A stretch of 64,000 bases of DNA from Actinokineospora xionganensis (GTDB taxonomy: Bacteria; Actinomycetota; Actinomycetes; Mycobacteriales; Pseudonocardiaceae): NCBI RefSeq assembly GCF_014323725.1, contig NZ_JABVED010000019.1:1-64000 (forward strand), in the 5' to 3' direction. The notes below the pieces were generated by a model. The model had not been told where the DNA came from and searched no databases. It saw only the letters and a program-made list of their open reading frames with translations. A program made the translations under genes and the position numbers. Shown here piece by piece: positions 1-64,000 of the stretch. Position 1 is the first letter of the stretch. The number at the start of each line of letters is the position of its first letter.

Positions 1-35
1 CCACGCGCTTGTAATTGGCGAGGGGTTCGCCCATG
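1..35 (-). pseudogene. rlmN: rlmN fragment (MGEPLANYKRV), continues left of window
   Basis: Read leftwards on the minus strand these bases encode MGEPLANYKRV, the conserved catalytic-core segment of RlmN. Bases 15-35 are identical to 6222-6242 in the intact rlmN, but the next codons differ (NYKRV here, NLRRV there), so this is a separate copy. Homology stops abruptly upstream of the Met, so the N-terminal half is missing. Whether the rest of a 3' half lies outside the window cannot be seen. Confidence 0.55.
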
Positions 36-215
36 GCAACGCACTTACAACGTCACCATCCCCGACAAACTCCCTCGGACGGCGCAAGCCTGGCATCCAA
101 TCTGACGGAGAGTCCTGTGATCTACAAACCCGTCGCGGACGTGCCGTACGCATCCAGAGTTACCGAAACACGCAAATGCAAGATCCTGGTCGAATCCAGC
201 AGAAATCTCGTGACA

Positions 216-1136
216 CTACCCCGGACTGACCCGAAGAAGGGGTAGCGTGGTCATTCGTCGATATTCTGATAGCCTTACACTGGAGAGAGCCCGCGCTTCG
301 AATGATTGCAGAATTATATTATGCTGTGCACCCACTGAACGCGCCGTGTCCCACCAGGAGCGCCACCACTCGGCGACCTCATCGTCAAGCTCACCCTCGG
401 TGATCAGAGTGACCCGAGCGACGCTCGGCGCAAGATAGTCATCCAGCTCAATCGCAACTTCAGACACCTGCTCGTCCATACGATGGAACATGGCGGCGTC
501 TTCTTTTTGCAAGATCTTTAGGCTGTCGCCAAGCGGGAGTTGGATCGCATCCACAAACGTTTTCGCGAAAGCGGGGCGACATCGAATTTTGGCTATCCTC
601 TCACCGACGCAACTACCCGCTCGACCATGCCCAAAAGCGGCGATTGGTGTACGCCCTGCCAGCCACCCCTTCTCGACTGGCATTTCGATTCTAAGGTCAG
701 CCACCCAGAATCCGTCGGGGAGTGCATCCATGTACAGGTAATGCAGGGGACCTTTTCCCTGGCGCAGCAACTTTCGTATGCCGCCATCAAGATCGCTTCT
801 TTCCTCTACCGGTGCAATCTGAACCCATGGTTTGACCGCCGGGTAAGGCTCCTCTTCCACGAGATCACATGTTTGCGTTGTGATCAAGCCGTAGCGCGGG
901 TTAGCCCCCTCAGGCATCTCGATTAGTTCTGGCCCATCATGGCCGTCGACATAGGCCGCAGTTCGCTTCCAAACCGGACGATCAGGATCCGCGAAATAGA
1001 AGAACGGCGGATCGGCAACTATATCGCCTTGGGCGAACTTTGCCATCTCATTTAAAACACCGACAGGCCAGGATTCCCTGTCAACAGGTAGGCCATCATC
1101 GATAGATGGCAGTTTCTGAATCTCACCTGTTGTCAT
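216..1136 (-). CDS. Uncharacterised protein with TQTCDL motif, third gene of accessory operon
   Basis: A 306-aa soluble protein with no signal peptide or membrane segment. The clearest landmark is the motif GLITTQTCDL near residues 83-92. I have seen T/SQxCDx motifs of this kind in sporadic uncharacterised actinobacterial proteins, but I know of no established function. Its ATG overlaps the stop of the upstream HTH gene by 4 nt (ATGA), so the two are probably translationally coupled. Base composition is visibly AT-richer than the housekeeping genes, consistent with transfer. It may be an effector or partner of the HTH and TIGR04255-like proteins (inference). Confidence 0.6.
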   Translation of the reverse strand: MTTGEIQKLPSIDDGLPVDRESWPVGVLNEMAKFAQGDIVADPPFFYFADPDRPVWKRTAAYVDGHDGPELIEMPEGANPRYGLITTQTCDLVEEEPYPAVKPWVQIAPVEERSDLDGGIRKLLRQGKGPLHYLYMDALPDGFWVADLRIEMPVEKGWLAGRTPIAAFGHGRAGSCVGERIAKIRCRPAFAKTFVDAIQLPLGDSLKILQKEDAAMFHRMDEQVSEVAIELDDYLAPSVARVTLITEGELDDEVAEWWRSWWDTARSVGAQHNIILQSFEARALSSVRLSEYRRMTTLPLLRVSPG

Positions 1137-1969
1137 TCTGGCGGCGTTCTACGTCGGACAGGTGGGCGAACGAAAACTTCGTGCCCGCCCGCAGACCTTC
1201 GGATCCTTGAAGTCTCTTCGTGCTGCTCGTATTCCGGCTCAAATGTCAAAATCTGAGCCTTTTGGAAGAGCAACGACTGGGCCGAGTTCTGAACTTTCGA
1301 GCGTCCTGCAGACGTCCGCAACAGTTCCCTGCGTGCACAGTTTTCCTCGTCAGCCTGCGCCAGCCATACCAAAGCGCCAACTTTTCCCAGATGATGAACG
1401 AGCGCACCCACTAGCCCATGAATTTCGAATAAGCCACGAACCGTCTTTGGATACGCGCTCGCGCCTCCACGCCAATTAGACAAATTGCGTCGCGAGAAAC
1501 CAGCGAGTTCGGCGACCTCTTCTTCTGTACAATCCAACCACGATGCGAGCTCTGTAACAGCAAGAACAGCTCGTGTGGTGTTCCCCTGGCGCTTCTCGGG
1601 CGACGAGCGAGCAACCCGAGTTGTTCCCGCGACAGCCATCGGTGCTAGGAGGCCGGCGACCGATGCGGCAGTTCGAATGACGGATGCCGCCATCGAGGGA
1701 TGCACCCAGGTCGCATGTAGCACTCCTGTGACAGCGATCGACGTCAGCGCTTCGCGCAACACCGGCCTGGACAGTCGCTCCGCAAGATCGTGGGCAAGCA
1801 GCAGGAGCGGCGAGGCTAGCTCAACCTGTGTGGCCATGAAGCCAGACTCAAGCACCGTCGAGGCTTCTGGTTCCAACAGCGGTGTGCACTCGGTTCCATC
1901 CAGCGCAAGCGGGTCACGCGCCTCGACCAAAGGGGTCCGATCAAGAGTTGGCACCAGCGTGAGTGTCAT
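1133..1969 (-). CDS. HTH-domain protein, second gene of accessory operon
   Basis: A 278-aa protein. Residues about 134-205 look like a helix-turn-helix followed by a short helical region, including ELAGFSRRNLSNWRGG and a hydrophobic tail GLVGALVHHLGKVGALVW. This layout recalls Xre-type antitoxins with a C-terminal partner-binding region, but that is a resemblance only. The C terminus is Arg-rich. The ATG is preceded by GGGGAGG, lies 29 nt inside the upstream gene, and the gene's stop overlaps the next start by 4 nt, so all three genes form one unit. It could be the DNA-binding or regulatory member of the module. Confidence 0.55.
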   Translation of the reverse strand: MTLTLVPTLDRTPLVEARDPLALDGTECTPLLEPEASTVLESGFMATQVELASPLLLLAHDLAERLSRPVLREALTSIAVTGVLHATWVHPSMAASVIRTAASVAGLLAPMAVAGTTRVARSSPEKRQGNTTRAVLAVTELASWLDCTEEEVAELAGFSRRNLSNWRGGASAYPKTVRGLFEIHGLVGALVHHLGKVGALVWLAQADEENCARRELLRTSAGRSKVQNSAQSLLFQKAQILTFEPEYEQHEETSRIRRSAGGHEVFVRPPVRRRTPPE

Positions 1970-2756
1970 GTTCTGCCTCCCCCTCTATTAACCTCTTGAT
2001 CAAGGCAGGCGTTACAGCAGTCTGGAAGATTTGCAGCGCCAAGCGATGAAGACTGTGGGCACCTTCGAGTACATCGTCCGCGTCAAAGGCTCTTGAGTCA
2101 CCTCTGGAGCAGTCGGTATCCAGAACATACGGCCAACCGCCAGAGTCGTCAGCTTCGACACCATGACGCAGCAAAACTTGACTGCCGTTTGGCCCTTGCA
2201 GTTGCACAGCCTGCTGTTGCCCTCTGATCGAAGCGCCAAGCTGGGTGTTCAGAAGTGGCCCGAGCAATCGATCATCGATGTATCCCTGCCAGTCCAGCGG
2301 GCGAGCGATGTCGGGGAGCTTGATCCGATCGATGTACCTCAGGCCAAGTCTTAGCTCCGCTGCGGGCTTTAGATGCTCATGAACCGCTCTGACTAGCGGC
2401 TCGAGTCGGTCCCGAAAGTCAGTCCACGAGGTGTAGCCGCTCGACTCCAGGGCAAAGGATTCGGGGCGAAGTGAGACAGTCCAGCCGGTGACGTCTCGCG
2501 ATCGAAGCCGCCAACCGTGCTGTTCCAGAGGCGTTGACAGGGGACTGACGCCTTCTGGGCTCGCCAGGAACTCGATCTGCTGCTGTCTGGCTTCCTCCAA
2601 CTTGTAGTCGCCAAGCGCTTCGCGAATCGCGAGCGCCTTGGTCACGTCCGCAACAGCAAGGTTGCGCTCGTGGCGCACCTGGCAAACAACCAACTGAAGC
2701 GGCGAATTAGTCAACTGTTCAGTTGACGGGTTCGGCAAAGCTAGTGGTCGCGACAC
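1941..2756 (-). CDS. TIGR04255-like protein, first gene of accessory operon
   Basis: A 271-aa protein resembling the sporadically distributed TIGR04255 family. It has an N-terminal NSPLQLVVCQVRHER strand, a central SGYTSWTDFRDRLEPLV segment, and the typical RLGLRYIDRIKLPD segment about 140 residues in. The family is found patchily in bacterial accessory islands and its function is not established. The gene leads a three-gene overlapping operon reading towards the window start. Low GC relative to flanking core genes and the position between rlmN remnants point to acquisition by transfer. Confidence 0.65.
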   Translation of the reverse strand: MSRPLALPNPSTEQLTNSPLQLVVCQVRHERNLAVADVTKALAIREALGDYKLEEARQQQIEFLASPEGVSPLSTPLEQHGWRLRSRDVTGWTVSLRPESFALESSGYTSWTDFRDRLEPLVRAVHEHLKPAAELRLGLRYIDRIKLPDIARPLDWQGYIDDRLLGPLLNTQLGASIRGQQQAVQLQGPNGSQVLLRHGVEADDSGGWPYVLDTDCSRGDSRAFDADDVLEGAHSLHRLALQIFQTAVTPALIKRLIEGEAEHDTHAGANS

Positions 2757-2938
2757 ATCGGCTCATCCCTGGGAAACTTGTGGGAAACTTGTTCTAAGTG
2801 TAGAGCCACCGAGGCATCCACATACGGCCCCCAAGTATGTTTCTTTGCGTAAGCACACGCTTGTTCGAGGCGCTCAGCGCCAGCTCGCTGGGCGCGTATC
2901 CGCAGGTCAATGGTGTGAGACAGCGTCAGGCCATCCAT
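2741..2938 (-). CDS. Possible small protein ahead of the accessory operon
   Basis: A 65-codon frame whose 3' end overlaps the start of the TIGR04255-like gene by 16 nt. It has a helical, basic core (RIRAQRAGAERLEQACAY). No strong ribosome binding site precedes the ATG and I recognise no family. It may be a real leader gene of the operon, the tail of a lost gene, or chance. The overlap with the next start is the only positive argument. Confidence 0.3.
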   Translation of the reverse strand: MDGLTLSHTIDLRIRAQRAGAERLEQACAYAKKHTWGPYVDASVALHLEQVSHKFPRDEPMCRDH

Positions 2939-3048
2939 CAGCCTGGTAAGAACGTGCCAAGTGAGCCATCGGACAGGCGGTTAGTGCGCACGGTCGTCCC
3001 GTCGGCTGGCGACCGTCTCAGAATCGTGGAACCGACACGGTCCAGCGA

Positions 3049-3557
3049 TCAGCCTTCGGCTGCGAGCTGTCCGCAGGCGGCGGCGATTTCCTGGCCTCGG
3101 GTGTCGCGCACAGTGCAGGCGACGCCTTGTGCGTTGACTCGGCGGACGAATTCGCGTTCCACCGGCTTGGGGCTGGCGTCCCACTTGCTACCCGGAGTTG
3201 GGTTCAGCGGGATCACGTTGACGTGCACGAGCTGCCCGAGATGCTTGCGCAAGATCTTGCCCAGGAGGTCAGCGCGCCAGGGCTGATCGTTGATGTCTCG
3301 GATCAGGGCGTACTCGATGGACACCCGACGGCCGGTGCGGTCGGCATAGCCCCTGGCCGCCTCCAGGACCTCGGCCACCTCCAACGCTCGTTGACCGGCA
3401 CAAGGGTGTCACGCAGCTCGTCATCCGGCGTGTGCAGCGACACAGCGAGCCTGACCTGCAAGTTCTCCTCGGTGAGCTTTCGGATCGCAGGCACCAACCC
3501 GACCGTCGACACCGTCACATGCCGCTGAGAGATGCCCAAGCCATCGGGCGCCGGCGC
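3049..3557 (-). pseudogene. rlmN: Truncated, frameshifted rlmN 3' half
   Basis: This segment aligns colinearly, at high identity by eye, with the 3' half of the intact rlmN (5675-6170), from [17 protein letters not shown] to the C-terminal CGQLAAEG. One base is missing near 3378 relative to the intact copy, breaking the frame between the [20 protein letters not shown] part and the [16 protein letters not shown] part. Homology stops cleanly upstream of APAPDGLG. There is no radical-SAM cluster region, so it cannot be functional. Many synonymous differences show it is an old or foreign copy rather than a recent tandem duplication. Confidence 0.85.
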
Positions 3558-3699
3558 ATTTCGCCGAGGACAAAGCCCCTGCTGGGACACACGCGTGAAT
3601 GACGGGTTCGTGAAATCCGGCGGCAAGGAGGCTCGTGGGATCAGGACGTGGCGGTGGCCGGTATGCGGGCACACCGCGCCAGGTCACATGCGTTGAGGA

Positions 3700-4218
3700 T
3701 CACGGCTGTTCGAGGTCGGCGACGATCCTGGCCAGCAGCGGCGCGATGTCGTGGGGCCTGTTGGCTGTTCCGTGTGGGTCGAGTTCGCGCAGCCGCGTGT
3801 TGATCTCGGCGTGGAAGTCTTCGAGGGTGGCGTGGCTGTGGGGAAGTCGCTGGTACCAGCGGTATCCGCGCGGTGGGGCGGGGACGCCGGCGTCCGCGAG
3901 GTAGTCCTCGATGTCCTCGTCGATGGTGTCCTGGTCGGCCAGCCCGCGCGGCTCGACGTATTCGGTGGCTCCGTCGTGCCGGATGGTTGTCACGGTCACG
4001 GTGTGGTGGGCGAGGTCGAGCAGCCGCACCAAGTGGGCGGGGCCGTTGTACCAGGCGATGAGCATGGTGAAACCAGTGTCGGGGACCTGGTGGTAAACCT
4101 CACCATCGACGGTGACGGTCGCCGTCGGGCCCCCGGCGCCGGGGGCTGCGGTGACGCGGATGTCGACCGGCAGTTCCCGAACGTGATCCCACTTGCGGCT
4201 GTGGCCGGACACAGTCAT
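3700..4218 (-). CDS. Hypothetical protein, 172 aa
   Basis: A 172-aa soluble protein in the block between the rlmN remnant and intact rlmN. I do not recognise a family. It has a beta-rich N-terminal half (ATVTVDGEVYHQVPDTGF, then HHTVTVTTIRHDG), an acidic middle (DQDTIDEDIEDYLADAG) and a helical C terminus with HDIAPLLARIVADLEQP. GC content and codon use look normal for the genome. It lies downstream of a strong hairpin at 4246-4278 that should separate it from the secreted-protein gene, so it probably has its own promoter. Confidence 0.5.
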   Translation of the reverse strand: MTVSGHSRKWDHVRELPVDIRVTAAPGAGGPTATVTVDGEVYHQVPDTGFTMLIAWYNGPAHLVRLLDLAHHTVTVTTIRHDGATEYVEPRGLADQDTIDEDIEDYLADAGVPAPPRGYRWYQRLPHSHATLEDFHAEINTRLRELDPHGTANRPHDIAPLLARIVADLEQP

Positions 4219-4245
4219 CGCCCCTACCCTTCAGCGCCAATGCCG

Positions 4246-4278
4246 TGGCTGCTCGACCCGGCCAGAGTCGAGCAGCCA
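4246..4278 (-). terminator. Hairpin terminator after secreted-protein gene
   Basis: A perfect 12-bp inverted repeat (TGGCTGCTCGAC at 4246-4257, GTCGAGCAGCCA at 4267-4278) with a 9-nt loop. It lies 28 nt past the stop of the secreted-protein gene. There is no clear U-tract, as is common in actinobacteria. Confidence 0.6.
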
Positions 4279-4306
4279 CGAGCATGCTCAAGACGCTACG
4301 CCCCGA

Positions 4307-5071
4307 TCACGGGAAGTAGCAGTTGCCAGTGCCGTAGCAGTTGAAGTAGCGGCTTTCCAGGGTGCCCATCGTGTATTGCGGGTAGCCGTTGGGGGTGAAG
4401 GAGCCGTTGACCGCTCCGTAGTACTCGTTGGAGTTGTTGAGCCGGTTTCCGTAGAGCAAGCCGCTGCCCCACCGATAACTGACGTACGGAGATCCGGCGC
4501 CGTGGACGCCGCAGTTGTTGTCCGGCCAGTTGCTGATCTCCTCCCAGCAGTTGACCCGCACGTTGGAGAACTGCAGGCCAGGCCCAGTGTCGCGAATCAG
4601 GGTGACCCGCCACTGCGCCTGGCGACCGTTGAGGTTGGTACGCAGCACGACGTCGAAGGTGCCGATCACACCCTGCGAGTTGCCGTAGGCGGCGTTGCCC
4701 TTGGTCTCACCGATATAGCTGCTGATCTTGCGGTGGCAGATGCTGCCGTTCTCGCACCAGGTGTCGTAGTCGTCGAGCGTGCCGACCGGCCCGTCGATCT
4801 GCGCTGGAATGGCCGCAGCGATCGGAGTGAACTGGCCGCTGGGCTTGCCCGCCGCGTCCGTGGTGACCGTGAGCCCCGTCGGCATGCACGTCCACGCCTT
4901 CGCTCCGGTCTTCTTCGCCGCCTGGACACACGGTGCCAGGGCGGCCGCTGCGGAGTCGGTCTTGCCTTGCCCCGCCGTGGCGGGTGTGCTCGCCTGCGCC
5001 GCCGGGACGGCCAGCGCCGCGAGGGCGCCTGTCATCAGGGCGACAATCGATAACCGTGCATTTATGAACAT
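4307..5071 (-). CDS. Secreted protein of unknown function, Cys-rich
   Basis: A 254-aa precursor with a Sec-type signal peptide: hydrophobic core IVALMTGALAALAVPAAQA, with likely cleavage after AQA near residue 28. The mature protein has several paired cysteines (APCVQAAKK, WTCMP, WCENGSICHRK, VNCWEE, NNCGVHG, FNCYGTGNCYFP), suggesting disulfides and an extracellular role. The ATG at 5071 is chosen because it begins the signal peptide and is preceded by GGGGAAGGAAT; upstream in-frame starts would add an unlikely 37-residue leader. I do not recognise the family and no catalytic motif is evident. Confidence 0.7.
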   Translation of the reverse strand: MFINARLSIVALMTGALAALAVPAAQASTPATAGQGKTDSAAAALAPCVQAAKKTGAKAWTCMPTGLTVTTDAAGKPSGQFTPIAAAIPAQIDGPVGTLDDYDTWCENGSICHRKISSYIGETKGNAAYGNSQGVIGTFDVVLRTNLNGRQAQWRVTLIRDTGPGLQFSNVRVNCWEEISNWPDNNCGVHGAGSPYVSYRWGSGLLYGNRLNNSNEYYGAVNGSFTPNGYPQYTMGTLESRYFNCYGTGNCYFP

Positions 5072-5674
5072 TTCGGATTCCTTCCCCAGAACCAGGTATT
5101 CCCCAGAACTCCCCGACCTGGCCCGGCCACTCTTCTCCCCCACCCCGCCGCCGACAACGGTCTGGCCGCCACGCAACCCCAACAGCCCACCACCGCGACC
5201 CGAACCGCCTCACCCACACGACGCCCACCGATACCGACAGTCGGAGTTCGGCGACCCGCAGGCCACGGAGTCGCCCAAACAGCCCAAATCGTTGATTAGC
5301 ACGGCCGGTCCTGTGTTGCCGTCTGCGGCGACGGCTGAATGCCGGACTGTGGAACTCGGATCGTCGCAGGCTCCCTGCCCCCCGGTCCCTATCGAGCGCC
5401 GCCGCTCCTGGCCTGCCTGGCCGAGCTATCCGAATCGATCTACCCGTAGTTGTCGTCGGCGTCGATTCCGACGACTCCTCACGGGAACTCGCCTACGCGG
5501 CCGATGCCGCGTGGAGCGACACCGAAGGCGCGTTCGGCGGGCAGTTGATGAGCTCGAACACGCCCATGACCAAGGAGATGGTGTTCGCCGTGTCATCCCC
5601 GCGCGCAACGGTCTCATCCTGGCCAGCCGTGACGCCTACGGATCCAGCCACGCCTTGCCCGGATCAGTCGCCGG
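5072..5674. other. Gene-poor stretch between rlmN and the secreted-protein gene
   Basis: Six hundred bases without a convincing gene. The promoter of the secreted-protein gene should lie at 5080-5200. On the plus strand, 5440-5670 shows coding-like fragments in two frames (VVVGVDSDDSSRELAYAAD, then VIPARNGLILASRDAYG) that look like one frame broken by a shift, possibly the remnant of a gene lost from an integrated element. The family was not identified. Confidence 0.35.
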
Positions 5675-6781
5675 CTAGCCTTCGGCGGCGAGCTGACCGC
5701 AGGCCGCGGCGATCTCCTGGCCTCGGGTATCACGCACGGTGCAGGCGACCCCACCCTCGTTGACCCGGCGGACGAACTCGCGCTCGACCGGTTTCGGGCT
5801 GGCATCCCACTTGCTGCCCGGCGTCGGGTTCAGCGGGATCACGTTGACGTGAGCGAGCTGACCCAGGTACTTGCGAAGGAGCTTGGCGAGCAGGTCCGCG
5901 CGCCACGGGTGGTCGTTGATGTCGCGGATCAGGGCGTACTCGATCGACACCCGGCGACCGGTCTTGTCGGCGTAGTCGCGGGCCGCTTCCAGGACCTCGG
6001 CGACCTTCCACCGGTTGTTCACCGGAACCAGTGTGTCGCGCAGCTCGTCATCCGGGGTGTGCAGCGACACCGCGAGCCGCACCTGCAGCCCCTCATCGGT
6101 CAGCTTCCGGATCGCCGGAACCAACCCGACCGTCGAGACCGTCACCGAGCGCTGCGAAATGCCCAGGCCCTCCGGCACCGGATCACAGATCCGGTGCACC
6201 GCATCGATCACACGACGGAGGTTGGCGAGGGGTTCGCCCATGCCCATGAAGACGATGTTCGACAGCCTGCCGGGACCGCCGGGCAGTTCGCCGTCGCGCA
6301 TCGCGGCGGCGCCCATGCGGACCTGGTCGACGATCTCCGCCGTCGACAGGTTGCGGGTCAGGCCCGCCTGGCCGGTGGCGCAGAACGGGCAGGCCATGCC
6401 GCAACCCGCCTGGCTGGAGATGCACAGCGTGGCGCGGCCCGGGTAGCGCATGAGGACGCTCTCGATGAGCGTTCCGTCGTGGGCGCGGAGCAGGGTCTTG
6501 CGGGTGGTGCCCTCGTCACAGGTGACCTTGCGGATCACGGTGAACAGCGACGGCATCAGCGAGGCGACCAGCTTGTCGCGGCTGGTGGCCGGGATGTCGG
6601 TCATCGCCTCCGGGTCGACGGTCAGCCTGCCGAAGTAGTGGTTCGCGAGCTGGGTCGCGCGGAACGGCTTCTCCCCCAGCTCGGCCACGGCGGCGCGGCG
6701 CTCGTCGGGGCTGAGGTCGACCAGGTGCCTCGGCGGGAGACCGCGACGAGGTGCGTCGAAAACAAGGGGAAGGGAAGTCAT
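5675..6781 (-). CDS. rlmN: Dual-specificity rRNA/tRNA adenine-C2 methyltransferase RlmN
   Basis: A 368-aa radical-SAM enzyme that methylates C2 of A2503 in 23S rRNA and A37 in some tRNAs. The CxxxCxxC cluster motif is visible in [15 protein letters not shown], followed by the [12 protein letters not shown]-binding segment. The C-terminal [17 protein letters not shown] carries the conserved resolving cysteine. Length is normal for the family. In related actinobacteria this gene sits beside cdsA, whereas here about 22 kb separates them. It is the only complete one of three rlmN-derived segments in the window. Confidence 0.95.
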
Positions 6782-6820
6782 AACCCGCCCATTGTCTCAT
6801 GCGCGGTCTCGTGCCTGGTG

Positions 6821-6856
6821 CCCGTGCCGTCCCGCCACCAGGCAGGACGGCGCGGG
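6821..6856 (-). terminator. Hairpin terminator after phospholipase C
   Basis: An inverted repeat with arms CCCGTGCCGTCC (6821-6832) and GGACGGCGCGGG (6845-6856), one mismatch and a 12-nt loop. It starts 5 nt past the phospholipase gene and precedes rlmN, so it should separate the two transcripts. Confidence 0.6.
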
Positions 6857-6861
6857 ACGAA

Positions 6862-9408
6862 TCACCAGCCCAGCGCGACCACCTCGGCCGCCGACGTCCA
6901 CGGACCCCGGTTCCCCGCCTCGGTCAGCGCCCGCAGGCGCACGTACCGAGCCGTAGTCGGCCAGCACCGAACCGTCTTGGACGTGGCGTCGTCGGCGAAG
7001 GTGCCCGCCGCCAGCGCACTGCCCCACGTTGTGCCGTCCGTGCTCGCATAGACCTCGTAACGCCCGATGCGGCCATTGGCGCCGCCGTCCTGGCGCGGCA
7101 TGTAGGTCAGACCGGTCAACGTCCGGGAAGTTCCCAGGTCCAGCACGATCTCGTGCGGCAGTGGGTCCGAGCCGCCGCTCCACTTGGTGTGCCAGATCGT
7201 GGTGGTCCTGCGGTCGACCGCGTTCGCGGCGGCTCCATTCTCGCCGACGGTTTCCTGGCTGGAGTACGACCGGACGACCGCCGAGAGCGGGCCCGAGCCC
7301 ATCACCGGGTCGCTCGTGCTCTCCGCACCGGTCTCCATGTGCCCCGCGAAGCGCCGGACGAAGCCGTCGGTGGTGTCGGCCGTGGCGGTCAGGTCGTACC
7401 AGCCAGTCATGCCGTTGCCGGTGCTGAACCAGTCCTCGACGGTGGCCCCCGGATTGACGACGTAGGTCCACGGCCCGCCGCCGCGGTTGTTCGTCCGGAC
7501 GGTGACCACGCATGCCTTCGCACCCGCGTTGGTCATGGTGAGGTAGACCCGCCCCTCGGCGGGCGAGTAGCGCAACGCGACTTCGGGGTTGGCGTTGCCG
7601 GTGGTGGTCGCCGTGACCCGGTTTCCGGCGAAGCGGCGGATGAACCCGTTGGGGCCGTGGACGTTCAGGTCGTACGCGCCCGTCGGCGTGCCGGACTGCC
7701 AATAGTCCGTCAAAGTCTTGCCCGCCTCGACGGTGTAGCGCCAAGGTCCGTCAGTGCGGAAAGCGTTTGCGTAGACGTAGAAGTGGGCGCCCGCCGTGCC
7801 GGTGTTGGCGAAGTCGATCCAGAACCTGTCCGCGGCGACCCGGCCGGACGCGGTCAGGACATACGGCAGCGGCCGCGCGGTTCGCACGCCCGCCTCATGG
7901 ACCGGGAACGTCTGCACCGCGGGCGGCGCCGGGTTCGTGCCCTTGGGTCCGGAGGTGAGCACGGGCGTGGGCAGCGTCGGGTAGGTGGTGTTCGGCGCCG
8001 TCGTGTCCAGAGTGGACGTCAGGTCACCGCACACCGCGCGCCGCCACGGGGAGATGTTCGGCTCGTTGATCCCGGTCCACTTCTCCAGGAACCGCACGAC
8101 CGAGGTGTGGTCGAAGACCTCCGAACACACCTTGCCGCCGCGGCTCCACGGCGAGATGACCATCATCGGCACCCGCATGCCCAGGCCAATCGGCTCACTG
8201 CCGACGAGTTCGTCGGTGGTGGCCACGGTGCTGCGGCCCTCGGAGTCGCTGACCGGCGGGGCGGGTGGCGGCATGTGGTCGAAGAACCCGCCTTCCTCGT
8301 CGTACATCAGCAGGAAGACCGTCTTGTTCCACACCTGCGGCTTTGACGCGATCGCGTCCAGGGTGCGCTTGACCAGGTCCGCTCCGGTGTTGGGCCCCCA
8401 GTACGGGTGCTCGGTCAGCGGTTCCGGCGCGACGATCCAGGAGACCGCGGGCAGCTTGCCCGCGTCGATGTCGGCCTTGAACGCGGGCACGAGTTGGTCG
8501 GGCCGCTCGCGGTGCAGGCCGCGGTCGTAAAGGCTCCGCTCGGCGGCGGTCAGCGTGTTCACGCCGAGCGCGAGGTCGGCGAGCAGCTTCTGTTGGTCGG
8601 CCACCGAGGCCTTCGCCACGGCGTAGTAGAAGTACTCCAGCTTGGTGTACGGATTGCCGTTGGCGTCCCTGGTCTTCGCCAAGGCCTTGCGCCCCACGGC
8701 CATGAGGCTGATGAAGTAGTCGAGCGAGTTGTCACCGTAGTTGTCCCACTCCTGGTAGACCTTCCAGGTCTTGCCCGCCGCCTGCAGCCGCTCGGCGTAG
8801 GTGGTCCAGGAGTAGCCGATGTGGCCCGGGTTCCCCCAGGAGTCATTGCCGATGGCGCGGGTCGTGCCATCCGGCTCGTACCCGATCTTGCCGGTGAACA
8901 TGTACATCCGGTTCGGGTTGGTCGGGCCCATCTCCGAGCAGTGGTATGCGTCGCAGACGGTGAAGGCGTCGGCCAGCTGGTGGTAGAAAGGCAGCGCGGA
9001 GCGGGTGTGGTAGGTCAGCCCCCGGTTTCCCTTATGCGCATGCCACTGGTTGTGCTTGCCCTTGTTCCATGCGCCGTGTCCGCCGGTCCAGTTGTGGTTG
9101 ACGTCAGCCAGGAATTGGTCGCTTACCTCATAGGGCAGCAGCTCACCGGTTCCCGCCGGCTGGTAGAAGACCGATTTGCCATTGGGCAGCTTGATCGCGG
9201 CCGGGTCGGCGAATCCGCGCACGCCCTTGAGCGTGCCCAGGTAATGGTCGAAGGAGCGGTTTTCTTGCATGAAGACCACCACGTGCTCGATGACCTCGAG
9301 ACCGCCGGTAGGTGCTTCCGCGGCGAGCGCGACGCGCACGCTTTCCGGTAGCAACGCGAAAGCGGCCGCCGAACCGGCAGCCGCTTTCAACATCGTACGT
9401 CGCTTCAC
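6862..9408 (-). CDS. Phospholipase C (phosphoesterase family) with C-terminal discoidin/CBM32 domain
   Basis: An 848-aa exported bacterial phospholipase C of the phosphocholine-specific/acid-phosphatase-like phosphoesterase family. The GTG start is preceded by GAGGAGA. The N terminus KRRTMLKAAAGSAAAFALL is a twin-arginine-type signal. The catalytic domain starts at QENRSFDHYLGTLKGVRGF (about 49-68) and includes the SEMGPTNPNRMYMFTG and MYDEEGGFFDH motifs. Two repeated C-terminal beta domains of the phospholipase type follow (about 500-690). The last roughly 135 residues (SSQETVGENGAAANAVD onward) form an F5/8 type C fold module nearly matching the one in the GH101 enzyme. The gene follows the sugar permease by 46 nt, so it is the last cistron of the transporter operon. 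Confidence 0.88.
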   Translation of the reverse strand: MKRRTMLKAAAGSAAAFALLPESVRVALAAEAPTGGLEVIEHVVVFMQENRSFDHYLGTLKGVRGFADPAAIKLPNGKSVFYQPAGTGELLPYEVSDQFLADVNHNWTGGHGAWNKGKHNQWHAHKGNRGLTYHTRSALPFYHQLADAFTVCDAYHCSEMGPTNPNRMYMFTGKIGYEPDGTTRAIGNDSWGNPGHIGYSWTTYAERLQAAGKTWKVYQEWDNYGDNSLDYFISLMAVGRKALAKTRDANGNPYTKLEYFYYAVAKASVADQQKLLADLALGVNTLTAAERSLYDRGLHRERPDQLVPAFKADIDAGKLPAVSWIVAPEPLTEHPYWGPNTGADLVKRTLDAIASKPQVWNKTVFLLMYDEEGGFFDHMPPPAPPVSDSEGRSTVATTDELVGSEPIGLGMRVPMMVISPWSRGGKVCSEVFDHTSVVRFLEKWTGINEPNISPWRRAVCGDLTSTLDTTAPNTTYPTLPTPVLTSGPKGTNPAPPAVQTFPVHEAGVRTARPLPYVLTASGRVAADRFWIDFANTGTAGAHFYVYANAFRTDGPWRYTVEAGKTLTDYWQSGTPTGAYDLNVHGPNGFIRRFAGNRVTATTTGNANPEVALRYSPAEGRVYLTMTNAGAKACVVTVRTNNRGGGPWTYVVNPGATVEDWFSTGNGMTGWYDLTATADTTDGFVRRFAGHMETGAESTSDPVMGSGPLSAVVRSYSSQETVGENGAAANAVDRRTTTIWHTKWSGGSDPLPHEIVLDLGTSRTLTGLTYMPRQDGGANGRIGRYEVYASTDGTTWGSALAAGTFADDATSKTVRCWPTTARYVRLRALTEAGNRGPWTSAAEVVALGW

Positions 9409-9454
9409 TGTTCTCTCCTCGGCAGGGGACGGGGAAAAACGCGACTCACTGGGT

Positions 9455-10318
9455 TTACTTCACGGCGCCCGCGGTCAGGCCCGAACGCCAGAAGCGCTGC
9501 AGCAGAATGAAAGCGATGATGAGCGGGATGACGGAGACCGCCGCGCCGGTGACAGTCAGCCCGTAGTTCGACGTCGTGCGCAGGCTGTCCCAGTACGTGA
9601 GACCGACGGTGATCGGCCACAGTTCGTCGTCCTGCAGCATCACCATCGGCAGCAGCAGGTTGTTCCAGATCTCGACCAGCTGGAAGAGGAACACCGTGAC
9701 CAGCGCCGGGGACATGACTCGAAGCGAGACGGTGAAGAAGATCCTCGTGTCGCTCGCGCCATCGATGCGGCCTGCCTCGATCAGCTCGTCGGGCACCGAG
9801 GCCGCGGCGTACACGCGGCACAGGTAGACCCCGAACGGGGAGACGATACTGGGCAGGAAGACAGCCCAGAAAGTGTTCACCATGTCCAATTTGGCGAACA
9901 TGAGGTAAAGCGGAAGTGCCAGCATCACCTTGGGAACCAGCACGGCGGCGATGATCACGCCGAACACCGCTTCCTTGCCGCGGAACTGGTACTTGGCGAG
10001 CACATAGCCTGCCGCGGCGGAGATCAGCGTGCTCACGACCGCGCCCACACCCGCGTAGAGAATGGTGTTGCCGACCCAGGTGAGGAACACACCGTCGTCG
10101 GCCTTGAACAGGTTCGTGAGGTTCGTCCACAGCTGGATGTCGGCGAACCAGAAACCGTTGGTGGAGAACAGCTGCCCGGTGCTCTTGGTCGACGAGACCA
10201 GCAGCCACCACAGGGGCAGCAGGAAGTACACGCTCAGGACGAACAGGAACGCCGTGCCGAGGACCTGTCCCATGGTGTAGGTCCGGGCACCCTTGCGCGC
10301 GGTCGTCGGTGCCGACAT
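9455..10318 (-). CDS. Carbohydrate ABC transporter permease (MalG/ LacG type)
   Basis: A 287-aa inner-membrane permease with about six membrane segments and the conserved cytoplasmic EAA loop (ELIEAGRIDGASDTRIFFTV). It is the second transmembrane subunit of a CUT1-type importer. The start at 10318 overlaps the stop of the first permease by one base (TGATG), so translation is coupled. It works with the binding protein and permease upstream and presumably with the separately encoded ATPase at 18827-19915. The likely substrate, by context, is galacto-N-biose or GalNAc. Confidence 0.9.
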   Translation of the reverse strand: MSAPTTARKGARTYTMGQVLGTAFLFVLSVYFLLPLWWLLVSSTKSTGQLFSTNGFWFADIQLWTNLTNLFKADDGVFLTWVGNTILYAGVGAVVSTLISAAAGYVLAKYQFRGKEAVFGVIIAAVLVPKVMLALPLYLMFAKLDMVNTFWAVFLPSIVSPFGVYLCRVYAAASVPDELIEAGRIDGASDTRIFFTVSLRVMSPALVTVFLFQLVEIWNNLLLPMVMLQDDELWPITVGLTYWDSLRTTSNYGLTVTGAAVSVIPLIIAFILLQRFWRSGLTAGAVK

Positions 10319-11277
10319 CAGACTGCCTTCCTGCGGGCGAAGCGGAGGATCAAGAACGACACCAGGAACGTCCCCAGTGCGAGCACGACGGACACGGCCG
10401 CGGCGAAGTTGTAGTCGCTGTTCTCCAGACCGGCGGTCTGCGCGAGCATCAGCGGGGTGTACTTGGAGTCGATCGCGGGCGCGATGTGCTTGACGATGGC
10501 GGGCTCGTTGTAGAGCTGCAGGGTGCCGATCACCGACATCACCGCCGTGAGCGTGATCGCGGGGCGCACCAGCGGGATCTTGATCCGCCAGGCGATCTGC
10601 CAGCCACTGGCGCCGTCGAGGCGCGCGGCCTCGTAGATGTCCTCGGGCAGGGCCTGCAGCGCCGAGTAGATGATCAGCATGTTGTAGCCGGTCCACGCCC
10701 AGGTCACGATGTTGGCCAGTGACCACAGCACGGTGTCGCCGCCCGTGAAGTCCACGGAGATGCCGAGCAGGGCGAACAGCTTCTGGTACGGGCTCGACCC
10801 CGGCGAGTAGAGGAACGACCAGAGCAGCGCCGACACCACGACCGGCAGCGCGAACGGGATGAAGTAGGCGATCCGGAAGAAACCGGGGAACTTGACCACA
10901 GTGGAATCGAGCAGCAGGGCCAACAGCAGCGCCAGCCCCAGCATCACCGGAACCTGGACGGCGCCGAACAGGAGCACCCGGCCGATGGCGGTGAGGAACG
11001 CGTCGTCGGAGAAGACCCTGGCGAAGTTGTCCAGGCCGGCGAACTCGGTGGTGCTCGGTCCCAGGCCGAGGCCGGACCGCTTGACCGTGTAGAGGCTCTC
11101 CACGATCGCATAGGCGATGGGCGCCAGGTACATGGCCACGAACAGCAGGCCGAAGGGGACGAGGAAGCCCACGACGAACTTGCGGTGCGACACCGGCTTG
11201 CGCCGTTTCGCGCCACCCGCCTTTGTGGACGTCGGGGCAGGCGGGACGGTGACTTTCCGCGGGGCGACGGTGGGCAC
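10318..11277 (-). CDS. Carbohydrate ABC transporter permease (MalF type)
   Basis: A 319-aa permease with a basic cytoplasmic N terminus and six predicted membrane helices (FVVGFLVPFGLLFVAMYLAP is the first). The EAA loop reads DIYEAARLDGASGWQIAWRI. The GTG start at 11277 is chosen because AAGGAAGG lies just upstream; earlier in-frame codons would add a Pro/Arg-rich leader. It is the middle gene of the binding protein - permease - permease - phospholipase operon and belongs to CUT1 importers for oligosaccharides. Confidence 0.9.
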   Translation of the reverse strand: MPTVAPRKVTVPPAPTSTKAGGAKRRKPVSHRKFVVGFLVPFGLLFVAMYLAPIAYAIVESLYTVKRSGLGLGPSTTEFAGLDNFARVFSDDAFLTAIGRVLLFGAVQVPVMLGLALLLALLLDSTVVKFPGFFRIAYFIPFALPVVVSALLWSFLYSPGSSPYQKLFALLGISVDFTGGDTVLWSLANIVTWAWTGYNMLIIYSALQALPEDIYEAARLDGASGWQIAWRIKIPLVRPAITLTAVMSVIGTLQLYNEPAIVKHIAPAIDSKYTPLMLAQTAGLENSDYNFAAAVSVVLALGTFLVSFLILRFARRKAV

Positions 11278-11363
11278 GGCGGACCTTCCTTTGTAGATGG
11301 TTGGGCGGAATCCGCCCGGACGGCCCGCCCCCGCATCGGGCAGGCCGTCCGGGCGGCGCGGGA

Positions 11364-12680
11364 TCACCCGCCCGCGACCGAGAGGCCCTTCTGCTTGATG
11401 GCGCCGACGGTCTTGTCCTGCACGGCCTTCAGCGCGTCGGGCAGCGTGCCGGTGCCGGTGACCGCCTTGCCCGCCGCGTCACCGAAGTCGGTGCTGACCT
11501 GGGTCATCGTCGGGCCCCAGCGCCAGCCGGTGTCGGTGTTGTTCGCCGCTTCCTTGAAGGCGGCGCCGAGGTTCTGGCCGGCGAAGTACTCCGACGGGGC
11601 GTTGAGCTCGGGAAGGTCGAGCAGCGACTTGGCCGCCGGGTACAGGCCCGCCTTCTCGATCAGGATCTTGTAGGCGGCCGGGTCGGTGCTCATCCACACC
11701 GCGAAGTCCCACGCCTGCTTGGGATCCTTGCAGCCCTTGAGCACCGCGGTGGACGAGCCGCCCGCGTTGCCCGCCTTCTTCTCGCCCGCGGTCCACTGCG
11801 GCATCGGGGCCACGCCCCACTTGCCCTTGCCGTCGGGGGCGTTGTCCTTGATCAGCGCGGACGCCCAGGAGGCGCCGACGTAGCTGGCGACCTTGCCGCT
11901 GTTGACGTCGGCGTTCCACTCCTTGTCGAAGCCCGGCTCGGGCTTGACCAGCTTCTCGGACAGCAGCCGCTGCCAGTACTCGGCGACCTTGGCGGTGTCG
12001 CCGCCCGCGACGTCCACCTTCCAGCTCTCACCCTGGGTGCCGAACCACTCGGCGCCGTTCTGCCAGGCGTAGCCGGCGAAGGTGTAGAGGTCGCCGCTGT
12101 CGAAGGAGGTGATGAAGTAGCTCGGGTCGGCGGCCTTGATCTTCTTGGCGGCCTGCTCGTACTCGTCCCAGGTGGTGGGGACGGCGACGCCGAAATTCTC
12201 GAAGACATCCTTGCGGTAGTAGAGCACCATCGGGCCCGTGTCGACGGGCGCGGCGAAGACGGCCTTGCCCACCTGGACCTGGTTCCAGGTCCAGTCGACG
12301 AACTTGCCGCCGTCGCCCGCGGCGTGCGTACCGACGTCGGCCAGCGCGCCCTCCACGACGAAGGTCGGCAGCGTCTCCAGGCCGACCTGGGCCAGACACG
12401 GCGCGGAACCGCCCTTCACCGCGTTGAGCATCTGCTGGTAGCCGCCCTTCGAGCCGGACGGCGTCTTGTTGAACTTGACCTTCACGTCGGTGTGCGTGGA
12501 GTTGAAGAGGTCGGCGGCTTCCTGGTAGCCGGGTGCCCAGCCCCAGAACTCCACGGTGACCGGACCGGAGGACAGGGGTGCGCTGTCGGGTTCGGGCGAA
12601 CCCGCGCACGCGGTGACGCCGAGGGCGACCGACGCGGCGGCGGCCAGTGCCGCGAACCGCTTGGACACATCTGGGAACAC
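11364..12680 (-). CDS. Sugar-binding lipoprotein of ABC importer (family 1 extracellular solute-binding protein)
   Basis: A 438-aa lipoprotein. The GTG start at 12680 follows GGAGG. The signal sequence RFAALAAAASVALGVTAC ends in a lipobox (VTAC), which puts the mature protein on the outer face of the membrane. The body has typical family 1 features (VTVEFWGWAPGYQEAADLF, later AGGSSTAVLKGCKDPKQAWDFAVWMS). It should capture the disaccharide released by GH101 and pass it to the two downstream permeases. Its promoter at 12738-12766 carries a near match to the operator shared within this locus. Confidence 0.9.
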   Translation of the reverse strand: MFPDVSKRFAALAAAASVALGVTACAGSPEPDSAPLSSGPVTVEFWGWAPGYQEAADLFNSTHTDVKVKFNKTPSGSKGGYQQMLNAVKGGSAPCLAQVGLETLPTFVVEGALADVGTHAAGDGGKFVDWTWNQVQVGKAVFAAPVDTGPMVLYYRKDVFENFGVAVPTTWDEYEQAAKKIKAADPSYFITSFDSGDLYTFAGYAWQNGAEWFGTQGESWKVDVAGGDTAKVAEYWQRLLSEKLVKPEPGFDKEWNADVNSGKVASYVGASWASALIKDNAPDGKGKWGVAPMPQWTAGEKKAGNAGGSSTAVLKGCKDPKQAWDFAVWMSTDPAAYKILIEKAGLYPAAKSLLDLPELNAPSEYFAGQNLGAAFKEAANNTDTGWRWGPTMTQVSTDFGDAAGKAVTGTGTLPDALKAVQDKTVGAIKQKGLSVAGG

Positions 12681-12737
12681 GGGGGACCTCCGGGCGATCG
12701 GCGACGCTGGGCGCGCGAACTTGTTAGATATTGGAGG

Positions 12738-12772
12738 ATTCTGAGCGCAATCGAACATCGAGTCAACAGTTT
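12738..12772 (-). promoter_or_regulatory. Promoter and operator-like site for the ABC transporter operon
   Basis: On the minus strand TTGACT (12766-12761) and CAGAAT (12743-12738) are separated by 17 bp. Immediately upstream and overlapping the -35 is AAACTGTTG, a near match to the CAAAACTGTTTG sequence found at the two divergent promoters of this locus. Repression by the adjacent DeoR-type protein is likely. Confidence 0.5.
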
Positions 12773-12821
12773 CGCGCAACATCCCGGTCACGGTCCCTCC
12801 ATCAGGACGCGGAGACGCGAA

Positions 12822-12853
12822 GGACCCGCGGAACTAGACCATTCCACGGGTCC
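12822..12853 (-). terminator. Hairpin terminator after the DeoR regulator gene
   Basis: Arms GGACCCGCGG (12822-12831) and CCACGGGTCC (12844-12853) pair with one wobble around a 12-nt loop. It lies about 30 nt past the regulator stop and upstream of the transporter promoter. Confidence 0.55.
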
Positions 12854-12882
12854 GGAGCGGACGGCGTAATCCCCCGCGGGGG

Positions 12883-13668
12883 TCAGACCTGGTGCACGGC
12901 GACGCCCGCCGACTGGAAGGCCGCGATCACGTCCGCGGGCGCGCCTGAGTCGGTGACCAGTGCGTTGATCCCCGACAGCGGACAGATGCGGGTGAACGCG
13001 TGCCTGCCCAGCTTCGAGCTGTCGGCGACCACCACGACCTTGCTGGCCCGCTGGACCATCAACGCGTTGATGCTGGCCTCACCCTCGTGGTGGGCGTAGG
13101 CCCCGCTGTCCGGATCGAAGGCGTCGACGCCGAGGAACAGGATGTCCAGGCCGATGTCACCGAGCACCCGGGTGGCGAGCGGCCCGGTCAGCTCGAAGGA
13201 CTGCGGACGCGCCACTCCCCCCGTGACGACCAGCTTGATGTTCTGCCGGACGGCGAGTTCGTTGGCGATGTTGAGCGCGTTGGTCACCACGGTCAGGGTC
13301 CGGCCGTCGCTCGTGCGCGCGAGATCGCCGCGGGTGGCGAGGGCCCGCGCCACCTCCGTGGTGGTCGTCCCACCGTTGAGTCCGATTACGTCGCCCTGCG
13401 CGACCAGCGCGGCGGCGCACTGCGCGATCTTGGACTTCTCCGGCGCGCGCCTGCCCGACTTGTAGCGCAGCGGCAGTTCGTAGCTCACGTTGTTGACCAC
13501 GGCGCCACCCCGGGTGCGGGTGAGCAGTTGCTGCTCGGCGAGATGGTCGAGGTCGCGCCGAATGGTCGCCGCGGAGACGGTCAGCCCGGCCGCCAGGTCC
13601 TCGATCTCGACCCGGCCGCGCCGGCCGAGGAGCTCGAGCATCGCGCTCAACCGCTCATGCCGGTCCAT
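12883..13668 (-). CDS. DeoR-family transcriptional regulator of the GalNAc locus
   Basis: A 261-aa repressor with an N-terminal DeoR helix-turn-helix (RVEIEDLAAGLTVSAATIRRDL, about residues 20-41) and a C-terminal sugar-phosphate sensing domain with GLNGGTTTTEVARAL and VVTNALNIANELA. The ATG at 13668 follows GGAGGTGGAC. It is divergent from agaS, with the CAAAACTGTTTG site between them, the usual position for a self-regulated AgaR-type repressor. The effector is probably a phosphorylated GalNAc-pathway sugar (inference). It may also control the transporter genes, the second agaS and the ATPase. Confidence 0.85.
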   Translation of the reverse strand: MDRHERLSAMLELLGRRGRVEIEDLAAGLTVSAATIRRDLDHLAEQQLLTRTRGGAVVNNVSYELPLRYKSGRRAPEKSKIAQCAAALVAQGDVIGLNGGTTTTEVARALATRGDLARTSDGRTLTVVTNALNIANELAVRQNIKLVVTGGVARPQSFELTGPLATRVLGDIGLDILFLGVDAFDPDSGAYAHHEGEASINALMVQRASKVVVVADSSKLGRHAFTRICPLSGINALVTDSGAPADVIAAFQSAGVAVHQV

Positions 13669-13788
13669 GTCCACCTCCGTAGGTCGCGAGGACTTCGCGA
13701 TCCATCCTGTTCGGTATCGGGTGGACCCGCGCATGATTACGCAAGGACCCGACGGAGGACTAGGTTCTCATCACTGCACAAACATGCG

Positions 13789-13824
13789 CAAAACTGTTTG
13801 AAACACGCACGTTTTGTGTAGGAT
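13789..13824 (+). promoter_or_regulatory. Operator CAAAACTGTTTG and promoter of the agaS operon
   Basis: The near-palindromic 12-mer CAAAACTGTTTG at 13789-13800 lies in the deoR-agaS divergent gap. The identical 12-mer occurs in reverse complement at 19989-20000 in the other divergent gap. A plausible -10, TAGGAT, lies at 13819-13824; the -35 is poorly defined. AGGAGG at 13851-13856 is the agaS ribosome binding site. Confidence 0.55.
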
Positions 13825-13860
13825 CGAGCACGCACTCAGCAGTCAATCAGAGGAGGTCAC

Positions 13861-14757
13861 GTGGGACTGTCCGCTTCCGCCGAGGAAACCAGCAGCCAGC
13901 CGGAGTGCTGGATCCGTGCCGCGGACGCCGTCGCGCAGCACCAGGCGGTGCTGCCGCGCGAAGGCGAGCGGGTGGCCGTGACCGGCTGTGGAACCTCCTG
14001 GTTCGTGGCGATGGCCTACGCCTCGCTGCGCGAAGGCGCGGGCCACGGCACCACCGACGCGTTCGCCGCCTCGGAGTTCCCGGTCGGCCGCACGGACTAC
14101 GACCGGGTCATCGTGATCACCCGCTCGGGCACCACCACCGAGGTGCTCACCCTCCTGGAGGCGCTGCGGGGCGGCGCCAAGACCGTCGCCATCACCGCGA
14201 CCGAGGGTTCCCCGGTCACCAAGCTGGCCGACCACGCGATCGAGCTGCCGTTCATCGACGAGCGCTCGGTCGTGCAGACCCGGTCCGCGACGTCGGTGCT
14301 CGCGCTGCTGCGCGCCTCCCTCGGCGAGGACCTGACCAAGGCCGTCGCCGACGCGCGCGAAGCGCTGACCCGGCCACTGGGCGACCTGCCCGCCGCCGAC
14401 CAGGTCACCTTCCTCGGGCAGGGCTGGACCGTCGGCCTGGCGCACGAGGCCGCGCTCAAGCTGCGGGAGGCCGCGCAGGTGTGGACCGAGTCGTACCCGG
14501 CCATGGAGTACCGGCACGGCCCGGTCAGCATCGCCGAGCCCGGAAGGCTGACGTGGGTGTTCGGCCCGGCCCCCGAAGGCCTGCCCGAGGACGTCGCCGC
14601 GACCGGCGCCACCTTCGTCACCGACGACCTCGACCCGATGGCGCAGTTGGTGCTCGCGCACCGGCTCGCGCTCGCCATCGCCGAGCGCAAGGGCCTCGAC
14701 CCGGACAGCCCGCGCAACCTCACACGGTCGGTGATCCTCGCCGCCACGGGCCAGTGA
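13861..14757 (+). CDS. agaS: AgaS-type sugar-phosphate deaminase/isomerase (SIS domain)
   Basis: A 298-aa protein with two SIS domains. GCGTSWFVAMAY (about 43-54) and VIVITRSGTTTEVLTLLEAL are sugar-phosphate binding segments, and the C-terminal half has LKLREAAQVWTESYPAMEYRHGP. The family includes AgaS, which converts galactosamine-6-phosphate to tagatose-6-phosphate and ammonia, and the NagB-II glucosamine-6-phosphate deaminases. With tagatose-type kinase and aldolase genes downstream, the AgaS reaction is preferred. The GTG start follows AGGAGG. It is the first gene of a five-gene operon. A close paralogue lies at 20043-20930. Confidence 0.85.
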   Translation: MGLSASAEETSSQPECWIRAADAVAQHQAVLPREGERVAVTGCGTSWFVAMAYASLREGAGHGTTDAFAASEFPVGRTDYDRVIVITRSGTTTEVLTLLEALRGGAKTVAITATEGSPVTKLADHAIELPFIDERSVVQTRSATSVLALLRASLGEDLTKAVADAREALTRPLGDLPAADQVTFLGQGWTVGLAHEAALKLREAAQVWTESYPAMEYRHGPVSIAEPGRLTWVFGPAPEGLPEDVAATGATFVTDDLDPMAQLVLAHRLALAIAERKGLDPDSPRNLTRSVILAATGQ

Positions 14758-14783
14758 GTGCCGGTGCGGCTAGCGTCATCCAG

Positions 14784-15689
14784 GTGAGCCTGGTCGCCGC
14801 CGTCGACATCGGCGGCACAAGCATCAAGGCGGCGCTGGTCGACGGCGACCTGCGGGTCCGCCACACCCTGCGCCGCCCGACCCCGTACGGCGCCGACGCG
14901 GTGATCGACGCGGTCACCGACGTGCTCGGCGAACTGGACAAACTCGCCGAGATGCCGGTGGCCGCGGCGGGGATCGTGTTCCCCGGGCTGGTCGACGAAG
15001 CCGCGGGCATCGCCCGCTTCTCGGTCAACCTGGGCTGGCGCGACCTGGATCTCGCCAAGCTCGCCGACCGCACCGGCAAGCCCACGGCCGTGGGCCACGA
15101 CGTGCGGGCGGGGGCGCTGGCCGAGTGGCGGCTCGGGGCCGCGAAGGGCTACCAGGACGTCGCCTTCATCCCCGTGGGCACCGGAGTGTCCGCGGCGTTC
15201 ATCGCCGACGGCCGGATGGTCGTCGCGGGCGGATACGCCGGGGAGATCGGCCACCTCGTCGTCGAACCGGATGGCGAGCCGTGCCCCTGCGGGGGGCGTG
15301 GCTGCCTGGAGACGGTGGGCTCGGCGAGTGCGCTTGCCCGCCGCTATAGCGCCCTGACCGGCGAAGACGTGTCCGCCGCGCTGGAGGTCCTGGACCGCAT
15401 GCGCGCTGGGGACGCCGTCGCCGCGCGGGTGTGGAACCAAGGTGTCGACGCCCTCGCCGACACCTTGGCCACAGTGGTGACCGTGCTCGCACCGGAAGTC
15501 GTCGTCATCGGCGGCGGACTTTCCGGCGCGGGCCCGGACCTGTTCGACCCGCTGCGCGAGCGACTCGGCGCGCGGCTGACGTTCCAGCGCGTGCCCACGG
15601 TGGTCGCGGCCGCGCTCGGCGACCAGGCGGCCTGCCTCGGCGCCGCCCTGCTCGCCCTGGACCACCTCAAGACCCGGAGCGGTGAATGA
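14784..15689 (+). CDS. ROK-family sugar kinase, probable N-acetylgalactosamine kinase
   Basis: A 301-aa ROK kinase: VAAVDIGGTSIKAALVDG is the ATP phosphate-binding loop, GYAGEIGHLVVEPDG the active-site region, and CPCGGRGCLETV the structural zinc motif. There is no HTH domain, so it is an enzyme rather than a regulator. By position between agaS and the deacetylase it should phosphorylate GalNAc to GalNAc-6-phosphate, needed because an ABC importer delivers unphosphorylated sugar. GTG 14784 is chosen because the ROK fold starts there; GTG 14754, overlapping the agaS stop, is an alternative. The ATGA at its end overlaps the next gene. Confidence 0.85.
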   Translation: MSLVAAVDIGGTSIKAALVDGDLRVRHTLRRPTPYGADAVIDAVTDVLGELDKLAEMPVAAAGIVFPGLVDEAAGIARFSVNLGWRDLDLAKLADRTGKPTAVGHDVRAGALAEWRLGAAKGYQDVAFIPVGTGVSAAFIADGRMVVAGGYAGEIGHLVVEPDGEPCPCGGRGCLETVGSASALARRYSALTGEDVSAALEVLDRMRAGDAVAARVWNQGVDALADTLATVVTVLAPEVVVIGGGLSGAGPDLFDPLRERLGARLTFQRVPTVVAAALGDQAACLGAALLALDHLKTRSGE

Positions 15690-16807
15690 CGACGGAAGTG
15701 CTGAGCGGCGGGCGGATCCTTACCGCCACCGGTTGGCTGGACCGCGGCTGGATCGCGGTCCGCGACGGGCGCGTGGAAGCGCTCGGCGACGGACCGCCGC
15801 CCCCGGGCGACACCATCGACCTCGGCGGCGACCCCGTGGTGCCGGGGTTCGTCGACCTGCACGTCCACGGCGGCGGCGGCGCGTCCTTCCAGAACCCGGC
15901 GCAAGCCCAGACCGCGCGGGACTTCCACCTCGGACACGGCACGACCACGATCCTGGCCAGCCTGGTGACCGCCCCGGTCGACGACTTGGTCGCCGCGACA
16001 GCCGGGCTCGTCCCGCTCGCGCGCGCCGGGGTCATCGCGGGCATCCACCTGGAAGGCCCGTTCCTGGCCGCCTCCCACTGCGGCGCCCACGATCCGACCC
16101 TGCTGCTCGACCCTGATCCCGACCTGCTCGAAACGCTGCTCGACGCGGGTGCGGGCGCGGTCCGGGTGGTCACGATCGCGCCCGAGCGGCCCGGTGCGAT
16201 CGCCGCGATCGCGCTGCTCACCGCCCGCGGTGTCGTGGCGGCGATCGGACACACGGGCGCGGACCTCGCCCGGACCCGGACCGCGATCGACGCGGGCGCG
16301 CGGCTCGCCACGCACCTGTTCAACGGGATGCCCGCGATGGGCCACCGCGATCCGGGGCCCGTGCTCGCCCTCCTCGACGACAACCGGGTGACCGTCGAGC
16401 TGATCAACGACGGCGTCCACCTGCACCCGGACCTGGTCGCGCATGTGCTGCGCACCAAGAAGTCCAGCGCGCTGATCACCGATGCGATCTCGGCGACCGG
16501 CATGGGCGACGGCGAGGTACGGCTCTCCGGGCTCGACGTCCGGGTCGAGTCAGGCGTGGCCCGGCTCGCCAACGGCGGGTCGCTCGCGGGCAGCACGCTG
16601 ACGATGGACGCGGCCGTGCGCAACGCGGTCGACGCGGGTGTCCCGCTCGCCGAGGCCGCGCGCGCCGCCAGTGCCACCCCCGCGGCGGTGCTCGGGCTGG
16701 GCGACCGGATCGGCACGCTCGCCCCCGGGATGGACGCGGACCTGGTGGTGCTCGACGCCCGACTGGGGGTGCGCCGAGTGCTGGCCAAGGGAAGGTGGGT
16801 CCGGTGA
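15686..16807 (+). CDS. nagA: N-acetylgalactosamine/glucosamine-6-phosphate deacetylase
   Basis: A 373-aa amidohydrolase of the NagA/AgaA family, which removes acetate from GalNAc-6-P or GlcNAc-6-P. Metal and active-site motifs are DLHVHGGGG (about 57-65), GIHLEGPFL with the metal-binding Glu, AIGHT, THLFNGMPAMGHRDPG and the catalytic Asp in ALITDAISATGMGDG. Length is close to the family norm. It overlaps the kinase gene (ATGA) and the PfkB gene (GTGA) by 4 nt each. Genomic context favours the GalNAc-6-P substrate (the AgaA role), but the sequence alone does not separate it from NagA. Confidence 0.9.
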   Translation: MTTEVLSGGRILTATGWLDRGWIAVRDGRVEALGDGPPPPGDTIDLGGDPVVPGFVDLHVHGGGGASFQNPAQAQTARDFHLGHGTTTILASLVTAPVDDLVAATAGLVPLARAGVIAGIHLEGPFLAASHCGAHDPTLLLDPDPDLLETLLDAGAGAVRVVTIAPERPGAIAAIALLTARGVVAAIGHTGADLARTRTAIDAGARLATHLFNGMPAMGHRDPGPVLALLDDNRVTVELINDGVHLHPDLVAHVLRTKKSSALITDAISATGMGDGEVRLSGLDVRVESGVARLANGGSLAGSTLTMDAAVRNAVDAGVPLAEAARAASATPAAVLGLGDRIGTLAPGMDADLVVLDARLGVRRVLAKGRWVR

Positions 16808-17730
16808 TCGTCACCGTCACCCCGAACGCCGCCCTCGACGTCACCTACGTGGTGCCCGCGCTGCTGCCCAACGGCAGCCACCGGGTGACGTCGGTTCGCA
16901 GCCGGGCGGGTGGCAAGGGCATCAACGTGGCCCGAGTGCTTGCCCGCCAAGGGATCCCCGTGATCGCGACCGGCTTGGTCGGTGGCCCGACCGGCAGCCT
17001 GCTCGACCGCGACCTGGCCGCCGCACGCGTCGTGTTCCATCCGTACGAGGTCGCCGCGGAGTCTCGGCGCACCGTGACCGTCGTCGCCGACGGCGACGCC
17101 ACCGTCTTCAACGAGCCCGGCGAGCCGGTCACCGCCGCCGAGTGGGCCGGGTTCCGCGGGCACCTCGCCGGACTGCTCGCCGACGCCCGCCTCGTGGTGC
17201 TCTCCGGCAGCCTGCCTCCGGGCCTGGGCTTCGACGCCTACGCCGACCTGGTCCGCGTCGCCCGTGCGCACGGCTGCCGCACCGTCCTCGACACCAGCGG
17301 CGACGCGCTGCTGGCGGGGATCGCGGCGGGTGCCGACGTGGTCAAGCCGAACGCGGTCGAGCTGTTCGAGGCTACCGGTGAATCCGACCCGGTGGCGGCG
17401 GCGCAGGCGCTGCGCCGGGCGGGAGCGGGCGCGGTCGTGGCCTCGCTCGGGCCTGACGGGATGGTCGCGGTGACCGCGGACGGCTGCTGGCGGGCCCGGC
17501 CCGACCGGCGGATCAGCGGCAACCCGACCGGGGCGGGCGACGCGGGTGTCGCGGCGCTCGCGGCGGGGCTGGTGGCCGGAAACCCTTGGCCGGACTTGAT
17601 TCGCGAGGCGGTGGCGTGGTCCGCGGCCGCGGTCGCCGCGCCCCTCGCGGGAGACATCGACGAGGGCACGCGCGACGAGCTGCGTGCCGGGGTGAACGTG
17701 GAGGAACTCGATGCCGCTAGTCGGAACTGA
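16804..17730 (+). CDS. PfkB-family hexose kinase, probable tagatose-6-phosphate kinase
   Basis: A 308-aa kinase of the LacC/FruK branch of the PfkB family. It has the N-terminal VTVTPNAALDVTY, the substrate motif AGGKGINVARVLARQG, and the C-terminal signature NPTGAGDAG with the catalytic Asp near residue 246. It should phosphorylate tagatose-6-phosphate to the 1,6-bisphosphate; 1-phosphofructokinase activity is the main alternative. The GTG start overlaps the deacetylase stop (GTGA), and the gene's last 20 nt overlap the aldolase start. Confidence 0.87.
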   Translation: MIVTVTPNAALDVTYVVPALLPNGSHRVTSVRSRAGGKGINVARVLARQGIPVIATGLVGGPTGSLLDRDLAAARVVFHPYEVAAESRRTVTVVADGDATVFNEPGEPVTAAEWAGFRGHLAGLLADARLVVLSGSLPPGLGFDAYADLVRVARAHGCRTVLDTSGDALLAGIAAGADVVKPNAVELFEATGESDPVAAAQALRRAGAGAVVASLGPDGMVAVTADGCWRARPDRRISGNPTGAGDAGVAALAAGLVAGNPWPDLIREAVAWSAAAVAAPLAGDIDEGTRDELRAGVNVEELDAASRN

Positions 17731-18547
17731 CCAGATCGTGGGGCCCGCCCGGGCGGCGGGCCGCGGGGTGGGCGCGTTCAACGTGATCCACCTGGAGCAC
17801 GCCGAGGCGCTGGTCGAAGGCGCGGCCGCGGCGGGCGCGCCGGTGATCCTGCAGATCAGCGAGAACTGCGTGCGCTACCACGGTGCGCTGGAGCCGATCG
17901 CCGTCGCGACCCTCGCGGTGGCGCGGTCGGCTGAGGTGCCGGTGGCCGTGCACCTCGACCACGCGGAGTCGGTGGACCTGGTTCACGAGGCGGTCCGGCT
18001 GGGCTTCTCGTCGGTCATGTACGACGGGTCCACTTTGGACTACGAGGCGAACGTGGCGCGCACCCGAGAGGTCGCCGAACACTGTCACCGCAACGGCGTG
18101 TGGGTGGAGGCCGAGCTGGGCGAGGTGGGCGGCAAGGACGGGGTGCACGCGCCGGGGGTCCGGACGAATCCGGGTGAGGCGGTCGAGTTCGTCGAGGCGA
18201 CCGGGGTCGACGCGCTGGCGGTGGCCGTGGGCTCTTCGCACGCGATGCTGACCAGGGACGCGTCCTTGGACTTCGCCCTGATCGGGGACCTTCGGGCGGC
18301 CGTGCCGGTTCCACTGGTGCTGCACGGTTCGTCCGGTGTCGCCGACCCGGACCTGGCCGAGGCCGTGCGCTCGGGGATGACGAAGGTCAACATCGCCACT
18401 CAGCTGAGCAAGGTCTTCACCGGGGCCGTGCGCGCCTACCTGGCCGAGAACCCGACCACTGTGGACAGTCGCAAGTACGTCGCCGCGGGCCGTGCCGCGG
18501 TGAGCAAGGAAGCGGCGCGGCTGCTCGAGGTTCTCGGCGCCCGCTGA
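17711..18547 (+). CDS. Class II bisphosphate aldolase, probable tagatose-1,6-bisphosphate aldolase
   Basis: A 278-aa zinc-dependent class II aldolase. HLDHAES (about 81-87) holds the catalytic Asp and a zinc His; EAELGEVGGKDG and LVLHGSSGV (second conserved His) complete the core. Its length and the HGSSG segment fit the KbaY/GatY group better than the longer fructose-bisphosphate aldolases. It should cleave tagatose-1,6-bisphosphate to DHAP and glyceraldehyde-3-phosphate, the last step of the pathway. The start is inside the PfkB gene and is preceded by GGAGGA. A hairpin follows at 18556. Confidence 0.87.
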   Translation: MPLVGTDQIVGPARAAGRGVGAFNVIHLEHAEALVEGAAAAGAPVILQISENCVRYHGALEPIAVATLAVARSAEVPVAVHLDHAESVDLVHEAVRLGFSSVMYDGSTLDYEANVARTREVAEHCHRNGVWVEAELGEVGGKDGVHAPGVRTNPGEAVEFVEATGVDALAVAVGSSHAMLTRDASLDFALIGDLRAAVPVPLVLHGSSGVADPDLAEAVRSGMTKVNIATQLSKVFTGAVRAYLAENPTTVDSRKYVAAGRAAVSKEAARLLEVLGAR

Positions 18548-18555
18548 CCGCGCGA

Positions 18556-18594
18556 TCCCGGCGGGTGCGGCATCCTCGACCGCATCCGCCGGGA
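18556..18594 (+). terminator. Hairpin terminator after the aldolase operon
   Basis: TCCCGGCGGGTGCGG (18556-18570) and CCGCATCCGCCGGGA (18580-18594) form a 15-bp stem with one G-T pair and a 9-nt loop, 8 nt past the aldolase stop. It is homologous to the hairpin at 18785-18819, so it was probably the terminator of a lost ATPase copy and now serves converging transcripts. Confidence 0.6.
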
Positions 18595-18690
18595 CCAGCT
18601 CTCGTCGTTCGCCGTGCCGCGAACCCGTCGCGGCATCGAACACGCAACCGCTCGACCTCAGGGACGAAGATGCGAACTCACCGTCCTGAA
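18595..18690 (-). pseudogene. Relic of an ABC ATPase 3' end
   Basis: Bases 18556-18675 align with 18782-18900, the terminator and C-terminal codons of the intact ATPase gene, at roughly three-quarters identity by eye. The relic still reads VFDAATGSRHG where the intact gene has VFDAVTGLRLG. Nothing further upstream matches, so only the last ~30 codons and the terminator survive. It may reflect a partial duplication or replacement at this junction. Confidence 0.55.
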
Positions 18691-18784
18691 CGGTGAACTC
18701 GTAGTCGGGAAGGGGCGACTCGCGGTTGTCGCGTTCGCTCACCGTGCCCGCGCGACCCGGGGTGGCGAGCCAAATCGTGCGACC

Positions 18785-18819
18785 CTGGCGGGGGCGGCTT
18801 GCTCGATCGCACCCGCCAG
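18785..18819 (-). terminator. Hairpin terminator after the ABC ATPase
   Basis: Arms CTGGCGGGGGCG (18785-18796) and CGCACCCGCCAG (18808-18819) form an imperfect 12-bp stem with an 11-nt loop, beginning 8 nt past the ATPase stop. Confidence 0.55.
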
Positions 18820-18826
18820 GAGCAGT

Positions 18827-19915
18827 TCACTGCCCGCCGAGCCGCAAACCCGTCACGGCGTCGAACACGTGCAGCCGCTCGACGTCGGGGACGAGAGTGA
18901 TCCGCTCTCCGCGCATCGCGCGGGACATGCCTTCGGTCCGCACCGCGATCGGCTCGTGGTCGGGGGCGCCATCCGGGCGGCAGTAGAGGAATCCGTCGCT
19001 GCCGAGTTCCTCCACGACCTCGATTGTCACCGCCATCCCCCGGGAGCCCTCGGCGCCCACGCGCCAGTTCTCCGGACGCACGCCCACAACCACGTCGGGG
19101 CTCGTCACGTCGTTGACCTGCTCGCGGGTGAGCGGCACGCGCTGGCCGCCGAACACCGCCTCGCGACCATCCACAGTGGCCGGGAGCAGGTTCATCGCGG
19201 GCGAGCCGATGAACCCGGCGACGAACAGGTTGGCGGGCCGGGAGAACAGGGCGATCGGGGTGTCGCACTGCTGCAGTTCCCCGTCCTTGAGGACGGCGAC
19301 CCGGTCGCCCATCGTCATCGCCTCGACCTGGTCGTGGGTGACATAGAGGGTGGTGACGTCCAGCCGCCGCTGCAGCGTGGCGATCTGGGTGCGGGTCTGG
19401 ACCCGCAGCTTGGCGTCGAGGTTCGACAGCGGCTCGTCCATCAGGAAGACCTGCGGGCGGCGGACGATCGCGCGGCCCATCGCCACCCGCTGCCGCTGGC
19501 CGCCGGAGAGCTTGGCGGGCTTGCGGTCGAGGTACTTCTCCAGGTCGAGCAGCTTCGCCGCCTCCAGGATCCGGCGCTCGCGCTCCGCCTTCTCCACCTT
19601 GGTGATGCGCAGGTGGAACCCGATGTTCTCGGCGACGGTCATGTGCGGGTAGAGCGCGTAGCTCTGGAACACCATGGCGATGTCGCGGTCCTTGGGCGGC
19701 AGCGACGTGACGTCGCGGTCACCGATCCAGATCTCGCCGTCGTCGACCGGCTCCAGCCCGGCGAGCATCCGCAGAGTGGTCGACTTGCCGCAGCCCGACG
19801 GTCCGACGAGGACGAGCAGTTCCCCTTGTTCGATCTTCAGGTCGAGTTCCGCGAGGGCGGGACGCTCCACGCCGGGATAGCGGCGTGTGACACCGCGGTA
19901 CGAAACACCGGCCAT
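18827..19915 (-). CDS. Carbohydrate ABC transporter ATPase (UgpC/MsmX type)
   Basis: A 362-aa ATP-binding subunit with Walker A GPSGCGKST, Q-loop VFQSYALYPHMT, signature LSGGQRQR, Walker B VFLMDEPLSNLDAKLR and switch H in YVTHDQVEA, then a C-terminal OB-type regulatory domain typical of CUT1 ATPases. The ATG at 19915 follows GGAG. It lies away from the permeases but shares their operator, so it is probably the dedicated energiser of that importer; such ATPases can also serve several transporters. It is divergent from the second agaS. Confidence 0.92.
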   Translation of the reverse strand: MAGVSYRGVTRRYPGVERPALAELDLKIEQGELLVLVGPSGCGKSTTLRMLAGLEPVDDGEIWIGDRDVTSLPPKDRDIAMVFQSYALYPHMTVAENIGFHLRITKVEKAERERRILEAAKLLDLEKYLDRKPAKLSGGQRQRVAMGRAIVRRPQVFLMDEPLSNLDAKLRVQTRTQIATLQRRLDVTTLYVTHDQVEAMTMGDRVAVLKDGELQQCDTPIALFSRPANLFVAGFIGSPAMNLLPATVDGREAVFGGQRVPLTREQVNDVTSPDVVVGVRPENWRVGAEGSRGMAVTIEVVEELGSDGFLYCRPDGAPDHEPIAVRTEGMSRAMRGERITLVPDVERLHVFDAVTGLRLGGQ

Positions 19916-19954
19916 GAGGGGCTCCAAAGGGGAAGGTGTGCAAGAACATGCGAA

Positions 19955-20000
19955 ATTCTATGGGGTTCCAACCATAAGTCAACAGTCGCAAACAGTTTTG
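19955..20000. promoter_or_regulatory. Divergent promoter and CAAAACTGTTTG operator between ATPase and second agaS
   Basis: For the ATPase, minus-strand TTGACT (19982-19977) and TAGAAT (19960-19955) are separated by 16 bp. Just upstream, 19989-20000 reads CAAACAGTTTTG, the exact reverse complement of the 12-mer at 13789-13800. The string AACTGTTnnnGACT-like context also resembles the transporter promoter near 12762. A common DeoR repressor would explain it. Confidence 0.6.
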
Positions 20001-20042
20001 TGTACGCTGTTGCCAGTTCACCGGCCAGGACGGAGGGGCGCC

Positions 20043-20930
20043 TTGTCCTTCATCACCAGCGAGATCGCCAGCCAGCCCGAGTGCTGGAGCCGAGCGGTCG
20101 CCCTTGCCGCCGAGCTGGCCCGCGTCCTGCCCCAGTCCGGCGAGCGCGTCGCCGTGGTCGGCTGCGGCACCTCACGGTTCATCGCGGAGTCCTACGCCGC
20201 CCTGCGCGAACAGCGCGGACACGGCCGGACCGACGCCTTCGCGGCGTCGGAGTTTCCCGAGGCGCGCACCTACGACACGGTCATCGCGCTGACCCGGTCC
20301 GGCGCGACCAGCGAGGTAGTCGACCTGCTGCGCGCGCTGCCGCCTCGCACGCGCACGGTCGCGGTCACCGCCGACCCGGACTCGCCGGTGTCGCGCTTCG
20401 CCGACGACGTCGTGCCGCTCGGCTTCGCCGACGAGCGCGCGGTAGTGCAGACCCGGTTCGCCACGACCACCCTGGCACTGCTGCGGGCGGGGCTCGGCGA
20501 AGACCTCGGCCCGGCCATCACCGACCTGCGCGAAGCGATCACGGTGCCGCTCCCGGCGGACATCGTGCACGCCGCCCAGTTCACCTTCCTCGGCCGCGGC
20601 TGGACCGTCGGGCTCGCGCACGAGGCCGCGCTGAAGCTGCGCGAGGAGTCCGCGGCCTGGAGCGAGTCCTACCCGGCGATGGAGTACCGGCACGGCCCGA
20701 TCAGCGTGACCGAACTCGGCCGCGTCGTGTGGATGATCGGCGACCTGCCCGCCGGACTCGGCGACGAGATCACCGCCGCGGGCGGCACCCTGGTCACCTC
20801 GAACCTCGACCCGATGGCCGACTTGGTGCTCACCCAGCGGCTGGCCTCGGCGATCGCGGAGGCGCATGGGCTCGACCCGGACCACCCCCGCAACCTGACC
20901 AGGTCGGTCATCCTCTCCCAGCCAGCCTGA
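20043..20930 (+). CDS. agaS: Second AgaS-type sugar-phosphate deaminase/isomerase
   Basis: A 295-aa SIS protein closely similar to the product of 13861-14757 along its whole length (SQPECWSRAV, GCGTSRFIAESYAALRE, LKLREESAAWSESYPAMEYRHGP). The TTG start at 20043 is inferred from GGAGGGG six bases upstream and alignment with the paralogue. It precedes the beta-galactosidase by 15 nt, so the two form an operon under the shared operator. It may provide the same activity when this operon is induced separately, or act on glucosamine-6-phosphate. Confidence 0.82.
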   Translation: MSFITSEIASQPECWSRAVALAAELARVLPQSGERVAVVGCGTSRFIAESYAALREQRGHGRTDAFAASEFPEARTYDTVIALTRSGATSEVVDLLRALPPRTRTVAVTADPDSPVSRFADDVVPLGFADERAVVQTRFATTTLALLRAGLGEDLGPAITDLREAITVPLPADIVHAAQFTFLGRGWTVGLAHEAALKLREESAAWSESYPAMEYRHGPISVTELGRVVWMIGDLPAGLGDEITAAGGTLVTSNLDPMADLVLTQRLASAIAEAHGLDPDHPRNLTRSVILSQPA

Positions 20931-20945
20931 CCATTGAGGACACAC

Positions 20946-22694
20946 ATGAGTGACTCCCCCAGGTTCGTCGTCGGCACCAAGGACTTCCTGCTCGACGGCG
21001 AACCGATCCGGCTGGTCTCCGGCGCGCTGCATTACTTCCGCGTGCACCCGGAGCAGTGGGCCGACCGCCTCGCCGCCGCGCGGGCGATGGGGCTGAACAC
21101 GGTCGAGACCTACCTGCCGTGGAACCTGCACGAGCCCGAGCCGGGCCGCCACGACTTCACCGGCGGTCTCGACGTCGAGCGGTTCGTCGCGCTCGCCGAG
21201 GAGACCGGGCTGTTCGTGCTGCTGCGGCCCGGGCCGTACATCTGCGCGGAGTGGGAACTCGGCGGCCTGCCCTGGTGGCTGCTGCGCGACCCGGACATGC
21301 GGCTGCGCAGCTCCTACCAGCCGTTCCTCGACGCGGTGGACGCGTGGTTCGACGTGGTGATCCCGAAACTGCTGCCGATGCTGGCCACCCGCGGCGGCCC
21401 CGCGCTGATGGTGCAGTTGGAGAACGAGTTCGGCTCCTACGGCGCCGACCCCGCCTACCTGACGCACCTTCGGGACGGCCTGCTGCGGCGCGGGGTCGAC
21501 GTGCCGCTGTTCACCTCCGACGGCCCGGAGGAGCACATGCTCACCAACGGTCTCGTTGACGACGTGCTGGGCACGGTGAACTTCGGCTCGCGAGCGGAGG
21601 AGGCGTTCAAGGCCTTTCGCGGACACCGAGCCGAGGGCCCGCTGATGTGCATGGAGTTCTGGTGCGGCTGGTTCGACCACTGGGGCGAGCGCCACCACGC
21701 GCGTGACCCCCTGGACGCGGCGGCGACCCTGGACGACATCCTGGGCGCGGGCGCGTCGGTCAACTTCTACATGTGGCACGGCGGCACCAACTTCGGCTAT
21801 CTCAACGGCGCCAACCACGGCGAAGGCTTCGAGCCGACGATCACCTCCTACGACTACGACGCGCCGCTGAGCGAGTGGGGCGCGCCGACGCCGAAGTTCG
21901 GGGCCTTCCGCGACGTGATCGCCAAGCACCTGGGCGAACCCCTCACCGAGGAACCACCGGCCGTGCGCCTGGCCGGGTTCGGCGACGTCCGGCTGACCGA
22001 GAGTGCCCCCGTGCTGCGCAACCTGGTGTCGGTGGGCCGGTTCGACGAGCCGCCGACCGTCGAGGAGGCCGGGATCGGCCACGGGTTCGCTGTCTACCGC
22101 GCGAGCCTTCCCGCGGGCGCGGCGACCCTGCGGATCCCAGTCGTGCACGACCGCGCGCAGCTCCTCGTGGACGGCGCGGAAATCGGCGTGCTGGAGCGCG
22201 ACGGCGAGTGCGACACGGTGGCGCTCCCGCCGGGCGGCGCGCTGCTGGAGATCCTGCTGGAGAACCAGGGTCGGGTGAACTACGGCCCACACCTGCACGA
22301 CCGCAAGGGCCTGCCTGGCGGCGTGCTGGTCGACGGCGCCGCGCTGTGCGACTGGGAGGTTCTGCGACTCGCGGACCTCAGCAAGATCCACTTTGGACAG
22401 CCCGGGGGCGGTCCGGTATACCGGCGCGGCGTGCTCCACGTGAACGACCCCGCGGACACCTTCGTCGACCTGCCCGGCTTCGCCAAGGGCGTGGTGTGGG
22501 TCAACGGCTTCAACCTGGGGCGCTACTGGGACCGCGGCCCGCAGACCCGGCTCTACGTGCCGAAGCCGGTGCTGGTCGCGGGGGCCAACGAGATCGTGGT
22601 ACTGGACCTGCACCCGGGCGACAGCGACACTGTTCGCTTCGTGGCCGAGCCCGCACTGGGCGAGCCGGACGTCTTCCGGGGCTGCCTGGGCTGA
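20946..22694 (+). CDS. GH35 beta-galactosidase, cytoplasmic
   Basis: A 582-aa family 35 glycoside hydrolase. The N-terminal TIM barrel shows VSGALHYFRVHPEQW, GLNTVETYLPWNLHEP and LLRPGPYICAEWE. The proton donor should be Glu161 in QLENEFGSYG and the nucleophile Glu237 in CMEFWCGWFDHWG. C-terminal jelly-roll domains end with VWVNGFNLGRYWDRGPQ. There is no signal peptide, so it acts inside the cell, most likely removing galactose from imported Gal-beta-1,3-GalNAc. The ATG at 20946 is 15 nt after the second agaS; the free galactose would go to central metabolism elsewhere. Confidence 0.9.
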   Translation: MSDSPRFVVGTKDFLLDGEPIRLVSGALHYFRVHPEQWADRLAAARAMGLNTVETYLPWNLHEPEPGRHDFTGGLDVERFVALAEETGLFVLLRPGPYICAEWELGGLPWWLLRDPDMRLRSSYQPFLDAVDAWFDVVIPKLLPMLATRGGPALMVQLENEFGSYGADPAYLTHLRDGLLRRGVDVPLFTSDGPEEHMLTNGLVDDVLGTVNFGSRAEEAFKAFRGHRAEGPLMCMEFWCGWFDHWGERHHARDPLDAAATLDDILGAGASVNFYMWHGGTNFGYLNGANHGEGFEPTITSYDYDAPLSEWGAPTPKFGAFRDVIAKHLGEPLTEEPPAVRLAGFGDVRLTESAPVLRNLVSVGRFDEPPTVEEAGIGHGFAVYRASLPAGAATLRIPVVHDRAQLLVDGAEIGVLERDGECDTVALPPGGALLEILLENQGRVNYGPHLHDRKGLPGGVLVDGAALCDWEVLRLADLSKIHFGQPGGGPVYRRGVLHVNDPADTFVDLPGFAKGVVWVNGFNLGRYWDRGPQTRLYVPKPVLVAGANEIVVLDLHPGDSDTVRFVAEPALGEPDVFRGCLG

Positions 22695-22753
22695 TTTCTG
22701 CGCGAAGTTGGTCTTGGTCGGCCTAATTCAAGCATCTTTTTGCACGACGACTC

Positions 22754-22796
22754 TTGACGCGGGCAACGTGAGTTAGAACACTAGCTGAACTAACTC
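22754..22796 (+). promoter_or_regulatory. Promoter with palindromic operator upstream of GH101
   Basis: TTGACG at 22754-22759 is a good -35, with a weak -10 at 22777-22782 after 17 bp. Over the -10 lies a perfect inverted repeat, GAGTTAG (22770-22776) and CTAACTC (22790-22796), with a 13-nt centre. Its placement is typical of repression, and the ROK-type regulator encoded just after GH101 is the obvious candidate. Confidence 0.55.
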
Positions 22797-22818
22797 TCCT
22801 ACCCCTGCAGGAGTGCGC

Positions 22819-25800
22819 ATGCGTGCCCAAGTGCCCCTAACGCTTGCCTTGATAGCCGGTTCCTTAGCCATCCCAGTCGTGACCGCCGCAGCCGAGGGTG
22901 CGACGGTCACCATCACCTCGCCCGCCCTGTCCGTCAGCGTCGACGACAGCTTCCCCCGGGTGATCAGCTACACCGACCGCGCGAGCAACGCGGTGCTGCA
23001 CGGCAACGAGGACCCACTCACCCAGATCCGGGTCAACGGCACCACCTACACCCCCACCGTCACCTCGACCGTCGCGACCGACCGCGTCGACTACAAGCTC
23101 TCGTTCTCCGGCGTCACCATCGACGCACGGCTGTCGGTGAGCGGGTCCGTCGTGCACTTCGCGGTGACCGGCATCAGCGACACTCCCTCCCTGCGGGTGT
23201 CCAGCTTCGCCATCCCGGGCCACAACCTCGTCTCCGTGCGCAGCAGCCAGACCGGCGCCGCGCTCGCGACCGCTCGGATGAACACCGCGACCACCGGCAC
23301 CGGCGACACGTTCACCGCCATCACCTCGTCGACGCCCGCCGACACCGCGCCGGCTGGCGCGATGTTCGCCGTGGCCAACACGGCCACGCTCGGCGCGGCG
23401 ATCGTCTCGAACTCGTACTACGACAACCCTTCCGGCACCAACGCGAACGAGAGCGGACGTCTGCAGAAGCAGGTCGTCGCCAAGACCGGCTACCGCCGGG
23501 CAGGCCTGTGGAGCGGTGACTGGCTCTACCGGCCCGCGGGCGCGGCACTGACCGACACCGAGCCGCTGCCCTACGCGAAGGTCGCGATCACCCGCGACCG
23601 CAACGGTGACAGCACCGTCGACTGGCAGGACGCCGCCGTCGCCGCGCGCGACATCTGGACGGCGCCGCAGGGTTGGGAGCACACCGCGGACCGCGTGGTG
23701 CAGCGCATCCCGTTCAACTTCGGCTCGCAGGCCACGCACCCGTTCCCGCAGACCCTCGACGAGACCAAGCGGGTGGCCCGGGCCACCGATGGGCTCGGAC
23801 AGTTCGTGCTGCTCAAGGGTTACGGCTCCGAGGGCCATGACTCCGCGCACATGGACTACGGCTACGTCGGCCCGAAGATGGGCGGCGCCGCCGAACTGCG
23901 CGCGCTGACCGAGGCCGCCGAGGGGCTCAACGCCGACATCGGCGTGCACGTCAACGCGCACGAGGAATATCCCGTGTCGCGCACGTTCAACCCCGCCAAG
24001 CACACCGGCGCCAACGGCTGGGACTGGCTCGACCAGTCCTATGTGATCGACGCCCGCAAGGACGGCCAGTCCGGCGACCGGCTGGCCCGGCTCAACGAGC
24101 TCAAGGCGGCGGTGCCCGCGCTGGACTTCCTCTACGTCGACGTCTGGTACGGCGACGGCTACGTCTCCCGCAAGCTGGCGCGTGACATCAACGGGCTGGG
24201 CTGGCAGATGGCGACCGAGTTCCCGGACAAGCTGGTCGACAACACGGTGTGGACGCACTGGTCGGCCGACGTGAACTACGGCGGCACCGACTACAAGGGA
24301 ATCAACTCCCAGCTCGCCCGGTTCATCGGCAACCACACCCGCGACGACTGGATCGTCCGGCACCCGCTGCTCGGTGGCGCCGAACTCGAGGCCTACGAAG
24401 GCTGGCAGGGCAAGAAGGACTTCAACGCCTTCCTGCGCACCACCTTCGCAGTGAACCTGCCGACCAAGTACCTGCAGGGCTCGCCGATCACCAAGTGGAC
24501 CACTGACACGGTGACACTGGCCAACGGCGTCACGGTGACCAACGCGGGCGGCACCAAGGTCATCCGCGAGAACGGCCGGGAAGTGCTGCGCGGCAACGCC
24601 TATCTCCTCCCCCGTGACGGCAGGCTCTACCACTGGAACGCTTCCGGTGGCAACACGACGTGGACCCTGCCCGCGGGCTGGACCGCGCCGAAGCTCTACC
24701 AGCTCACCGACGCAGGCCGCGTGCTCGTCGGCGACCTGGCGGTCACCGCCGGGCAGGTCTCGCTGAACGCGGCCGCGAACACCGCCTACGTCGTCTACAA
24801 CGGCGCGGCGCCCGCGCAGGGCGACGCGAACTGGGGCCAGGGAACTCCGGTGAAGGACCCGGGCTTCTACGCCGGAAACCTGTCGGCGTGGTCGGTCACC
24901 GGCACGGGCGCCTCGGTCACCCGCAACGGCTCCGGCCAGAACGAGCTGACCGTCGCGGCGAACTCCACTCCGACGGTGTCGCAGCAGCTCACCGGTTTGA
25001 CCGCGGGCACGTACTCGGCCTCGGTGTGGGTCTCGACTCCCGCGGGCCGCAAGGCGACGCTGAGCGTGACACCGACAGGCGGGACAGCGGCTTCGGTGTA
25101 CGCCGACTGGTCCGGGGTCACCCAGGCCGCGGGCGGCAGTGAGAAGAACGGCACGACGATGCAGCGGATGAAGGTCCTCTTCGACGTCCCCGCCGGGCAG
25201 ACCACCGCGACGCTGGCGCTTTCCACCGCGACCGGCTCGGGCACCGTGGTCTTCGACGACGTCCGCGTGGTCCAGTCCGGGCGCACTCCCATGAACGGTC
25301 ACTACTTCGCCGAGGACTTCGAGAACGTCGACGCGGGCTGGGGACCGTTCGTCGTCGGCGGCGGTTCGCAGAACGACCCGCGAACCCACATCGCCCAGCG
25401 CAACGCGCCCTACACGCAGGCGGGCTGGAACGGGAAGCTGGTCGACGACGTGATCACCGGCGACAACTCGCTGAAGTCGCACGAGGAACGGCAGCGGCTG
25501 ATCTACCAGACGGTGCCGCAGACGCTGCGGTTCACCGAGGGCAGGCAGTACAAGGTGACGGCGAACTACCAGGCCGGGTTCGGCAACGAGTACGCCTTCG
25601 TCACCGGCTCGGGCGCCTCCGAGACCAGCTCCACCAACTTCGCCCAGGCGCGGACCACCACGGTGTTCAGCAAGACGTTCACCGCCGGACCCAACGCCTG
25701 GATCGGCGTCCGCAAGCTGACCCCCGAGAACTCCAACAACGAGGCCGACCTGATCCTCGACGACCTGGTGGTCGACGACCTCGGCCCCGGCGCCGGTGGG

Positions 25801-26682
25801 GATGTGGTGCGGGTGCCGCAGTCCGGGATGTCGGTGACCTATGTGGACTCGCAGGAGACCACGGGTGAGAACGGCGCCGCGGCCAACGTGTTGGACGGCA
25901 ACGCGAGCACGATCTGGCACACCAAGTGGGCGGGCGGTTCGGACCCGATGCCGCACGAGATCCGCGTGGACCTCGGCGCTACCTACAACGTGTCCACTGT
26001 GTATTACCTGCCGCGGCAGTCCCAGACCAACGGGCGGATCGCGAACTACGAGATCTACACCTCGACCGACGGGGTGAACTGGGGCGCGGCGGCGGCGACC
26101 GGCACGTTCCCCAACACCACGACGGAACAGGCGGTCACCTTCACCGCCCGACAGGCCCGGCACGTGCGGCTGCGCGCGCTGTCGGAGGTCGGCGGCAACC
26201 CGTGGACCGCGGTGGCCGAACTGAACGTCGGATACAAGCAGGCGGGCCGGATTCCGCAGTCGGGAATCACGGTGGCGTCGGTGTCCAGTCAGGACACCGC
26301 GACCAACGGCGCGGCGGCCAACGTGCTCGACGGCGTGGCGGACACGCTGTGGCACACCGCTTGGTCGCAGGTCGAGCCGGACGCGGCGTACCCGCACGAG
26401 ATCGTGCTCGACCTCGGCCGCTCCTACTCGGTGTCGTGCCTGCACCACCTGCCCCGGCAGAGTGGGGTCAACGGCAAGATCGCCGGCTACGAGGTCTACG
26501 TTTCCGCGGACGGCACGACGTGGGGCACGGCGGTGAAGACCGGGACGTTCGCCAACACGACGGCCGAGTCGGACGCCTGCTTCACGGCGAAGTCGGGGCG
26601 GTACGTCAAGTTCCGCGCCACCTCGGAGCAGGCGGGCGGGCCCTGGGCGTCGGTCGCCGAGCTGAACGTCACCGGGGTGTAG
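22819..26682 (+). CDS. Secreted GH101 endo-alpha-N-acetylgalactosaminidase with C-terminal discoidin domains
   Basis: A 1287-aa secreted hydrolase. The signal peptide is VPLTLALIAGSLAIPVVTAAA; the ATG at 22819 has AGGAG five bases upstream, better placed than GTG 22813. GH101 landmarks are LKGYGSEGHDSAHMDYG, IGVHVNAHEEYP, FLYVDVWYGDG with the probable nucleophile Asp441, and MATEFPDK with the probable acid/base Glu467. A galactose-binding-like domain follows (about 690-830), another beta domain, then two tandem F5/8 type C (CBM32-like) modules to the end. It should release Gal-beta-1,3-GalNAc from Ser/Thr-linked core 1 O-glycans. There is no sorting motif, so it is free or glycan-bound outside the cell. 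Confidence 0.88.
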   Translation: MRAQVPLTLALIAGSLAIPVVTAAAEGATVTITSPALSVSVDDSFPRVISYTDRASNAVLHGNEDPLTQIRVNGTTYTPTVTSTVATDRVDYKLSFSGVTIDARLSVSGSVVHFAVTGISDTPSLRVSSFAIPGHNLVSVRSSQTGAALATARMNTATTGTGDTFTAITSSTPADTAPAGAMFAVANTATLGAAIVSNSYYDNPSGTNANESGRLQKQVVAKTGYRRAGLWSGDWLYRPAGAALTDTEPLPYAKVAITRDRNGDSTVDWQDAAVAARDIWTAPQGWEHTADRVVQRIPFNFGSQATHPFPQTLDETKRVARATDGLGQFVLLKGYGSEGHDSAHMDYGYVGPKMGGAAELRALTEAAEGLNADIGVHVNAHEEYPVSRTFNPAKHTGANGWDWLDQSYVIDARKDGQSGDRLARLNELKAAVPALDFLYVDVWYGDGYVSRKLARDINGLGWQMATEFPDKLVDNTVWTHWSADVNYGGTDYKGINSQLARFIGNHTRDDWIVRHPLLGGAELEAYEGWQGKKDFNAFLRTTFAVNLPTKYLQGSPITKWTTDTVTLANGVTVTNAGGTKVIRENGREVLRGNAYLLPRDGRLYHWNASGGNTTWTLPAGWTAPKLYQLTDAGRVLVGDLAVTAGQVSLNAAANTAYVVYNGAAPAQGDANWGQGTPVKDPGFYAGNLSAWSVTGTGASVTRNGSGQNELTVAANSTPTVSQQLTGLTAGTYSASVWVSTPAGRKATLSVTPTGGTAASVYADWSGVTQAAGGSEKNGTTMQRMKVLFDVPAGQTTATLALSTATGSGTVVFDDVRVVQSGRTPMNGHYFAEDFENVDAGWGPFVVGGGSQNDPRTHIAQRNAPYTQAGWNGKLVDDVITGDNSLKSHEERQRLIYQTVPQTLRFTEGRQYKVTANYQAGFGNEYAFVTGSGASETSSTNFAQARTTTVFSKTFTAGPNAWIGVRKLTPENSNNEADLILDDLVVDDLGPGAGGDVVRVPQSGMSVTYVDSQETTGENGAAANVLDGNASTIWHTKWAGGSDPMPHEIRVDLGATYNVSTVYYLPRQSQTNGRIANYEIYTSTDGVNWGAAAATGTFPNTTTEQAVTFTARQARHVRLRALSEVGGNPWTAVAELNVGYKQAGRIPQSGITVASVSSQDTATNGAAANVLDGVADTLWHTAWSQVEPDAAYPHEIVLDLGRSYSVSCLHHLPRQSGVNGKIAGYEVYVSADGTTWGTAVKTGTFANTTAESDACFTAKSGRYVKFRATSEQAGGPWASVAELNVTGV

Positions 26683-26717
26683 GAAGTAGTGGGATCGACC
26701 AAGGGGGACCGGGAACG

Positions 26718-27968
26718 ATGCGCATGACACGAGCGGACGTTCCGGTCCCCCTTGTCCGGTCCGGTGAGGTGGCGAGCCGGACCGCCATCCGCCGGGCCAA
26801 CCTCGGCTTGGTGCTGCGCGACCTCAACACCCACGGATCGCGGTCGCAGACCCAGCTTGCCGAAGATCTCGGGCTGCCCAAGGCGACGGTGTCCACGCTG
26901 GTCAGCGAGCTGACCGAGCTGGGCCTCGTCTACCAGACCGATGCCACCCGGGCGGGCGCGGTCGGCAGGCCCCGGCAGACGGTGGAACTGCGCGGCACGG
27001 CCATCTGCGGCCTGGGTGTGGAGCTCACCGCCACCGACGCCCGCGCGGTCGCACTCGACCTGCGCGACGACGTCCTGCTCGACCGGTCCATCGCCATCGA
27101 CCGAGCCGACCCCGACACCGTGCTCGACGCCGTCGCGGCACTCATCCACGACGCACTGGCGGTGCTGGCCGAGTCCGGGAGCCACGTCCTCGGCATCACC
27201 ATCGCCGCGCCGGGCCAGCTGGACCGCGACGCGGGCGTGATCCGCTTCGCCGCTCCGCTGGGCTGGTCGGACGTGCAGCTGGTCGACGGGCTGATCTCAC
27301 GGCTGAACGCGGACGTCCCCCCGATGCGCATCGACAACGACGCCCGGCTCGGCGCGGTCGCGGAATACGCCGTGGCCCGCACCGAGGGCATCCACGACCT
27401 GCTCTACGTGACCGGTGGACTCGGCGTGGGGGCCGGAATCCTGGTGGACGGCCAGATCCTGCGCGGCGCCATGGGCTTCGCGGGCGAGATCGGCCACCTG
27501 CCACTGGGCAGGCCCGACCTGCCGTGCCCGTGCGGGCGCAGCGGATGCGTGGAGGCCACGGTCGGGGTGACCGCGTTTCTCGACACCGTGTCCGACCCGC
27601 CGCACGCGGTGCGTGACCTGGACCAGCAGATGACCGACCTGCGAACCCGCGCCGACGCGGGCGACCCCGTCGTGCTCGCCGCACTGGGCACCGTCGGGCA
27701 GGGCCTCGGCGTCGTCGTGGGCATGCTGATCGACGTCCTGAGCCCCCGAGCAGTGATCCTCGGCGGCTACTTCTCCTACTTCGGCGAGCACCTCCTCACC
27801 CACGTGCGGGGTGCCGTCGAGGCGCGGGCCATCGCAGGCCAAGCAGGCGGCTGCGACATCAGGACCTCCGGCTTCGCCTTCACCGGCCCGGCTCGAGGCG
27901 CCGCCCACACCGCCCTCGAAGCCCTCTTCACCGACCCCGTCGCCTGCATGGAGCACGCGAGCAGCTAA
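26718..27968 (+). CDS. ROK-family transcriptional regulator
   Basis: A 416-aa NagC/XylR-type repressor. The N-terminal winged HTH is at about 28-75 (SRSQTQLAEDLGLPKATVSTLV), followed by a ROK sugar-binding fold with GFAGEIGHLPLG and the zinc motif CPCGRSGCVEA. ATG 26718 is preceded by GGGGGA; a second ATG lies two codons on. It begins 35 nt after GH101 on the same strand and probably controls it through the palindrome at 22770-22796. The inducer is likely a GalNAc- or galactose-containing sugar (inference). Confidence 0.87.
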   Translation: MRMTRADVPVPLVRSGEVASRTAIRRANLGLVLRDLNTHGSRSQTQLAEDLGLPKATVSTLVSELTELGLVYQTDATRAGAVGRPRQTVELRGTAICGLGVELTATDARAVALDLRDDVLLDRSIAIDRADPDTVLDAVAALIHDALAVLAESGSHVLGITIAAPGQLDRDAGVIRFAAPLGWSDVQLVDGLISRLNADVPPMRIDNDARLGAVAEYAVARTEGIHDLLYVTGGLGVGAGILVDGQILRGAMGFAGEIGHLPLGRPDLPCPCGRSGCVEATVGVTAFLDTVSDPPHAVRDLDQQMTDLRTRADAGDPVVLAALGTVGQGLGVVVGMLIDVLSPRAVILGGYFSYFGEHLLTHVRGAVEARAIAGQAGGCDIRTSGFAFTGPARGAAHTALEALFTDPVACMEHASS

Positions 27969-28085
27969 CCCGCTCGCTCAGAAACACTCACCACACACTT
28001 TCGGCCTCGTACTGGCTGGTTCGCGCTGTCCCAGCGCCCCTTGAAACGCACGTCACACATATCGTCGTTGCATCGCGATACGTTC

Positions 28086-28095
28086 CGATATATCG
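28086..28095. promoter_or_regulatory. CGATATATCG palindrome upstream of padR
   Basis: A perfect 10-bp palindrome about 50 bp before padR, with related ATATCG, ATCGCGAT and TATCGCGA strings between 28058 and 28109. An AT-rich cluster of this kind in a high-GC genome is typical of a PadR autoregulatory operator; the promoter should lie here too. Confidence 0.45.
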
Positions 28096-28146
28096 TTGAG
28101 CTATCGCGAGCGACCGCTAGCGACATCTGAAACACAGGAGTGAACA

Positions 28147-28776
28147 ATGCGTACGTCCTTCGGACACCGCCGCCACCACCCGCGGCGCCACCACTTCCAC
28201 CACACCGACCACGTCGACACGCACTTCGACCCGGAGGCCGAGATGACCCCGCCGTTCCCCCCGCTGCCCCCGTTCCCTCCCGGCTTCGGCGGGCACGGAC
28301 CGGGTGGACGCGGGCGCCGCGGACCGGGCGGCCGTCAGCGTCGCGGCGATGTGCGTGCCGCCCTGCTCACGCTGCTTAAAGACCGGCCGATGCACGGCTA
28401 CGAGATGATCCAGGAGATCGCCCAGCGCACCGGCGGATTCTGGAAGCCGAGCCCCGGCTCGGTCTACCCCACGCTGCAGCTGCTCGCCGACGAAGGCCTT
28501 GTCCGCGCGACGGACGGGGACGGCGGCAAGCGCCTGTTCGAGCTGACCGAGGACGGGACCGCCGCTGTCGAGCAGTTCGGCGATACCGCACCGTGGGACC
28601 ACGTCACGGCGGGAGTCGACCCCGCGGAGGTCAGCCTGCGCGGCGCCATGGGCCAGTTCAGCGCGGCCGTCATCGGAGTATCCCAGGCCGCGAACGCACG
28701 ACAGAAGGCCAAGGCGATCGAGATCATCAACGAGGCCCGTCGCCAGCTCTACGCGGTGCTCGGCGAAGAGGACTAA
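28147..28776 (+). CDS. PadR-family transcriptional regulator with His-rich N terminus
   Basis: A 209-aa regulator. The PadR winged HTH (about 70-150) shows RAALLTLLKDRPMHGYEMIQ, SPGSVYPTLQLLADEGL and KRLFELTEDG; the C-terminal dimerisation helix ends with EIINEARRQLYAVL. The first 30 residues contain about ten histidines and a Pro-rich linker follows, which may bind metal or be simple low complexity. AGGAG precedes ATG 28147; ATG 28243, after GGAGG, is an alternative that would drop the His-rich segment. The gene ends tail-to-tail with the methyltransferase gene, overlapping by 4 nt. Confidence 0.88.
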   Translation: MRTSFGHRRHHPRRHHFHHTDHVDTHFDPEAEMTPPFPPLPPFPPGFGGHGPGGRGRRGPGGRQRRGDVRAALLTLLKDRPMHGYEMIQEIAQRTGGFWKPSPGSVYPTLQLLADEGLVRATDGDGGKRLFELTEDGTAAVEQFGDTAPWDHVTAGVDPAEVSLRGAMGQFSAAVIGVSQAANARQKAKAIEIINEARRQLYAVLGEED

Positions 28777-29525
28777 GCGAGGATCAGGCCGGTGGGCTTG
28801 CGCCGGATCAGCACCCGGTAGCCCACCGTGAACTCAAGTCCCGGCACCTCCGCGAGCGCGCGCGCCGCCACGGCCGCCGAGAACTCGATCCGCAGGACCG
28901 CCGCCATGCTCTCCCGGTCGGCGAAGCGCCACACCGTGGAGACCCGGTGGCGGGTGAACCCTTTGAGGTCGAAGAACTTGTCGACCTCCGCCGGGTCATA
29001 ATCCGGCAGGTCGGCCCGCATCCAGCGGCCGTACGGCGGGCACGCCGCGTCGAGGTCGACGATCACCAGGGTGCCGCCGGGACGTAGCACGCGGTCGGCC
29101 TCACGCAGCCCCGGGTCACAGCCGGGGCCGAAGAAGTACGCCGTTCTGGCGTGCACCACATCGAAGGTCGCGTCGCCGACCGGCAGGTCCTGCGCCGACC
29201 CCGGCGCCACCGCGATCCCGGGCATTCTCGCGATCCGCGCGCGGGCCCGCTCGACCAGCGGCGGGTGCGGCTCGACCCCGAGCACGGACCGGGCCTTCGA
29301 AGCGAATCGCGGCAGGTGGAAGCCGTCGCCGCAGCCGACGTCCAGGACGTCGCCCGACCAGTCGCACAGGTCGCCGAGGAGTCGCCACAGGGTGCCCTCG
29401 GCGTCCTGGGCGCGGTTCTCGGTCTCGTAGACCTCGGGCCAATGCCAGATGTTCGGGCTCGGCACGACCTCCGCCGCACGCAACGACGTGATCAGCCGAG
29501 CTCTAGCCCGCGCGACCATCCCCAT
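28773..29525 (-). CDS. Class I SAM-dependent methyltransferase
   Basis: A 250-aa protein with a Rossmann methyltransferase domain: motif I VLDVGCGDGFHLPRF (about 60-74), the acidic residue in VLGVEPHP, motif post-I ATFDVVHARTAYFFGPG, and GGTLVIVDLDA. The substrate cannot be told. It lies 20 nt downstream of cdsA on the same strand and may be co-transcribed with it. The start at 29525 is uncertain by two codons because a second ATG follows. Confidence 0.82.
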   Translation of the reverse strand: MGMVARARARLITSLRAAEVVPSPNIWHWPEVYETENRAQDAEGTLWRLLGDLCDWSGDVLDVGCGDGFHLPRFASKARSVLGVEPHPPLVERARARIARMPGIAVAPGSAQDLPVGDATFDVVHARTAYFFGPGCDPGLREADRVLRPGGTLVIVDLDAACPPYGRWMRADLPDYDPAEVDKFFDLKGFTRHRVSTVWRFADRESMAAVLRIEFSAAVAARALAEVPGLEFTVGYRVLIRRKPTGLILA

Positions 29526-29545
29526 ACCACCCAGGTAAGCACAGA

Positions 29546-30445
29546 TCAGGCTGGGACGAACAGGCGAAGCAACAACCAGGACACCACGGCGGAGGGAAGC
29601 AGCGAATCCATGCGGTCCATCAGGCCACCGTGCCCCGGCAGGAGCGTGCCCATGTCCTTCACGCCGAGATCGCGCTTGATCACCGATTCCACCAGGTCGC
29701 CCAGGGTGGCGGTGGCGACGATCGCGACGCCGAACAGCACGCCCTGCCAGATCTCGCCGCCCAGCATGAAGTGGACGGTGAGCGCACCCGCGACGACACC
29801 GGCGACCACCGAACCGCAGAAGCCCTCCCAGGACTTCTTCGGGCTGATCACCGGCGCCATCGGGTGCTTGCCGAACAGCACACCGGCGATGTACCCGCCG
29901 GTGTCGGAGCTGACCACGAGGATCATGAAGCAGAGAACCCGGGCGGCGCCGTCGGCGGGGACCACGAGCATCGCGGCGAAAGCGGCGAACAACGGCACGT
30001 AGGCCGCGGTGAAGACCGACGCGCTCGCGTCACGCAGGTAGCCCTCGACACCACCGCGCAAACGCCACAGCAGACACGCCAGGATCGTCACCACGAACCC
30101 GGTGAGCAGGCCGTCGCGACCGAACGGCCACGACAGCCACACCATCGCCTGACCACCGACCAGAACCGGCCACAGCGCCACGTCGATCCCCGCGCCGCGC
30201 TTGAGCGCGCCCACGAGTTCCCACGTCGCCACGGCGACCGCGATCGCCACGATGCCGATGAAGACATGCCGGACCGTCAACAGGGCGAGCAGCACAGCCC
30301 CGCCGAGCACGACGCCGACGCCGATCGCCGCGGGCAGGTTGCGGCCCGCGCGCGAGACGTTCGGCGCGGGCAGATCCGCGCTTCCGGTTGTCACCGGGTG
30401 GTCCCTAGATTCATGCTCCAACTCCCCGACGGGCCCGGCCACCAT
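29546..30445 (-). CDS. cdsA: Phosphatidate cytidylyltransferase CdsA
   Basis: A 299-aa membrane enzyme making CDP-diacylglycerol from phosphatidate and CTP for phospholipid synthesis. It has about eight membrane helices and the family signature near the C terminus (SVIKRDLGVKDMGTLLPGHG followed by GLMDRMDS). A cytoplasmic tail of about 35 residues precedes the first helix. ATG 30445 follows AAGGAG located in the frr-cdsA gap of 30 nt, so it is co-transcribed with frr. Confidence 0.94.
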   Translation of the reverse strand: MVAGPVGELEHESRDHPVTTGSADLPAPNVSRAGRNLPAAIGVGVVLGGAVLLALLTVRHVFIGIVAIAVAVATWELVGALKRGAGIDVALWPVLVGGQAMVWLSWPFGRDGLLTGFVVTILACLLWRLRGGVEGYLRDASASVFTAAYVPLFAAFAAMLVVPADGAARVLCFMILVVSSDTGGYIAGVLFGKHPMAPVISPKKSWEGFCGSVVAGVVAGALTVHFMLGGEIWQGVLFGVAIVATATLGDLVESVIKRDLGVKDMGTLLPGHGGLMDRMDSLLPSAVVSWLLLRLFVPA

Positions 30446-30475
30446 CTCCGCGTACTCCTTGCCAGCTGTTCGAGG

Positions 30476-31033
30476 TCAGACCTCGAGCAGTTCGGCTTCC
30501 TTGTGCTTGACGAGCTCTTCGACCTGGTGGACGTACTTGTCGGTCAGGTTCTGCAGTTCCTTCTCGGCGCGGACGACATCATCCTCACCCGACTCGCCGT
30601 CCTTCACCAGCCGGTCGAGCTCTTCCTTGGCCTTGCGGCGGACGCTGCGGATCGAGATCTTCGCGTCCTCACCCTTGGTCTTGGCGACCTTCACCATCTC
30701 CTTGCGGCGCTCCTCGGAGAGCTGCGGGATGACGATGCGGATGATGCTGCCGTCGTTGCTCGGGTTGACGCCCAGGTCGGAATCCCGGATCGCCTTCTCG
30801 ATGGCGTTGAGCTGGGTGGCGTCGTAGGGCTTGACGACCGCCATCCGGGCCTCGGGGACCGCGACGCTCGCCAACTGGTTGAGCGGGGTCATGGAGCCGT
30901 AGTACTCGACGTGGATGCGAGAGAACATCGACGGCGTCGCGCGACCGGTTCGGACGGAGTTCATGTCCTCCTTGGCCACCGACACGGCCTTTTCCATCTT
31001 CTCCTCGGCGTCGAGGAGTGTCTCGTCGATCAA
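30476..31033 (-). CDS. frr: Ribosome recycling factor
   Basis: A 185-aa protein, exactly the usual length, that splits post-termination ribosomes with EF-G. It has the characteristic start [16 protein letters not shown], the [13 protein letters not shown] segment and the C-terminal long helix ([21 protein letters not shown]). The start is a TTG at 31033 preceded by AAGGAG at seven bases; the family alignment supports it. It lies 25 nt after pyrH. Confidence 0.96.
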
Positions 31034-31058
31034 GGGGGCGCTCCTTAAATGCAGTGGG

Positions 31059-31790
31059 TCACGCTGACTTCGCGGGCGTACTGACCAGCGTGCCGATCCT
31101 CTCACCACGCACCGCGCGGGCGATGTTCCCCTCCGTCAGGAGGTTGAACACGATGATCGGCATGTTGTTGTCCATGCAAAGGCTGAACGCGGTCGCGTCG
31201 GCGACCTTGAGTCCACGCTCCAACACCTCGCGGTGGGTGATGTCGGTGAACATCTTCGCGTTCGGGTCGAGCTTCGGGTCCGCGTCGTAGACACCGTCGA
31301 CGGCCTTGGCCATCAGCACCGCGTCGCAGCCGATCTCCAGGGCGCGCTGCGCGGCGGCGGTGTCGGTGGAGAAGTACGGCATGCCGACCCCGCAACCGAA
31401 GATGACCACGCGGCCCTTCTCCAGGTGCCGCTCGGCGCGGCGCGGGATGTAGGGCTCGGCGACCTGGCCCATGGTGATGGCCGTCTGGACGCGGGTGTCG
31501 ATGCCTTCCTTCTCCAGGAAGTCCTGCAGGGCGAGACAGTTCATGACGGTGCCCAGCATCGCCATGTAGTCGGCCCGGTCGCGGTCCATCCCGCGCTGGC
31601 TCAGCTCCGCGCCGCGGAAGAAGTTGCCACCGCCGATGACGATCGAGGTCTGCACGCCGCCGCGGACGACGTCGGCGATCTGCCGGGCCACCGCGTAGAC
31701 GACGTCCGGGTCGACACCGACCTCGCCGCCGCCGAACATCTCGCCGCCCAGCTTGAGCAGGACTCGGCGGAAGCTGCCGTTCTGAGTCAC
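31059..31790 (-). CDS. pyrH: UMP kinase
   Basis: A 243-aa amino-acid-kinase-fold enzyme phosphorylating UMP to UDP. It has the phosphate loop [12 protein letters not shown], the [11 protein letters not shown] motif and the [17 protein letters not shown] region, then [22 protein letters not shown]. The GTG start at 31790 follows GAGGAGGGG; the upstream in-frame residues are not family-like. It belongs to the conserved rpsB-tsf-pyrH-frr-cdsA cluster. A hairpin lies between tsf and this gene. Confidence 0.96.
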
Positions 31791-31810
31791 GTAAGACCCC
31801 TCCTCGTGAC

Positions 31811-31848
31811 TATGCCCCGCCCTCGGTCGGTACCGGGGACGGGGCATA
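31811..31848 (-). terminator. Hairpin between tsf and pyrH
   Basis: TATGCCCCG (31811-31819) and CGGGGCATA (31840-31848) pair perfectly, with further pairing possible inside the 20-nt loop. It follows the tsf stop by about 50 nt and could be a terminator or attenuator limiting pyrH expression relative to the translation genes. Confidence 0.5.
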
Positions 31849-31896
31849 ACCCTAGTCACTGTGTTGCTGTTAGGGCCTGCTTAGGTGCCCTATCGG

Positions 31897-32712
31897 TCAG
31901 GCCTGGCCGACCTCGAAGCGCGCGAAGCGGCTCACGGTCACGCCCGCCTCGTCGAGGATGGCCTTGACCGACTTCTTGGAGTCGACGACCGAGGACTGCT
32001 CGGTCAGCACGACGTCCTTGAAGAAGCCGTTGACCCGGCCTTCGACGATCTTCGGGAGCGCGCCCTCGGGCTTGCCCTCTTCGCGGGCGGTCTCCTCGGC
32101 GATGCGACGCTCGGTCGCGACGACCTCGGCCGGAACCTCGTCACGGGTGACGTAGCGCGGCTTCATCGCGGCGATCTGCATGGCGACCGAGCGGGCCACC
32201 TCTTCACCGTCGCCGGTGTACTCGACCAGCACGCCCACGGCGGGCGGCAGGTCGGAGGCGCGGCGGTGCAGGTAGGTGGTCGCGGGGCCGTCGAACACGA
32301 CGACGCGGCGGAGCTCGAGCTTCTCGCCGATCTTGGCCGAGAGGTTGTGCACGGCGTCGCCCACGGTGCCGCCATCGAGCTCGGCGGCCTTGAGGGTGTC
32401 GACGTCGGTGGCCTTGGTCTCCCGGGCGACGGCGACGATCTTGTTCGCCAGTGCCTGGAACTCCTCGTTCTTGGCGACGAAGTCGGTCTCGCAGTTCAGC
32501 TCGACCATGACACCGCCGTCGGCGGCGACCAGGCCCTGGGCGGTGGCGCGCTCGGCGCGCTTGCCCACGTCCTTGGCGCCCTTGATGCGCAGGATCTCAA
32601 CGGCCTTCTCGAAGTCGCCGTCGGTCTCGGTCAGCGCCTTCTTGCAGTCCATCATTCCGGCGCCGGTGAGGTCCCGGAGCTTCTTGACGTCGGCCGCGGT
32701 GAAGTTCGACAT
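31897..32712 (-). CDS. tsf: Translation elongation factor Ts
   Basis: A 271-aa guanine-nucleotide exchange factor for EF-Tu. The N-terminal UBA-like domain reads [21 protein letters not shown], followed by the [16 protein letters not shown] core signature and the C-terminal region with the family's HVAA-equivalent [18 protein letters not shown]. Length is typical of actinobacteria. It follows rpsB after a hairpin-containing gap. Confidence 0.97.
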
Positions 32713-32762
32713 CGTGCGTTTTCCGTCCTTCTTCGGTTACGCGCGTTCGCTTAGTTTGTGGC

Positions 32763-32804
32763 GCGGTGGCCGCCCCGGACCGTGTGGTCCAGGGCGGCCA
32801 CCGC
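32763..32804 (-). terminator. Strong hairpin between rpsB and tsf
   Basis: GCGGTGGCCGCCC (32763-32775) pairs fully with GGGCGGCCACCGC (32792-32804), and GGACC/GGTCC extend the stem inside. It begins 10 nt past the rpsB stop. Partial termination here would lower tsf relative to rpsB, as known for this operon in other bacteria. Confidence 0.65.
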
Positions 32805-32813
32805 GAGCCGAGA

Positions 32814-33662
32814 TCAGGACTCGGCGGGGGTTTCGGTCGCGGCCTCGACCGCGGCGACGGCCTGCTCGCCGTCGGCGGCGGCGGTCTCGGCACCCTTGAG
32901 CAGCTCCTGCTCCCACTCGGCCAGCGGCTCGGTGGCAGCACCCGCTTCCGGCTTGTCGGCGCCGTTGCGGGCACCCGAGCGCGCGATGAGACCGGCGGCG
33001 GCGGCCTCGGCCACCACCTTGGTCAGCAGCGCGGCGGAGCGGATCGCGTCGTCGTTACCCGGAATCGGGTAGTCGACCTCGTCCGGGTCGCAGTTGGTGT
33101 CGAGGATCGCCACGATCGGGATGTGCAGCTTGCGCGCCTCGCCGACCGCGATGTGCTCCTTCTTGGTGTCCACGATCCAGATGGCGCTGGGAACGCGCGC
33201 CATGTCGCGGATACCGCCGAGGGTGCGGTCGAGCTTGTCCTTCTCGCGGGTCAGCATCAGGATCTCTTTCTTGGTGAGACCCTGGAAGCCACCGGTCTGC
33301 TCCATCGACTCCAGCTCCTTGAGGCGCTGAAGACGCTTGTGCACGGTGGAGAAGTTGGTGAGCATGCCGCCCAGCCAGCGCTGGTTCACGTAGGGCATGC
33401 CGACGCGCAGCGCCTCGTTGGCGATGGCTTCCTGCGCCTGCTTCTTCGTGCCGACGAAAAGGATCGAGCCGCCGTGGGCGACAGTCTCCTTGACGAACTC
33501 GTAGGCGCGGTCGATGTAGGTCAGGGTCTGCCGCAGGTCGATGATGTAGATACCGTTGCGGTCAGTCAGGATGTAGCGCTTCATCTTCGGGTTCCAGCGG
33601 CGGGTCTGGTGCCCGAAGTGCACGCCGGAATCCAGCAGTTGCCTCATGGTGACGACGGCCAT
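32814..33662 (-). CDS. rpsB: 30S ribosomal protein S2
   Basis: A 282-aa small-subunit protein. It shows the S2 signatures [20 protein letters not shown], the [14 protein letters not shown] segment and the [20 protein letters not shown] region. The C-terminal 55 residues are an Ala/Glu-rich extension ([19 protein letters not shown]), as in many actinobacteria. It is first in the rpsB-tsf-pyrH-frr-cdsA cluster; the promoter lies in the gap to the divergent M23 gene. Confidence 0.97.
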
Positions 33663-34018
33663 GGCCGGGTTCGCACCTCTTCATTTCGGGCGCGCCGGGC
33701 GGTTGGGCCGTGGCGCGCGTACTCGGTTGTCGCCGCAGGTCGGTGACCTGCAGGCCCTGGTGCCGTGCGGATGGCCGAACCCGCTGTTGAGAACGGGACC
33801 GTCGACCACCCTTTGTGCCGCGGCTGCCACTTGCGGTGGCCGCGAACGCGCACTGGCACGCGAAGTCGCCTCATGTCGCCACGAGACGCGGGTCGAAGTG
33901 TACGCCGGTCAGGGTCGGAATCGAGAATCGGAGCCCGCGGTTATCCACAGGCCCCGTATTCATCCACAGATCTGACCGACCCCTGGTGCCGCCGGGCCGC
34001 CCCCGGCAGGGTTGTCGT
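33663..34018. promoter_or_regulatory. Divergent gap between rpsB and M23 gene with two DnaA-box-like sites
   Basis: This 356-bp region must contain the rpsB promoter and leader (minus) and the M23 gene promoter (plus). TTATCCACA at 33941-33949 matches the E. coli DnaA box exactly, and TCATCCACA at 33960-33968 matches at eight of nine bases in the same orientation, 10 bp further on. No gene-like frame is evident. Direct DnaA control is an inference. Confidence 0.4.
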
Positions 34019-35674
34019 ATGGGCCGCCACCAGCACGAACACCGCCGTCACCGCCTCCGCGCGGTGATCTTCGCGGCGCCGCTTGGGGCGCTGATGGGCG
34101 CAGTCTTGGGGGCTGTGGCGGCGGACTGGTCGTGGCAGGCGGGCGCAGGTCCGGCCACCGGTGTCGACGCCGCCACGTCCAGGGTCGCCCAGGTGGGCCC
34201 GGTCGGCGTGATCCCAGTCCGTCGAGTTCAGCCGCCCGAAGGTCCGGCCGAACCGCCGGATGACGGGCGGTTCTCCTGGCCGCTTCCCCCACCCCACGAG
34301 GTCGTGCGGCCGTTCCAAGCCCCATCGACGCCCTACGGGCCCGGTCACCGCGGTGTCGACCTGGCGAGCGCACCGGGAGCGCCGGTCCTCGCGGCGGGCG
34401 ACGGGGTGGTGGTCTTCGCCGGGCGAGTCGTGGACCGCGAGGTCATCGCCATCGACCACGACGCCGGGTTGCGCACCGCGTACGAGCCCGTGGCGCCGTC
34501 GGTGGCGGCGGGAGCGCGGGTCCGTCGCGGCGAGCAGATCGGGGTGCTCACCCCCGGCCACCCTGGGTGCCCCGAGCTCGCCTGCCTGCACTGGAGCTTG
34601 CGCCGCGACGGGACATACCTGGAGCCCCTGTGGCTTATCCGCCCACCGAGGGTGCGGCTGCTCCCGCTGGAACCCGGGTGGGAGTCCGCCGCCTCAGACT
34701 TCCGCGACCTCGAGGAGTTTCGCGCGCAGGCGGAGGACCGCCCGGGTGTGCAGCTGGCAGACCCGCGACTCGGTGACGCCGAGGACACGGCCGATCTCGG
34801 CGAGGGTGAGGTTCTCGAAGTAGTAGAGGGTGACCACGACCCGGTCTCGCTCGGCGAGCCTGCCGATGGCCTCGGCGAGCTGGCGGCGGTTGTCCTGGTC
34901 GACGAGCAACGCAACCGGGTCCTCGGCGGTCTCGTCCTCGAGCGTGTCGGCCAGCGAGGTCGATCCCCGCCCGGCGGCGGCGAGCTCGTCGAGCGCGACG
35001 ACGCTGGTGAGTTGGAGCTGGGCGTAGACGTCGCGCAGTTCACCGACGGTCAGGCCCAGTTCGCCCGCGAGTTCGGCGTCGTTGGGGGTGCGCTGCAGTT
35101 TGGCGCCGAGGCGTTCGATGCCGCGTTCGACCTCGCGGGCGCGGCCGCGGACGGTGCGCGGCACCCAGTCCTGGGCGCGCAGGTCGTCGAGGATCGCGCC
35201 GCGGATGCGCTGCATGGCGTAGGTCTCGAACTTGAGGCCGCGCTCCGGCTCGAACTTCTCGATGGCGTCGACCAGGCCGAAGATCCCGGACTGGATCAGG
35301 TCGGACACGTCGACGTGCGCGGGCAGGCCGGTGCCCACCCGTCCCGCCACGTACTTGACGAGCGGGGCGTAGTGCAGCACGAGCCGGTCCCTGAGCCCGT
35401 GCTCGCGCTGCTCGCCGAACTTGCGCCACAGGGCGACGATGCCCGCTTCGACGTCGTCGGCGGTGCGTTGGTCTCCGGGCAGCACTCCGGAGGTCTCGCC
35501 GGTCCCGAAGGAGACGGCGGTTCCGTTCACCGGGGGTCTCGATTCCGGGGACGGGGCCACCGGTGTCCGAGAACCTTCCCCGGTGTCACCGGGAACGGGG
35601 ATGGGTTCGGTCATGGATCGCCTTCAGCCGTTCGACGGTCACGTGGGTGTAGAGCTGGGTCGTCGAGAGCGTAG
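34019..35674 (+). CDS. M23 (LytM-type) peptidase with unusual open 3' extension
   Basis: From ATG 34019 the protein has a His/Arg-rich cytoplasmic tip, a membrane anchor ([20 protein letters not shown]), a Pro-rich linker and an M23 domain at about 100-215: [17 protein letters not shown] (zinc His and Asp), [12 protein letters not shown] and [16 protein letters not shown]. The expected C terminus is near 34690, but the frame has no stop until 35674 and runs antisense through the whole of whiG. The last ~325 residues look like antisense translation. Either a stop was lost, a base is wrong near 34660-34700, or the long protein is real. Confidence 0.6.
34694..35614 (-). CDS. whiG: WhiG/FliA-family RNA polymerase sigma factor
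   Basis: A 306-aa sigma factor of the FliA/WhiG class, needed in sporulating actinobacteria for early spore development. Region 2 reads [37 protein letters not shown], region 3 starts [21 protein letters not shown], and region 4 ends [22 protein letters not shown]. The N-terminal 50 residues are Pro/Gly-rich and variable. It overlaps the 3' end of xerC by 29 nt. Its gene is antisense to the extended M23 frame. Confidence 0.93.
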
Positions 35675-36773
35675 CGTGACCAAGTAGCTCCTGGACGCTA
35701 CGAAGGTCAGCACCCCCTTCGAGCAGGTGCGTAGCCGCGGAGTGACGAAGCCCGTGCGGGCCCATGTCCGGCGCGCCCGAAACCGCCCCCAAAGCGTCGT
35801 GCACGATGCGCCGCACACTGGCTGGTTGAAGCCGTCCCCCACGGGTACCGAGCCACAGTGCCGGCGGGGAATCGTCGCTGGCAAGTGCCCGCCGACCCTG
35901 GTCGAGCCAGGTCGACACGGCCGCGGCGGCGGGAACACCGAACGGGACGGTCCGCTCTTTGCCGCCCTTGCCCATCACCCTGAGTACCCGCGAGCCGGAA
36001 TCGACGTCGTCGACATCGAGCCCGCAGAGTTCCGATACCCGGATTCCGGTGGCGTACAGCAACTCCAACAGCGCGTGGTCACGCAGCGCCACCGGATCCA
36101 GTTGGGCCGCGCCCGCCGCCGACACCCGCATCAGCTCGGAGGCCTGATCCTGCCGCAACACCGACGGCAGTGTCCGATGCCGCACCGGCGCCACCAGCCG
36201 CGACCCGGGGTCGACGTCGAGGTGCTCGCGCCGCAGCGCCCACGCGGTGAACGTCCGCGCCGAGGCCGACCGCCTGGCCATCGTCGTCCGACTCGCCCCC
36301 GCCCCCAACTGCGCCGCCAACCACCCACGCAGCCCTTCAAGATCAAGGCCGACGCCGCGCAGACCCGCCCCTGCCGCTCGCTCGACGCCGCCATCACCGA
36401 CGTCATGGCGGTCGTCGTCGGCATCCCCGCCGACACCGGGGTTGTCGTCGCCCGCGTCGCCACGATCACCATCGCCGGTGTCGGGCCCACCGGCGGAGTC
36501 GCCCGCGGATCCGTCACCTGATTCGGCGAAGCCGTCGAGGAGGCCGTGGAGGTGTCCGAGCAACGAGACCGCGTCGCCGACGTAGGCGCGGACGGTGTGG
36601 GGGGACAGACCCCTTTCCAATGCCAGATGGCGTTCGTAGTCGGTCAAAACCGTGCGAACCCCGCCCGGCAGCGCGGATCGGACCCGGTGGAGGTCGACCC
36701 GGCTTGATCCGGTGGAGGCGCGAGGCACCCCTTGACGCTGCGCCATGGCGGGGCTCGGGTCAAGCATCGCCAC
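35586..36773 (-). CDS. xerC: Tyrosine recombinase XerC with Asp/Gly-rich insertion
   Basis: A 395-aa site-specific recombinase for chromosome dimer resolution, about 80-90 residues longer than usual. The catalytic domain has all key residues: Arg in [13 protein letters not shown], Lys in [17 protein letters not shown] and [14 protein letters not shown] with the nucleophilic Tyr. The extra length comes from a 20-odd residue N-terminal leader and a low-complexity Asp/Gly-rich linker at about 83-140, splitting the SAM-like core-binding domain between [12 protein letters not shown] and [17 protein letters not shown]. It lies between whiG and dprA, its usual actinobacterial position. Confidence 0.9.
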
Positions 36774-36777
36774 GCGG

Positions 36778-37911
36778 TCATGATCGAAGTCGGCGCCACC
36801 CTTCCTCGCCTCGGGCGGCGAGTCCGGTGAGCTCCAACTCCGGCAGCAACGCTCTGACCCGCGACAACGGCACTCCCGATGCCGAAGAGACCTGTTCCGG
36901 GCTCAGCCCGCCACGCGTTTTCAGTGCTTCGTGCACACGGAGAGCCTGATCACCCAACCCGTCGGTGGACCGCCTCGGTTTCTCCCGGGGCGCGACGAGG
37001 TCCGCGCCGACCTGCCCGACCGCCTCCAGGATCTCCGGGACCGAACACACCACGGTGGCGGCCCCGAGCCGCAGGAGTTCGTGGCAGCCGAGCGACATCG
37101 CCGAGCCGATCGGGCCGGGGACCGCCAGCACGACCTTGCCCAGGGCGGCCGCCGTCGACGCCGTGTTCCGCGCCCCGCTGCGCACGCCCGCCTCGACGAC
37201 GACCGTGCCCGCGCTCAGCGCCGCGATCAGCCGGTTGCGCACCAGGAACCGGTGTTTGGCGGGCGGCGTGCCCGGCGGGTACTCGCTGATCACCGCGCCG
37301 GTGTCGGCGATCCGGTCGAGCAGCCGCGAGTGCGCCGCCGGGTATCGGACGTCGACTCCGCAGCCGAGCACCGCGATGGTCGCGCCTTCGGCGCCGAGCG
37401 CGCCCCGGTGGGCGGCGCCGTCGATGCCGTACGCGGCGCCGGCGACGACCGTCGCGCCCGCCTCGGCCAGCCCGTAGCCGAACTCGGTGGCGACGTGTTC
37501 GCCGTAGCTCGTCGCGGCCCGGGCCCCGATGACGGACACGGCACGCTGCAGGGCGTCGTCGAGCGCGACCGGGCCGCGCACCCACAGCGCGAGCGGCGGC
37601 CCCGCCCAGCGCAGGCCACGCCCGCACGCGTGGTGCAGGGCGAGCAGTGGCCAGCCGGGCCACTCCTGGTCCTCCGGAATGACCAGCCGCGCACCGGCCG
37701 CCGCCGCGTTCTCGAGGTCGGCTTCGGCGCGGTCGCGTGCGCTGCGGGCCGAGGTCTCGTCGCGAACGGCGTCCGGCACCTCCCCCGCCTTGACCCGCGC
37801 CGCGGCCTGCACCGGCCCGAGCGCCTCGACGAACATCGACAACGCCGCCGCGGGTGGCTCGGCGACACCCAGGAGGTAGGCACGAGCGGCTCGAACAGCA
37901 TCGATCGTCAT
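36778..37911 (-). CDS. dprA: DNA-processing protein DprA
   Basis: A 377-aa Rossmann-fold protein that loads RecA on incoming single-stranded DNA. Motifs include [57 protein letters not shown] and [24 protein letters not shown]-terminal winged-helix-like domain ([21 protein letters not shown]) is present. ATG 37911 is chosen after GGGGGAAGGG. In organisms not known to be transformable it may have a repair role. It is 4 nt upstream of xerC and follows comM. Confidence 0.93.
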
Positions 37912-38028
37912 TCCCTTCCCCCGCAAATCCCTGTCAGCAAAGGGAATCGATCCGGTTGCCTTGTTTGATCCTTCGTACGAAAGCTATTCATCGATGTTCC
38001 TTTACAAAGTCGTTTCCTGGCAAGGAGT

Positions 38029-39540
38029 TCACGCCGACCGCCGGTCCCGAAACTCAAGCGCGGCCGCGACATGGTCCGGGGTGGGGGTTGCCGACTCCGC
38101 CAGGTCGGCGAGGGTCCAGGCGATGCGAAGGCAGCGGTCGGCGCCCCGGGCGGTGAGGGCGCCGGTGTTGAGGCTTCGGTCGAGCAGCGCGGTGGTGTCG
38201 CGGGGTAAGGCGAAGGCACGGCGAAGGACCGGGCCCGGTGCTTCGGAGTTGGTCCGCCAGCCGTAGGCCGACCAACGCGTGCCCGCCCGGTCGCGGGCTT
38301 GCTCGACCCGCTCACGAACCGTGGCGGTGGACTCCGGCTCGGTGTCGCCCGCCCGGGACATGGCGGTGATCGGTCGCATCCGCACGCGTAGGTCGACCCG
38401 GTCCAGCAGCGGACCGGAAAGCCTTGCCAGATAACGACGTCTGGCATGCGGAGCGCACACGCAGTCCGCTTCCCGCGACGGCGCGCAGGGGCAGGGATTG
38501 GTGGCCAGGACCAGTTGGAAGGCAGCCGGGTAACGGACGACGCCGTCGCGCCGGGCAAGCCGGATCTCGCCTTCCTCCAGTGCGGTCCGCAGCGCTTCGA
38601 GGCGGTTCGGGGCGAACTCGCAGGCCTCGTCCAAGAAGAGAATTCCCCTGTGCGCCTTGCTGATCGCTCCGGGCTTGGCCAAGCCGACGCCACCGCCGAC
38701 GAGCGCGGGCACGGACGTCGTGTGGTGTGGCGCGATGAAGGGAGGAAGGGTGATCAGGGGTGACTCGGCGGCCAGGTCGCCGGAGACCGAGTGGATGGCG
38801 GTGACTTCGAGCGCTTGTTCGCGGTCGAGCGGGGGCAGCAAGCCGGGCAGGCGTTTGGCGAGCATGGTCTTGCCCGTCCCGGGTGGCCCCGCGAGGAGCA
38901 GGTTGTGCCCACCGGCCGCCGCGACTTCCAGGGCCCACCGTGCCTCGGGCTGGCCGAGCACGTCCGCGAGGTCAGGAGGCGCCGCTCCGGTTTCGGCGGT
39001 GAGCGGCTCGGGCCGGGCCAGTTCGCCCTCGCCCCGAGCCCAGACGAGGACATCTGTGAGGCAGTCGGCGCCGTAGACCTCCAGCCCGCCGACCAGCGAC
39101 GCTTCCGCCATGGCAGCCATGGGAACGATCGCCCGGCGCAACCCGGAACGGCGGGCCGCGAGCATGCAGGGCAGGACGCCCCGGACCGTGCGCAGCCTGC
39201 CGTCGAGCGCGAGTTCGCCGAGGAGGACGGTGCCCGCCAGCAACTCCGGCGGCGCCTTGCGGTCGGCGACCAGGACGGACAGCGCGAGCGCGAGGTCGTA
39301 GCCGGAGCCACCCTTGGGGAGGGCGGCGGGCGAGAGGCCAAGGGTGACCAGCTGATCAGGCCACTGCAGCCCACTGTTGCGCACCGCGGCGCGAACCCGG
39401 TCTTTGGCTTCGTTGAGGGAGGCGTCGGGCAGGCCGACGATGGTTGTTTTGGGCTTGCCGCCACCGATATCGGCCTCGATCTCGACGGTGATCCCGTCGA
39501 CGCCGAACAGTGCGATCGACCAGGCGCGGGCAAGGACCAT
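38029..39540 (-). CDS. comM: ComM/YifB-family Mg-chelatase-like AAA+ ATPase
   Basis: A 503-aa helicase-like AAA+ protein. The N-terminal ChlI/Lon-S5 fold domain has VEIEADIGGGKPKTTIVGLP; the AAA+ core has Walker A LLAGPPGTGKTMLAKRLPGLLP, Walker B GILFLDEACEF and sensor LVLATNPCPC. A C-terminal Mg-chelatase domain has RCLRIAWTLADLA. ComM promotes branch migration during natural transformation in Gram-negatives; its role in actinobacteria is unclear. ATG 39540 is preferred to a TTG five codons upstream. It precedes dprA. Confidence 0.92.
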   Translation of the reverse strand: MVLARAWSIALFGVDGITVEIEADIGGGKPKTTIVGLPDASLNEAKDRVRAAVRNSGLQWPDQLVTLGLSPAALPKGGSGYDLALALSVLVADRKAPPELLAGTVLLGELALDGRLRTVRGVLPCMLAARRSGLRRAIVPMAAMAEASLVGGLEVYGADCLTDVLVWARGEGELARPEPLTAETGAAPPDLADVLGQPEARWALEVAAAGGHNLLLAGPPGTGKTMLAKRLPGLLPPLDREQALEVTAIHSVSGDLAAESPLITLPPFIAPHHTTSVPALVGGGVGLAKPGAISKAHRGILFLDEACEFAPNRLEALRTALEEGEIRLARRDGVVRYPAAFQLVLATNPCPCAPSREADCVCAPHARRRYLARLSGPLLDRVDLRVRMRPITAMSRAGDTEPESTATVRERVEQARDRAGTRWSAYGWRTNSEAPGPVLRRAFALPRDTTALLDRSLNTGALTARGADRCLRIAWTLADLAESATPTPDHVAAALEFRDRRSA

Positions 39541-39634
39541 CAGGCCACGCCCCAAAGGGAAGTGAGCATGGGTCGAACCGTGATGGGGAGGGCGCTGGAA
39601 CCGGAGTCCACCGTCATGGGCACACGGCCGCGCA

Positions 39635-39991
39635 TCAGAAGGCTGCCTTGAGGTGGCGGATCTCCGGTGTCCCGCCCGGCGCCCACAGGACCGACACGAT
39701 GTCGAAGCGCGTTTCGCACGGCAGGAGGCCGTGGTCGACGCGCCAGCGGGTGGCGAGACGGCGGATCCGGGCGGCTTTGGCGTCCGTCACCGACTCGGTG
39801 GGGGTGCCGTACACGGTGGAGGTTCGGGTCTTGACCTCACAGACCACGAGCCGGGTGCGGTCGGTGAGGATCAGGTCCAGTTCGCCCTGGCGGCAGCGCC
39901 AGTTGCGGTCCAGCAGGACCAGGCCGGTGCTCTCCAGGTACCTGGCCGCGAGGTCTTCGCCTTGGGTGCCTAGGTCGAGATGGGCGGGCAT
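39635..39991 (-). CDS. YraN-family (UPF0102) endonuclease-fold protein
   Basis: A 118-aa protein with the restriction-endonuclease-like core of the YraN family: GTQGEDLAARYLESTGL, NWRCRQGELDLILTDR and LVVCEVKTRTSTVYG (the E-x-K catalytic-type pair is in CEVKT). The cellular function is not settled. It lies between DUF2469 and comM, the standard actinobacterial arrangement, 94 nt before comM. Confidence 0.9.
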   Translation of the reverse strand: MPAHLDLGTQGEDLAARYLESTGLVLLDRNWRCRQGELDLILTDRTRLVVCEVKTRTSTVYGTPTESVTDAKAARIRRLATRWRVDHGLLPCETRFDIVSVLWAPGGTPEIRHLKAAF

Positions 39992-40137
39992 GGTGCTCCA
40001 GTCGGGATCGAGTGGTGTCGATCTCGACGGTGTCGCACCTCAGGGCCCGGCGGGAGTGCCCGGTGGTGACCTGTGGATTCGTGTGGACAGACCCGGAGAA
40101 GTCGATCTCCGGGTCACTTCTTTGTCGCTCGCTTGTG

Positions 40138-40461
40138 CTAGGTGCCGAACGGGCCGTCTTCGGGCAGTCGCAGGTCCGGCTTGTCGAGTTCCTCGACGTT
40201 GACGTCCTTGAAGGTGATCACCCGGACGTTCTTCACGAACCTCGCGGGCCGGTACATGTCCCACACCCAGGCGTCGGACATGCGTACTTCGAAATAGACC
40301 TCGCCGTCGGCGTCGCGTACCTGGACGTCGACGCCGTTGGCCAGGTAGAAACGTCGCTCGGTTTCCACCACGTAGGCGAACTGTCCGACGATGTCGCGGT
40401 ACTCCCGGTAGAGCGACAGCTCCATCTCGGTCTCGTACTTCTCGAGATCCTCCGCGCTCAT
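40138..40461 (-). CDS. DUF2469 family protein
   Basis: A 107-aa acidic protein highly conserved in actinobacteria: MSAEDLEKYETEMELSLYRE at the start and VRVITFKDVNVEELDKPDLRL at the end. Function unknown; it always sits beside rnhB and yraN. The start at 40461 matches the family; upstream codons belong to the gap after rnhB. Confidence 0.93.
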   Translation of the reverse strand: MSAEDLEKYETEMELSLYREYRDIVGQFAYVVETERRFYLANGVDVQVRDADGEVYFEVRMSDAWVWDMYRPARFVKNVRVITFKDVNVEELDKPDLRLPEDGPFGT

Positions 40462-40495
40462 GTGCCGCGCGCCCCTCCTGGTCGTGATGTCCCGC

Positions 40496-41233
40496 TCACT
40501 GCGGTGGTCCACCATTCTGAACCACGGCCGCCGCGGCCACACTCAGCGCCACCCGGTGTGGCGCGCGCAGGCCGTGGGCCAAGCCCGCCGCGGCTACGTT
40601 GGCGAAGGACCAGCGGTGCTCGTGGCTTGGTCCGTGCTCATCCAACGCGGCGGTGTGGATACCGGTGCAGTAGCCCTTGTGAACATCGAATCGATACTGC
40701 GGCAACTGGTCGTGCAAGTCCTCCATGATGCGGTCCCGGGTGACTTTCGCCAAGACCGACGCGGCCGCGACGCACGCCGCGGCCTGGTCGCCCTTGAGGA
40801 CGGGCACGCTCGGGGCCGTCAGGCCCGGCACGCGGAAGCCGTCGACCAGCACGTACCCGGGGTGGGTGCCGAGCCGGGCGACCGCGCGCCGCATGCCTTC
40901 GATGTTGGCGACGTGGACGCCCATCCGGTCGACCTCGGCGGTCGGCACGACGACCACCGCGTAGTCGACGGCACGCTTCTTGACCAGGTCGAACATCCGG
41001 TCGCGCGCCGCCGCCGTCATCAGCTTGGAGTCGGTGAGCCCGTCGAGCCGCTCGGCGTCGCCGGGGCGCAGGACGCAGGAGGCGATGACCAGCGGGCCCG
41101 CGCACGCGCCGCGGCCCGCCTCGTCGACGCCCGCCACCGGCCCGAGGCCTCGGCGGTGCAACGCGGCCTGCAGGCTCCAGTTGCCCGCGTCGCGGCGGAC
41201 CACGGCGCGGGGTGGGCGCAGGAAGGCGGTCAC
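40496..41233 (-). CDS. rnhB: Ribonuclease HII
   Basis: A 245-aa RNase HII cleaving RNA in RNA-DNA hybrids and at misincorporated ribonucleotides. Catalytic acidic residues are in [15 protein letters not shown] (D and E), VLVDGF and the later DxxxH-type segment ([31 protein letters not shown]). GTG 41233 overlaps the stop of the upstream signal peptidase gene (GTGA), so translation is coupled. Confidence 0.93.
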
Positions 41234-42066
41234 CGGGGCCTCACCAGGGTGCGCACGCGCCGACCCAGCCACAGCGTCGGCCACGCCGCCGCGATGCCGA
41301 GGCCCGCGGGGATGCCGGTCTGCCACGCCGGCGCGGACAGTGCCTGCGAGTTGTGGTCGCCGACACCCTGCCACCGCGAAGGCGGCAGGATGATCGCCCG
41401 CACCTTGCCGATCACGTTGTCCACCGGCACCAGTCCGTTTCCGCCGCCGCCGCCCTGGCTGCGCGAGTCGCCCGAGTTGTTGCGGTTGTCGCCCATCACG
41501 AACAGCATGCCCCGCGGAACCGTGATCGGACCGAACTGCGCCTGCTTGGGATCGCCGATGGAGGTGTCCCAGAAGATGTACGGCTCGTCGAGCGGCTTCC
41601 CGTCGACGAGTACCCGGTTCTGCTCGTCGCAGCACTTGATCGTCTGACCGCCGACCGCGGCGATCCGCTTGACGACGTCGTCCTCGTCGGGCGCCGCGAG
41701 CCCGAACAGCCCGCCGATGCTCTCCAGCCAGCTCACCACCACCTTGTCCGACCGCGAGGAGGTGAACTCGGGGCGGTTCCAGGTGGCGGGCCGCTTGAAC
41801 ACGACGACTTCGCCGACCTCCGGCTCACCGAAGGTGTAGACGAGCTTGTCGACCAGGACCCGGTCGCCGTAGCAGCCCGGGCAGCCGTGCAGCGTCTGCT
41901 CCATCGACGCCGACGGGATCACGAAGACCCGCGCCAGGAACGTTTGGATCAGAAACGTCAGAACCAGCGCGACCGCGATGAGGATCGGCAGTTCCTGCCA
42001 GAAGGGCCGCCTCTTCTTGCTCTTGCGCGGTTTCGGCTCATCCTCGTCGAGGGGTTGGTCGGACAC
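41230..42066 (-). CDS. lepB: Signal peptidase I (first of three downstream-most)
   Basis: A 278-aa type I signal peptidase. There is one N-terminal helix ([21 protein letters not shown]), the catalytic Ser in [17 protein letters not shown] and the catalytic Lys in [18 protein letters not shown], the [12 protein letters not shown] box E, and a C-terminal membrane-proximal helix ([18 protein letters not shown]). It cleaves Sec and Tat signal peptides on the outer face of the membrane. It is nine nt downstream of the second paralogue and overlaps rnhB. Confidence 0.93.
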
Positions 42067-42075
42067 CGATCAAGC

Positions 42076-43023
42076 CTACCGGGGAGCCGAGCGACCACCG
42101 GCGGTGAGCATGCCCCGCACCCTGCGCCCCAGCCACAGCGTCGGCCACGCCGCCGCGATGCCGAGACCCGCCGGGATGCCGGTCTGCCACGCGGGGGCGG
42201 AGAGCGCCTGCGGGTTGTGGTCGCCGATGCCCTGCCACCGCGACGGCGGCAGGATGATCGCGCGGGCCTTGCCGATGATGTTGTCGACCGGGACGAACCC
42301 GTTCGCGCCGCCGCCGCCCTGCGCGCGCGAGTCGCGGGAGTTGTTGCGGTTGTCGCCCATCACGAACACCATGCCCGGCGGAACGGTGATCTTCGGGAAC
42401 ACGTCCTGCTGGGCTTCCGGCCCGGGCATGTAGCGGTACGGCTCGCTCAGGGAGTTGCCGTTGACCATGACGCGGTTCTCGTCGTCGCAGCACTCGATGG
42501 TCTGGCCCGCCACGGCGATGATCCGCTTCACGACGTCCTCGTCGCTGGACTCGACCATGCCGAACTGCGAGCCGATGTCCTGGATCCACGCGACGAGCGC
42601 GTTGTCGGACCGCTTGGCGCCGCCGTGCTGGTCCCACGTCGACGGACGCTGGAAGACCACCACATCGCCCGGCTTCGGGTCGTTGAAGTAGTAGACGACC
42701 TTGTCGACCAGCACGCGGTCGCCCGTGCAGCCCGCGCACCCGTGCAGGGTGCGCTCCATCGACTCCGACGGGATGACGAACACCCGCGCGACGAAAGTCT
42801 GGATGAGGAAGGTGAGCACCAGGGCCACCGCGGCGAGCATCAGCAACTCGACGAAGAAGGAGTGCTTCCGCTTCGGCTTGCCCGCCTTCGTGCCCGAGTC
42901 CGGCTCGTCCGATTCCGACTGGTGCGATTCGTGCATGTCCGGCTCCCGAATGCCCGGATCGTCGACAGCGAGATTCTCGGCGCCGCGTCCATCCCCTGGC
43001 ACGGCACCGTGTGCGTCCGACAC
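42076..43023 (-). CDS. lepB: Signal peptidase I (second paralogue)
   Basis: A 315-aa type I signal peptidase with an acidic N-terminal cytoplasmic tail of about 55 residues, a membrane helix ([19 protein letters not shown]), Ser in VIPSESMERTLHGCAGC, Lys in DVVKRIIAVAGQTIECCD and [12 protein letters not shown]. The C-terminal helix is almost identical to that of the first copy, indicating duplication. The GTG start overlaps the stop of the third paralogue by one base. Confidence 0.93.
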   Translation of the reverse strand: MSDAHGAVPGDGRGAENLAVDDPGIREPDMHESHQSESDEPDSGTKAGKPKRKHSFFVELLMLAAVALVLTFLIQTFVARVFVIPSESMERTLHGCAGCTGDRVLVDKVVYYFNDPKPGDVVVFQRPSTWDQHGGAKRSDNALVAWIQDIGSQFGMVESSDEDVVKRIIAVAGQTIECCDDENRVMVNGNSLSEPYRYMPGPEAQQDVFPKITVPPGMVFVMGDNRNNSRDSRAQGGGGANGFVPVDNIIGKARAIILPPSRWQGIGDHNPQALSAPAWQTGIPAGLGIAAAWPTLWLGRRVRGMLTAGGRSAPR

Positions 43024-44447
43024 TAATCAGCCTTCCGTGATGTGAGAGCGATCTTCGCGCGGCGGCCGATCCACAGCACCGGCCACGCGGCGGCCACGCC
43101 GAGACCGGCCGGGATCCCCTGCTGCCACGCTGCCGCGGCCAGATCGACGTCCCCTTGCGGGTTGTGGTCGCCCACACCGCGCCAGCGCGAGGGCGGCAGC
43201 ACGATGTAGCGGGCCTTGCCGATGACCTTGCCGAGCGGGACGACGCCGCGGATGCCGCCGCCACCCTGGAATCGGGAGTCGGAGGAGTTGTCGCGGTTGT
43301 CACCCATGACCCACAGGGTGCCCTCGGGCACCGTAACGCGAGCGAACTGATTGCGCTCGCTGGGTGTGCCGTGCTCCCAGTAGATATATGGCTCGTCGAG
43401 GGGCTTGCCGTCGACCAGCACGCGGTTCTGCTCGTCGCAGCACTCGACGGTCTGGCCGCCGACAGCGATGACCCGCTTGACGAAGTCGCGCTCGTCCGGC
43501 GGGGCGACACCGATCAGCGAACCCATGTATTGCAGCCCGCGGACCAGCGGGTTGTCCGAGCGCTTGTCCCGGATGTCGTTCTCGGTCCAGGTGTTCGGCC
43601 CCTGGAAGACGACCACGTCGCCCGGGCTGGGATCGCGGAAGTCGTAGACGATCTTGTCGACGAACACCCGGTCGCCGGTGCAGCCCGGGCAGCCGTGCAA
43701 CGTCTTCTCCATCGAGCCGGACGGGATGGAATACACCCGACCGATGAAGTGCTGGATCGCGAACGTGAGGACCAGCGCCACTCCCGCGAGGACGAGCAAC
43801 TCGCGCCAGAGCGGCTGCTTGCGCGGCGGCCTGCGGTGCTTGCCCTGCCTGCGCCTGCGCTCCTCGTCGGTCTCCTCGGCCTCCGCCTCGGGCTTCGCCG
43901 GGGCCTCTGACTTGGCCGGCGTCGACGGCTTGGCGGCGGGCTCGGCCTTCGGCGGGACCACGGGCTTGGGCGGAAGCGTCGGCGCGGGGCTGTGCGGTTC
44001 GACCTTGGGGATGAGCTCGGTCGGCCCGTCGATGGGGAGACGCGAGATGCGCTCGGTGACGTGCGCACCGGGATCCGGCGGAGGCGCCGCGGGGCCGCGG
44101 GAGATCTGCTCGGTCACCCGGGTGGAAACACTGGGGACCGGCGGCTTCGGCGGCTCTTCCGGCAGCGGCGGGAGGGCTTCCTCCGGCAGCGGCGTGCCGA
44201 ACCAGAACTCGGGACTCACCGATTGCGGGCCCGACGGCGGCGTTTCGGCAGCTCGCCTGATGGGCTCGGTGTAGGCGACCTCGGGAACCGCGGTGCCGTT
44301 GACCTTGGTGCCGTTGACCCGCTTGGCGCTCACCGAAGTCCCGTTGGTCTGGCCATGGCGCTGGTCCGCCGTCTCCTCCTGGAAATGCCCGACGTGTGCC
44401 GCGCCTTCAGCAGGCAGCGGCACACGGCGGGAGGAACGGTCGACCAC
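43023..44447 (-). CDS. lepB: Signal peptidase I with long Pro-rich N-terminal region
   Basis: A 474-aa signal peptidase. The C-terminal ~260 residues are a standard enzyme (helix ELLVLAGVALVLTFAIQHFIG, Ser in [17 protein letters not shown], Lys in DFVKRVIAVGGQTVECCD, MGDNRDNSSDSR). The first ~210 residues are a cytoplasmic Pro/Glu/Lys-rich, low-complexity tail containing several TERISR/TEQISR-like repeats. The GTG start is not strongly supported by a ribosome binding site, so the tail may be shorter. It heads the three-gene lepB set downstream of rplS. Confidence 0.88.
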   Translation of the reverse strand: MVDRSSRRVPLPAEGAAHVGHFQEETADQRHGQTNGTSVSAKRVNGTKVNGTAVPEVAYTEPIRRAAETPPSGPQSVSPEFWFGTPLPEEALPPLPEEPPKPPVPSVSTRVTEQISRGPAAPPPDPGAHVTERISRLPIDGPTELIPKVEPHSPAPTLPPKPVVPPKAEPAAKPSTPAKSEAPAKPEAEAEETDEERRRRQGKHRRPPRKQPLWRELLVLAGVALVLTFAIQHFIGRVYSIPSGSMEKTLHGCPGCTGDRVFVDKIVYDFRDPSPGDVVVFQGPNTWTENDIRDKRSDNPLVRGLQYMGSLIGVAPPDERDFVKRVIAVGGQTVECCDEQNRVLVDGKPLDEPYIYWEHGTPSERNQFARVTVPEGTLWVMGDNRDNSSDSRFQGGGGIRGVVPLGKVIGKARYIVLPPSRWRGVGDHNPQGDVDLAAAAWQQGIPAGLGVAAAWPVLWIGRRAKIALTSRKAD

Positions 44448-44483
44448 GCACGCCAGCGTACGTCAGCCGGTGTGCTGACCGCG

Positions 44484-44843
44484 TCAGGAAGCGGTCTGAG
44501 GCTCGCGCTTCTCCTTGATCTTCGCGGCCTTGCCGCGCAGCTCACGGAGGTAGTACAGCTTGGCGCGCCGGACGTCGCCGCGCTTGGCGACCTCGATCTC
44601 GGCGATGTTGGGAGTGTGCACCGGGAAGGTGCGCTCCACGCCGACACCGAACGACACCTTGCGGACAGTGAAGGTCTCGCGGATCCCGCCACCCTGGCGA
44701 CGGATGACGACGCCCTGGAACACCTGGACACGAGTACGAGTGCCCTCGATGACGCGGACGTGGACCTTCAGCGTGTCACCCGGGCGGAAGTCCGGGATGT
44801 CGGAACGCAGCGACTTGGCGTCCAGGGCATCCAGGGTGTTCAT
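44484..44843 (-). CDS. rplS: 50S ribosomal protein L19
   Basis: A 119-aa large-subunit protein with the family pattern: [52 protein letters not shown] and a C-terminal [18 protein letters not shown]. Length is standard. It lies between trmD and the signal peptidases, as in most actinobacteria. The 140-nt gap from trmD should hold its own promoter or leader. Confidence 0.96.
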
Positions 44844-44983
44844 CGGTAGTCCGTCCTCGTCAATTCGGAGATGTTCGTTCGTCGCTCCCGGCCGCAGGCG
44901 GCAAGCCGCCTATGTGTCCAGCCTGGGAGTGGGCTTGAGGTGCGCGCTCGGGAAGACCCGGACGCGACAACTCAGGAAGTATG

Positions 44984-45763
44984 TCAGACGGGATCCTCGG
45001 ACCGGAAATCGCCCCCTGGCGGGGCCTTCCGCAGCCGTTCGAGCAGGGCTCGGTCGTGCTTGTCCAGCGACTCGGGGGGCAGGGCGGCGAGCAGGTCGGG
45101 GCGGCGCGCGAACGTGCGCTCGATCGCCTGGTCACGGCGCCAGCGGTCGATCGCCTTGTGGTTGCCCGACCGCAGCACCTCGGGCACCGCGCGGTCGCGC
45201 CACACCTCGGGGCGGGTGTAGCTGGGGCCTTCCAGCAGCCCGTCGGAGAACGAGTCCTGCTCGGCCGAGAGCGGGTTGCCCAGGACACCGGGCAGCAGCC
45301 GGGCCACCGCCTCGACCATGACCATGACCGCGACCTCGCCGCCGACCAGCACGTAGTCGCCGATGGAGACCTCATCGACGCGCATCCGGGTCGAGGCGTC
45401 GTCGATGACCCGCTGGTCGATGCCCTCGTAGCGGCCGCAGGCGAACACCAATCGCGACTCGGTGGCGTACTCGTGGGCCATGGCCTGGGTGAACGGCCTG
45501 CCCGCCGGGGTCGGCACGACCAGTCGGGGCGGCTCCCCCGCGCACACCTCGTCGAGCGCCTCACCCCACACCTGGGGCTTCATCACCATGCCGGGACCAC
45601 CGCCGTACGGGCTGTCGTCGACGCCCTTGTGCACGTCATAGGTCCAGCGACGCAGGTCGTGGACGTCGAGGTTGAGCAGCCCGCGCTCGATGGCCCGGCC
45701 CAGCAGCGCGCCGCGCAGGGGGTCGAGGTACTCGGGAAAGATCGTGACAATGTCGATCCGCAC
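44984..45763 (-). CDS. trmD: tRNA (guanine-37-N1) methyltransferase
   Basis: A 259-aa SPOUT-class enzyme making m1G37 in t[15 protein letters not shown] opens the N-terminal domain; the trefoil knot is in [16 protein letters not shown] and [25 protein letters not shown] sequence; the C-terminal domain follows [20 protein letters not shown]. The start is GTG 45763. The gene lies nine nt after an HExxH-protein gene that separates it from rimM. Confidence 0.95.
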
Positions 45764-45772
45764 CGGTGAAGG

Positions 45773-46840
45773 CTAGCCGCGGGCGTCCAAGCGCTGCGCG
45801 ATGGCCGGGACCAGGTCCAGGAACAGGTGCTCGAACCAGCGCATGAGCCCGCCGGGCAGGTCCAGCGGCGGCACCGGCATCGGGGCACGCGCGTATTCCT
45901 GCTCTATGACCGGCCACAGAGCGTCCCAGCGTTGGCCGGACGGCGGGTGCCCGCTTGCCGCGGGCGGGTAGCCGACAACCTTGAGTTCACCGTCGAGTTC
46001 GTGCAGCACCAGGTCGAGCAGCAGGAAGTACAGCGGGCCGGTGGCGGCGGCCGCGGCGGCGAGGCCGTGCCTGCGGACGAACAGCGGGTCCTGTTCGGCG
46101 GCGGCGGCGAGCCACTGCTCGGTGAGGACCAGCTGGGCGCCGATGCGGTCGGCCTCGAACTCGTCCTCCACGGACCGGGTGTGGACGTCGACCTTGGAGT
46201 CCACCGACGTGAGCGTCGTGCGGCCGGCCTGGGAGTGCTTGGCCACGATGTGGCCGTACTCGTGGCCGATCGCGAACCGCATGGAGGCGTTGACCAGCAG
46301 GTCCAGCATCACCTCGCGGTGGCCGGTGAGCGGTGGCAGCGGCACGGACCGCCAAGGGTCGCCGTAGCGCAGGTGCGCGGCGAAGACGTCGGCCAGCGCG
46401 GCGAGGGTCTGCGGCCGGTCCAGGATCGGTGGTTCGCCGAACATCTGGGCGGACATCATATTGATCTTCAGGGTGAGGAAGACCAGGCCCATCGCGCCGC
46501 TGCTCATCAGGATCAGATCGCCGCCGGCGGCGGGGGTGGTCCAGGCGTTGAGATCACCGAGCGGGTAGAGGCCGGTGACGATCTGGCGCGGGTCGAACGA
46601 CAGGTCGAGCGAGTGGGCCGCGGCCTCGACCTCCTCGACCCGGCGGTCCAGCAGGTCCTGGGCGGAGCTGAGGTGGCGCAGGGGCTCGGCGACGTAGTCG
46701 TCGGTGGCGGCGAGCAGGGCGCCGACGCGCTCGGCCGTGTTGTGCCCGCCCACGGCGGGGCCGATCAGCCTGCCGCTGAACCCGTCCCGCTGCACCAGCG
46801 CGAGATAGGTGGTGACCAGCTTCCTGGACCGCGTGCTCAT
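45773..46840 (-). CDS. Putative M48-like zinc metallopeptidase (HExxH)
   Basis: A 355-aa protein with a zinc-protease-type motif, RFAIGHEYGHIVAKHSQ (about 196-212), followed about 35 residues later by EDEFEADRIGAQLVL, which could supply the third ligand as in gluzincins. A hydrophobic stretch precedes it (GDLILMSSGAMGLVFLTLKI). No signal peptide is visible, so it is probably cytoplasmic. Its ATG overlaps the stop of the small ORF upstream (ATGA). The pair interrupts the usual rimM-trmD adjacency. The substrate is unknown. Confidence 0.65.
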   Translation of the reverse strand: MSTRSRKLVTTYLALVQRDGFSGRLIGPAVGGHNTAERVGALLAATDDYVAEPLRHLSSAQDLLDRRVEEVEAAAHSLDLSFDPRQIVTGLYPLGDLNAWTTPAAGGDLILMSSGAMGLVFLTLKINMMSAQMFGEPPILDRPQTLAALADVFAAHLRYGDPWRSVPLPPLTGHREVMLDLLVNASMRFAIGHEYGHIVAKHSQAGRTTLTSVDSKVDVHTRSVEDEFEADRIGAQLVLTEQWLAAAAEQDPLFVRRHGLAAAAAATGPLYFLLLDLVLHELDGELKVVGYPPAASGHPPSGQRWDALWPVIEQEYARAPMPVPPLDLPGGLMRWFEHLFLDLVPAIAQRLDARG

Positions 46841-46962
46841 CGCGGATCGAGTGCGCCCCTGCCCGTGACGGCCTCGACTAAGGCGGCGTCACGCAGGGAC
46901 TCGACTAAGGATTCGGCAGGGGTCGGCGACGGCAGTCGGCTCATGAGCACGTTGTCGGACAT
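46837..46962 (-). CDS. Small 41-aa protein coupled to the HExxH protein gene
   Basis: ATG 46962, preceded by GGGGGTGGCGG, opens a 41-codon frame (MSDNVLMSRLPSPTPAES at the start, GRGALDPR at the end). Its TGA overlaps the ATG of the metallopeptidase-like gene (ATGA), a strong sign of real translation. The centre repeats a LVES/LVEA pattern in which both leucines are TTA, a very rare codon in high-GC actinobacteria and often bldA-dependent. It may be a partner, a substrate of the peptidase, or a translational leader. Confidence 0.5.
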   Translation of the reverse strand: MSDNVLMSRLPSPTPAESLVESLRDAALVEAVTGRGALDPR

Positions 46963-47038
46963 CCGCCACCCCCAGGGTCGAAGCGGTCGCCAGACTAGCG
47001 GAGGCATTCACCCATCAGTGGGTACCCGGGACACGGGT

Positions 47039-47557
47039 TTATTCGATCAGGCCCTCAGGCGGGTCGAGCACGACGCGACCGCCCTTGACGTCGACTTCCG
47101 GGACGATCTGACGGACGAACGGCACCAGGACCTCTTCGCCGCCGGGGCGGTTGATCACCAGCAGCTCACCGCCGAGGCCATGGGCGATTTCCTTGACCTT
47201 GCCGACTTCGGTCCCGTCCAGGAGCACCGCGGACAGACCCGCCAGCTCGTAGTCGTAGAACTCGTCGGGGTCGTCGATGGGAGCCAGCGTCGAGGGGTCG
47301 GCGAGCAGGAGCGCTCCCCGCATGTCCTCGGCGGTGTTGCGGTCGGGGACTTCCTCGAAACGCACCAGCAGCCGCCCGGCGTGTGGCCGGGCGGCTGTGA
47401 TGGTGAGCGTGCGCTTGGAGCCGTCCCGCAACTGTGCTGTCACCGACTCACCGAGCGCGAAACGCTGCTCGGGTGAGTCGGTGTGCAGCTCGATAGCCAG
47501 TTCGCCGGTGATTCCGTGCGCCTTGGCGACACGGCCGACGAGTACCAGCGCGTTCAT
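47039..47557 (-). CDS. rimM: Ribosome maturation factor RimM
   Basis: A 172-aa protein assisting 30S head assembly by binding S19. VLVGRVAKAHGITGELAIELHTD is the N-terminal beta-barrel signature, and the C-terminal PRC-barrel region has VLVPFVRQIVPEVDVKGGRVVLDPPEGL. ATG 47557 gives the standard length. It is 16 nt after khpA. Confidence 0.95.
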   Translation of the reverse strand: MNALVLVGRVAKAHGITGELAIELHTDSPEQRFALGESVTAQLRDGSKRTLTITAARPHAGRLLVRFEEVPDRNTAEDMRGALLLADPSTLAPIDDPDEFYDYELAGLSAVLLDGTEVGKVKEIAHGLGGELLVINRPGGEEVLVPFVRQIVPEVDVKGGRVVLDPPEGLIE

Positions 47558-47573
47558 TCGCTCCACAGTCCGA

Positions 47574-47813
47574 TCAGTGATCGGTGTCGACCACGTCGAC
47601 CCGGATACCGCGACCGCCGACACCGGCCATCACGGTACGAAGAGCCGTGGCGGTGCGGCCGCCCCGGCCGATCACCTTGCCCAGGTCCTCCGGGTTGACA
47701 TGGACTTCGAGCGTGCGGCCACGACGGGTCGTGACCAGCTCGACCTGGACATCGTCGGGGTGGTCGACGATGCCGCGCACGAGGTGCTCGAGTGCGTCCG
47801 CGAGGGCACTCAC
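47574..47813 (-). CDS. khpA: KH-domain RNA-binding protein KhpA
   Basis: A 79-aa protein consisting of a single KH domain: [34 protein letters not shown] (the GxxG loop is GRGG) and [20 protein letters not shown]. It binds RNA, with roles in sRNA and cell-length control in Firmicutes; its actinobacterial role is less defined. Its start overlaps the rpsP stop by 4 nt. Confidence 0.94.
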
Positions 47814-48274
47814 TCGGCCGGCGCCTCGGTCTCGGTGGCGGCCGCGGCCGGTGCCTCGGCGTCAGCCTTCGGCTCGGCCTTCTTCGGCGCCGACTTCTTC
47901 TTCGGCGTGGTCGCGTCGGTCGAGGGCTCCTCGCCCGCGGCCTTGAGCGCGGCCTCGAACAGCGACTGCTTCGACGGCTTCGGCTCCTTGACGCGCAGGG
48001 TGCCCTCGGCGCCCGGCAGGCCCTTGAACTTCTGCCAGTCGCCGGTGATCTCCAGCAGGTTCTTCACCGAGTCGGTCGGCTGCGCGCCGACACCCAGCCA
48101 GTACTGGGCCCGCTCGGAGTCGACCTCGATGAGGCTCGGCTCTTCCTTCGGGCTGTAACGGCCGATCGTCTCGATCGCCTTGCCGTCACGACGGGTGCGC
48201 GCGTCGGAGACGATGATGCGGTAGTACGGCGCACGGATCTTTCCGAGGCGCTGCAGCTTGATCTTGACAGCCAC
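47810..48274 (-). CDS. rpsP: 30S ribosomal protein S16 with Ala/Lys-rich tail
   Basis: A 154-aa protein. The first ~85 residues are S16 ([62 protein letters not shown]). The remaining ~60 residues are an Ala/Lys/Glu-rich extension common in actinobacteria. It starts the rpsP-khpA-rimM operon. The 170-nt gap upstream should hold its promoter and leader; I see no other element there. Confidence 0.95.
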
Positions 48275-48445
48275 GGGTTGGGGTGCTCCTCAAAGCTCTC
48301 GGTACTGCGATGTGTGAGCGTGGCGTTCCGAGTGGGGTCGGTCGGCCTTGCCCGAAGGTTCAGGCGTCACGGCACGGTGAGAGGGTCCGGCCATGACGGA
48401 CAGCGGGTAATTGTGCCAGACGCGAGACGGGCTTGACGCCTTGGG

Positions 48446-49201
48446 TCACCCGACGAAGGCGGCGACCTCGACACCTGCCTGGTCGAGCGCCGCCCGGACG
48501 GCCCGCGCGTGATGCACGGCACCCGGTGTGTCGCCGTGCAGGCACAGCGACCGGGCGGGCATCGGGAGCACGGTCCCGTCCATGGCGACGATCTCCTTGG
48601 ACACCGCGAGGCGCACGGCGCGCTCGACCACGGCGGCCGTTTCGATGATCGACGCGCCCGGCTCGCCGCGCGGCACGAGCGTGCCCTCCGGGGTGTAGCC
48701 GCGGTCGGCGAACGCCTCGAAGACGCAGGGCAGCCCCACGGACTCCGCCGCGTCGAGCAGCCGGGAGCCGGGCAGGCCGAGGACGGGCAGCACGCCGAAC
48801 GCGCGCACGGCGTCCGCGACGGCGGCGGCCTGGGCGTCGTGGTGCACCACGGCGTTGTAGAGCGCCCCGTGCGGTTTCACGTAGCCCACGGAAGTCCCGG
48901 ACGCGCGCGCGATGCCGTCGAGCGCGCCGATCTGATAGAGCACCTCGTCGGCCAACTGGGCGGGGTCGACGTCGATGAAGCGCCTGCCGAACCCGGCGAG
49001 GTCCCGGTATGAGACCTGGGCGCCGACAGCCACTCCCCCGGCCGCCGCGGCCTGGCAGACCGCGCGCATCGTCGAGGCGTCGCCCGCGTGGAAGCCGCAG
49101 GCGACGTTGGCGGAGGTGACGATGTCGAGCAGGGCCATGTCGTCGCCGAGGCGCCACACACCGAAGCCCTCGCCGAGATCGGCGTTGAGGTCGAGGATCA
49201 C
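48446..49201 (-). CDS. pxpA: 5-oxoprolinase subunit A (LamB/YcsF family)
   Basis: A 251-aa protein of the LamB/YcsF family, subunit A of the ATP-dependent 5-oxoprolinase PxpABC. It opens with DLNADLGEGFGVWRLGDD and contains SANVACGFHAGDASTM and YVKPHGALYNAVVHHD, both family signatures. pxpB and pxpC are not adjacent, so it may work with subunits encoded elsewhere. It overlaps the CPBP protease gene by 4 nt. Confidence 0.92.
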   Translation of the reverse strand: MILDLNADLGEGFGVWRLGDDMALLDIVTSANVACGFHAGDASTMRAVCQAAAAGGVAVGAQVSYRDLAGFGRRFIDVDPAQLADEVLYQIGALDGIARASGTSVGYVKPHGALYNAVVHHDAQAAAVADAVRAFGVLPVLGLPGSRLLDAAESVGLPCVFEAFADRGYTPEGTLVPRGEPGASIIETAAVVERAVRLAVSKEIVAMDGTVLPMPARSLCLHGDTPGAVHHARAVRAALDQAGVEVAAFVG

Positions 49202-49944
49202 GGCTGCATCACCCCGAGGGTGATCAGCAGGATGGCGAGTGCGGGCACGAAGTTGTTGATCTGGTGGGCGACGATGCTCGCGCCGAGCCTGCCGGTGTAG
49301 AGCCGGGCCAGGCCGATCGGGATGGCGACGACCAGCAGCAGCGAGGTGCGCAACGGCTCCAGATGGCTGATCGCGAAGATCACGGTGGTCAGGCCGAACA
49401 CCACCCAGCGGCCCATGTTCAGCCGCTCAAGCGCCCCCCACAGCAGGCCGCGGTAGATGATCTCCTCGAAGACCGGGCCGATGAGCCACACATAGACGAA
49501 CAACGTGATCGCGGCGGCCACCGGCATCAACCGGTCGTCGACGAGCAGGCCCAGGGAGGATTTCGCGTCCTCCTGACCGACGACCTTGGTCCACACGGTG
49601 CCCGCGATGGTGGTGAGAACCAGGCCGAGCATGCCGAACTTGAAGCCCGCCTTGACGTCCTCACGGGTGTACGACCATCGCAGGTCGAGCTTCGGGCCGT
49701 AGCCCCGCAGCTTGGTGACCAACAGGGCCAGCAGGGTGGCCAGGGCGGTGGGCACCATGGTCCCGACGAGGATCACCGCGATCGAGTGAGTCTTGTTGAG
49801 TCCGTACATCCGCGCGATCGTGCCGATGACCACGGCGGTCAGGATGTAGACGCCCAACACGAGCAGGAACGCGCCGAAACCCCATTTGTGGTCTCGAACC
49901 TGCGGCTGCGGCGTCTCCGCGGGCGTCTCCGTAACCGGGGTCAC
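49198..49944 (-). CDS. CPBP-family intramembrane glutamic/metallo protease
   Basis: A 248-aa membrane protein with about seven helices. It has the CAAX-protease and bacteriocin-processing motifs EEIIYRGLLWG (EExxxR), ISHLEPLRTS (FxxxH-type) and HQINNFVPA. The family processes prenylated or bacteriocin-like peptides, or acts in self-immunity; the substrate here is unknown. The following gene is pxpA, and no bacteriocin precursor was seen nearby. Confidence 0.88.
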   Translation of the reverse strand: MTPVTETPAETPQPQVRDHKWGFGAFLLVLGVYILTAVVIGTIARMYGLNKTHSIAVILVGTMVPTALATLLALLVTKLRGYGPKLDLRWSYTREDVKAGFKFGMLGLVLTTIAGTVWTKVVGQEDAKSSLGLLVDDRLMPVAAAITLFVYVWLIGPVFEEIIYRGLLWGALERLNMGRWVVFGLTTVIFAISHLEPLRTSLLLVVAIPIGLARLYTGRLGASIVAHQINNFVPALAILLITLGVMQP

Positions 49945-50017
49945 ATTCGCCTCCCCTGTGTCCGGATGTCGCTATTCCAGTGTGGGCCAAGAGACTAGCC
50001 GCGGTGGGGTGAGCGGG

Positions 50018-51091
50018 TTAACCGACCACCCGGCCGCGCAGCACGATCCGCTTCGGGGAGCGCAGGACTTCCAGGTTCTTCCGGGGGTCTTCGTCGAAGG
50101 CGAGAAGGTCCGCGGCGGCGCCTTCGGTGAGGCCGGGCCAGCCCAGCCACGACCTTGCGCCCCAAGAGCCAGCCGCGATGGCTTGTTCGGTGGTCATACC
50201 CGCTTTGTGCAGGGCGATGATCTCGTCGACCAGCCTGCCGTGGGCGATTCCACCACCGGCGTCGGTGCCCGCGTAGACCTGGACGCCCGCCTCGACGGCC
50301 TCGGCGACCATGCCGGACGCGCGCGCGTGCAAGTCGAGCATGTGCTGGGCGTACTTCGGGTACTTGCCCGCGCCCGCCGCGATGCCGGGGAAGTTCTCGA
50401 TGTTGATCAGGGTGGGGACCAGCGCCGTGCCGCGTTTCGCCATCTCGGTGATGACGTCGGTGGTGAGGCCGGTGCCGTGTTCGACGCAGTCGATCCCGGC
50501 GTTGATCAGGCCCGGCAGCGCGTCTTCGCCGAAGACGTGGGCGGTGACCCGGGCCCCCGCGGCGTGGGCGACCGAGATCGCCTCGGCCAGCACGTCGTCG
50601 GGCCAGAGAGGGGCCAGGTCGCCTTCGGCGCGGTCGATCCAGTCGCCGACGAGTTTGACCCAGCCGTCGCCGTAGTCGGCCTGCTCGGCCACGGCGGCCG
50701 GGAGTTGCTCCGGGTCGCCGACGTCGATGCCGAGGTGGGGGATGTAGCGCTTGGGGCGTGAGAGGTGCCTGCCCGCGCGGATGATGCGCGGCAGGTCCAG
50801 GCGCTCCTGCAGGGGCCGGGTGTCGATCGGGGCACCACAGTCGCGGATGAGCAGGGTGCCCGCGTCGCGGTCGGTTTCGGCCTGTTCGGCGGCGGTGTCG
50901 AGGTCGACGGGGCCGTGGGGGCCGATGCCGACGTGGCAGTGCGCGTCCACCAGACCAGGGACCAGGAAGCCGCCGTCGAAGACCGTTTCCGCACCCGGGA
51001 CGGGCAGGGTGCGGACGCGGCCGTTGACGATCCAGATGTCTTGTTCGTCTTCGCCGGGCAGGATCACCCCGCGCAGGTGCAGCGCCGTCAC
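50018..51091 (-). CDS. Metal-dependent amidohydrolase family protein
   Basis: A 357-aa amidohydrolase-superfamily protein. GGFLVPGLVDAHCHVG provides the first metal His pair, with a Lys near GDGWVKLVGDWIDRA, His in RVTAHVFGED, CVEHGTGLT and the final Asp in YAGTDAGGGIAHGR. It belongs to the imidazolonepropionase-like group; the substrate cannot be read. Its start overlaps the ffh stop by 4 nt. Confidence 0.87.
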   Translation of the reverse strand: MTALHLRGVILPGEDEQDIWIVNGRVRTLPVPGAETVFDGGFLVPGLVDAHCHVGIGPHGPVDLDTAAEQAETDRDAGTLLIRDCGAPIDTRPLQERLDLPRIIRAGRHLSRPKRYIPHLGIDVGDPEQLPAAVAEQADYGDGWVKLVGDWIDRAEGDLAPLWPDDVLAEAISVAHAAGARVTAHVFGEDALPGLINAGIDCVEHGTGLTTDVITEMAKRGTALVPTLINIENFPGIAAGAGKYPKYAQHMLDLHARASGMVAEAVEAGVQVYAGTDAGGGIAHGRLVDEIIALHKAGMTTEQAIAAGSWGARSWLGWPGLTEGAAADLLAFDEDPRKNLEVLRSPKRIVLRGRVVG

Positions 51092-52626
51092 TTGGTCTTG
51101 GGGAACTTCAGCTTCGACGGGTCGAAGCCGGGCGGCATCTGGTCGAGCCCGCCGAAACCGGGCGGCAGGCCGCCCTGCGGGCTCGGCGGCAGCTGCGTCA
51201 GGTCGGGCATTCCGCCGGGGAAGCCGGGCATGCCGCCGCGCATCTTGGGCGGGGTCGGGCCGCGGCCCTTCTTCCCCTTCTTCCCCTTTTTGCCCTTCCC
51301 GGCGGCGCGGCCGCCGGGCATGCCGAAGCGGCCCGCCATCTGCTGCATCATCTTCTTGGCGTCGTAGAAGCGGTTCACCAGGTCGTTGACCTCGCGGACC
51401 TGCACGCCGGAGCCCTTGGCGATGCGCAGTCGCCGGGACGCGTTGATGATCTTCGGGTCGTTGCGCTCGGCCGGGGTCATGCCGCGGATGATCGCCTGCA
51501 GCCGGTCGATGCTCTTCTCGTCGACCTGGGCCAGCGCGTCCTTCATCTGGCCCGCACCGGGAAGCATGCCGAGCAGGTTGGCGATCGGGCCCATCTTGCG
51601 GACCGCGAGCATCTGCTCGAGGAAGTCCTCCAGCGTCAGCTCGCCGGTGCCGATCTTGGCCGCGGCCTTCTCGGCCTGCGCCTGGTCGAAGTGCTGCTCG
51701 GCCTGCTCGATGAGGGTGAGGACGTCGCCCATGCCGAGGATGCGCGAGGCCATCCGGTCGGGGTGGAAAGCGTCGAAGTCCTCGAGCTTCTCGCCGTTGG
51801 AGGCGAACATGATCGGCATGCCGGTCACTTCGCGGACCGACAGCGCGGCGCCGCCCCGGGCGTCGCCGTCGAGCTTGGTGAGGACCACACCGGTGAAGCC
51901 GACGCCGTCGCGGAACGCCTCGGCGGTGGTGACGGCGTCCTGGCCGATCATCGCGTCGACGACGAAGAGGACCTCTTCGGGGGACACGGCGGCGCGGATG
52001 TCCGACGCCTGGCGCATCAGCTCCTCGTCGACGCCGAGGCGGCCCGCGGTGTCGACGATGACGACGTCGTGCTGGGCGCGGCGGGCCTCGTCGAGGCTGT
52101 CGCGGGCGACCTTGACCGGGTCGCCGACGCCGTTGCCGGGCTCGGGCGCGTAGACCGCGACACCGGCGCGCTCGGCGACGACCTGCAGCTGGGTGACGGC
52201 GTTGGGGCGCTGGAGGTCGCAGGCGACCAGCATCGGCGCGTGGCCTTGGCCCTTGAGCCAGCGGGCGAGCTTGCCCGCGAGGGTCGTCTTACCGGCACCC
52301 TGCAGACCCGCGAGCATGATCACGGTTGGCGGGGTCTTGGCCAGGTTGAGCCGCCGGGTCTCGCCGCCGAGGATGGCGACGAGTTCCTCGTTGACGATCT
52401 TGATGACCTGCTGGGCGGGGTTGAGCGCGCCGGAGACCTCGGCGCCCTTCGCCCGTTCCTTGATCTTCGCGATGAAGGTGCGCACGACCGGCAGCGCGAC
52501 GTCGGCTTCCAGCAGCGCGATGCGGATCTCGCGCGCGGTCGCGTCGATGTCGGCGTCGGTGAGCCTGCCCTTGCCCCGCAAGTTCTGCAGGACGGATGTG
52601 AGCCGGTCGGAGAGTGTGTCGAACAC
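51088..52626 (-). CDS. ffh: Signal recognition particle protein Ffh
   Basis: A 512-aa GTPase. The N domain starts FDTLSDRLTSVLQNLRGKG; the G domain has GLQGAGKTTLAGKLA, VDTAGRL and TKLDGDARGG; the methionine-rich M domain holds the RNA-binding segment ASRRLRIAKGSGVQVREVN. A Gly/Lys/Pro-rich tail of about 70 residues follows, longer than in E. coli but common in actinobacteria. Its partner receptor gene ftsY is at the end of this window. Confidence 0.96.
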   Translation of the reverse strand: MFDTLSDRLTSVLQNLRGKGRLTDADIDATAREIRIALLEADVALPVVRTFIAKIKERAKGAEVSGALNPAQQVIKIVNEELVAILGGETRRLNLAKTPPTVIMLAGLQGAGKTTLAGKLARWLKGQGHAPMLVACDLQRPNAVTQLQVVAERAGVAVYAPEPGNGVGDPVKVARDSLDEARRAQHDVVIVDTAGRLGVDEELMRQASDIRAAVSPEEVLFVVDAMIGQDAVTTAEAFRDGVGFTGVVLTKLDGDARGGAALSVREVTGMPIMFASNGEKLEDFDAFHPDRMASRILGMGDVLTLIEQAEQHFDQAQAEKAAAKIGTGELTLEDFLEQMLAVRKMGPIANLLGMLPGAGQMKDALAQVDEKSIDRLQAIIRGMTPAERNDPKIINASRRLRIAKGSGVQVREVNDLVNRFYDAKKMMQQMAGRFGMPGGRAAGKGKKGKKGKKGRGPTPPKMRGGMPGFPGGMPDLTQLPPSPQGGLPPGFGGLDQMPPGFDPSKLKFPKTK

Positions 52627-52852
52627 GAGTGTGGCGCTCCAGCCAATCAGGTCAACTCAGTCGGCAAGCGGGCCGAGTGCGAGCCCAGCCCCGACCGAGG
52701 GTAACTCGTCCGCCTCCCCGGAATTTTATCGGTGGTCACCTGCCTCGTAATGGCGAGGCAGGTGGGCGACCGTGGTCGGCTGACGTCACGGTCCCCTTAG
52801 GTGCCGATCCGTAGCGTCTGTCAAACCTGATCAACTCGCGTGGGGGGACACC

Positions 52853-54784
52853 ATGAGCGACCCGGAAGTCGGCACCAACAAGCTAGCGGCCCGGTTGACG
52901 GTCACCGCGGCCCTCTTACTCGGCATCAGCACCATCGTGCTGTTCACGGCTCTTCCCGGCCCCGGCGGGCGGTTCGCGCTGCTCGCCGTCGTCATCGTGC
53001 TCGGCGTCGCCGTCTTCGCTGCCGGGTCGCGCGCGTTCGGCCGGTTCGCGTACGCGGTCGGCCCGGCGGTGTGTCGCGGCATCGGCGGTGGGGCGATCGT
53101 GCTCGGCGCCTACTTGAGCGGACCGCTCTTAGTCCACGTCGTCGGTGAGACCTCGCTGGTCGTGTCCGTGCTACTGACCTTCCTGCCCGCGTTCCTCGCG
53201 CTTGTTGCCCTGGCTCTGAAAGGGGCGGACGCCGGCGTCGTGGGTGCGGCGGCCGTCGTCCCGACAGTGCTGGTGCTGCTTCTGGCAGCAGGAGAAGCAG
53301 GCCCAGGAACGACCGCGCTGAGCCTGCTCGCGCTGGCGGTCGTGGCAGCCGTCATCGCCGTGCCCGCGCCGTCGTCGTGGAGCACGGCCGGGATCAGCGC
53401 GGGCTCGATCGCGGCCGCCGCCGCGATCGGTGGCGGCGCCACCCCGCTGGGCGCGGTCACCGGGCCGTCGGTCGTCGACGCGGTGCCCGAGCCCGCGATG
53501 CGAGTCCTCGTGATCGTGGCAGGCCTTGCCTTGATAGCCCTGTTCGGCGCGCTCGCGATGCTCCGCCGCGACACGGCGGGCGGAGTGCTCGTCGCGCTGG
53601 CTCTCGCCAGCCCCGTGCCGATGCTCGTCCACGACCAAATGGTTCCGGGCCACGTCGACTCGGCGTCGATCGCGATGGCCGCCGTGCCGCTGGCGGTGGT
53701 GATCGCCGTCGCCTGCGCCGTCACACTCGACGCGGCGCGGCAGTTCGCCGGGCGGCTGGCGGGGTGGCTGCGGCCGGGTGGGTCGACCACTGTCCCCGCA
53801 CTGCTGTCGGTGGCGGGGTTGACAGCGGTCGTGTTCGCCGCACAGCCCCTGCCCTCGATGGTGGCGGATCACCGGCTGCAAGGCGCGATCGCGGTGGTGC
53901 TGCTCGCTTTCGCGGTGGCGTTGGCGCTCCGACTAACCGGCATGCCTGGTGCGGTCGTGGCCGTGGCCGCGCTGATCGGACTGCAGACGATGTCGCCGTG
54001 GCGGCGGCTGCTCGCGGGTCTGGTCGACAACGCGGGAGATCCGTTCGCGCACCTGAAGGTCATCGTCGGGGTCACGGTCGTGGCGGCGGTCGCCGTGAGC
54101 TGGCTGCTCGTGCGCAGGCACCGGCATGTGGGCGTGGTCGCGGCCGCCGCCTACCTGCTGGCCGGAACGCTCGCCGACCTCGTGCGGGCGAGCGCCTTGC
54201 TGGGCGGCTGGTCGGACCGGGAGGCCGTGTGGGTCACCACGACGATCGTGCCGCTGCTCGTCCTCGGCCTGCCCGCCGCGGTGGCGGCCTTGGTCGCCCG
54301 CGGCACCGCGACCCGGGTGTCGGGTCAGGCTGTCGCCGCGCTGATGCTGGCGATCGGCGGCTTCTCCTTGTTCAAGGCGCTGCTGCGGACGTTCTCCGGC
54401 GCGAACCCGGGAATGCCGACCGTCCTGACGCCGACCGATTTCACCGCGCTCACCTCACTGGACCAAGCGGGTGTCCCGGTCGCTTTTGGCGTCGCGGGGC
54501 TCCTCCTGTTGGCGGCTCTGGCGACCTTGTCCACCACGAGGCACCCGAACGCGGCCGTGACGGCGGCGGCGATGCTCTTCGTCGTGGGCGGCGCGCAGGT
54601 CGTGCTCGGAATCGCGCTGCAGGCAGGCGGCGGCGCGGCGTTCGACTTGGCGCAATGGATCGTGCTGGGTGTCAGCGCGGTGGGGACGGCCGCGGCGATC
54701 GTGGCCGTCCGTTCGACACCGTCCTATTTGGCCGCAGGGCAGGCCCGACCCCCAGGCGGGCCCCTCCCTGCGGCACAGACCTGA
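52853..54784 (+). CDS. Polytopic membrane protein of unknown function
   Basis: A 643-aa very hydrophobic protein with roughly 16-18 membrane segments separated by short loops, and no recognised catalytic motif or signal peptide. Its closest look is to uncharacterised actinobacterial integral membrane proteins; a transporter or flippase role would be a guess. It starts at ATG 52853 after GTGGGGGGA, is divergent from ffh, and ends with a Pro/Gly-rich tail whose DNA forms one of two tandem hairpin units. Confidence 0.6.
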   Translation: MSDPEVGTNKLAARLTVTAALLLGISTIVLFTALPGPGGRFALLAVVIVLGVAVFAAGSRAFGRFAYAVGPAVCRGIGGGAIVLGAYLSGPLLVHVVGETSLVVSVLLTFLPAFLALVALALKGADAGVVGAAAVVPTVLVLLLAAGEAGPGTTALSLLALAVVAAVIAVPAPSSWSTAGISAGSIAAAAAIGGGATPLGAVTGPSVVDAVPEPAMRVLVIVAGLALIALFGALAMLRRDTAGGVLVALALASPVPMLVHDQMVPGHVDSASIAMAAVPLAVVIAVACAVTLDAARQFAGRLAGWLRPGGSTTVPALLSVAGLTAVVFAAQPLPSMVADHRLQGAIAVVLLAFAVALALRLTGMPGAVVAVAALIGLQTMSPWRRLLAGLVDNAGDPFAHLKVIVGVTVVAAVAVSWLLVRRHRHVGVVAAAAYLLAGTLADLVRASALLGGWSDREAVWVTTTIVPLLVLGLPAAVAALVARGTATRVSGQAVAALMLAIGGFSLFKALLRTFSGANPGMPTVLTPTDFTALTSLDQAGVPVAFGVAGLLLLAALATLSTTRHPNAAVTAAAMLFVVGGAQVVLGIALQAGGGAAFDLAQWIVLGVSAVGTAAAIVAVRSTPSYLAAGQARPPGGPLPAAQT

Positions 54785-54808
54785 CGGCCTGCTCGAACAC
54801 GACGGGAC

Positions 54809-54833
54809 GAGGCCCGACCCCTCGACGGGCCTC
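54809..54833. terminator. Hairpin between membrane-protein gene and glnD
   Basis: GAGGCCCG (54809-54816) and CGGGCCTC (54826-54833) pair perfectly around a 9-nt loop. A related unit, GGCCCG/CGGGCC at 54742-54762, lies inside the end of the membrane-protein gene. It lies between converging genes and could terminate both. Confidence 0.5.
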
Positions 54834-54962
54834 CTCCCTACGTCGCCCGGTGAGTGGGTGGGCCCTCCCCGGACCGCCCCTTCACCTGACAAGAAGAAGA
54901 CTGTCAAGGATCGGCCGCCCGTCCCAGCGTGATCACCCGCGAGTAGGGATGAGTAGGTCTAC

Positions 54963-57344
54963 TTATTTGCTGGCCCGCAAAACCGCGGACTCGACCACGT
55001 GCCGCCAGCCCGCGGCCCTGCCGGGGACGAAGCTGAAGGAGTCGACGGCCGAGCCGCCCATGGTCGCCACCCTGGCCCACAGCACGTCGATCCCGCAACG
55101 CTCCAAAGCGGACGCGACGCTGTGCAGCAGGCCGATCCGGTCGGCGGCGCGCAGTTCCAGGACGACCGCGGCGCCGTCCTCGTCGCCCGCCTCGTGGTCG
55201 AACCACAGCACCCTGGGGTCGGGCGCGTCCTCGGCGCGGCCGCCGTAGTCGCGTTCCTTGGCGGCCAGTTTGTCCGCCAGGGGAAGGGATCCGGCTTCGG
55301 CGCGGAGGAACTGCTCGCGCAGCAGCGCCGGGTCCGGCATGGAGCCGAAGCGCGGCGTCACGGAGAACACGCCGACCGCGGCGCCCGCGTAGGTGACGAG
55401 CGACGCCGCGTGGACCTCGAGGAGGTTGAGGGCCAGCACACCGGCAGCCCGGGACAGCACGCCGGGACGGTTCTTCGCGGCGAGGGTGATGGTGGCGACG
55501 TTGTCGCTCGTGTCGACCAGGAAGTCCGCCTTGCCGGTGGCGTTGACCGCCTCGGCGAGTTCGGTCTGCGGGACGCTCAGCGGGATCGGGCCGGGCAGTT
55601 GCTCTCCGGCCATCGCGGCGCGGCAGCGGGTGACCAGATCCGTTGTGAGGGCGGCTTTCCAGTCCGTCCACACGCCGGGGCCGGTGGCCAGCGAGTCGGC
55701 CTCGGCGAGAGCGTGCAGCAGTTCCAACAGGACCGGGTCGCCGCCGAGGACGTCGACGACGCGCAGCACGGTGGCCTCGTCCTCGACGTCGCGGCGGGTC
55801 GCGGTGTGCGGCAGCAGCAGGTGGTGGCGCACCATCGCCGAGAGCGTGTCGACGTCCTGTTTGGACAGTCCAAGGCGGGCGCCCACCTGGGTGGCCAGCG
55901 CGGCGCCGACGATCGAGTGGTCCTGGTCGCGCCCCTTGCCCAGGTCGTGCAGCAGCGCGCCGATGAGCAGCAGGTCCGGCCGGGAAACCCGGGTGACCAG
56001 GCGGGACGCGTTGACCGTCGTCTGCACCAGGTGACGGTCGACAGTCCAGATATGCGCGGCGTCGCGCGGGGGCAGGTCGCGCACGGCGCCCCACTCGGGG
56101 AACAGCCGGGCCCACAGGCCGGTGCGGTCGAGCGCCTCGACGACGTCGGTCAGCCCCTCCCCCGCGCCCAGCAGCGACACCAGGTCCTGGCGGACCTCGG
56201 CGGGCCACGGCGCGCGCGGTTCGGGCGCGTGGTCGCTCAGGCGCGACAGCGCGCCGGGGGCGATCGGGTGGCCGGTGCGGCCGGAGGCGGCGGCGACGCG
56301 CACCAGCAGCCCCGGGTCCTTGCCGGGGTCGGCGTCGCGGGCGAGCGCGACCTCGCTGCCGTGCAGCACGACGCCCTCGTCGAGTGGGCGGCGGTCGGGG
56401 CCGCGGCGGAGCAGGCCGAGGACCCGCTTGCCGTTGGCGGCGCCGGTGGAGCGCAGCGCGACGTCCATCGCGTAGGCGACGGAGCGGCCCGCGCCGGACA
56501 GGGCCCTGGCCAGCGCGAACCGGTCGGCCAGACCCAGTGCCGCGGCGATCTCGTCGCCGTCCTGAGGCTGCAGGATGTCGCGCGGACGGCCCGCGATGCG
56601 GCGCAACTCGGTTCGGGTGTCGAGCAGGAGGGTGTGGGCGGCGACGACGTCGGGGCCCGGTCTGTCGATCAGCTGGGCGAGCGAGAGGGCGTCGAGAATG
56701 CCCAGGTCACGCAGGCCACCGCGGCCGTATTTGAGGTCCGGTTCGACCCAGTGGGCGACCTCGCCCGCGCGGCGCCAGCGCTGCTTGACGGACTCGATCA
56801 GCTCGCCCAGCCGGTTGCGCACGCCGGTCCGCCACTGCTCGCGGGCGGACGTGGCCAGCCGGACGGTGACCTCGGCGTCGCCCGCGAGGTGGCGGGCGTC
56901 GAGCAGGCCCAGCGCGGTCCGCAGGTCGGCCTTGGCGACGTCTAGTGCCTCACCGACCGTGCGGACGGAGTGGTCGAGGCCGACGCCGGAGTTCCACAGC
57001 GGGTACCAGAGGCGTTCGGCGATGGTGTCGACCGCCTTGCGGCCGTCGTGCACCAGCACGAGGTCGAGATCGGAGTACGGGACCAGCTCGCGCCTGCCCA
57101 GTCCGCCGACCGCCAGCAGCGCCACCCCGCCGCCGCGGCCACCGACGCCGGCCTGGGCGGCGGCGGCCGTCAGCCAGAACTCGTGCAGGTCGGTCAGCGC
57201 CTCGCGCAGCGTGTCCGGTGCGAGCCGGTGGCCCGACTGAGTCGACTGCCCAGACGGGCTGGCGGACCTGGCACCCTGACCGAGAAGCCGGTCACGAGCG
57301 AGCACCAGGTCCGCCGCCGTCGGGGAACTTTCCCCCGTTGTCAT
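54963..57344 (-). CDS. glnD: PII uridylyl/adenylyltransferase GlnD
   Basis: A 793-aa nitrogen sensor that modifies and demodifies PII. The nucleotidyltransferase domain has VGGLGRRELVPYSDLDLVLVH (about 74-94). The HD domain has GALLHDLGKGRDQDHSIVG, and two ACT domains follow (NRPGVLSRAAGVLALN, then DRIGLLHSVASALERCG), which sense glutamine. In actinobacteria GlnD adenylylates GlnK on Tyr51. The gene is third in amtB-glnB-glnD, 3 nt after glnB. Confidence 0.94.
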   Translation of the reverse strand: MTTGESSPTAADLVLARDRLLGQGARSASPSGQSTQSGHRLAPDTLREALTDLHEFWLTAAAAQAGVGGRGGGVALLAVGGLGRRELVPYSDLDLVLVHDGRKAVDTIAERLWYPLWNSGVGLDHSVRTVGEALDVAKADLRTALGLLDARHLAGDAEVTVRLATSAREQWRTGVRNRLGELIESVKQRWRRAGEVAHWVEPDLKYGRGGLRDLGILDALSLAQLIDRPGPDVVAAHTLLLDTRTELRRIAGRPRDILQPQDGDEIAAALGLADRFALARALSGAGRSVAYAMDVALRSTGAANGKRVLGLLRRGPDRRPLDEGVVLHGSEVALARDADPGKDPGLLVRVAAASGRTGHPIAPGALSRLSDHAPEPRAPWPAEVRQDLVSLLGAGEGLTDVVEALDRTGLWARLFPEWGAVRDLPPRDAAHIWTVDRHLVQTTVNASRLVTRVSRPDLLLIGALLHDLGKGRDQDHSIVGAALATQVGARLGLSKQDVDTLSAMVRHHLLLPHTATRRDVEDEATVLRVVDVLGGDPVLLELLHALAEADSLATGPGVWTDWKAALTTDLVTRCRAAMAGEQLPGPIPLSVPQTELAEAVNATGKADFLVDTSDNVATITLAAKNRPGVLSRAAGVLALNLLEVHAASLVTYAGAAVGVFSVTPRFGSMPDPALLREQFLRAEAGSLPLADKLAAKERDYGGRAEDAPDPRVLWFDHEAGDEDGAAVVLELRAADRIGLLHSVASALERCGIDVLWARVATMGGSAVDSFSFVPGRAAGWRHVVESAVLRASK

Positions 57345-57347
57345 GAT

Positions 57348-59071
<1,724 letters not shown>

Positions 59072-59120
59072 ATCGTCCTCCCGTGAACCTGTTGATTGCC
59101 GGGAAGCATGGGTTTGTCCT

Positions 59121-59190
59121 GTTTCGCGGGATCGCTTACGACGTTTCGCCCACGTGAACTGTCGGCCTGGTCGTGTTACGGACAAGTTTC
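59121..59190 (-). promoter_or_regulatory. GlnR-box-like sites upstream of amtB
   Basis: On the minus strand, GAAAC-TTGTCC-GTAAC (59190-59175) fits the b-N6-a part of the actinobacterial GlnR consensus. Two further GAAAC boxes (59147-59143 and 59125-59121) are spaced 22 bp apart, the expected b1-b2 distance, though the a box between them is poor. Nitrogen-limited activation is the expected mode. Confidence 0.4.
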
Positions 59191-59244
59191 CTCTACGGGC
59201 TGTATTCGATCGACTACCGAATCGTGTCGGTAACGTGATCCGCT

Positions 59245-59817
59245 GTGGACGCTGCCCCGATCTCGCTCATCCAAGACGCCGGGTGGCTCTCCGCGCAGAT
59301 CGCACTGGCGTCGCGGCGATACCGGACCCGCGACGAGGCGGTGCTGGGAGTGCTGTGGTGGTACTCCGCCAGCCTGGTCCTGCTGGGGCCGGTCGTGGAG
59401 TCGTCGGCGGATCCCGCTTCGGTGACGCTGATGGTGGAGCCGGACGGGCGCGTGCTCTCGGCGACCGCGTCGGCTTTGTGCCGGGATCCGGGGCCGCGGT
59501 TGCGGGAGGTCATCGCGGCGTCCGTGGATTCCCTGGCGGGATCGACCGGGGCGTCGGAGCGGGCGCTGTGGGCGATCACGACGGACTCGTTGGCGAACCG
59601 GGTGCTGTGGGCGAGCGGGCGACCGGCGGACGCGGTCGCGCTGGCGCGGGCGGTCGGGCCGGAGCTGCCGGTGCCGCGGTTCGTGGAGGTCGGCGGCCGC
59701 ACCGTGGTGCGGAGGGCGTCGTGTTGCCTTGTTTACCAGACGCCGGGCGCGGACAAGTGCGTCAGCTGTCCACGACAGACCCCGGCCGAGCGGGACAGGC
59801 GGCTCGGCATGATCTAG
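59245..59817 (+). CDS. (2Fe-2S)-binding protein, FhuF-like C terminus
   Basis: A 190-aa protein. The C-terminal RRASCCLVYQTPGADKCVSC has the Cys-Cys-x10-Cys-x2-Cys spacing of the FhuF 2Fe-2S domain, used by ferric-siderophore reductases. The N-terminal part is alpha-rich with WWYSASLVLLGPV, as in FhuF-like reductases, but shorter than E. coli FhuF. It is divergent from amtB and shares its promoter gap. No siderophore genes are adjacent, so the substrate is unknown. Confidence 0.82.
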   Translation: MDAAPISLIQDAGWLSAQIALASRRYRTRDEAVLGVLWWYSASLVLLGPVVESSADPASVTLMVEPDGRVLSATASALCRDPGPRLREVIAASVDSLAGSTGASERALWAITTDSLANRVLWASGRPADAVALARAVGPELPVPRFVEVGGRTVVRRASCCLVYQTPGADKCVSCPRQTPAERDRRLGMI

Positions 59818-59844
59818 CCGCAGCCTTGAGACATGCTGTGAGCC

Positions 59845-60114
59845 ATGCGACTGCACATAAGCATCGATGACGGTGTCATCGAGGAACTCGACAAACGGGT
59901 CGGCGCCCGTCAGCGCAACGAGTTCATCGAACGGGCGGTCCGTCAAGCCCTCGGCGATCTCCAGCGAGCAGAGACCCTTGAGCAGGCGCTCGGATCGATC
60001 GAAGACCCTGGCCCCCAGTGGGGTGACGATCCCGCCGGATGGGTTCGCAATCAGCGCACCGACAGGGCAGCGGGCGGTCAGGCTGCGCCAACCTCATCGA
60101 CATCACCGTCCTGA
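59845..60114 (+). CDS. VapB-type antitoxin with altered C terminus
   Basis: An 89-codon frame. The N terminus MRLHISIDDGVIEELDKRVG and QRNEFIERAVRQAL form a ribbon-helix-helix DNA-binding domain typical of antitoxins; the central DDPAGWVRNQR is the usual start of the toxin-binding tail. The last ~20 residues are Ser/Thr/Ala-rich and not family-like, so the frame has probably shifted and the native stop has been lost. It is followed by fragments of a PIN-like toxin. Confidence 0.65.
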   Translation: MRLHISIDDGVIEELDKRVGARQRNEFIERAVRQALGDLQRAETLEQALGSIEDPGPQWGDDPAGWVRNQRTDRAAGGQAAPTSSTSPS

Positions 60115-60255
60115 TCCTCGTAGAGATCGCCCGGATGCTGATCGACTGCGCGAGCTGATCTCCTCGCGGGGGCTCGTTACCGCCGCGATCAAAGTAGACG
60201 AGACGACCGAATGGGACCGAGTCCGCGCGTCTGTCGCGAAACGCCGAGTTCGCCG
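60093..60255 (+). pseudogene. Possible VapC (PIN toxin) relic
   Basis: At 60093 LIDITVLI resembles the LIDTSVL opening of VapC toxins and is followed by LVEIAR. A +1 shift near 60130 then gives DADRLRELISSRGLVTAAIK, which fits the next PIN helices. No intact start, later acidic residues or proper end are present. It overlaps the 3' end of the antitoxin frame, as a vapBC pair would. This reading is based on short matches only. Nothing else gene-like lies before 60305. Confidence 0.35.
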
Positions 60256-60304
60256 GACCTGGCAACGGGATTCGAGGCTCGTGAAAGCCGATGACACGGG
60301 TCGG

Positions 60305-61528
60305 TCAATGGCGACGGGACAGCGCTGTCAGGGAATCCGGGGTGAGCCCGCTGTAGCCGGTCACCTCCGCCTCGGTCAGTGCGCCGCAGTCGATTGCCCT
60401 GGTCAGCGAGGTCGCCAAGGCGGCCGCGGTGGCGGGTTCGTCGAGGATTGAGCCGGTGGTGCGGGACATGTAGGCCGCCAGGCGGGCGCCGTCGCCTTCC
60501 GCGGTTTCCAGGTGGTGGGTGAACACCGCGCAGTAGCGGGAGACCAGTTGCGCCGGGTGCAGGTCCCAGCCCTGGAAGAAACCGCGCGAGAGCGATCTGC
60601 GGACCAGCTTGTAGTGCGTCAGCCAGCCGTGGCGGACGTTGTCGCCGACCGGCAGGACGTTGGAGGAGCCGTCGGACAGGCGGACGCCCGTTCCCGAGGC
60701 CCCTACCTGCATGGCGTTGCGGGCAAAGTCGCAGGCGGGGTGGGCGAGGTGCTGGTCGGCGGCGCTGAGGCCGCAGGCGGCGGTGTAGTCGTAGGTGCCG
60801 AAGTGCAGGCCCGAGACCCGGCCCGCGCCCGCGTCGATCAGCCGGGGGACGGCGAACCGTCCTTTGTGGTCGATCACGGCCTGGGTGGTCTCGATCTGGA
60901 TCTCGAACCGCAGCGATCCCTCCGGCCATTCGAGCCGCTGCTCGCACAGCTCCAGCAGCTCGACGAGCGCCGTGACCTGCTCCGGGCCGGTGACCTTCGG
61001 GAAGGTGATGACGAACCCCGGCGGCGGCGTGCCCAGGTCGGTCAGCACGACGTCGAGGGTGTGGACCGCCCGGTGGGTCAACTCGGCGGTGTCGAACGAC
61101 TTCATCCGGATGCCGACCCCGGCCAGGCCCCACGCGCCCATCAGCGTCGCCGCTTTGGCCGCGTCACCGTCCTCGGTCTCGTCGTCGCGGTTTCCGTAGC
61201 CGTCCTCGAAGTCGACGCGCAGGTCCTCCACCGGTTCGCGTTCGAGCTTGGCGCGGACGCGCTCGTACACGGTCGCGGCGAGTGCGGCGGGCACCCCGAT
61301 GATCGCCGCGACGGCGGCCGGGTCGGGTAGGTGCTCGTCGAAAGCGGCGAGCGCCTGAGCGCCCCACCGGGCGGGCAGGTCGTCGGTGATCTTGTCCGCC
61401 GGGACGTAGCAGGTGTGCACCGGCTGGCGCCCGCCCTGGTCTCCGGGATACCGCCGGGACCGCTCACGGTCCACTTCGGACAGCCGGTGGGTGAGCACGG
61501 CGAGGAACGAACCGTCGATGGTGCGCAT
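60305..61528 (-). CDS. HpcH/HpaI aldolase/citrate lyase-like protein (DUF6986)
   Basis: A 407-aa TIM-barrel protein related to citrate-lyase beta and malyl-CoA lyases. VEDLRVDFEDGYGNRDDE carries the metal-binding acidic region; FEIQIETTQAVIDHKG has the conserved Glu; FGTYDYTAACGLSAADQH resembles the family's active-site segment. It follows malate synthase by one base on the same strand, an arrangement I associate with actinobacterial DUF6986 proteins. It may act on glyoxylate- or ureide-related metabolites (inference). Confidence 0.8.
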   Translation of the reverse strand: MRTIDGSFLAVLTHRLSEVDRERSRRYPGDQGGRQPVHTCYVPADKITDDLPARWGAQALAAFDEHLPDPAAVAAIIGVPAALAATVYERVRAKLEREPVEDLRVDFEDGYGNRDDETEDGDAAKAATLMGAWGLAGVGIRMKSFDTAELTHRAVHTLDVVLTDLGTPPPGFVITFPKVTGPEQVTALVELLELCEQRLEWPEGSLRFEIQIETTQAVIDHKGRFAVPRLIDAGAGRVSGLHFGTYDYTAACGLSAADQHLAHPACDFARNAMQVGASGTGVRLSDGSSNVLPVGDNVRHGWLTHYKLVRRSLSRGFFQGWDLHPAQLVSRYCAVFTHHLETAEGDGARLAAYMSRTTGSILDEPATAAALATSLTRAIDCGALTEAEVTGYSGLTPDSLTALSRRH

Positions 61529-61529
61529 G

Positions 61530-63065
<1,536 letters not shown>

Positions 63066-63094
63066 AGTGGCCCCCGTCACGCGGTTCGGACAGC

Positions 63095-64000
63095 TCAGCC
63101 GAGCAGCGCGTCGACAAACGCCGCCGGGTCGAAGGGGGCCAGGTCGTCGGCGCCCTCGCCGAGGCCGACCAGCTTCACGGGAACGCCCAGCTCACGCTGC
63201 ACCTGGAAGACGATGCCACCCTTCGCGGTGCCGTCGAGCTTGGTCAGCACGATCCCGGTGACGTCGACGACCTCGCCGAACACCCGGGCCTGGGTCAGCC
63301 CGTTCTGCCCGGTGGTGGCGTCGAGGACCAGCAGCACCTCGTCGACCTCGGCCTGCTTCTCCACGACCCGCTTGACCTTGCCCAGCTCGTCCATCAGGCC
63401 GGTCTTGGTGTGCAGGCGGCCCGCGGTGTCGATCAGGACGGTGTCGACGCCGGTCGCGATCCCGCGCTTGACCGCGTCGAACGCGACCGCGGCCGGGTCG
63501 GCGCCTTCCTTGCCGCGCACGACCTCCGCGCCCACCCGGTCGGCCCAGGTCTGCAACTGGTCGGCGGCGGCGGCCCGGAAGGTGTCGGCGGCGGCGAGGA
63601 CGACCGTGCGGCCGTCGGCGACCAGGACGCGCGCGAGCTTGCCGGTGGTCGTGGTCTTGCCGGTGCCGTTGACCCCGACGACGAGCGCGACGGCGGGTTG
63701 CTTGTTCTCGCCCTCACCGTGCGGCAGCGCGCGGACGGCGCGGTCCATGTCCGGGTGCAGCGCGTCGATCAGGACCTCGCGGAGCACCGCGCGAGCGGCC
63801 TCCGGGGTGCGCACGGCGCGTGCGACCAGTTCGGTGCGCAGCCGGTCGACGATCTCCTGCGTGGTGGCCGCGCCAAGGTCGGCGAGCAGCAGGGTGTCCT
63901 CGACCTCGGTCCAGGAGTCCTCATCGAGGTCGCCTGCGCCGAGCAGGCCGAGCAGGCCCTGACCGAAGGCGGACCGGGAGCGCGAGAGCCGCCCGCGCAG
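63095..64000 (-). CDS. ftsY: SRP receptor FtsY, 5' part beyond window
   Basis: The 3' part (about 300 codons) of ftsY. The visible NG domain has VVGVNGTGKTTTTGKLARVL, DTFRAAAADQLQTWADR, VLIDTAGRLHTKTGLMDEL, VLDATTGQNG and LTKLDGTAKGG, ending FDPAAFVDALLG. Upstream to the window edge is the N-domain helical bundle (GQGLLGLLGAGDLDEDSW). The acidic membrane-targeting A domain would lie outside. It docks the Ffh-ribosome complex at the membrane. Confidence 0.93.
   Translation of the reverse strand: MRGRLSRSRSAFGQGLLGLLGAGDLDEDSWTEVEDTLLLADLGAATTQEIVDRLRTELVARAVRTPEAARAVLREVLIDALHPDMDRAVRALPHGEGENKQPAVALVVGVNGTGKTTTTGKLARVLVADGRTVVLAAADTFRAAAADQLQTWADRVGAEVVRGKEGADPAAVAFDAVKRGIATGVDTVLIDTAGRLHTKTGLMDELGKVKRVVEKQAEVDEVLLVLDATTGQNGLTQARVFGEVVDVTGIVLTKLDGTAKGGIVFQVQRELGVPVKLVGLGEGADDLAPFDPAAFVDALLG

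Follow-up and report, generated by a model that had tools for sequence, protein, structure and literature searches.

Gene Content of the Locus

The window, a 64,000-nucleotide stretch of DNA that corresponds to bases 1–64000 of its contig, comes from the 6.81 Mb genome of Actinokineospora xionganensis (70 contigs, completeness 99.83). Using open reading frames, GC3 phase, and Pfam and NCBIfam profile searches, we called fifteen genes between positions 6862 and 27968. The reverse strand encodes a phosphocholine-specific phospholipase C (6862–9393; TIGR03396, 777 bits, cut-off 580), the ABC sugar permeases permB (9455–10318; PF00528 and GC3 phase) and permA (10318–11277; PF00528), a sugar-binding lipoprotein, SBP (11364–12668; PF01547, start picked by hand), and a DeoR-family regulator (12883–13734; PF00455 and PF08220). 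The forward strand then encodes SIS1, a predicted galactosamine-6-phosphate deaminase/isomerase (13861–14757; PF01380), a ROK sugar kinase predicted to act on GalNAc (14784–15689; PF00480, matched on a longer frame), a NagA/AgaA-type deacetylase (15686–16807), a PfkB kinase predicted to phosphorylate tagatose-6-phosphate (16795–17730), and a class II ketose-bisphosphate aldolase (17711–18547; PF01116, with TIGR00167 above its cut-off). A UgpC/MsmK-type ABC ATPase follows on the reverse strand (18827–19915; NF008653, 457.9 bits, cut-off 432), and beyond it the forward strand carries SIS2, of the same subfamily as SIS1 (20043–20930; PF01380 and fold matches), a GH35 beta-galactosidase with no apparent leader (20946–22694), a GH101 endo-alpha-N-acetylgalactosaminidase that is predicted to be secreted (22819–26682), and a ROK-family regulator with a winged-helix domain (26724–27968; PF00480 and HTH_IclR/MarR, matched on a longer frame). 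The outline drawn in the preliminary description was right, and the ten genes it named (SBP, DeoR, SIS1, ROK kinase, NagA, PfkB, aldolase, GH35, GH101, and ROK regulator) were confirmed; its gene list omitted the ATPase and SIS2, and its interval, 11364–27968, leaves both permeases outside.

The locus is flanked by rlmN and a cdsA-frr core-gene block (window 5675–30997; frr was named from its N-terminus alone). In genome G014 the locus occupies the same rlmN/cdsA-frr place, and its fifteen genes are 92–98% identical to those of the window with the exception of the ROK regulator (87%). The interval is a possible insertion site for the locus.

The phospholipase C gene sits directly downstream of the permeases and is kept in G014, and the C-terminal CBM32-like domain of its product is 54% identical to one GH101 domain. 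BLAST at first appeared to put the phospholipase C gene beside GH101 in two other loci (L070 and L083); gene calling put these matches inside GH101, at its CBM32 end, and the link was dropped. Because phospholipases C with a CBM32-like domain are present in many other actinobacteria, the case for a special role in the window is weak, and that the enzyme might strip phosphocholine-bearing glycans is only a thought.

Glycosidases and Importer

The GH101 protein belongs to its family, matching PF12905 at 372 bits (cut-off 25) together with all of the companion domains, and it can be aligned with the solved enzymes of pneumococcus and bifidobacteria. Alignment with 3ecq shows that it keeps both acids, D441 and E467, to which we assign the catalytic roles of the Asp and Glu in that structure. 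It scores 591 bits against the narrower NCBIfam SpGH101 model, under the cut-off of 2900. Its N-terminus reads by eye as a Sec-type leader, and its C-terminal end consists of two CBM32-like domains. Elsewhere in the genome (contig C1, locus L033, 8873–13329) there is a second GH101, 43% identical to that of the window and adjoined by a ROK regulator 42% identical to the window's. The GH35 protein likewise belongs to its family (PF01301, 389 bits), and among solved structures it is closest to 4mad (E = 1.8e-179; the next is at 2.8e-134), which we take to be the beta-1,3-specific BgaC of Bacillus circulans. The best reading is that the GH35 enzyme is nearest to the BgaC type, a predicted beta-1,3-galactosidase.

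The N-terminus of SBP contains a lipobox-like VTAC, as read by eye. Its matches in the PDB are 6q5g (2.3e-51), 6h0h (3.2e-51), and then 2z8d (1.2e-49), a galacto-N-biose/lacto-N-biose receptor by its title; that 2z8d ranks third, behind two other sugar receptors, counts against the core-1 O-glycan pathway proposed below. Homologues of permB (55% identical) and permA (53%) occur in L083, where the former adjoins GH35 and GH101. Importer homologues (38–51%) also lie near SIS and aldolase genes in three Streptomyces loci (L140, L149, and L163) in which no GH35 or GH101 match was found, arguing against a fixed link between importer and GH101 and against the core-1 reading. Next to the L140 homologue are genes for a hydroxyacid dehydrogenase and for a phosphodiesterase/HAD protein.

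Enzymes of the Predicted GalNAc Route

The deacetylase passes TIGR00221 (241.4 bits, cut-off 225.65), a model filed as a GlcNAc enzyme, and matches PDB entry 6fv3 at 3.2e-96. A second NagA-like gene, 49% identical to that of the window, lies on contig C12 (L182, 5250–6416) outside any evident amino-sugar cluster, and no nagB is evident among its called neighbors as judged from their N-termini. The nearest solved relatives of the ROK kinase are glucokinases and ManNAc kinases. The PfkB protein scores above the TIGR03168 cut-off and its best PDB matches are tagatose-6-phosphate kinases (2awd, 6.3e-40); it fails the LacC test (TIGR01231, 147.9 bits, cut-off 409.55), and the 1-phosphofructokinase model outscores LacC while itself remaining under its cut-off (240.8 bits, cut-off 292). 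For the aldolase, the tagatose and fructose models score about equally, both under cut-off. We count against the core-1 reading the higher score of the 1-phosphofructokinase model, the proximity of the ROK kinase to glucokinases, the filing of the NagA model under GlcNAc, and the second NagA copy.

Genes for every step had been claimed for the locus. This holds for GalNAc only; none of the genes called in the locus is for galactose, and a galactokinase domain is found on contig C45. The import of disaccharide by an ABC system and its hydrolysis by GH35, also suggested at the outset, are the best reading of the families in a core-1/GalNAc route. The suggestion of a PTS-free route was examined for AGA-type systems: no EIID-AGA component (PF03613) was found in the genome, E. 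coli being one of the three of 14 genomes in which the control gave a match. The galacto-N-biose/lacto-N-biose phosphorylase family (PF09508) gave no match in the genome, but the controls were equally silent.

Promoter Elements and Regulators

The best model for the DeoR protein is that of AgaR (NF040755, 203.2 bits), and since this score is under the cut-off of 260, so that the AgaR test failed, we call the protein AgaR-like only. The motif AACAGTTTYGYGYA is common to the regions before SBP (12765–12778, forward strand), between DeoR and SIS1 (13785–13798, reverse strand), and between the ATPase and SIS2 (19991–20004, forward strand), and its three perfect copies in the genome are all at these promoters. 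With one mismatch there are three copies elsewhere in the genome, against two in a backwards control. Because the motif was read from the same three sites at which it was counted, dinucleotide shuffling is the fair test: the three regions agree at 11 of the 14 motif columns, and none of 200 shuffles matches this (best, 10). In G014 the predicted DeoR operators before SBP and at DeoR-SIS1 are unchanged and the ATPase-SIS2 site has one mismatch; within the genus a partial resemblance to the motif is seen by eye. In a k-mer count, AACAGTTTYGYGYA was not among the words of 101 upstream regions, mostly from Streptomyces, and the second GH101 locus (L033) has no copy at up to two mismatches. These two absences and the derivation of the motif from its own sites count against the core-1 reading.

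Before GH101 lies a perfect 27-base palindrome (22770–22796, forward strand), a predicted ROK operator that is unchanged in G014 and is the sole perfect instance in this genome. When up to two mismatches are allowed, it occurs no more often than the backwards control (5 versus 7 per strand), so that only the perfect copy is informative. Since GH101 has this different element, control is probably divided between two regulators, each with targets of its own, and we infer that DeoR binds the AACAGTTTYGYGYA sites and the ROK protein the palindrome. The regulon envisaged in the preliminary description is supported by the motif common to three promoters, with GH101 set apart from them.

Upstream regions of SIS genes in relatives (L088–L167, mostly Streptomyces) have other words, TATCTTGCA in 42 and ATGCTTGAT in 39 of 101 regions, likely representing a different operator.

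Distribution of the Two Modules

In the window and in G014, two modules are found in one locus. In the distant genome G259 they are separate: SBP, both permeases, GH35, and GH101 lie together (47, 53, 55, 49, and 40% identity, respectively) with a LacI-type gene beside them, and the SIS, ROK kinase, PfkB, aldolase, DeoR, and NagA genes are in another place. Among 16 other GH101 loci from a sample of the class, two of which (L076 and L077) are truncated at one end, none contains a SIS gene, three contain GH35, and one contains the importer. The linkage is therefore rare, and this rarity counts against the core-1 reading. Counting our own genome, GH101 itself occurs in 17 of 394 genomes of the class and, within the genus, in 3 of 16. 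The SIS subfamily is strongly matched in three of the four GH101 genomes searched; the fourth, G403, has weak matches only (best E = 5e-8).

Within 18 loci of relatives, 17 of 19 SIS genes have an aldolase of the window's kind within 6 kb and 15 have a DeoR gene within that distance; among 80 named loci, SIS occurs with the aldolase in 72 and with DeoR in 67. These counts indicate that the association exceeds chance. Many Streptomyces clusters (L108, L140, and similar) consist of DeoR, SIS, and aldolase only, and their immediate surroundings lack a NagA, a ROK kinase, and a PfkB like those of the window.

Proposed Pathway and the Role of the SIS Proteins

We propose that the locus is probably a catabolic locus for core-1 O-glycans. 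The basis is the gene families, the gene order, the shared promoter motif, and the conserved active-site residues, and from these we infer all substrates, repression, and inducers. The secreted GH101 would free Gal-beta-1,3-GalNAc (galacto-N-biose) from glycoproteins, and the ABC importer (SBP, two permeases, and the MsmK-type ATPase) would bring it in unphosphorylated. Cytoplasmic GH35 would then split it into galactose, which would exit via the galactokinase encoded elsewhere, and GalNAc, which the ROK kinase would convert to GalNAc-6-phosphate. After deacetylation by NagA, one or both SIS proteins would convert galactosamine-6-phosphate to tagatose-6-phosphate and ammonium, and PfkB and the aldolase would complete the route to triose phosphates. 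DeoR would repress the SBP, SIS1, and SIS2/ATPase promoters, and the ROK regulator would repress GH101.

What are the SIS proteins? They had been called AgaS, a label that the profile contradicts: SIS1 scores 32.9 bits and SIS2 scores 25.7 bits with TIGR02815, whose cut-off is 529.2. Nor does TIGR02815 match anything in the genome at E≤0.001, the control matching in seven of 14 genomes and exceeding the cut-off in one. The subfamily to which they belong is strongly matched in 73 of 150 genomes (our own included), and at least 583 stretches of it were confirmed. An Arg is invariant in all 101 of its aligned rows, at the position of the GlmS Schiff-base lysine. We lean toward the view that the subfamily is an uncharacterised galactosamine-6-phosphate deaminase/isomerase that replaces AgaS across much of the Actinomycetes, and that its doubling in a GH101-GH35-ABC locus gives a core-1 O-glycan route that needs no PTS and lies beyond the gut lineages examined to date.

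SIS2, whose start codon is TTG in the window and ATG in G014, is only 62% identical to SIS1, and the two do not pair in a tree. This would suit a division of labor in which one is a galactosamine-6-phosphate and the other a glucosamine-6-phosphate deaminase, the locus using both galacto-N-biose and lacto-N-biose, and GH35 beta-1,3-galactosidases can accept both disaccharides, to judge from the account of GnbG in PMC6109692. We give this arrangement a small chance, because the alignment columns checked are identical in SIS1 and SIS2, the tree is weakly supported around SIS2, and lacto-N-biose would not come from GH101.

It is improbable that the enzymes instead serve GlcNAc or lacto-N-biose throughout, with NagA acting on GlcNAc-6-phosphate, SIS on glucosamine-6-phosphate to yield fructose-6-phosphate, and GH101 a mere neighbor. 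Such a role would fit the passing score of NagA with a GlcNAc-6-phosphate deacetylase model, the closest solved relatives of the SIS proteins (glucosamine-6-phosphate deaminases, joined by GlmS in the case of SIS1), and the title of 2z8d, which includes lacto-N-biose. However, it would leave unneeded a dedicated PfkB, nearest to tagatose-6-phosphate kinases, and an aldolase that accompanies SIS in most of the relatives' loci, and it is at odds with the joint occurrence of GH101, GH35, and importer in the distant G259. Finally, public names for the subfamily are "SIS domain," "sugar isomerase," and "FrlB-like," and the last would agree with a fructosamine deglycase in a locus that feeds on Amadori products, which we regard as very improbable.

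If the core-1 reading is correct, a common actinobacterial family for which we found no tested function gains one, and many "FrlB-like" and "sugar isomerase" names in Streptomyces and its relatives would be reassigned to an amino-sugar step. The locus would also provide a compact, testable case of feeding on mucin-type glycans beyond the usual gut bacteria, with operators predicted for two regulators.

Comparison with Known Systems

Our literature search, which covered titles and abstracts and had most subscription papers outside its scope, found no description of this combination or of the SIS subfamily as a galactosamine enzyme. The Aga pathway of E. coli, as outlined in PMC4694137, comprises AgaR, the Aga PTS, AgaA, AgaS, AgaZ, and AgaY. 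With it the window shares a deacetylase, a galactosamine-6-phosphate deaminase/isomerase step, a tagatose-6-phosphate kinase step, a class II aldolase, and a DeoR-family regulator. In contrast, the window would use an ABC importer and a ROK kinase, no AGA-type PTS component was found, and its SIS proteins are outside the AgaS family. The Shewanella GalNAc pathway is PTS-free in the description of PMC2996990, relying on the permease AgaP and the kinase AgaK; thus the PTS-free GalNAc idea is not new in itself. Uptake without a PTS followed by a kinase is common to both, but the Shewanella permease imports GalNAc and is followed by AgaS, whereas the window has an ABC disaccharide importer, GH35, and another SIS subfamily.

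Another actinobacterial SIS-domain protein that acts on an amino-sugar phosphate is NagS, the GlcNAc-6-phosphate dehydratase of Streptomyces (PMC12680351). Compared by description, it differs from the window proteins in lying beside dmdR1, in being confined to the Streptomycetaceae, and in not binding GalNAc-6-phosphate, as PMC12680351 reports it.

As portrayed in PMC6109692, Bifidobacterium likewise combines a secreted GH101 (EngBF) with ABC import of galacto-N-biose, and SBP matches 2z8d; there, however, the disaccharide is cleaved by a phosphorylase and the next enzyme is a 1-kinase, where the window would employ GH35 and the tagatose route. Likewise, the Lactobacillus casei gnb and streptococcal bgaC-PTS operons contain GH35, a deacetylase, and a galactosamine-6-phosphate deaminase, but in the accounts given by PMC6109692 and PMC4694137 they import by PTS and have no ABC importer, and GnbG prefers the phosphorylated disaccharide (PMC6109692). 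One step of the route in the window appears to be carried out by a widespread enzyme family for which no tested activity was found. We conclude that the predicted core-1/GalNAc locus, a reading that the sequence supports well, is a new combination of known steps with a likely enzyme replacement, rather than a new kind of system.
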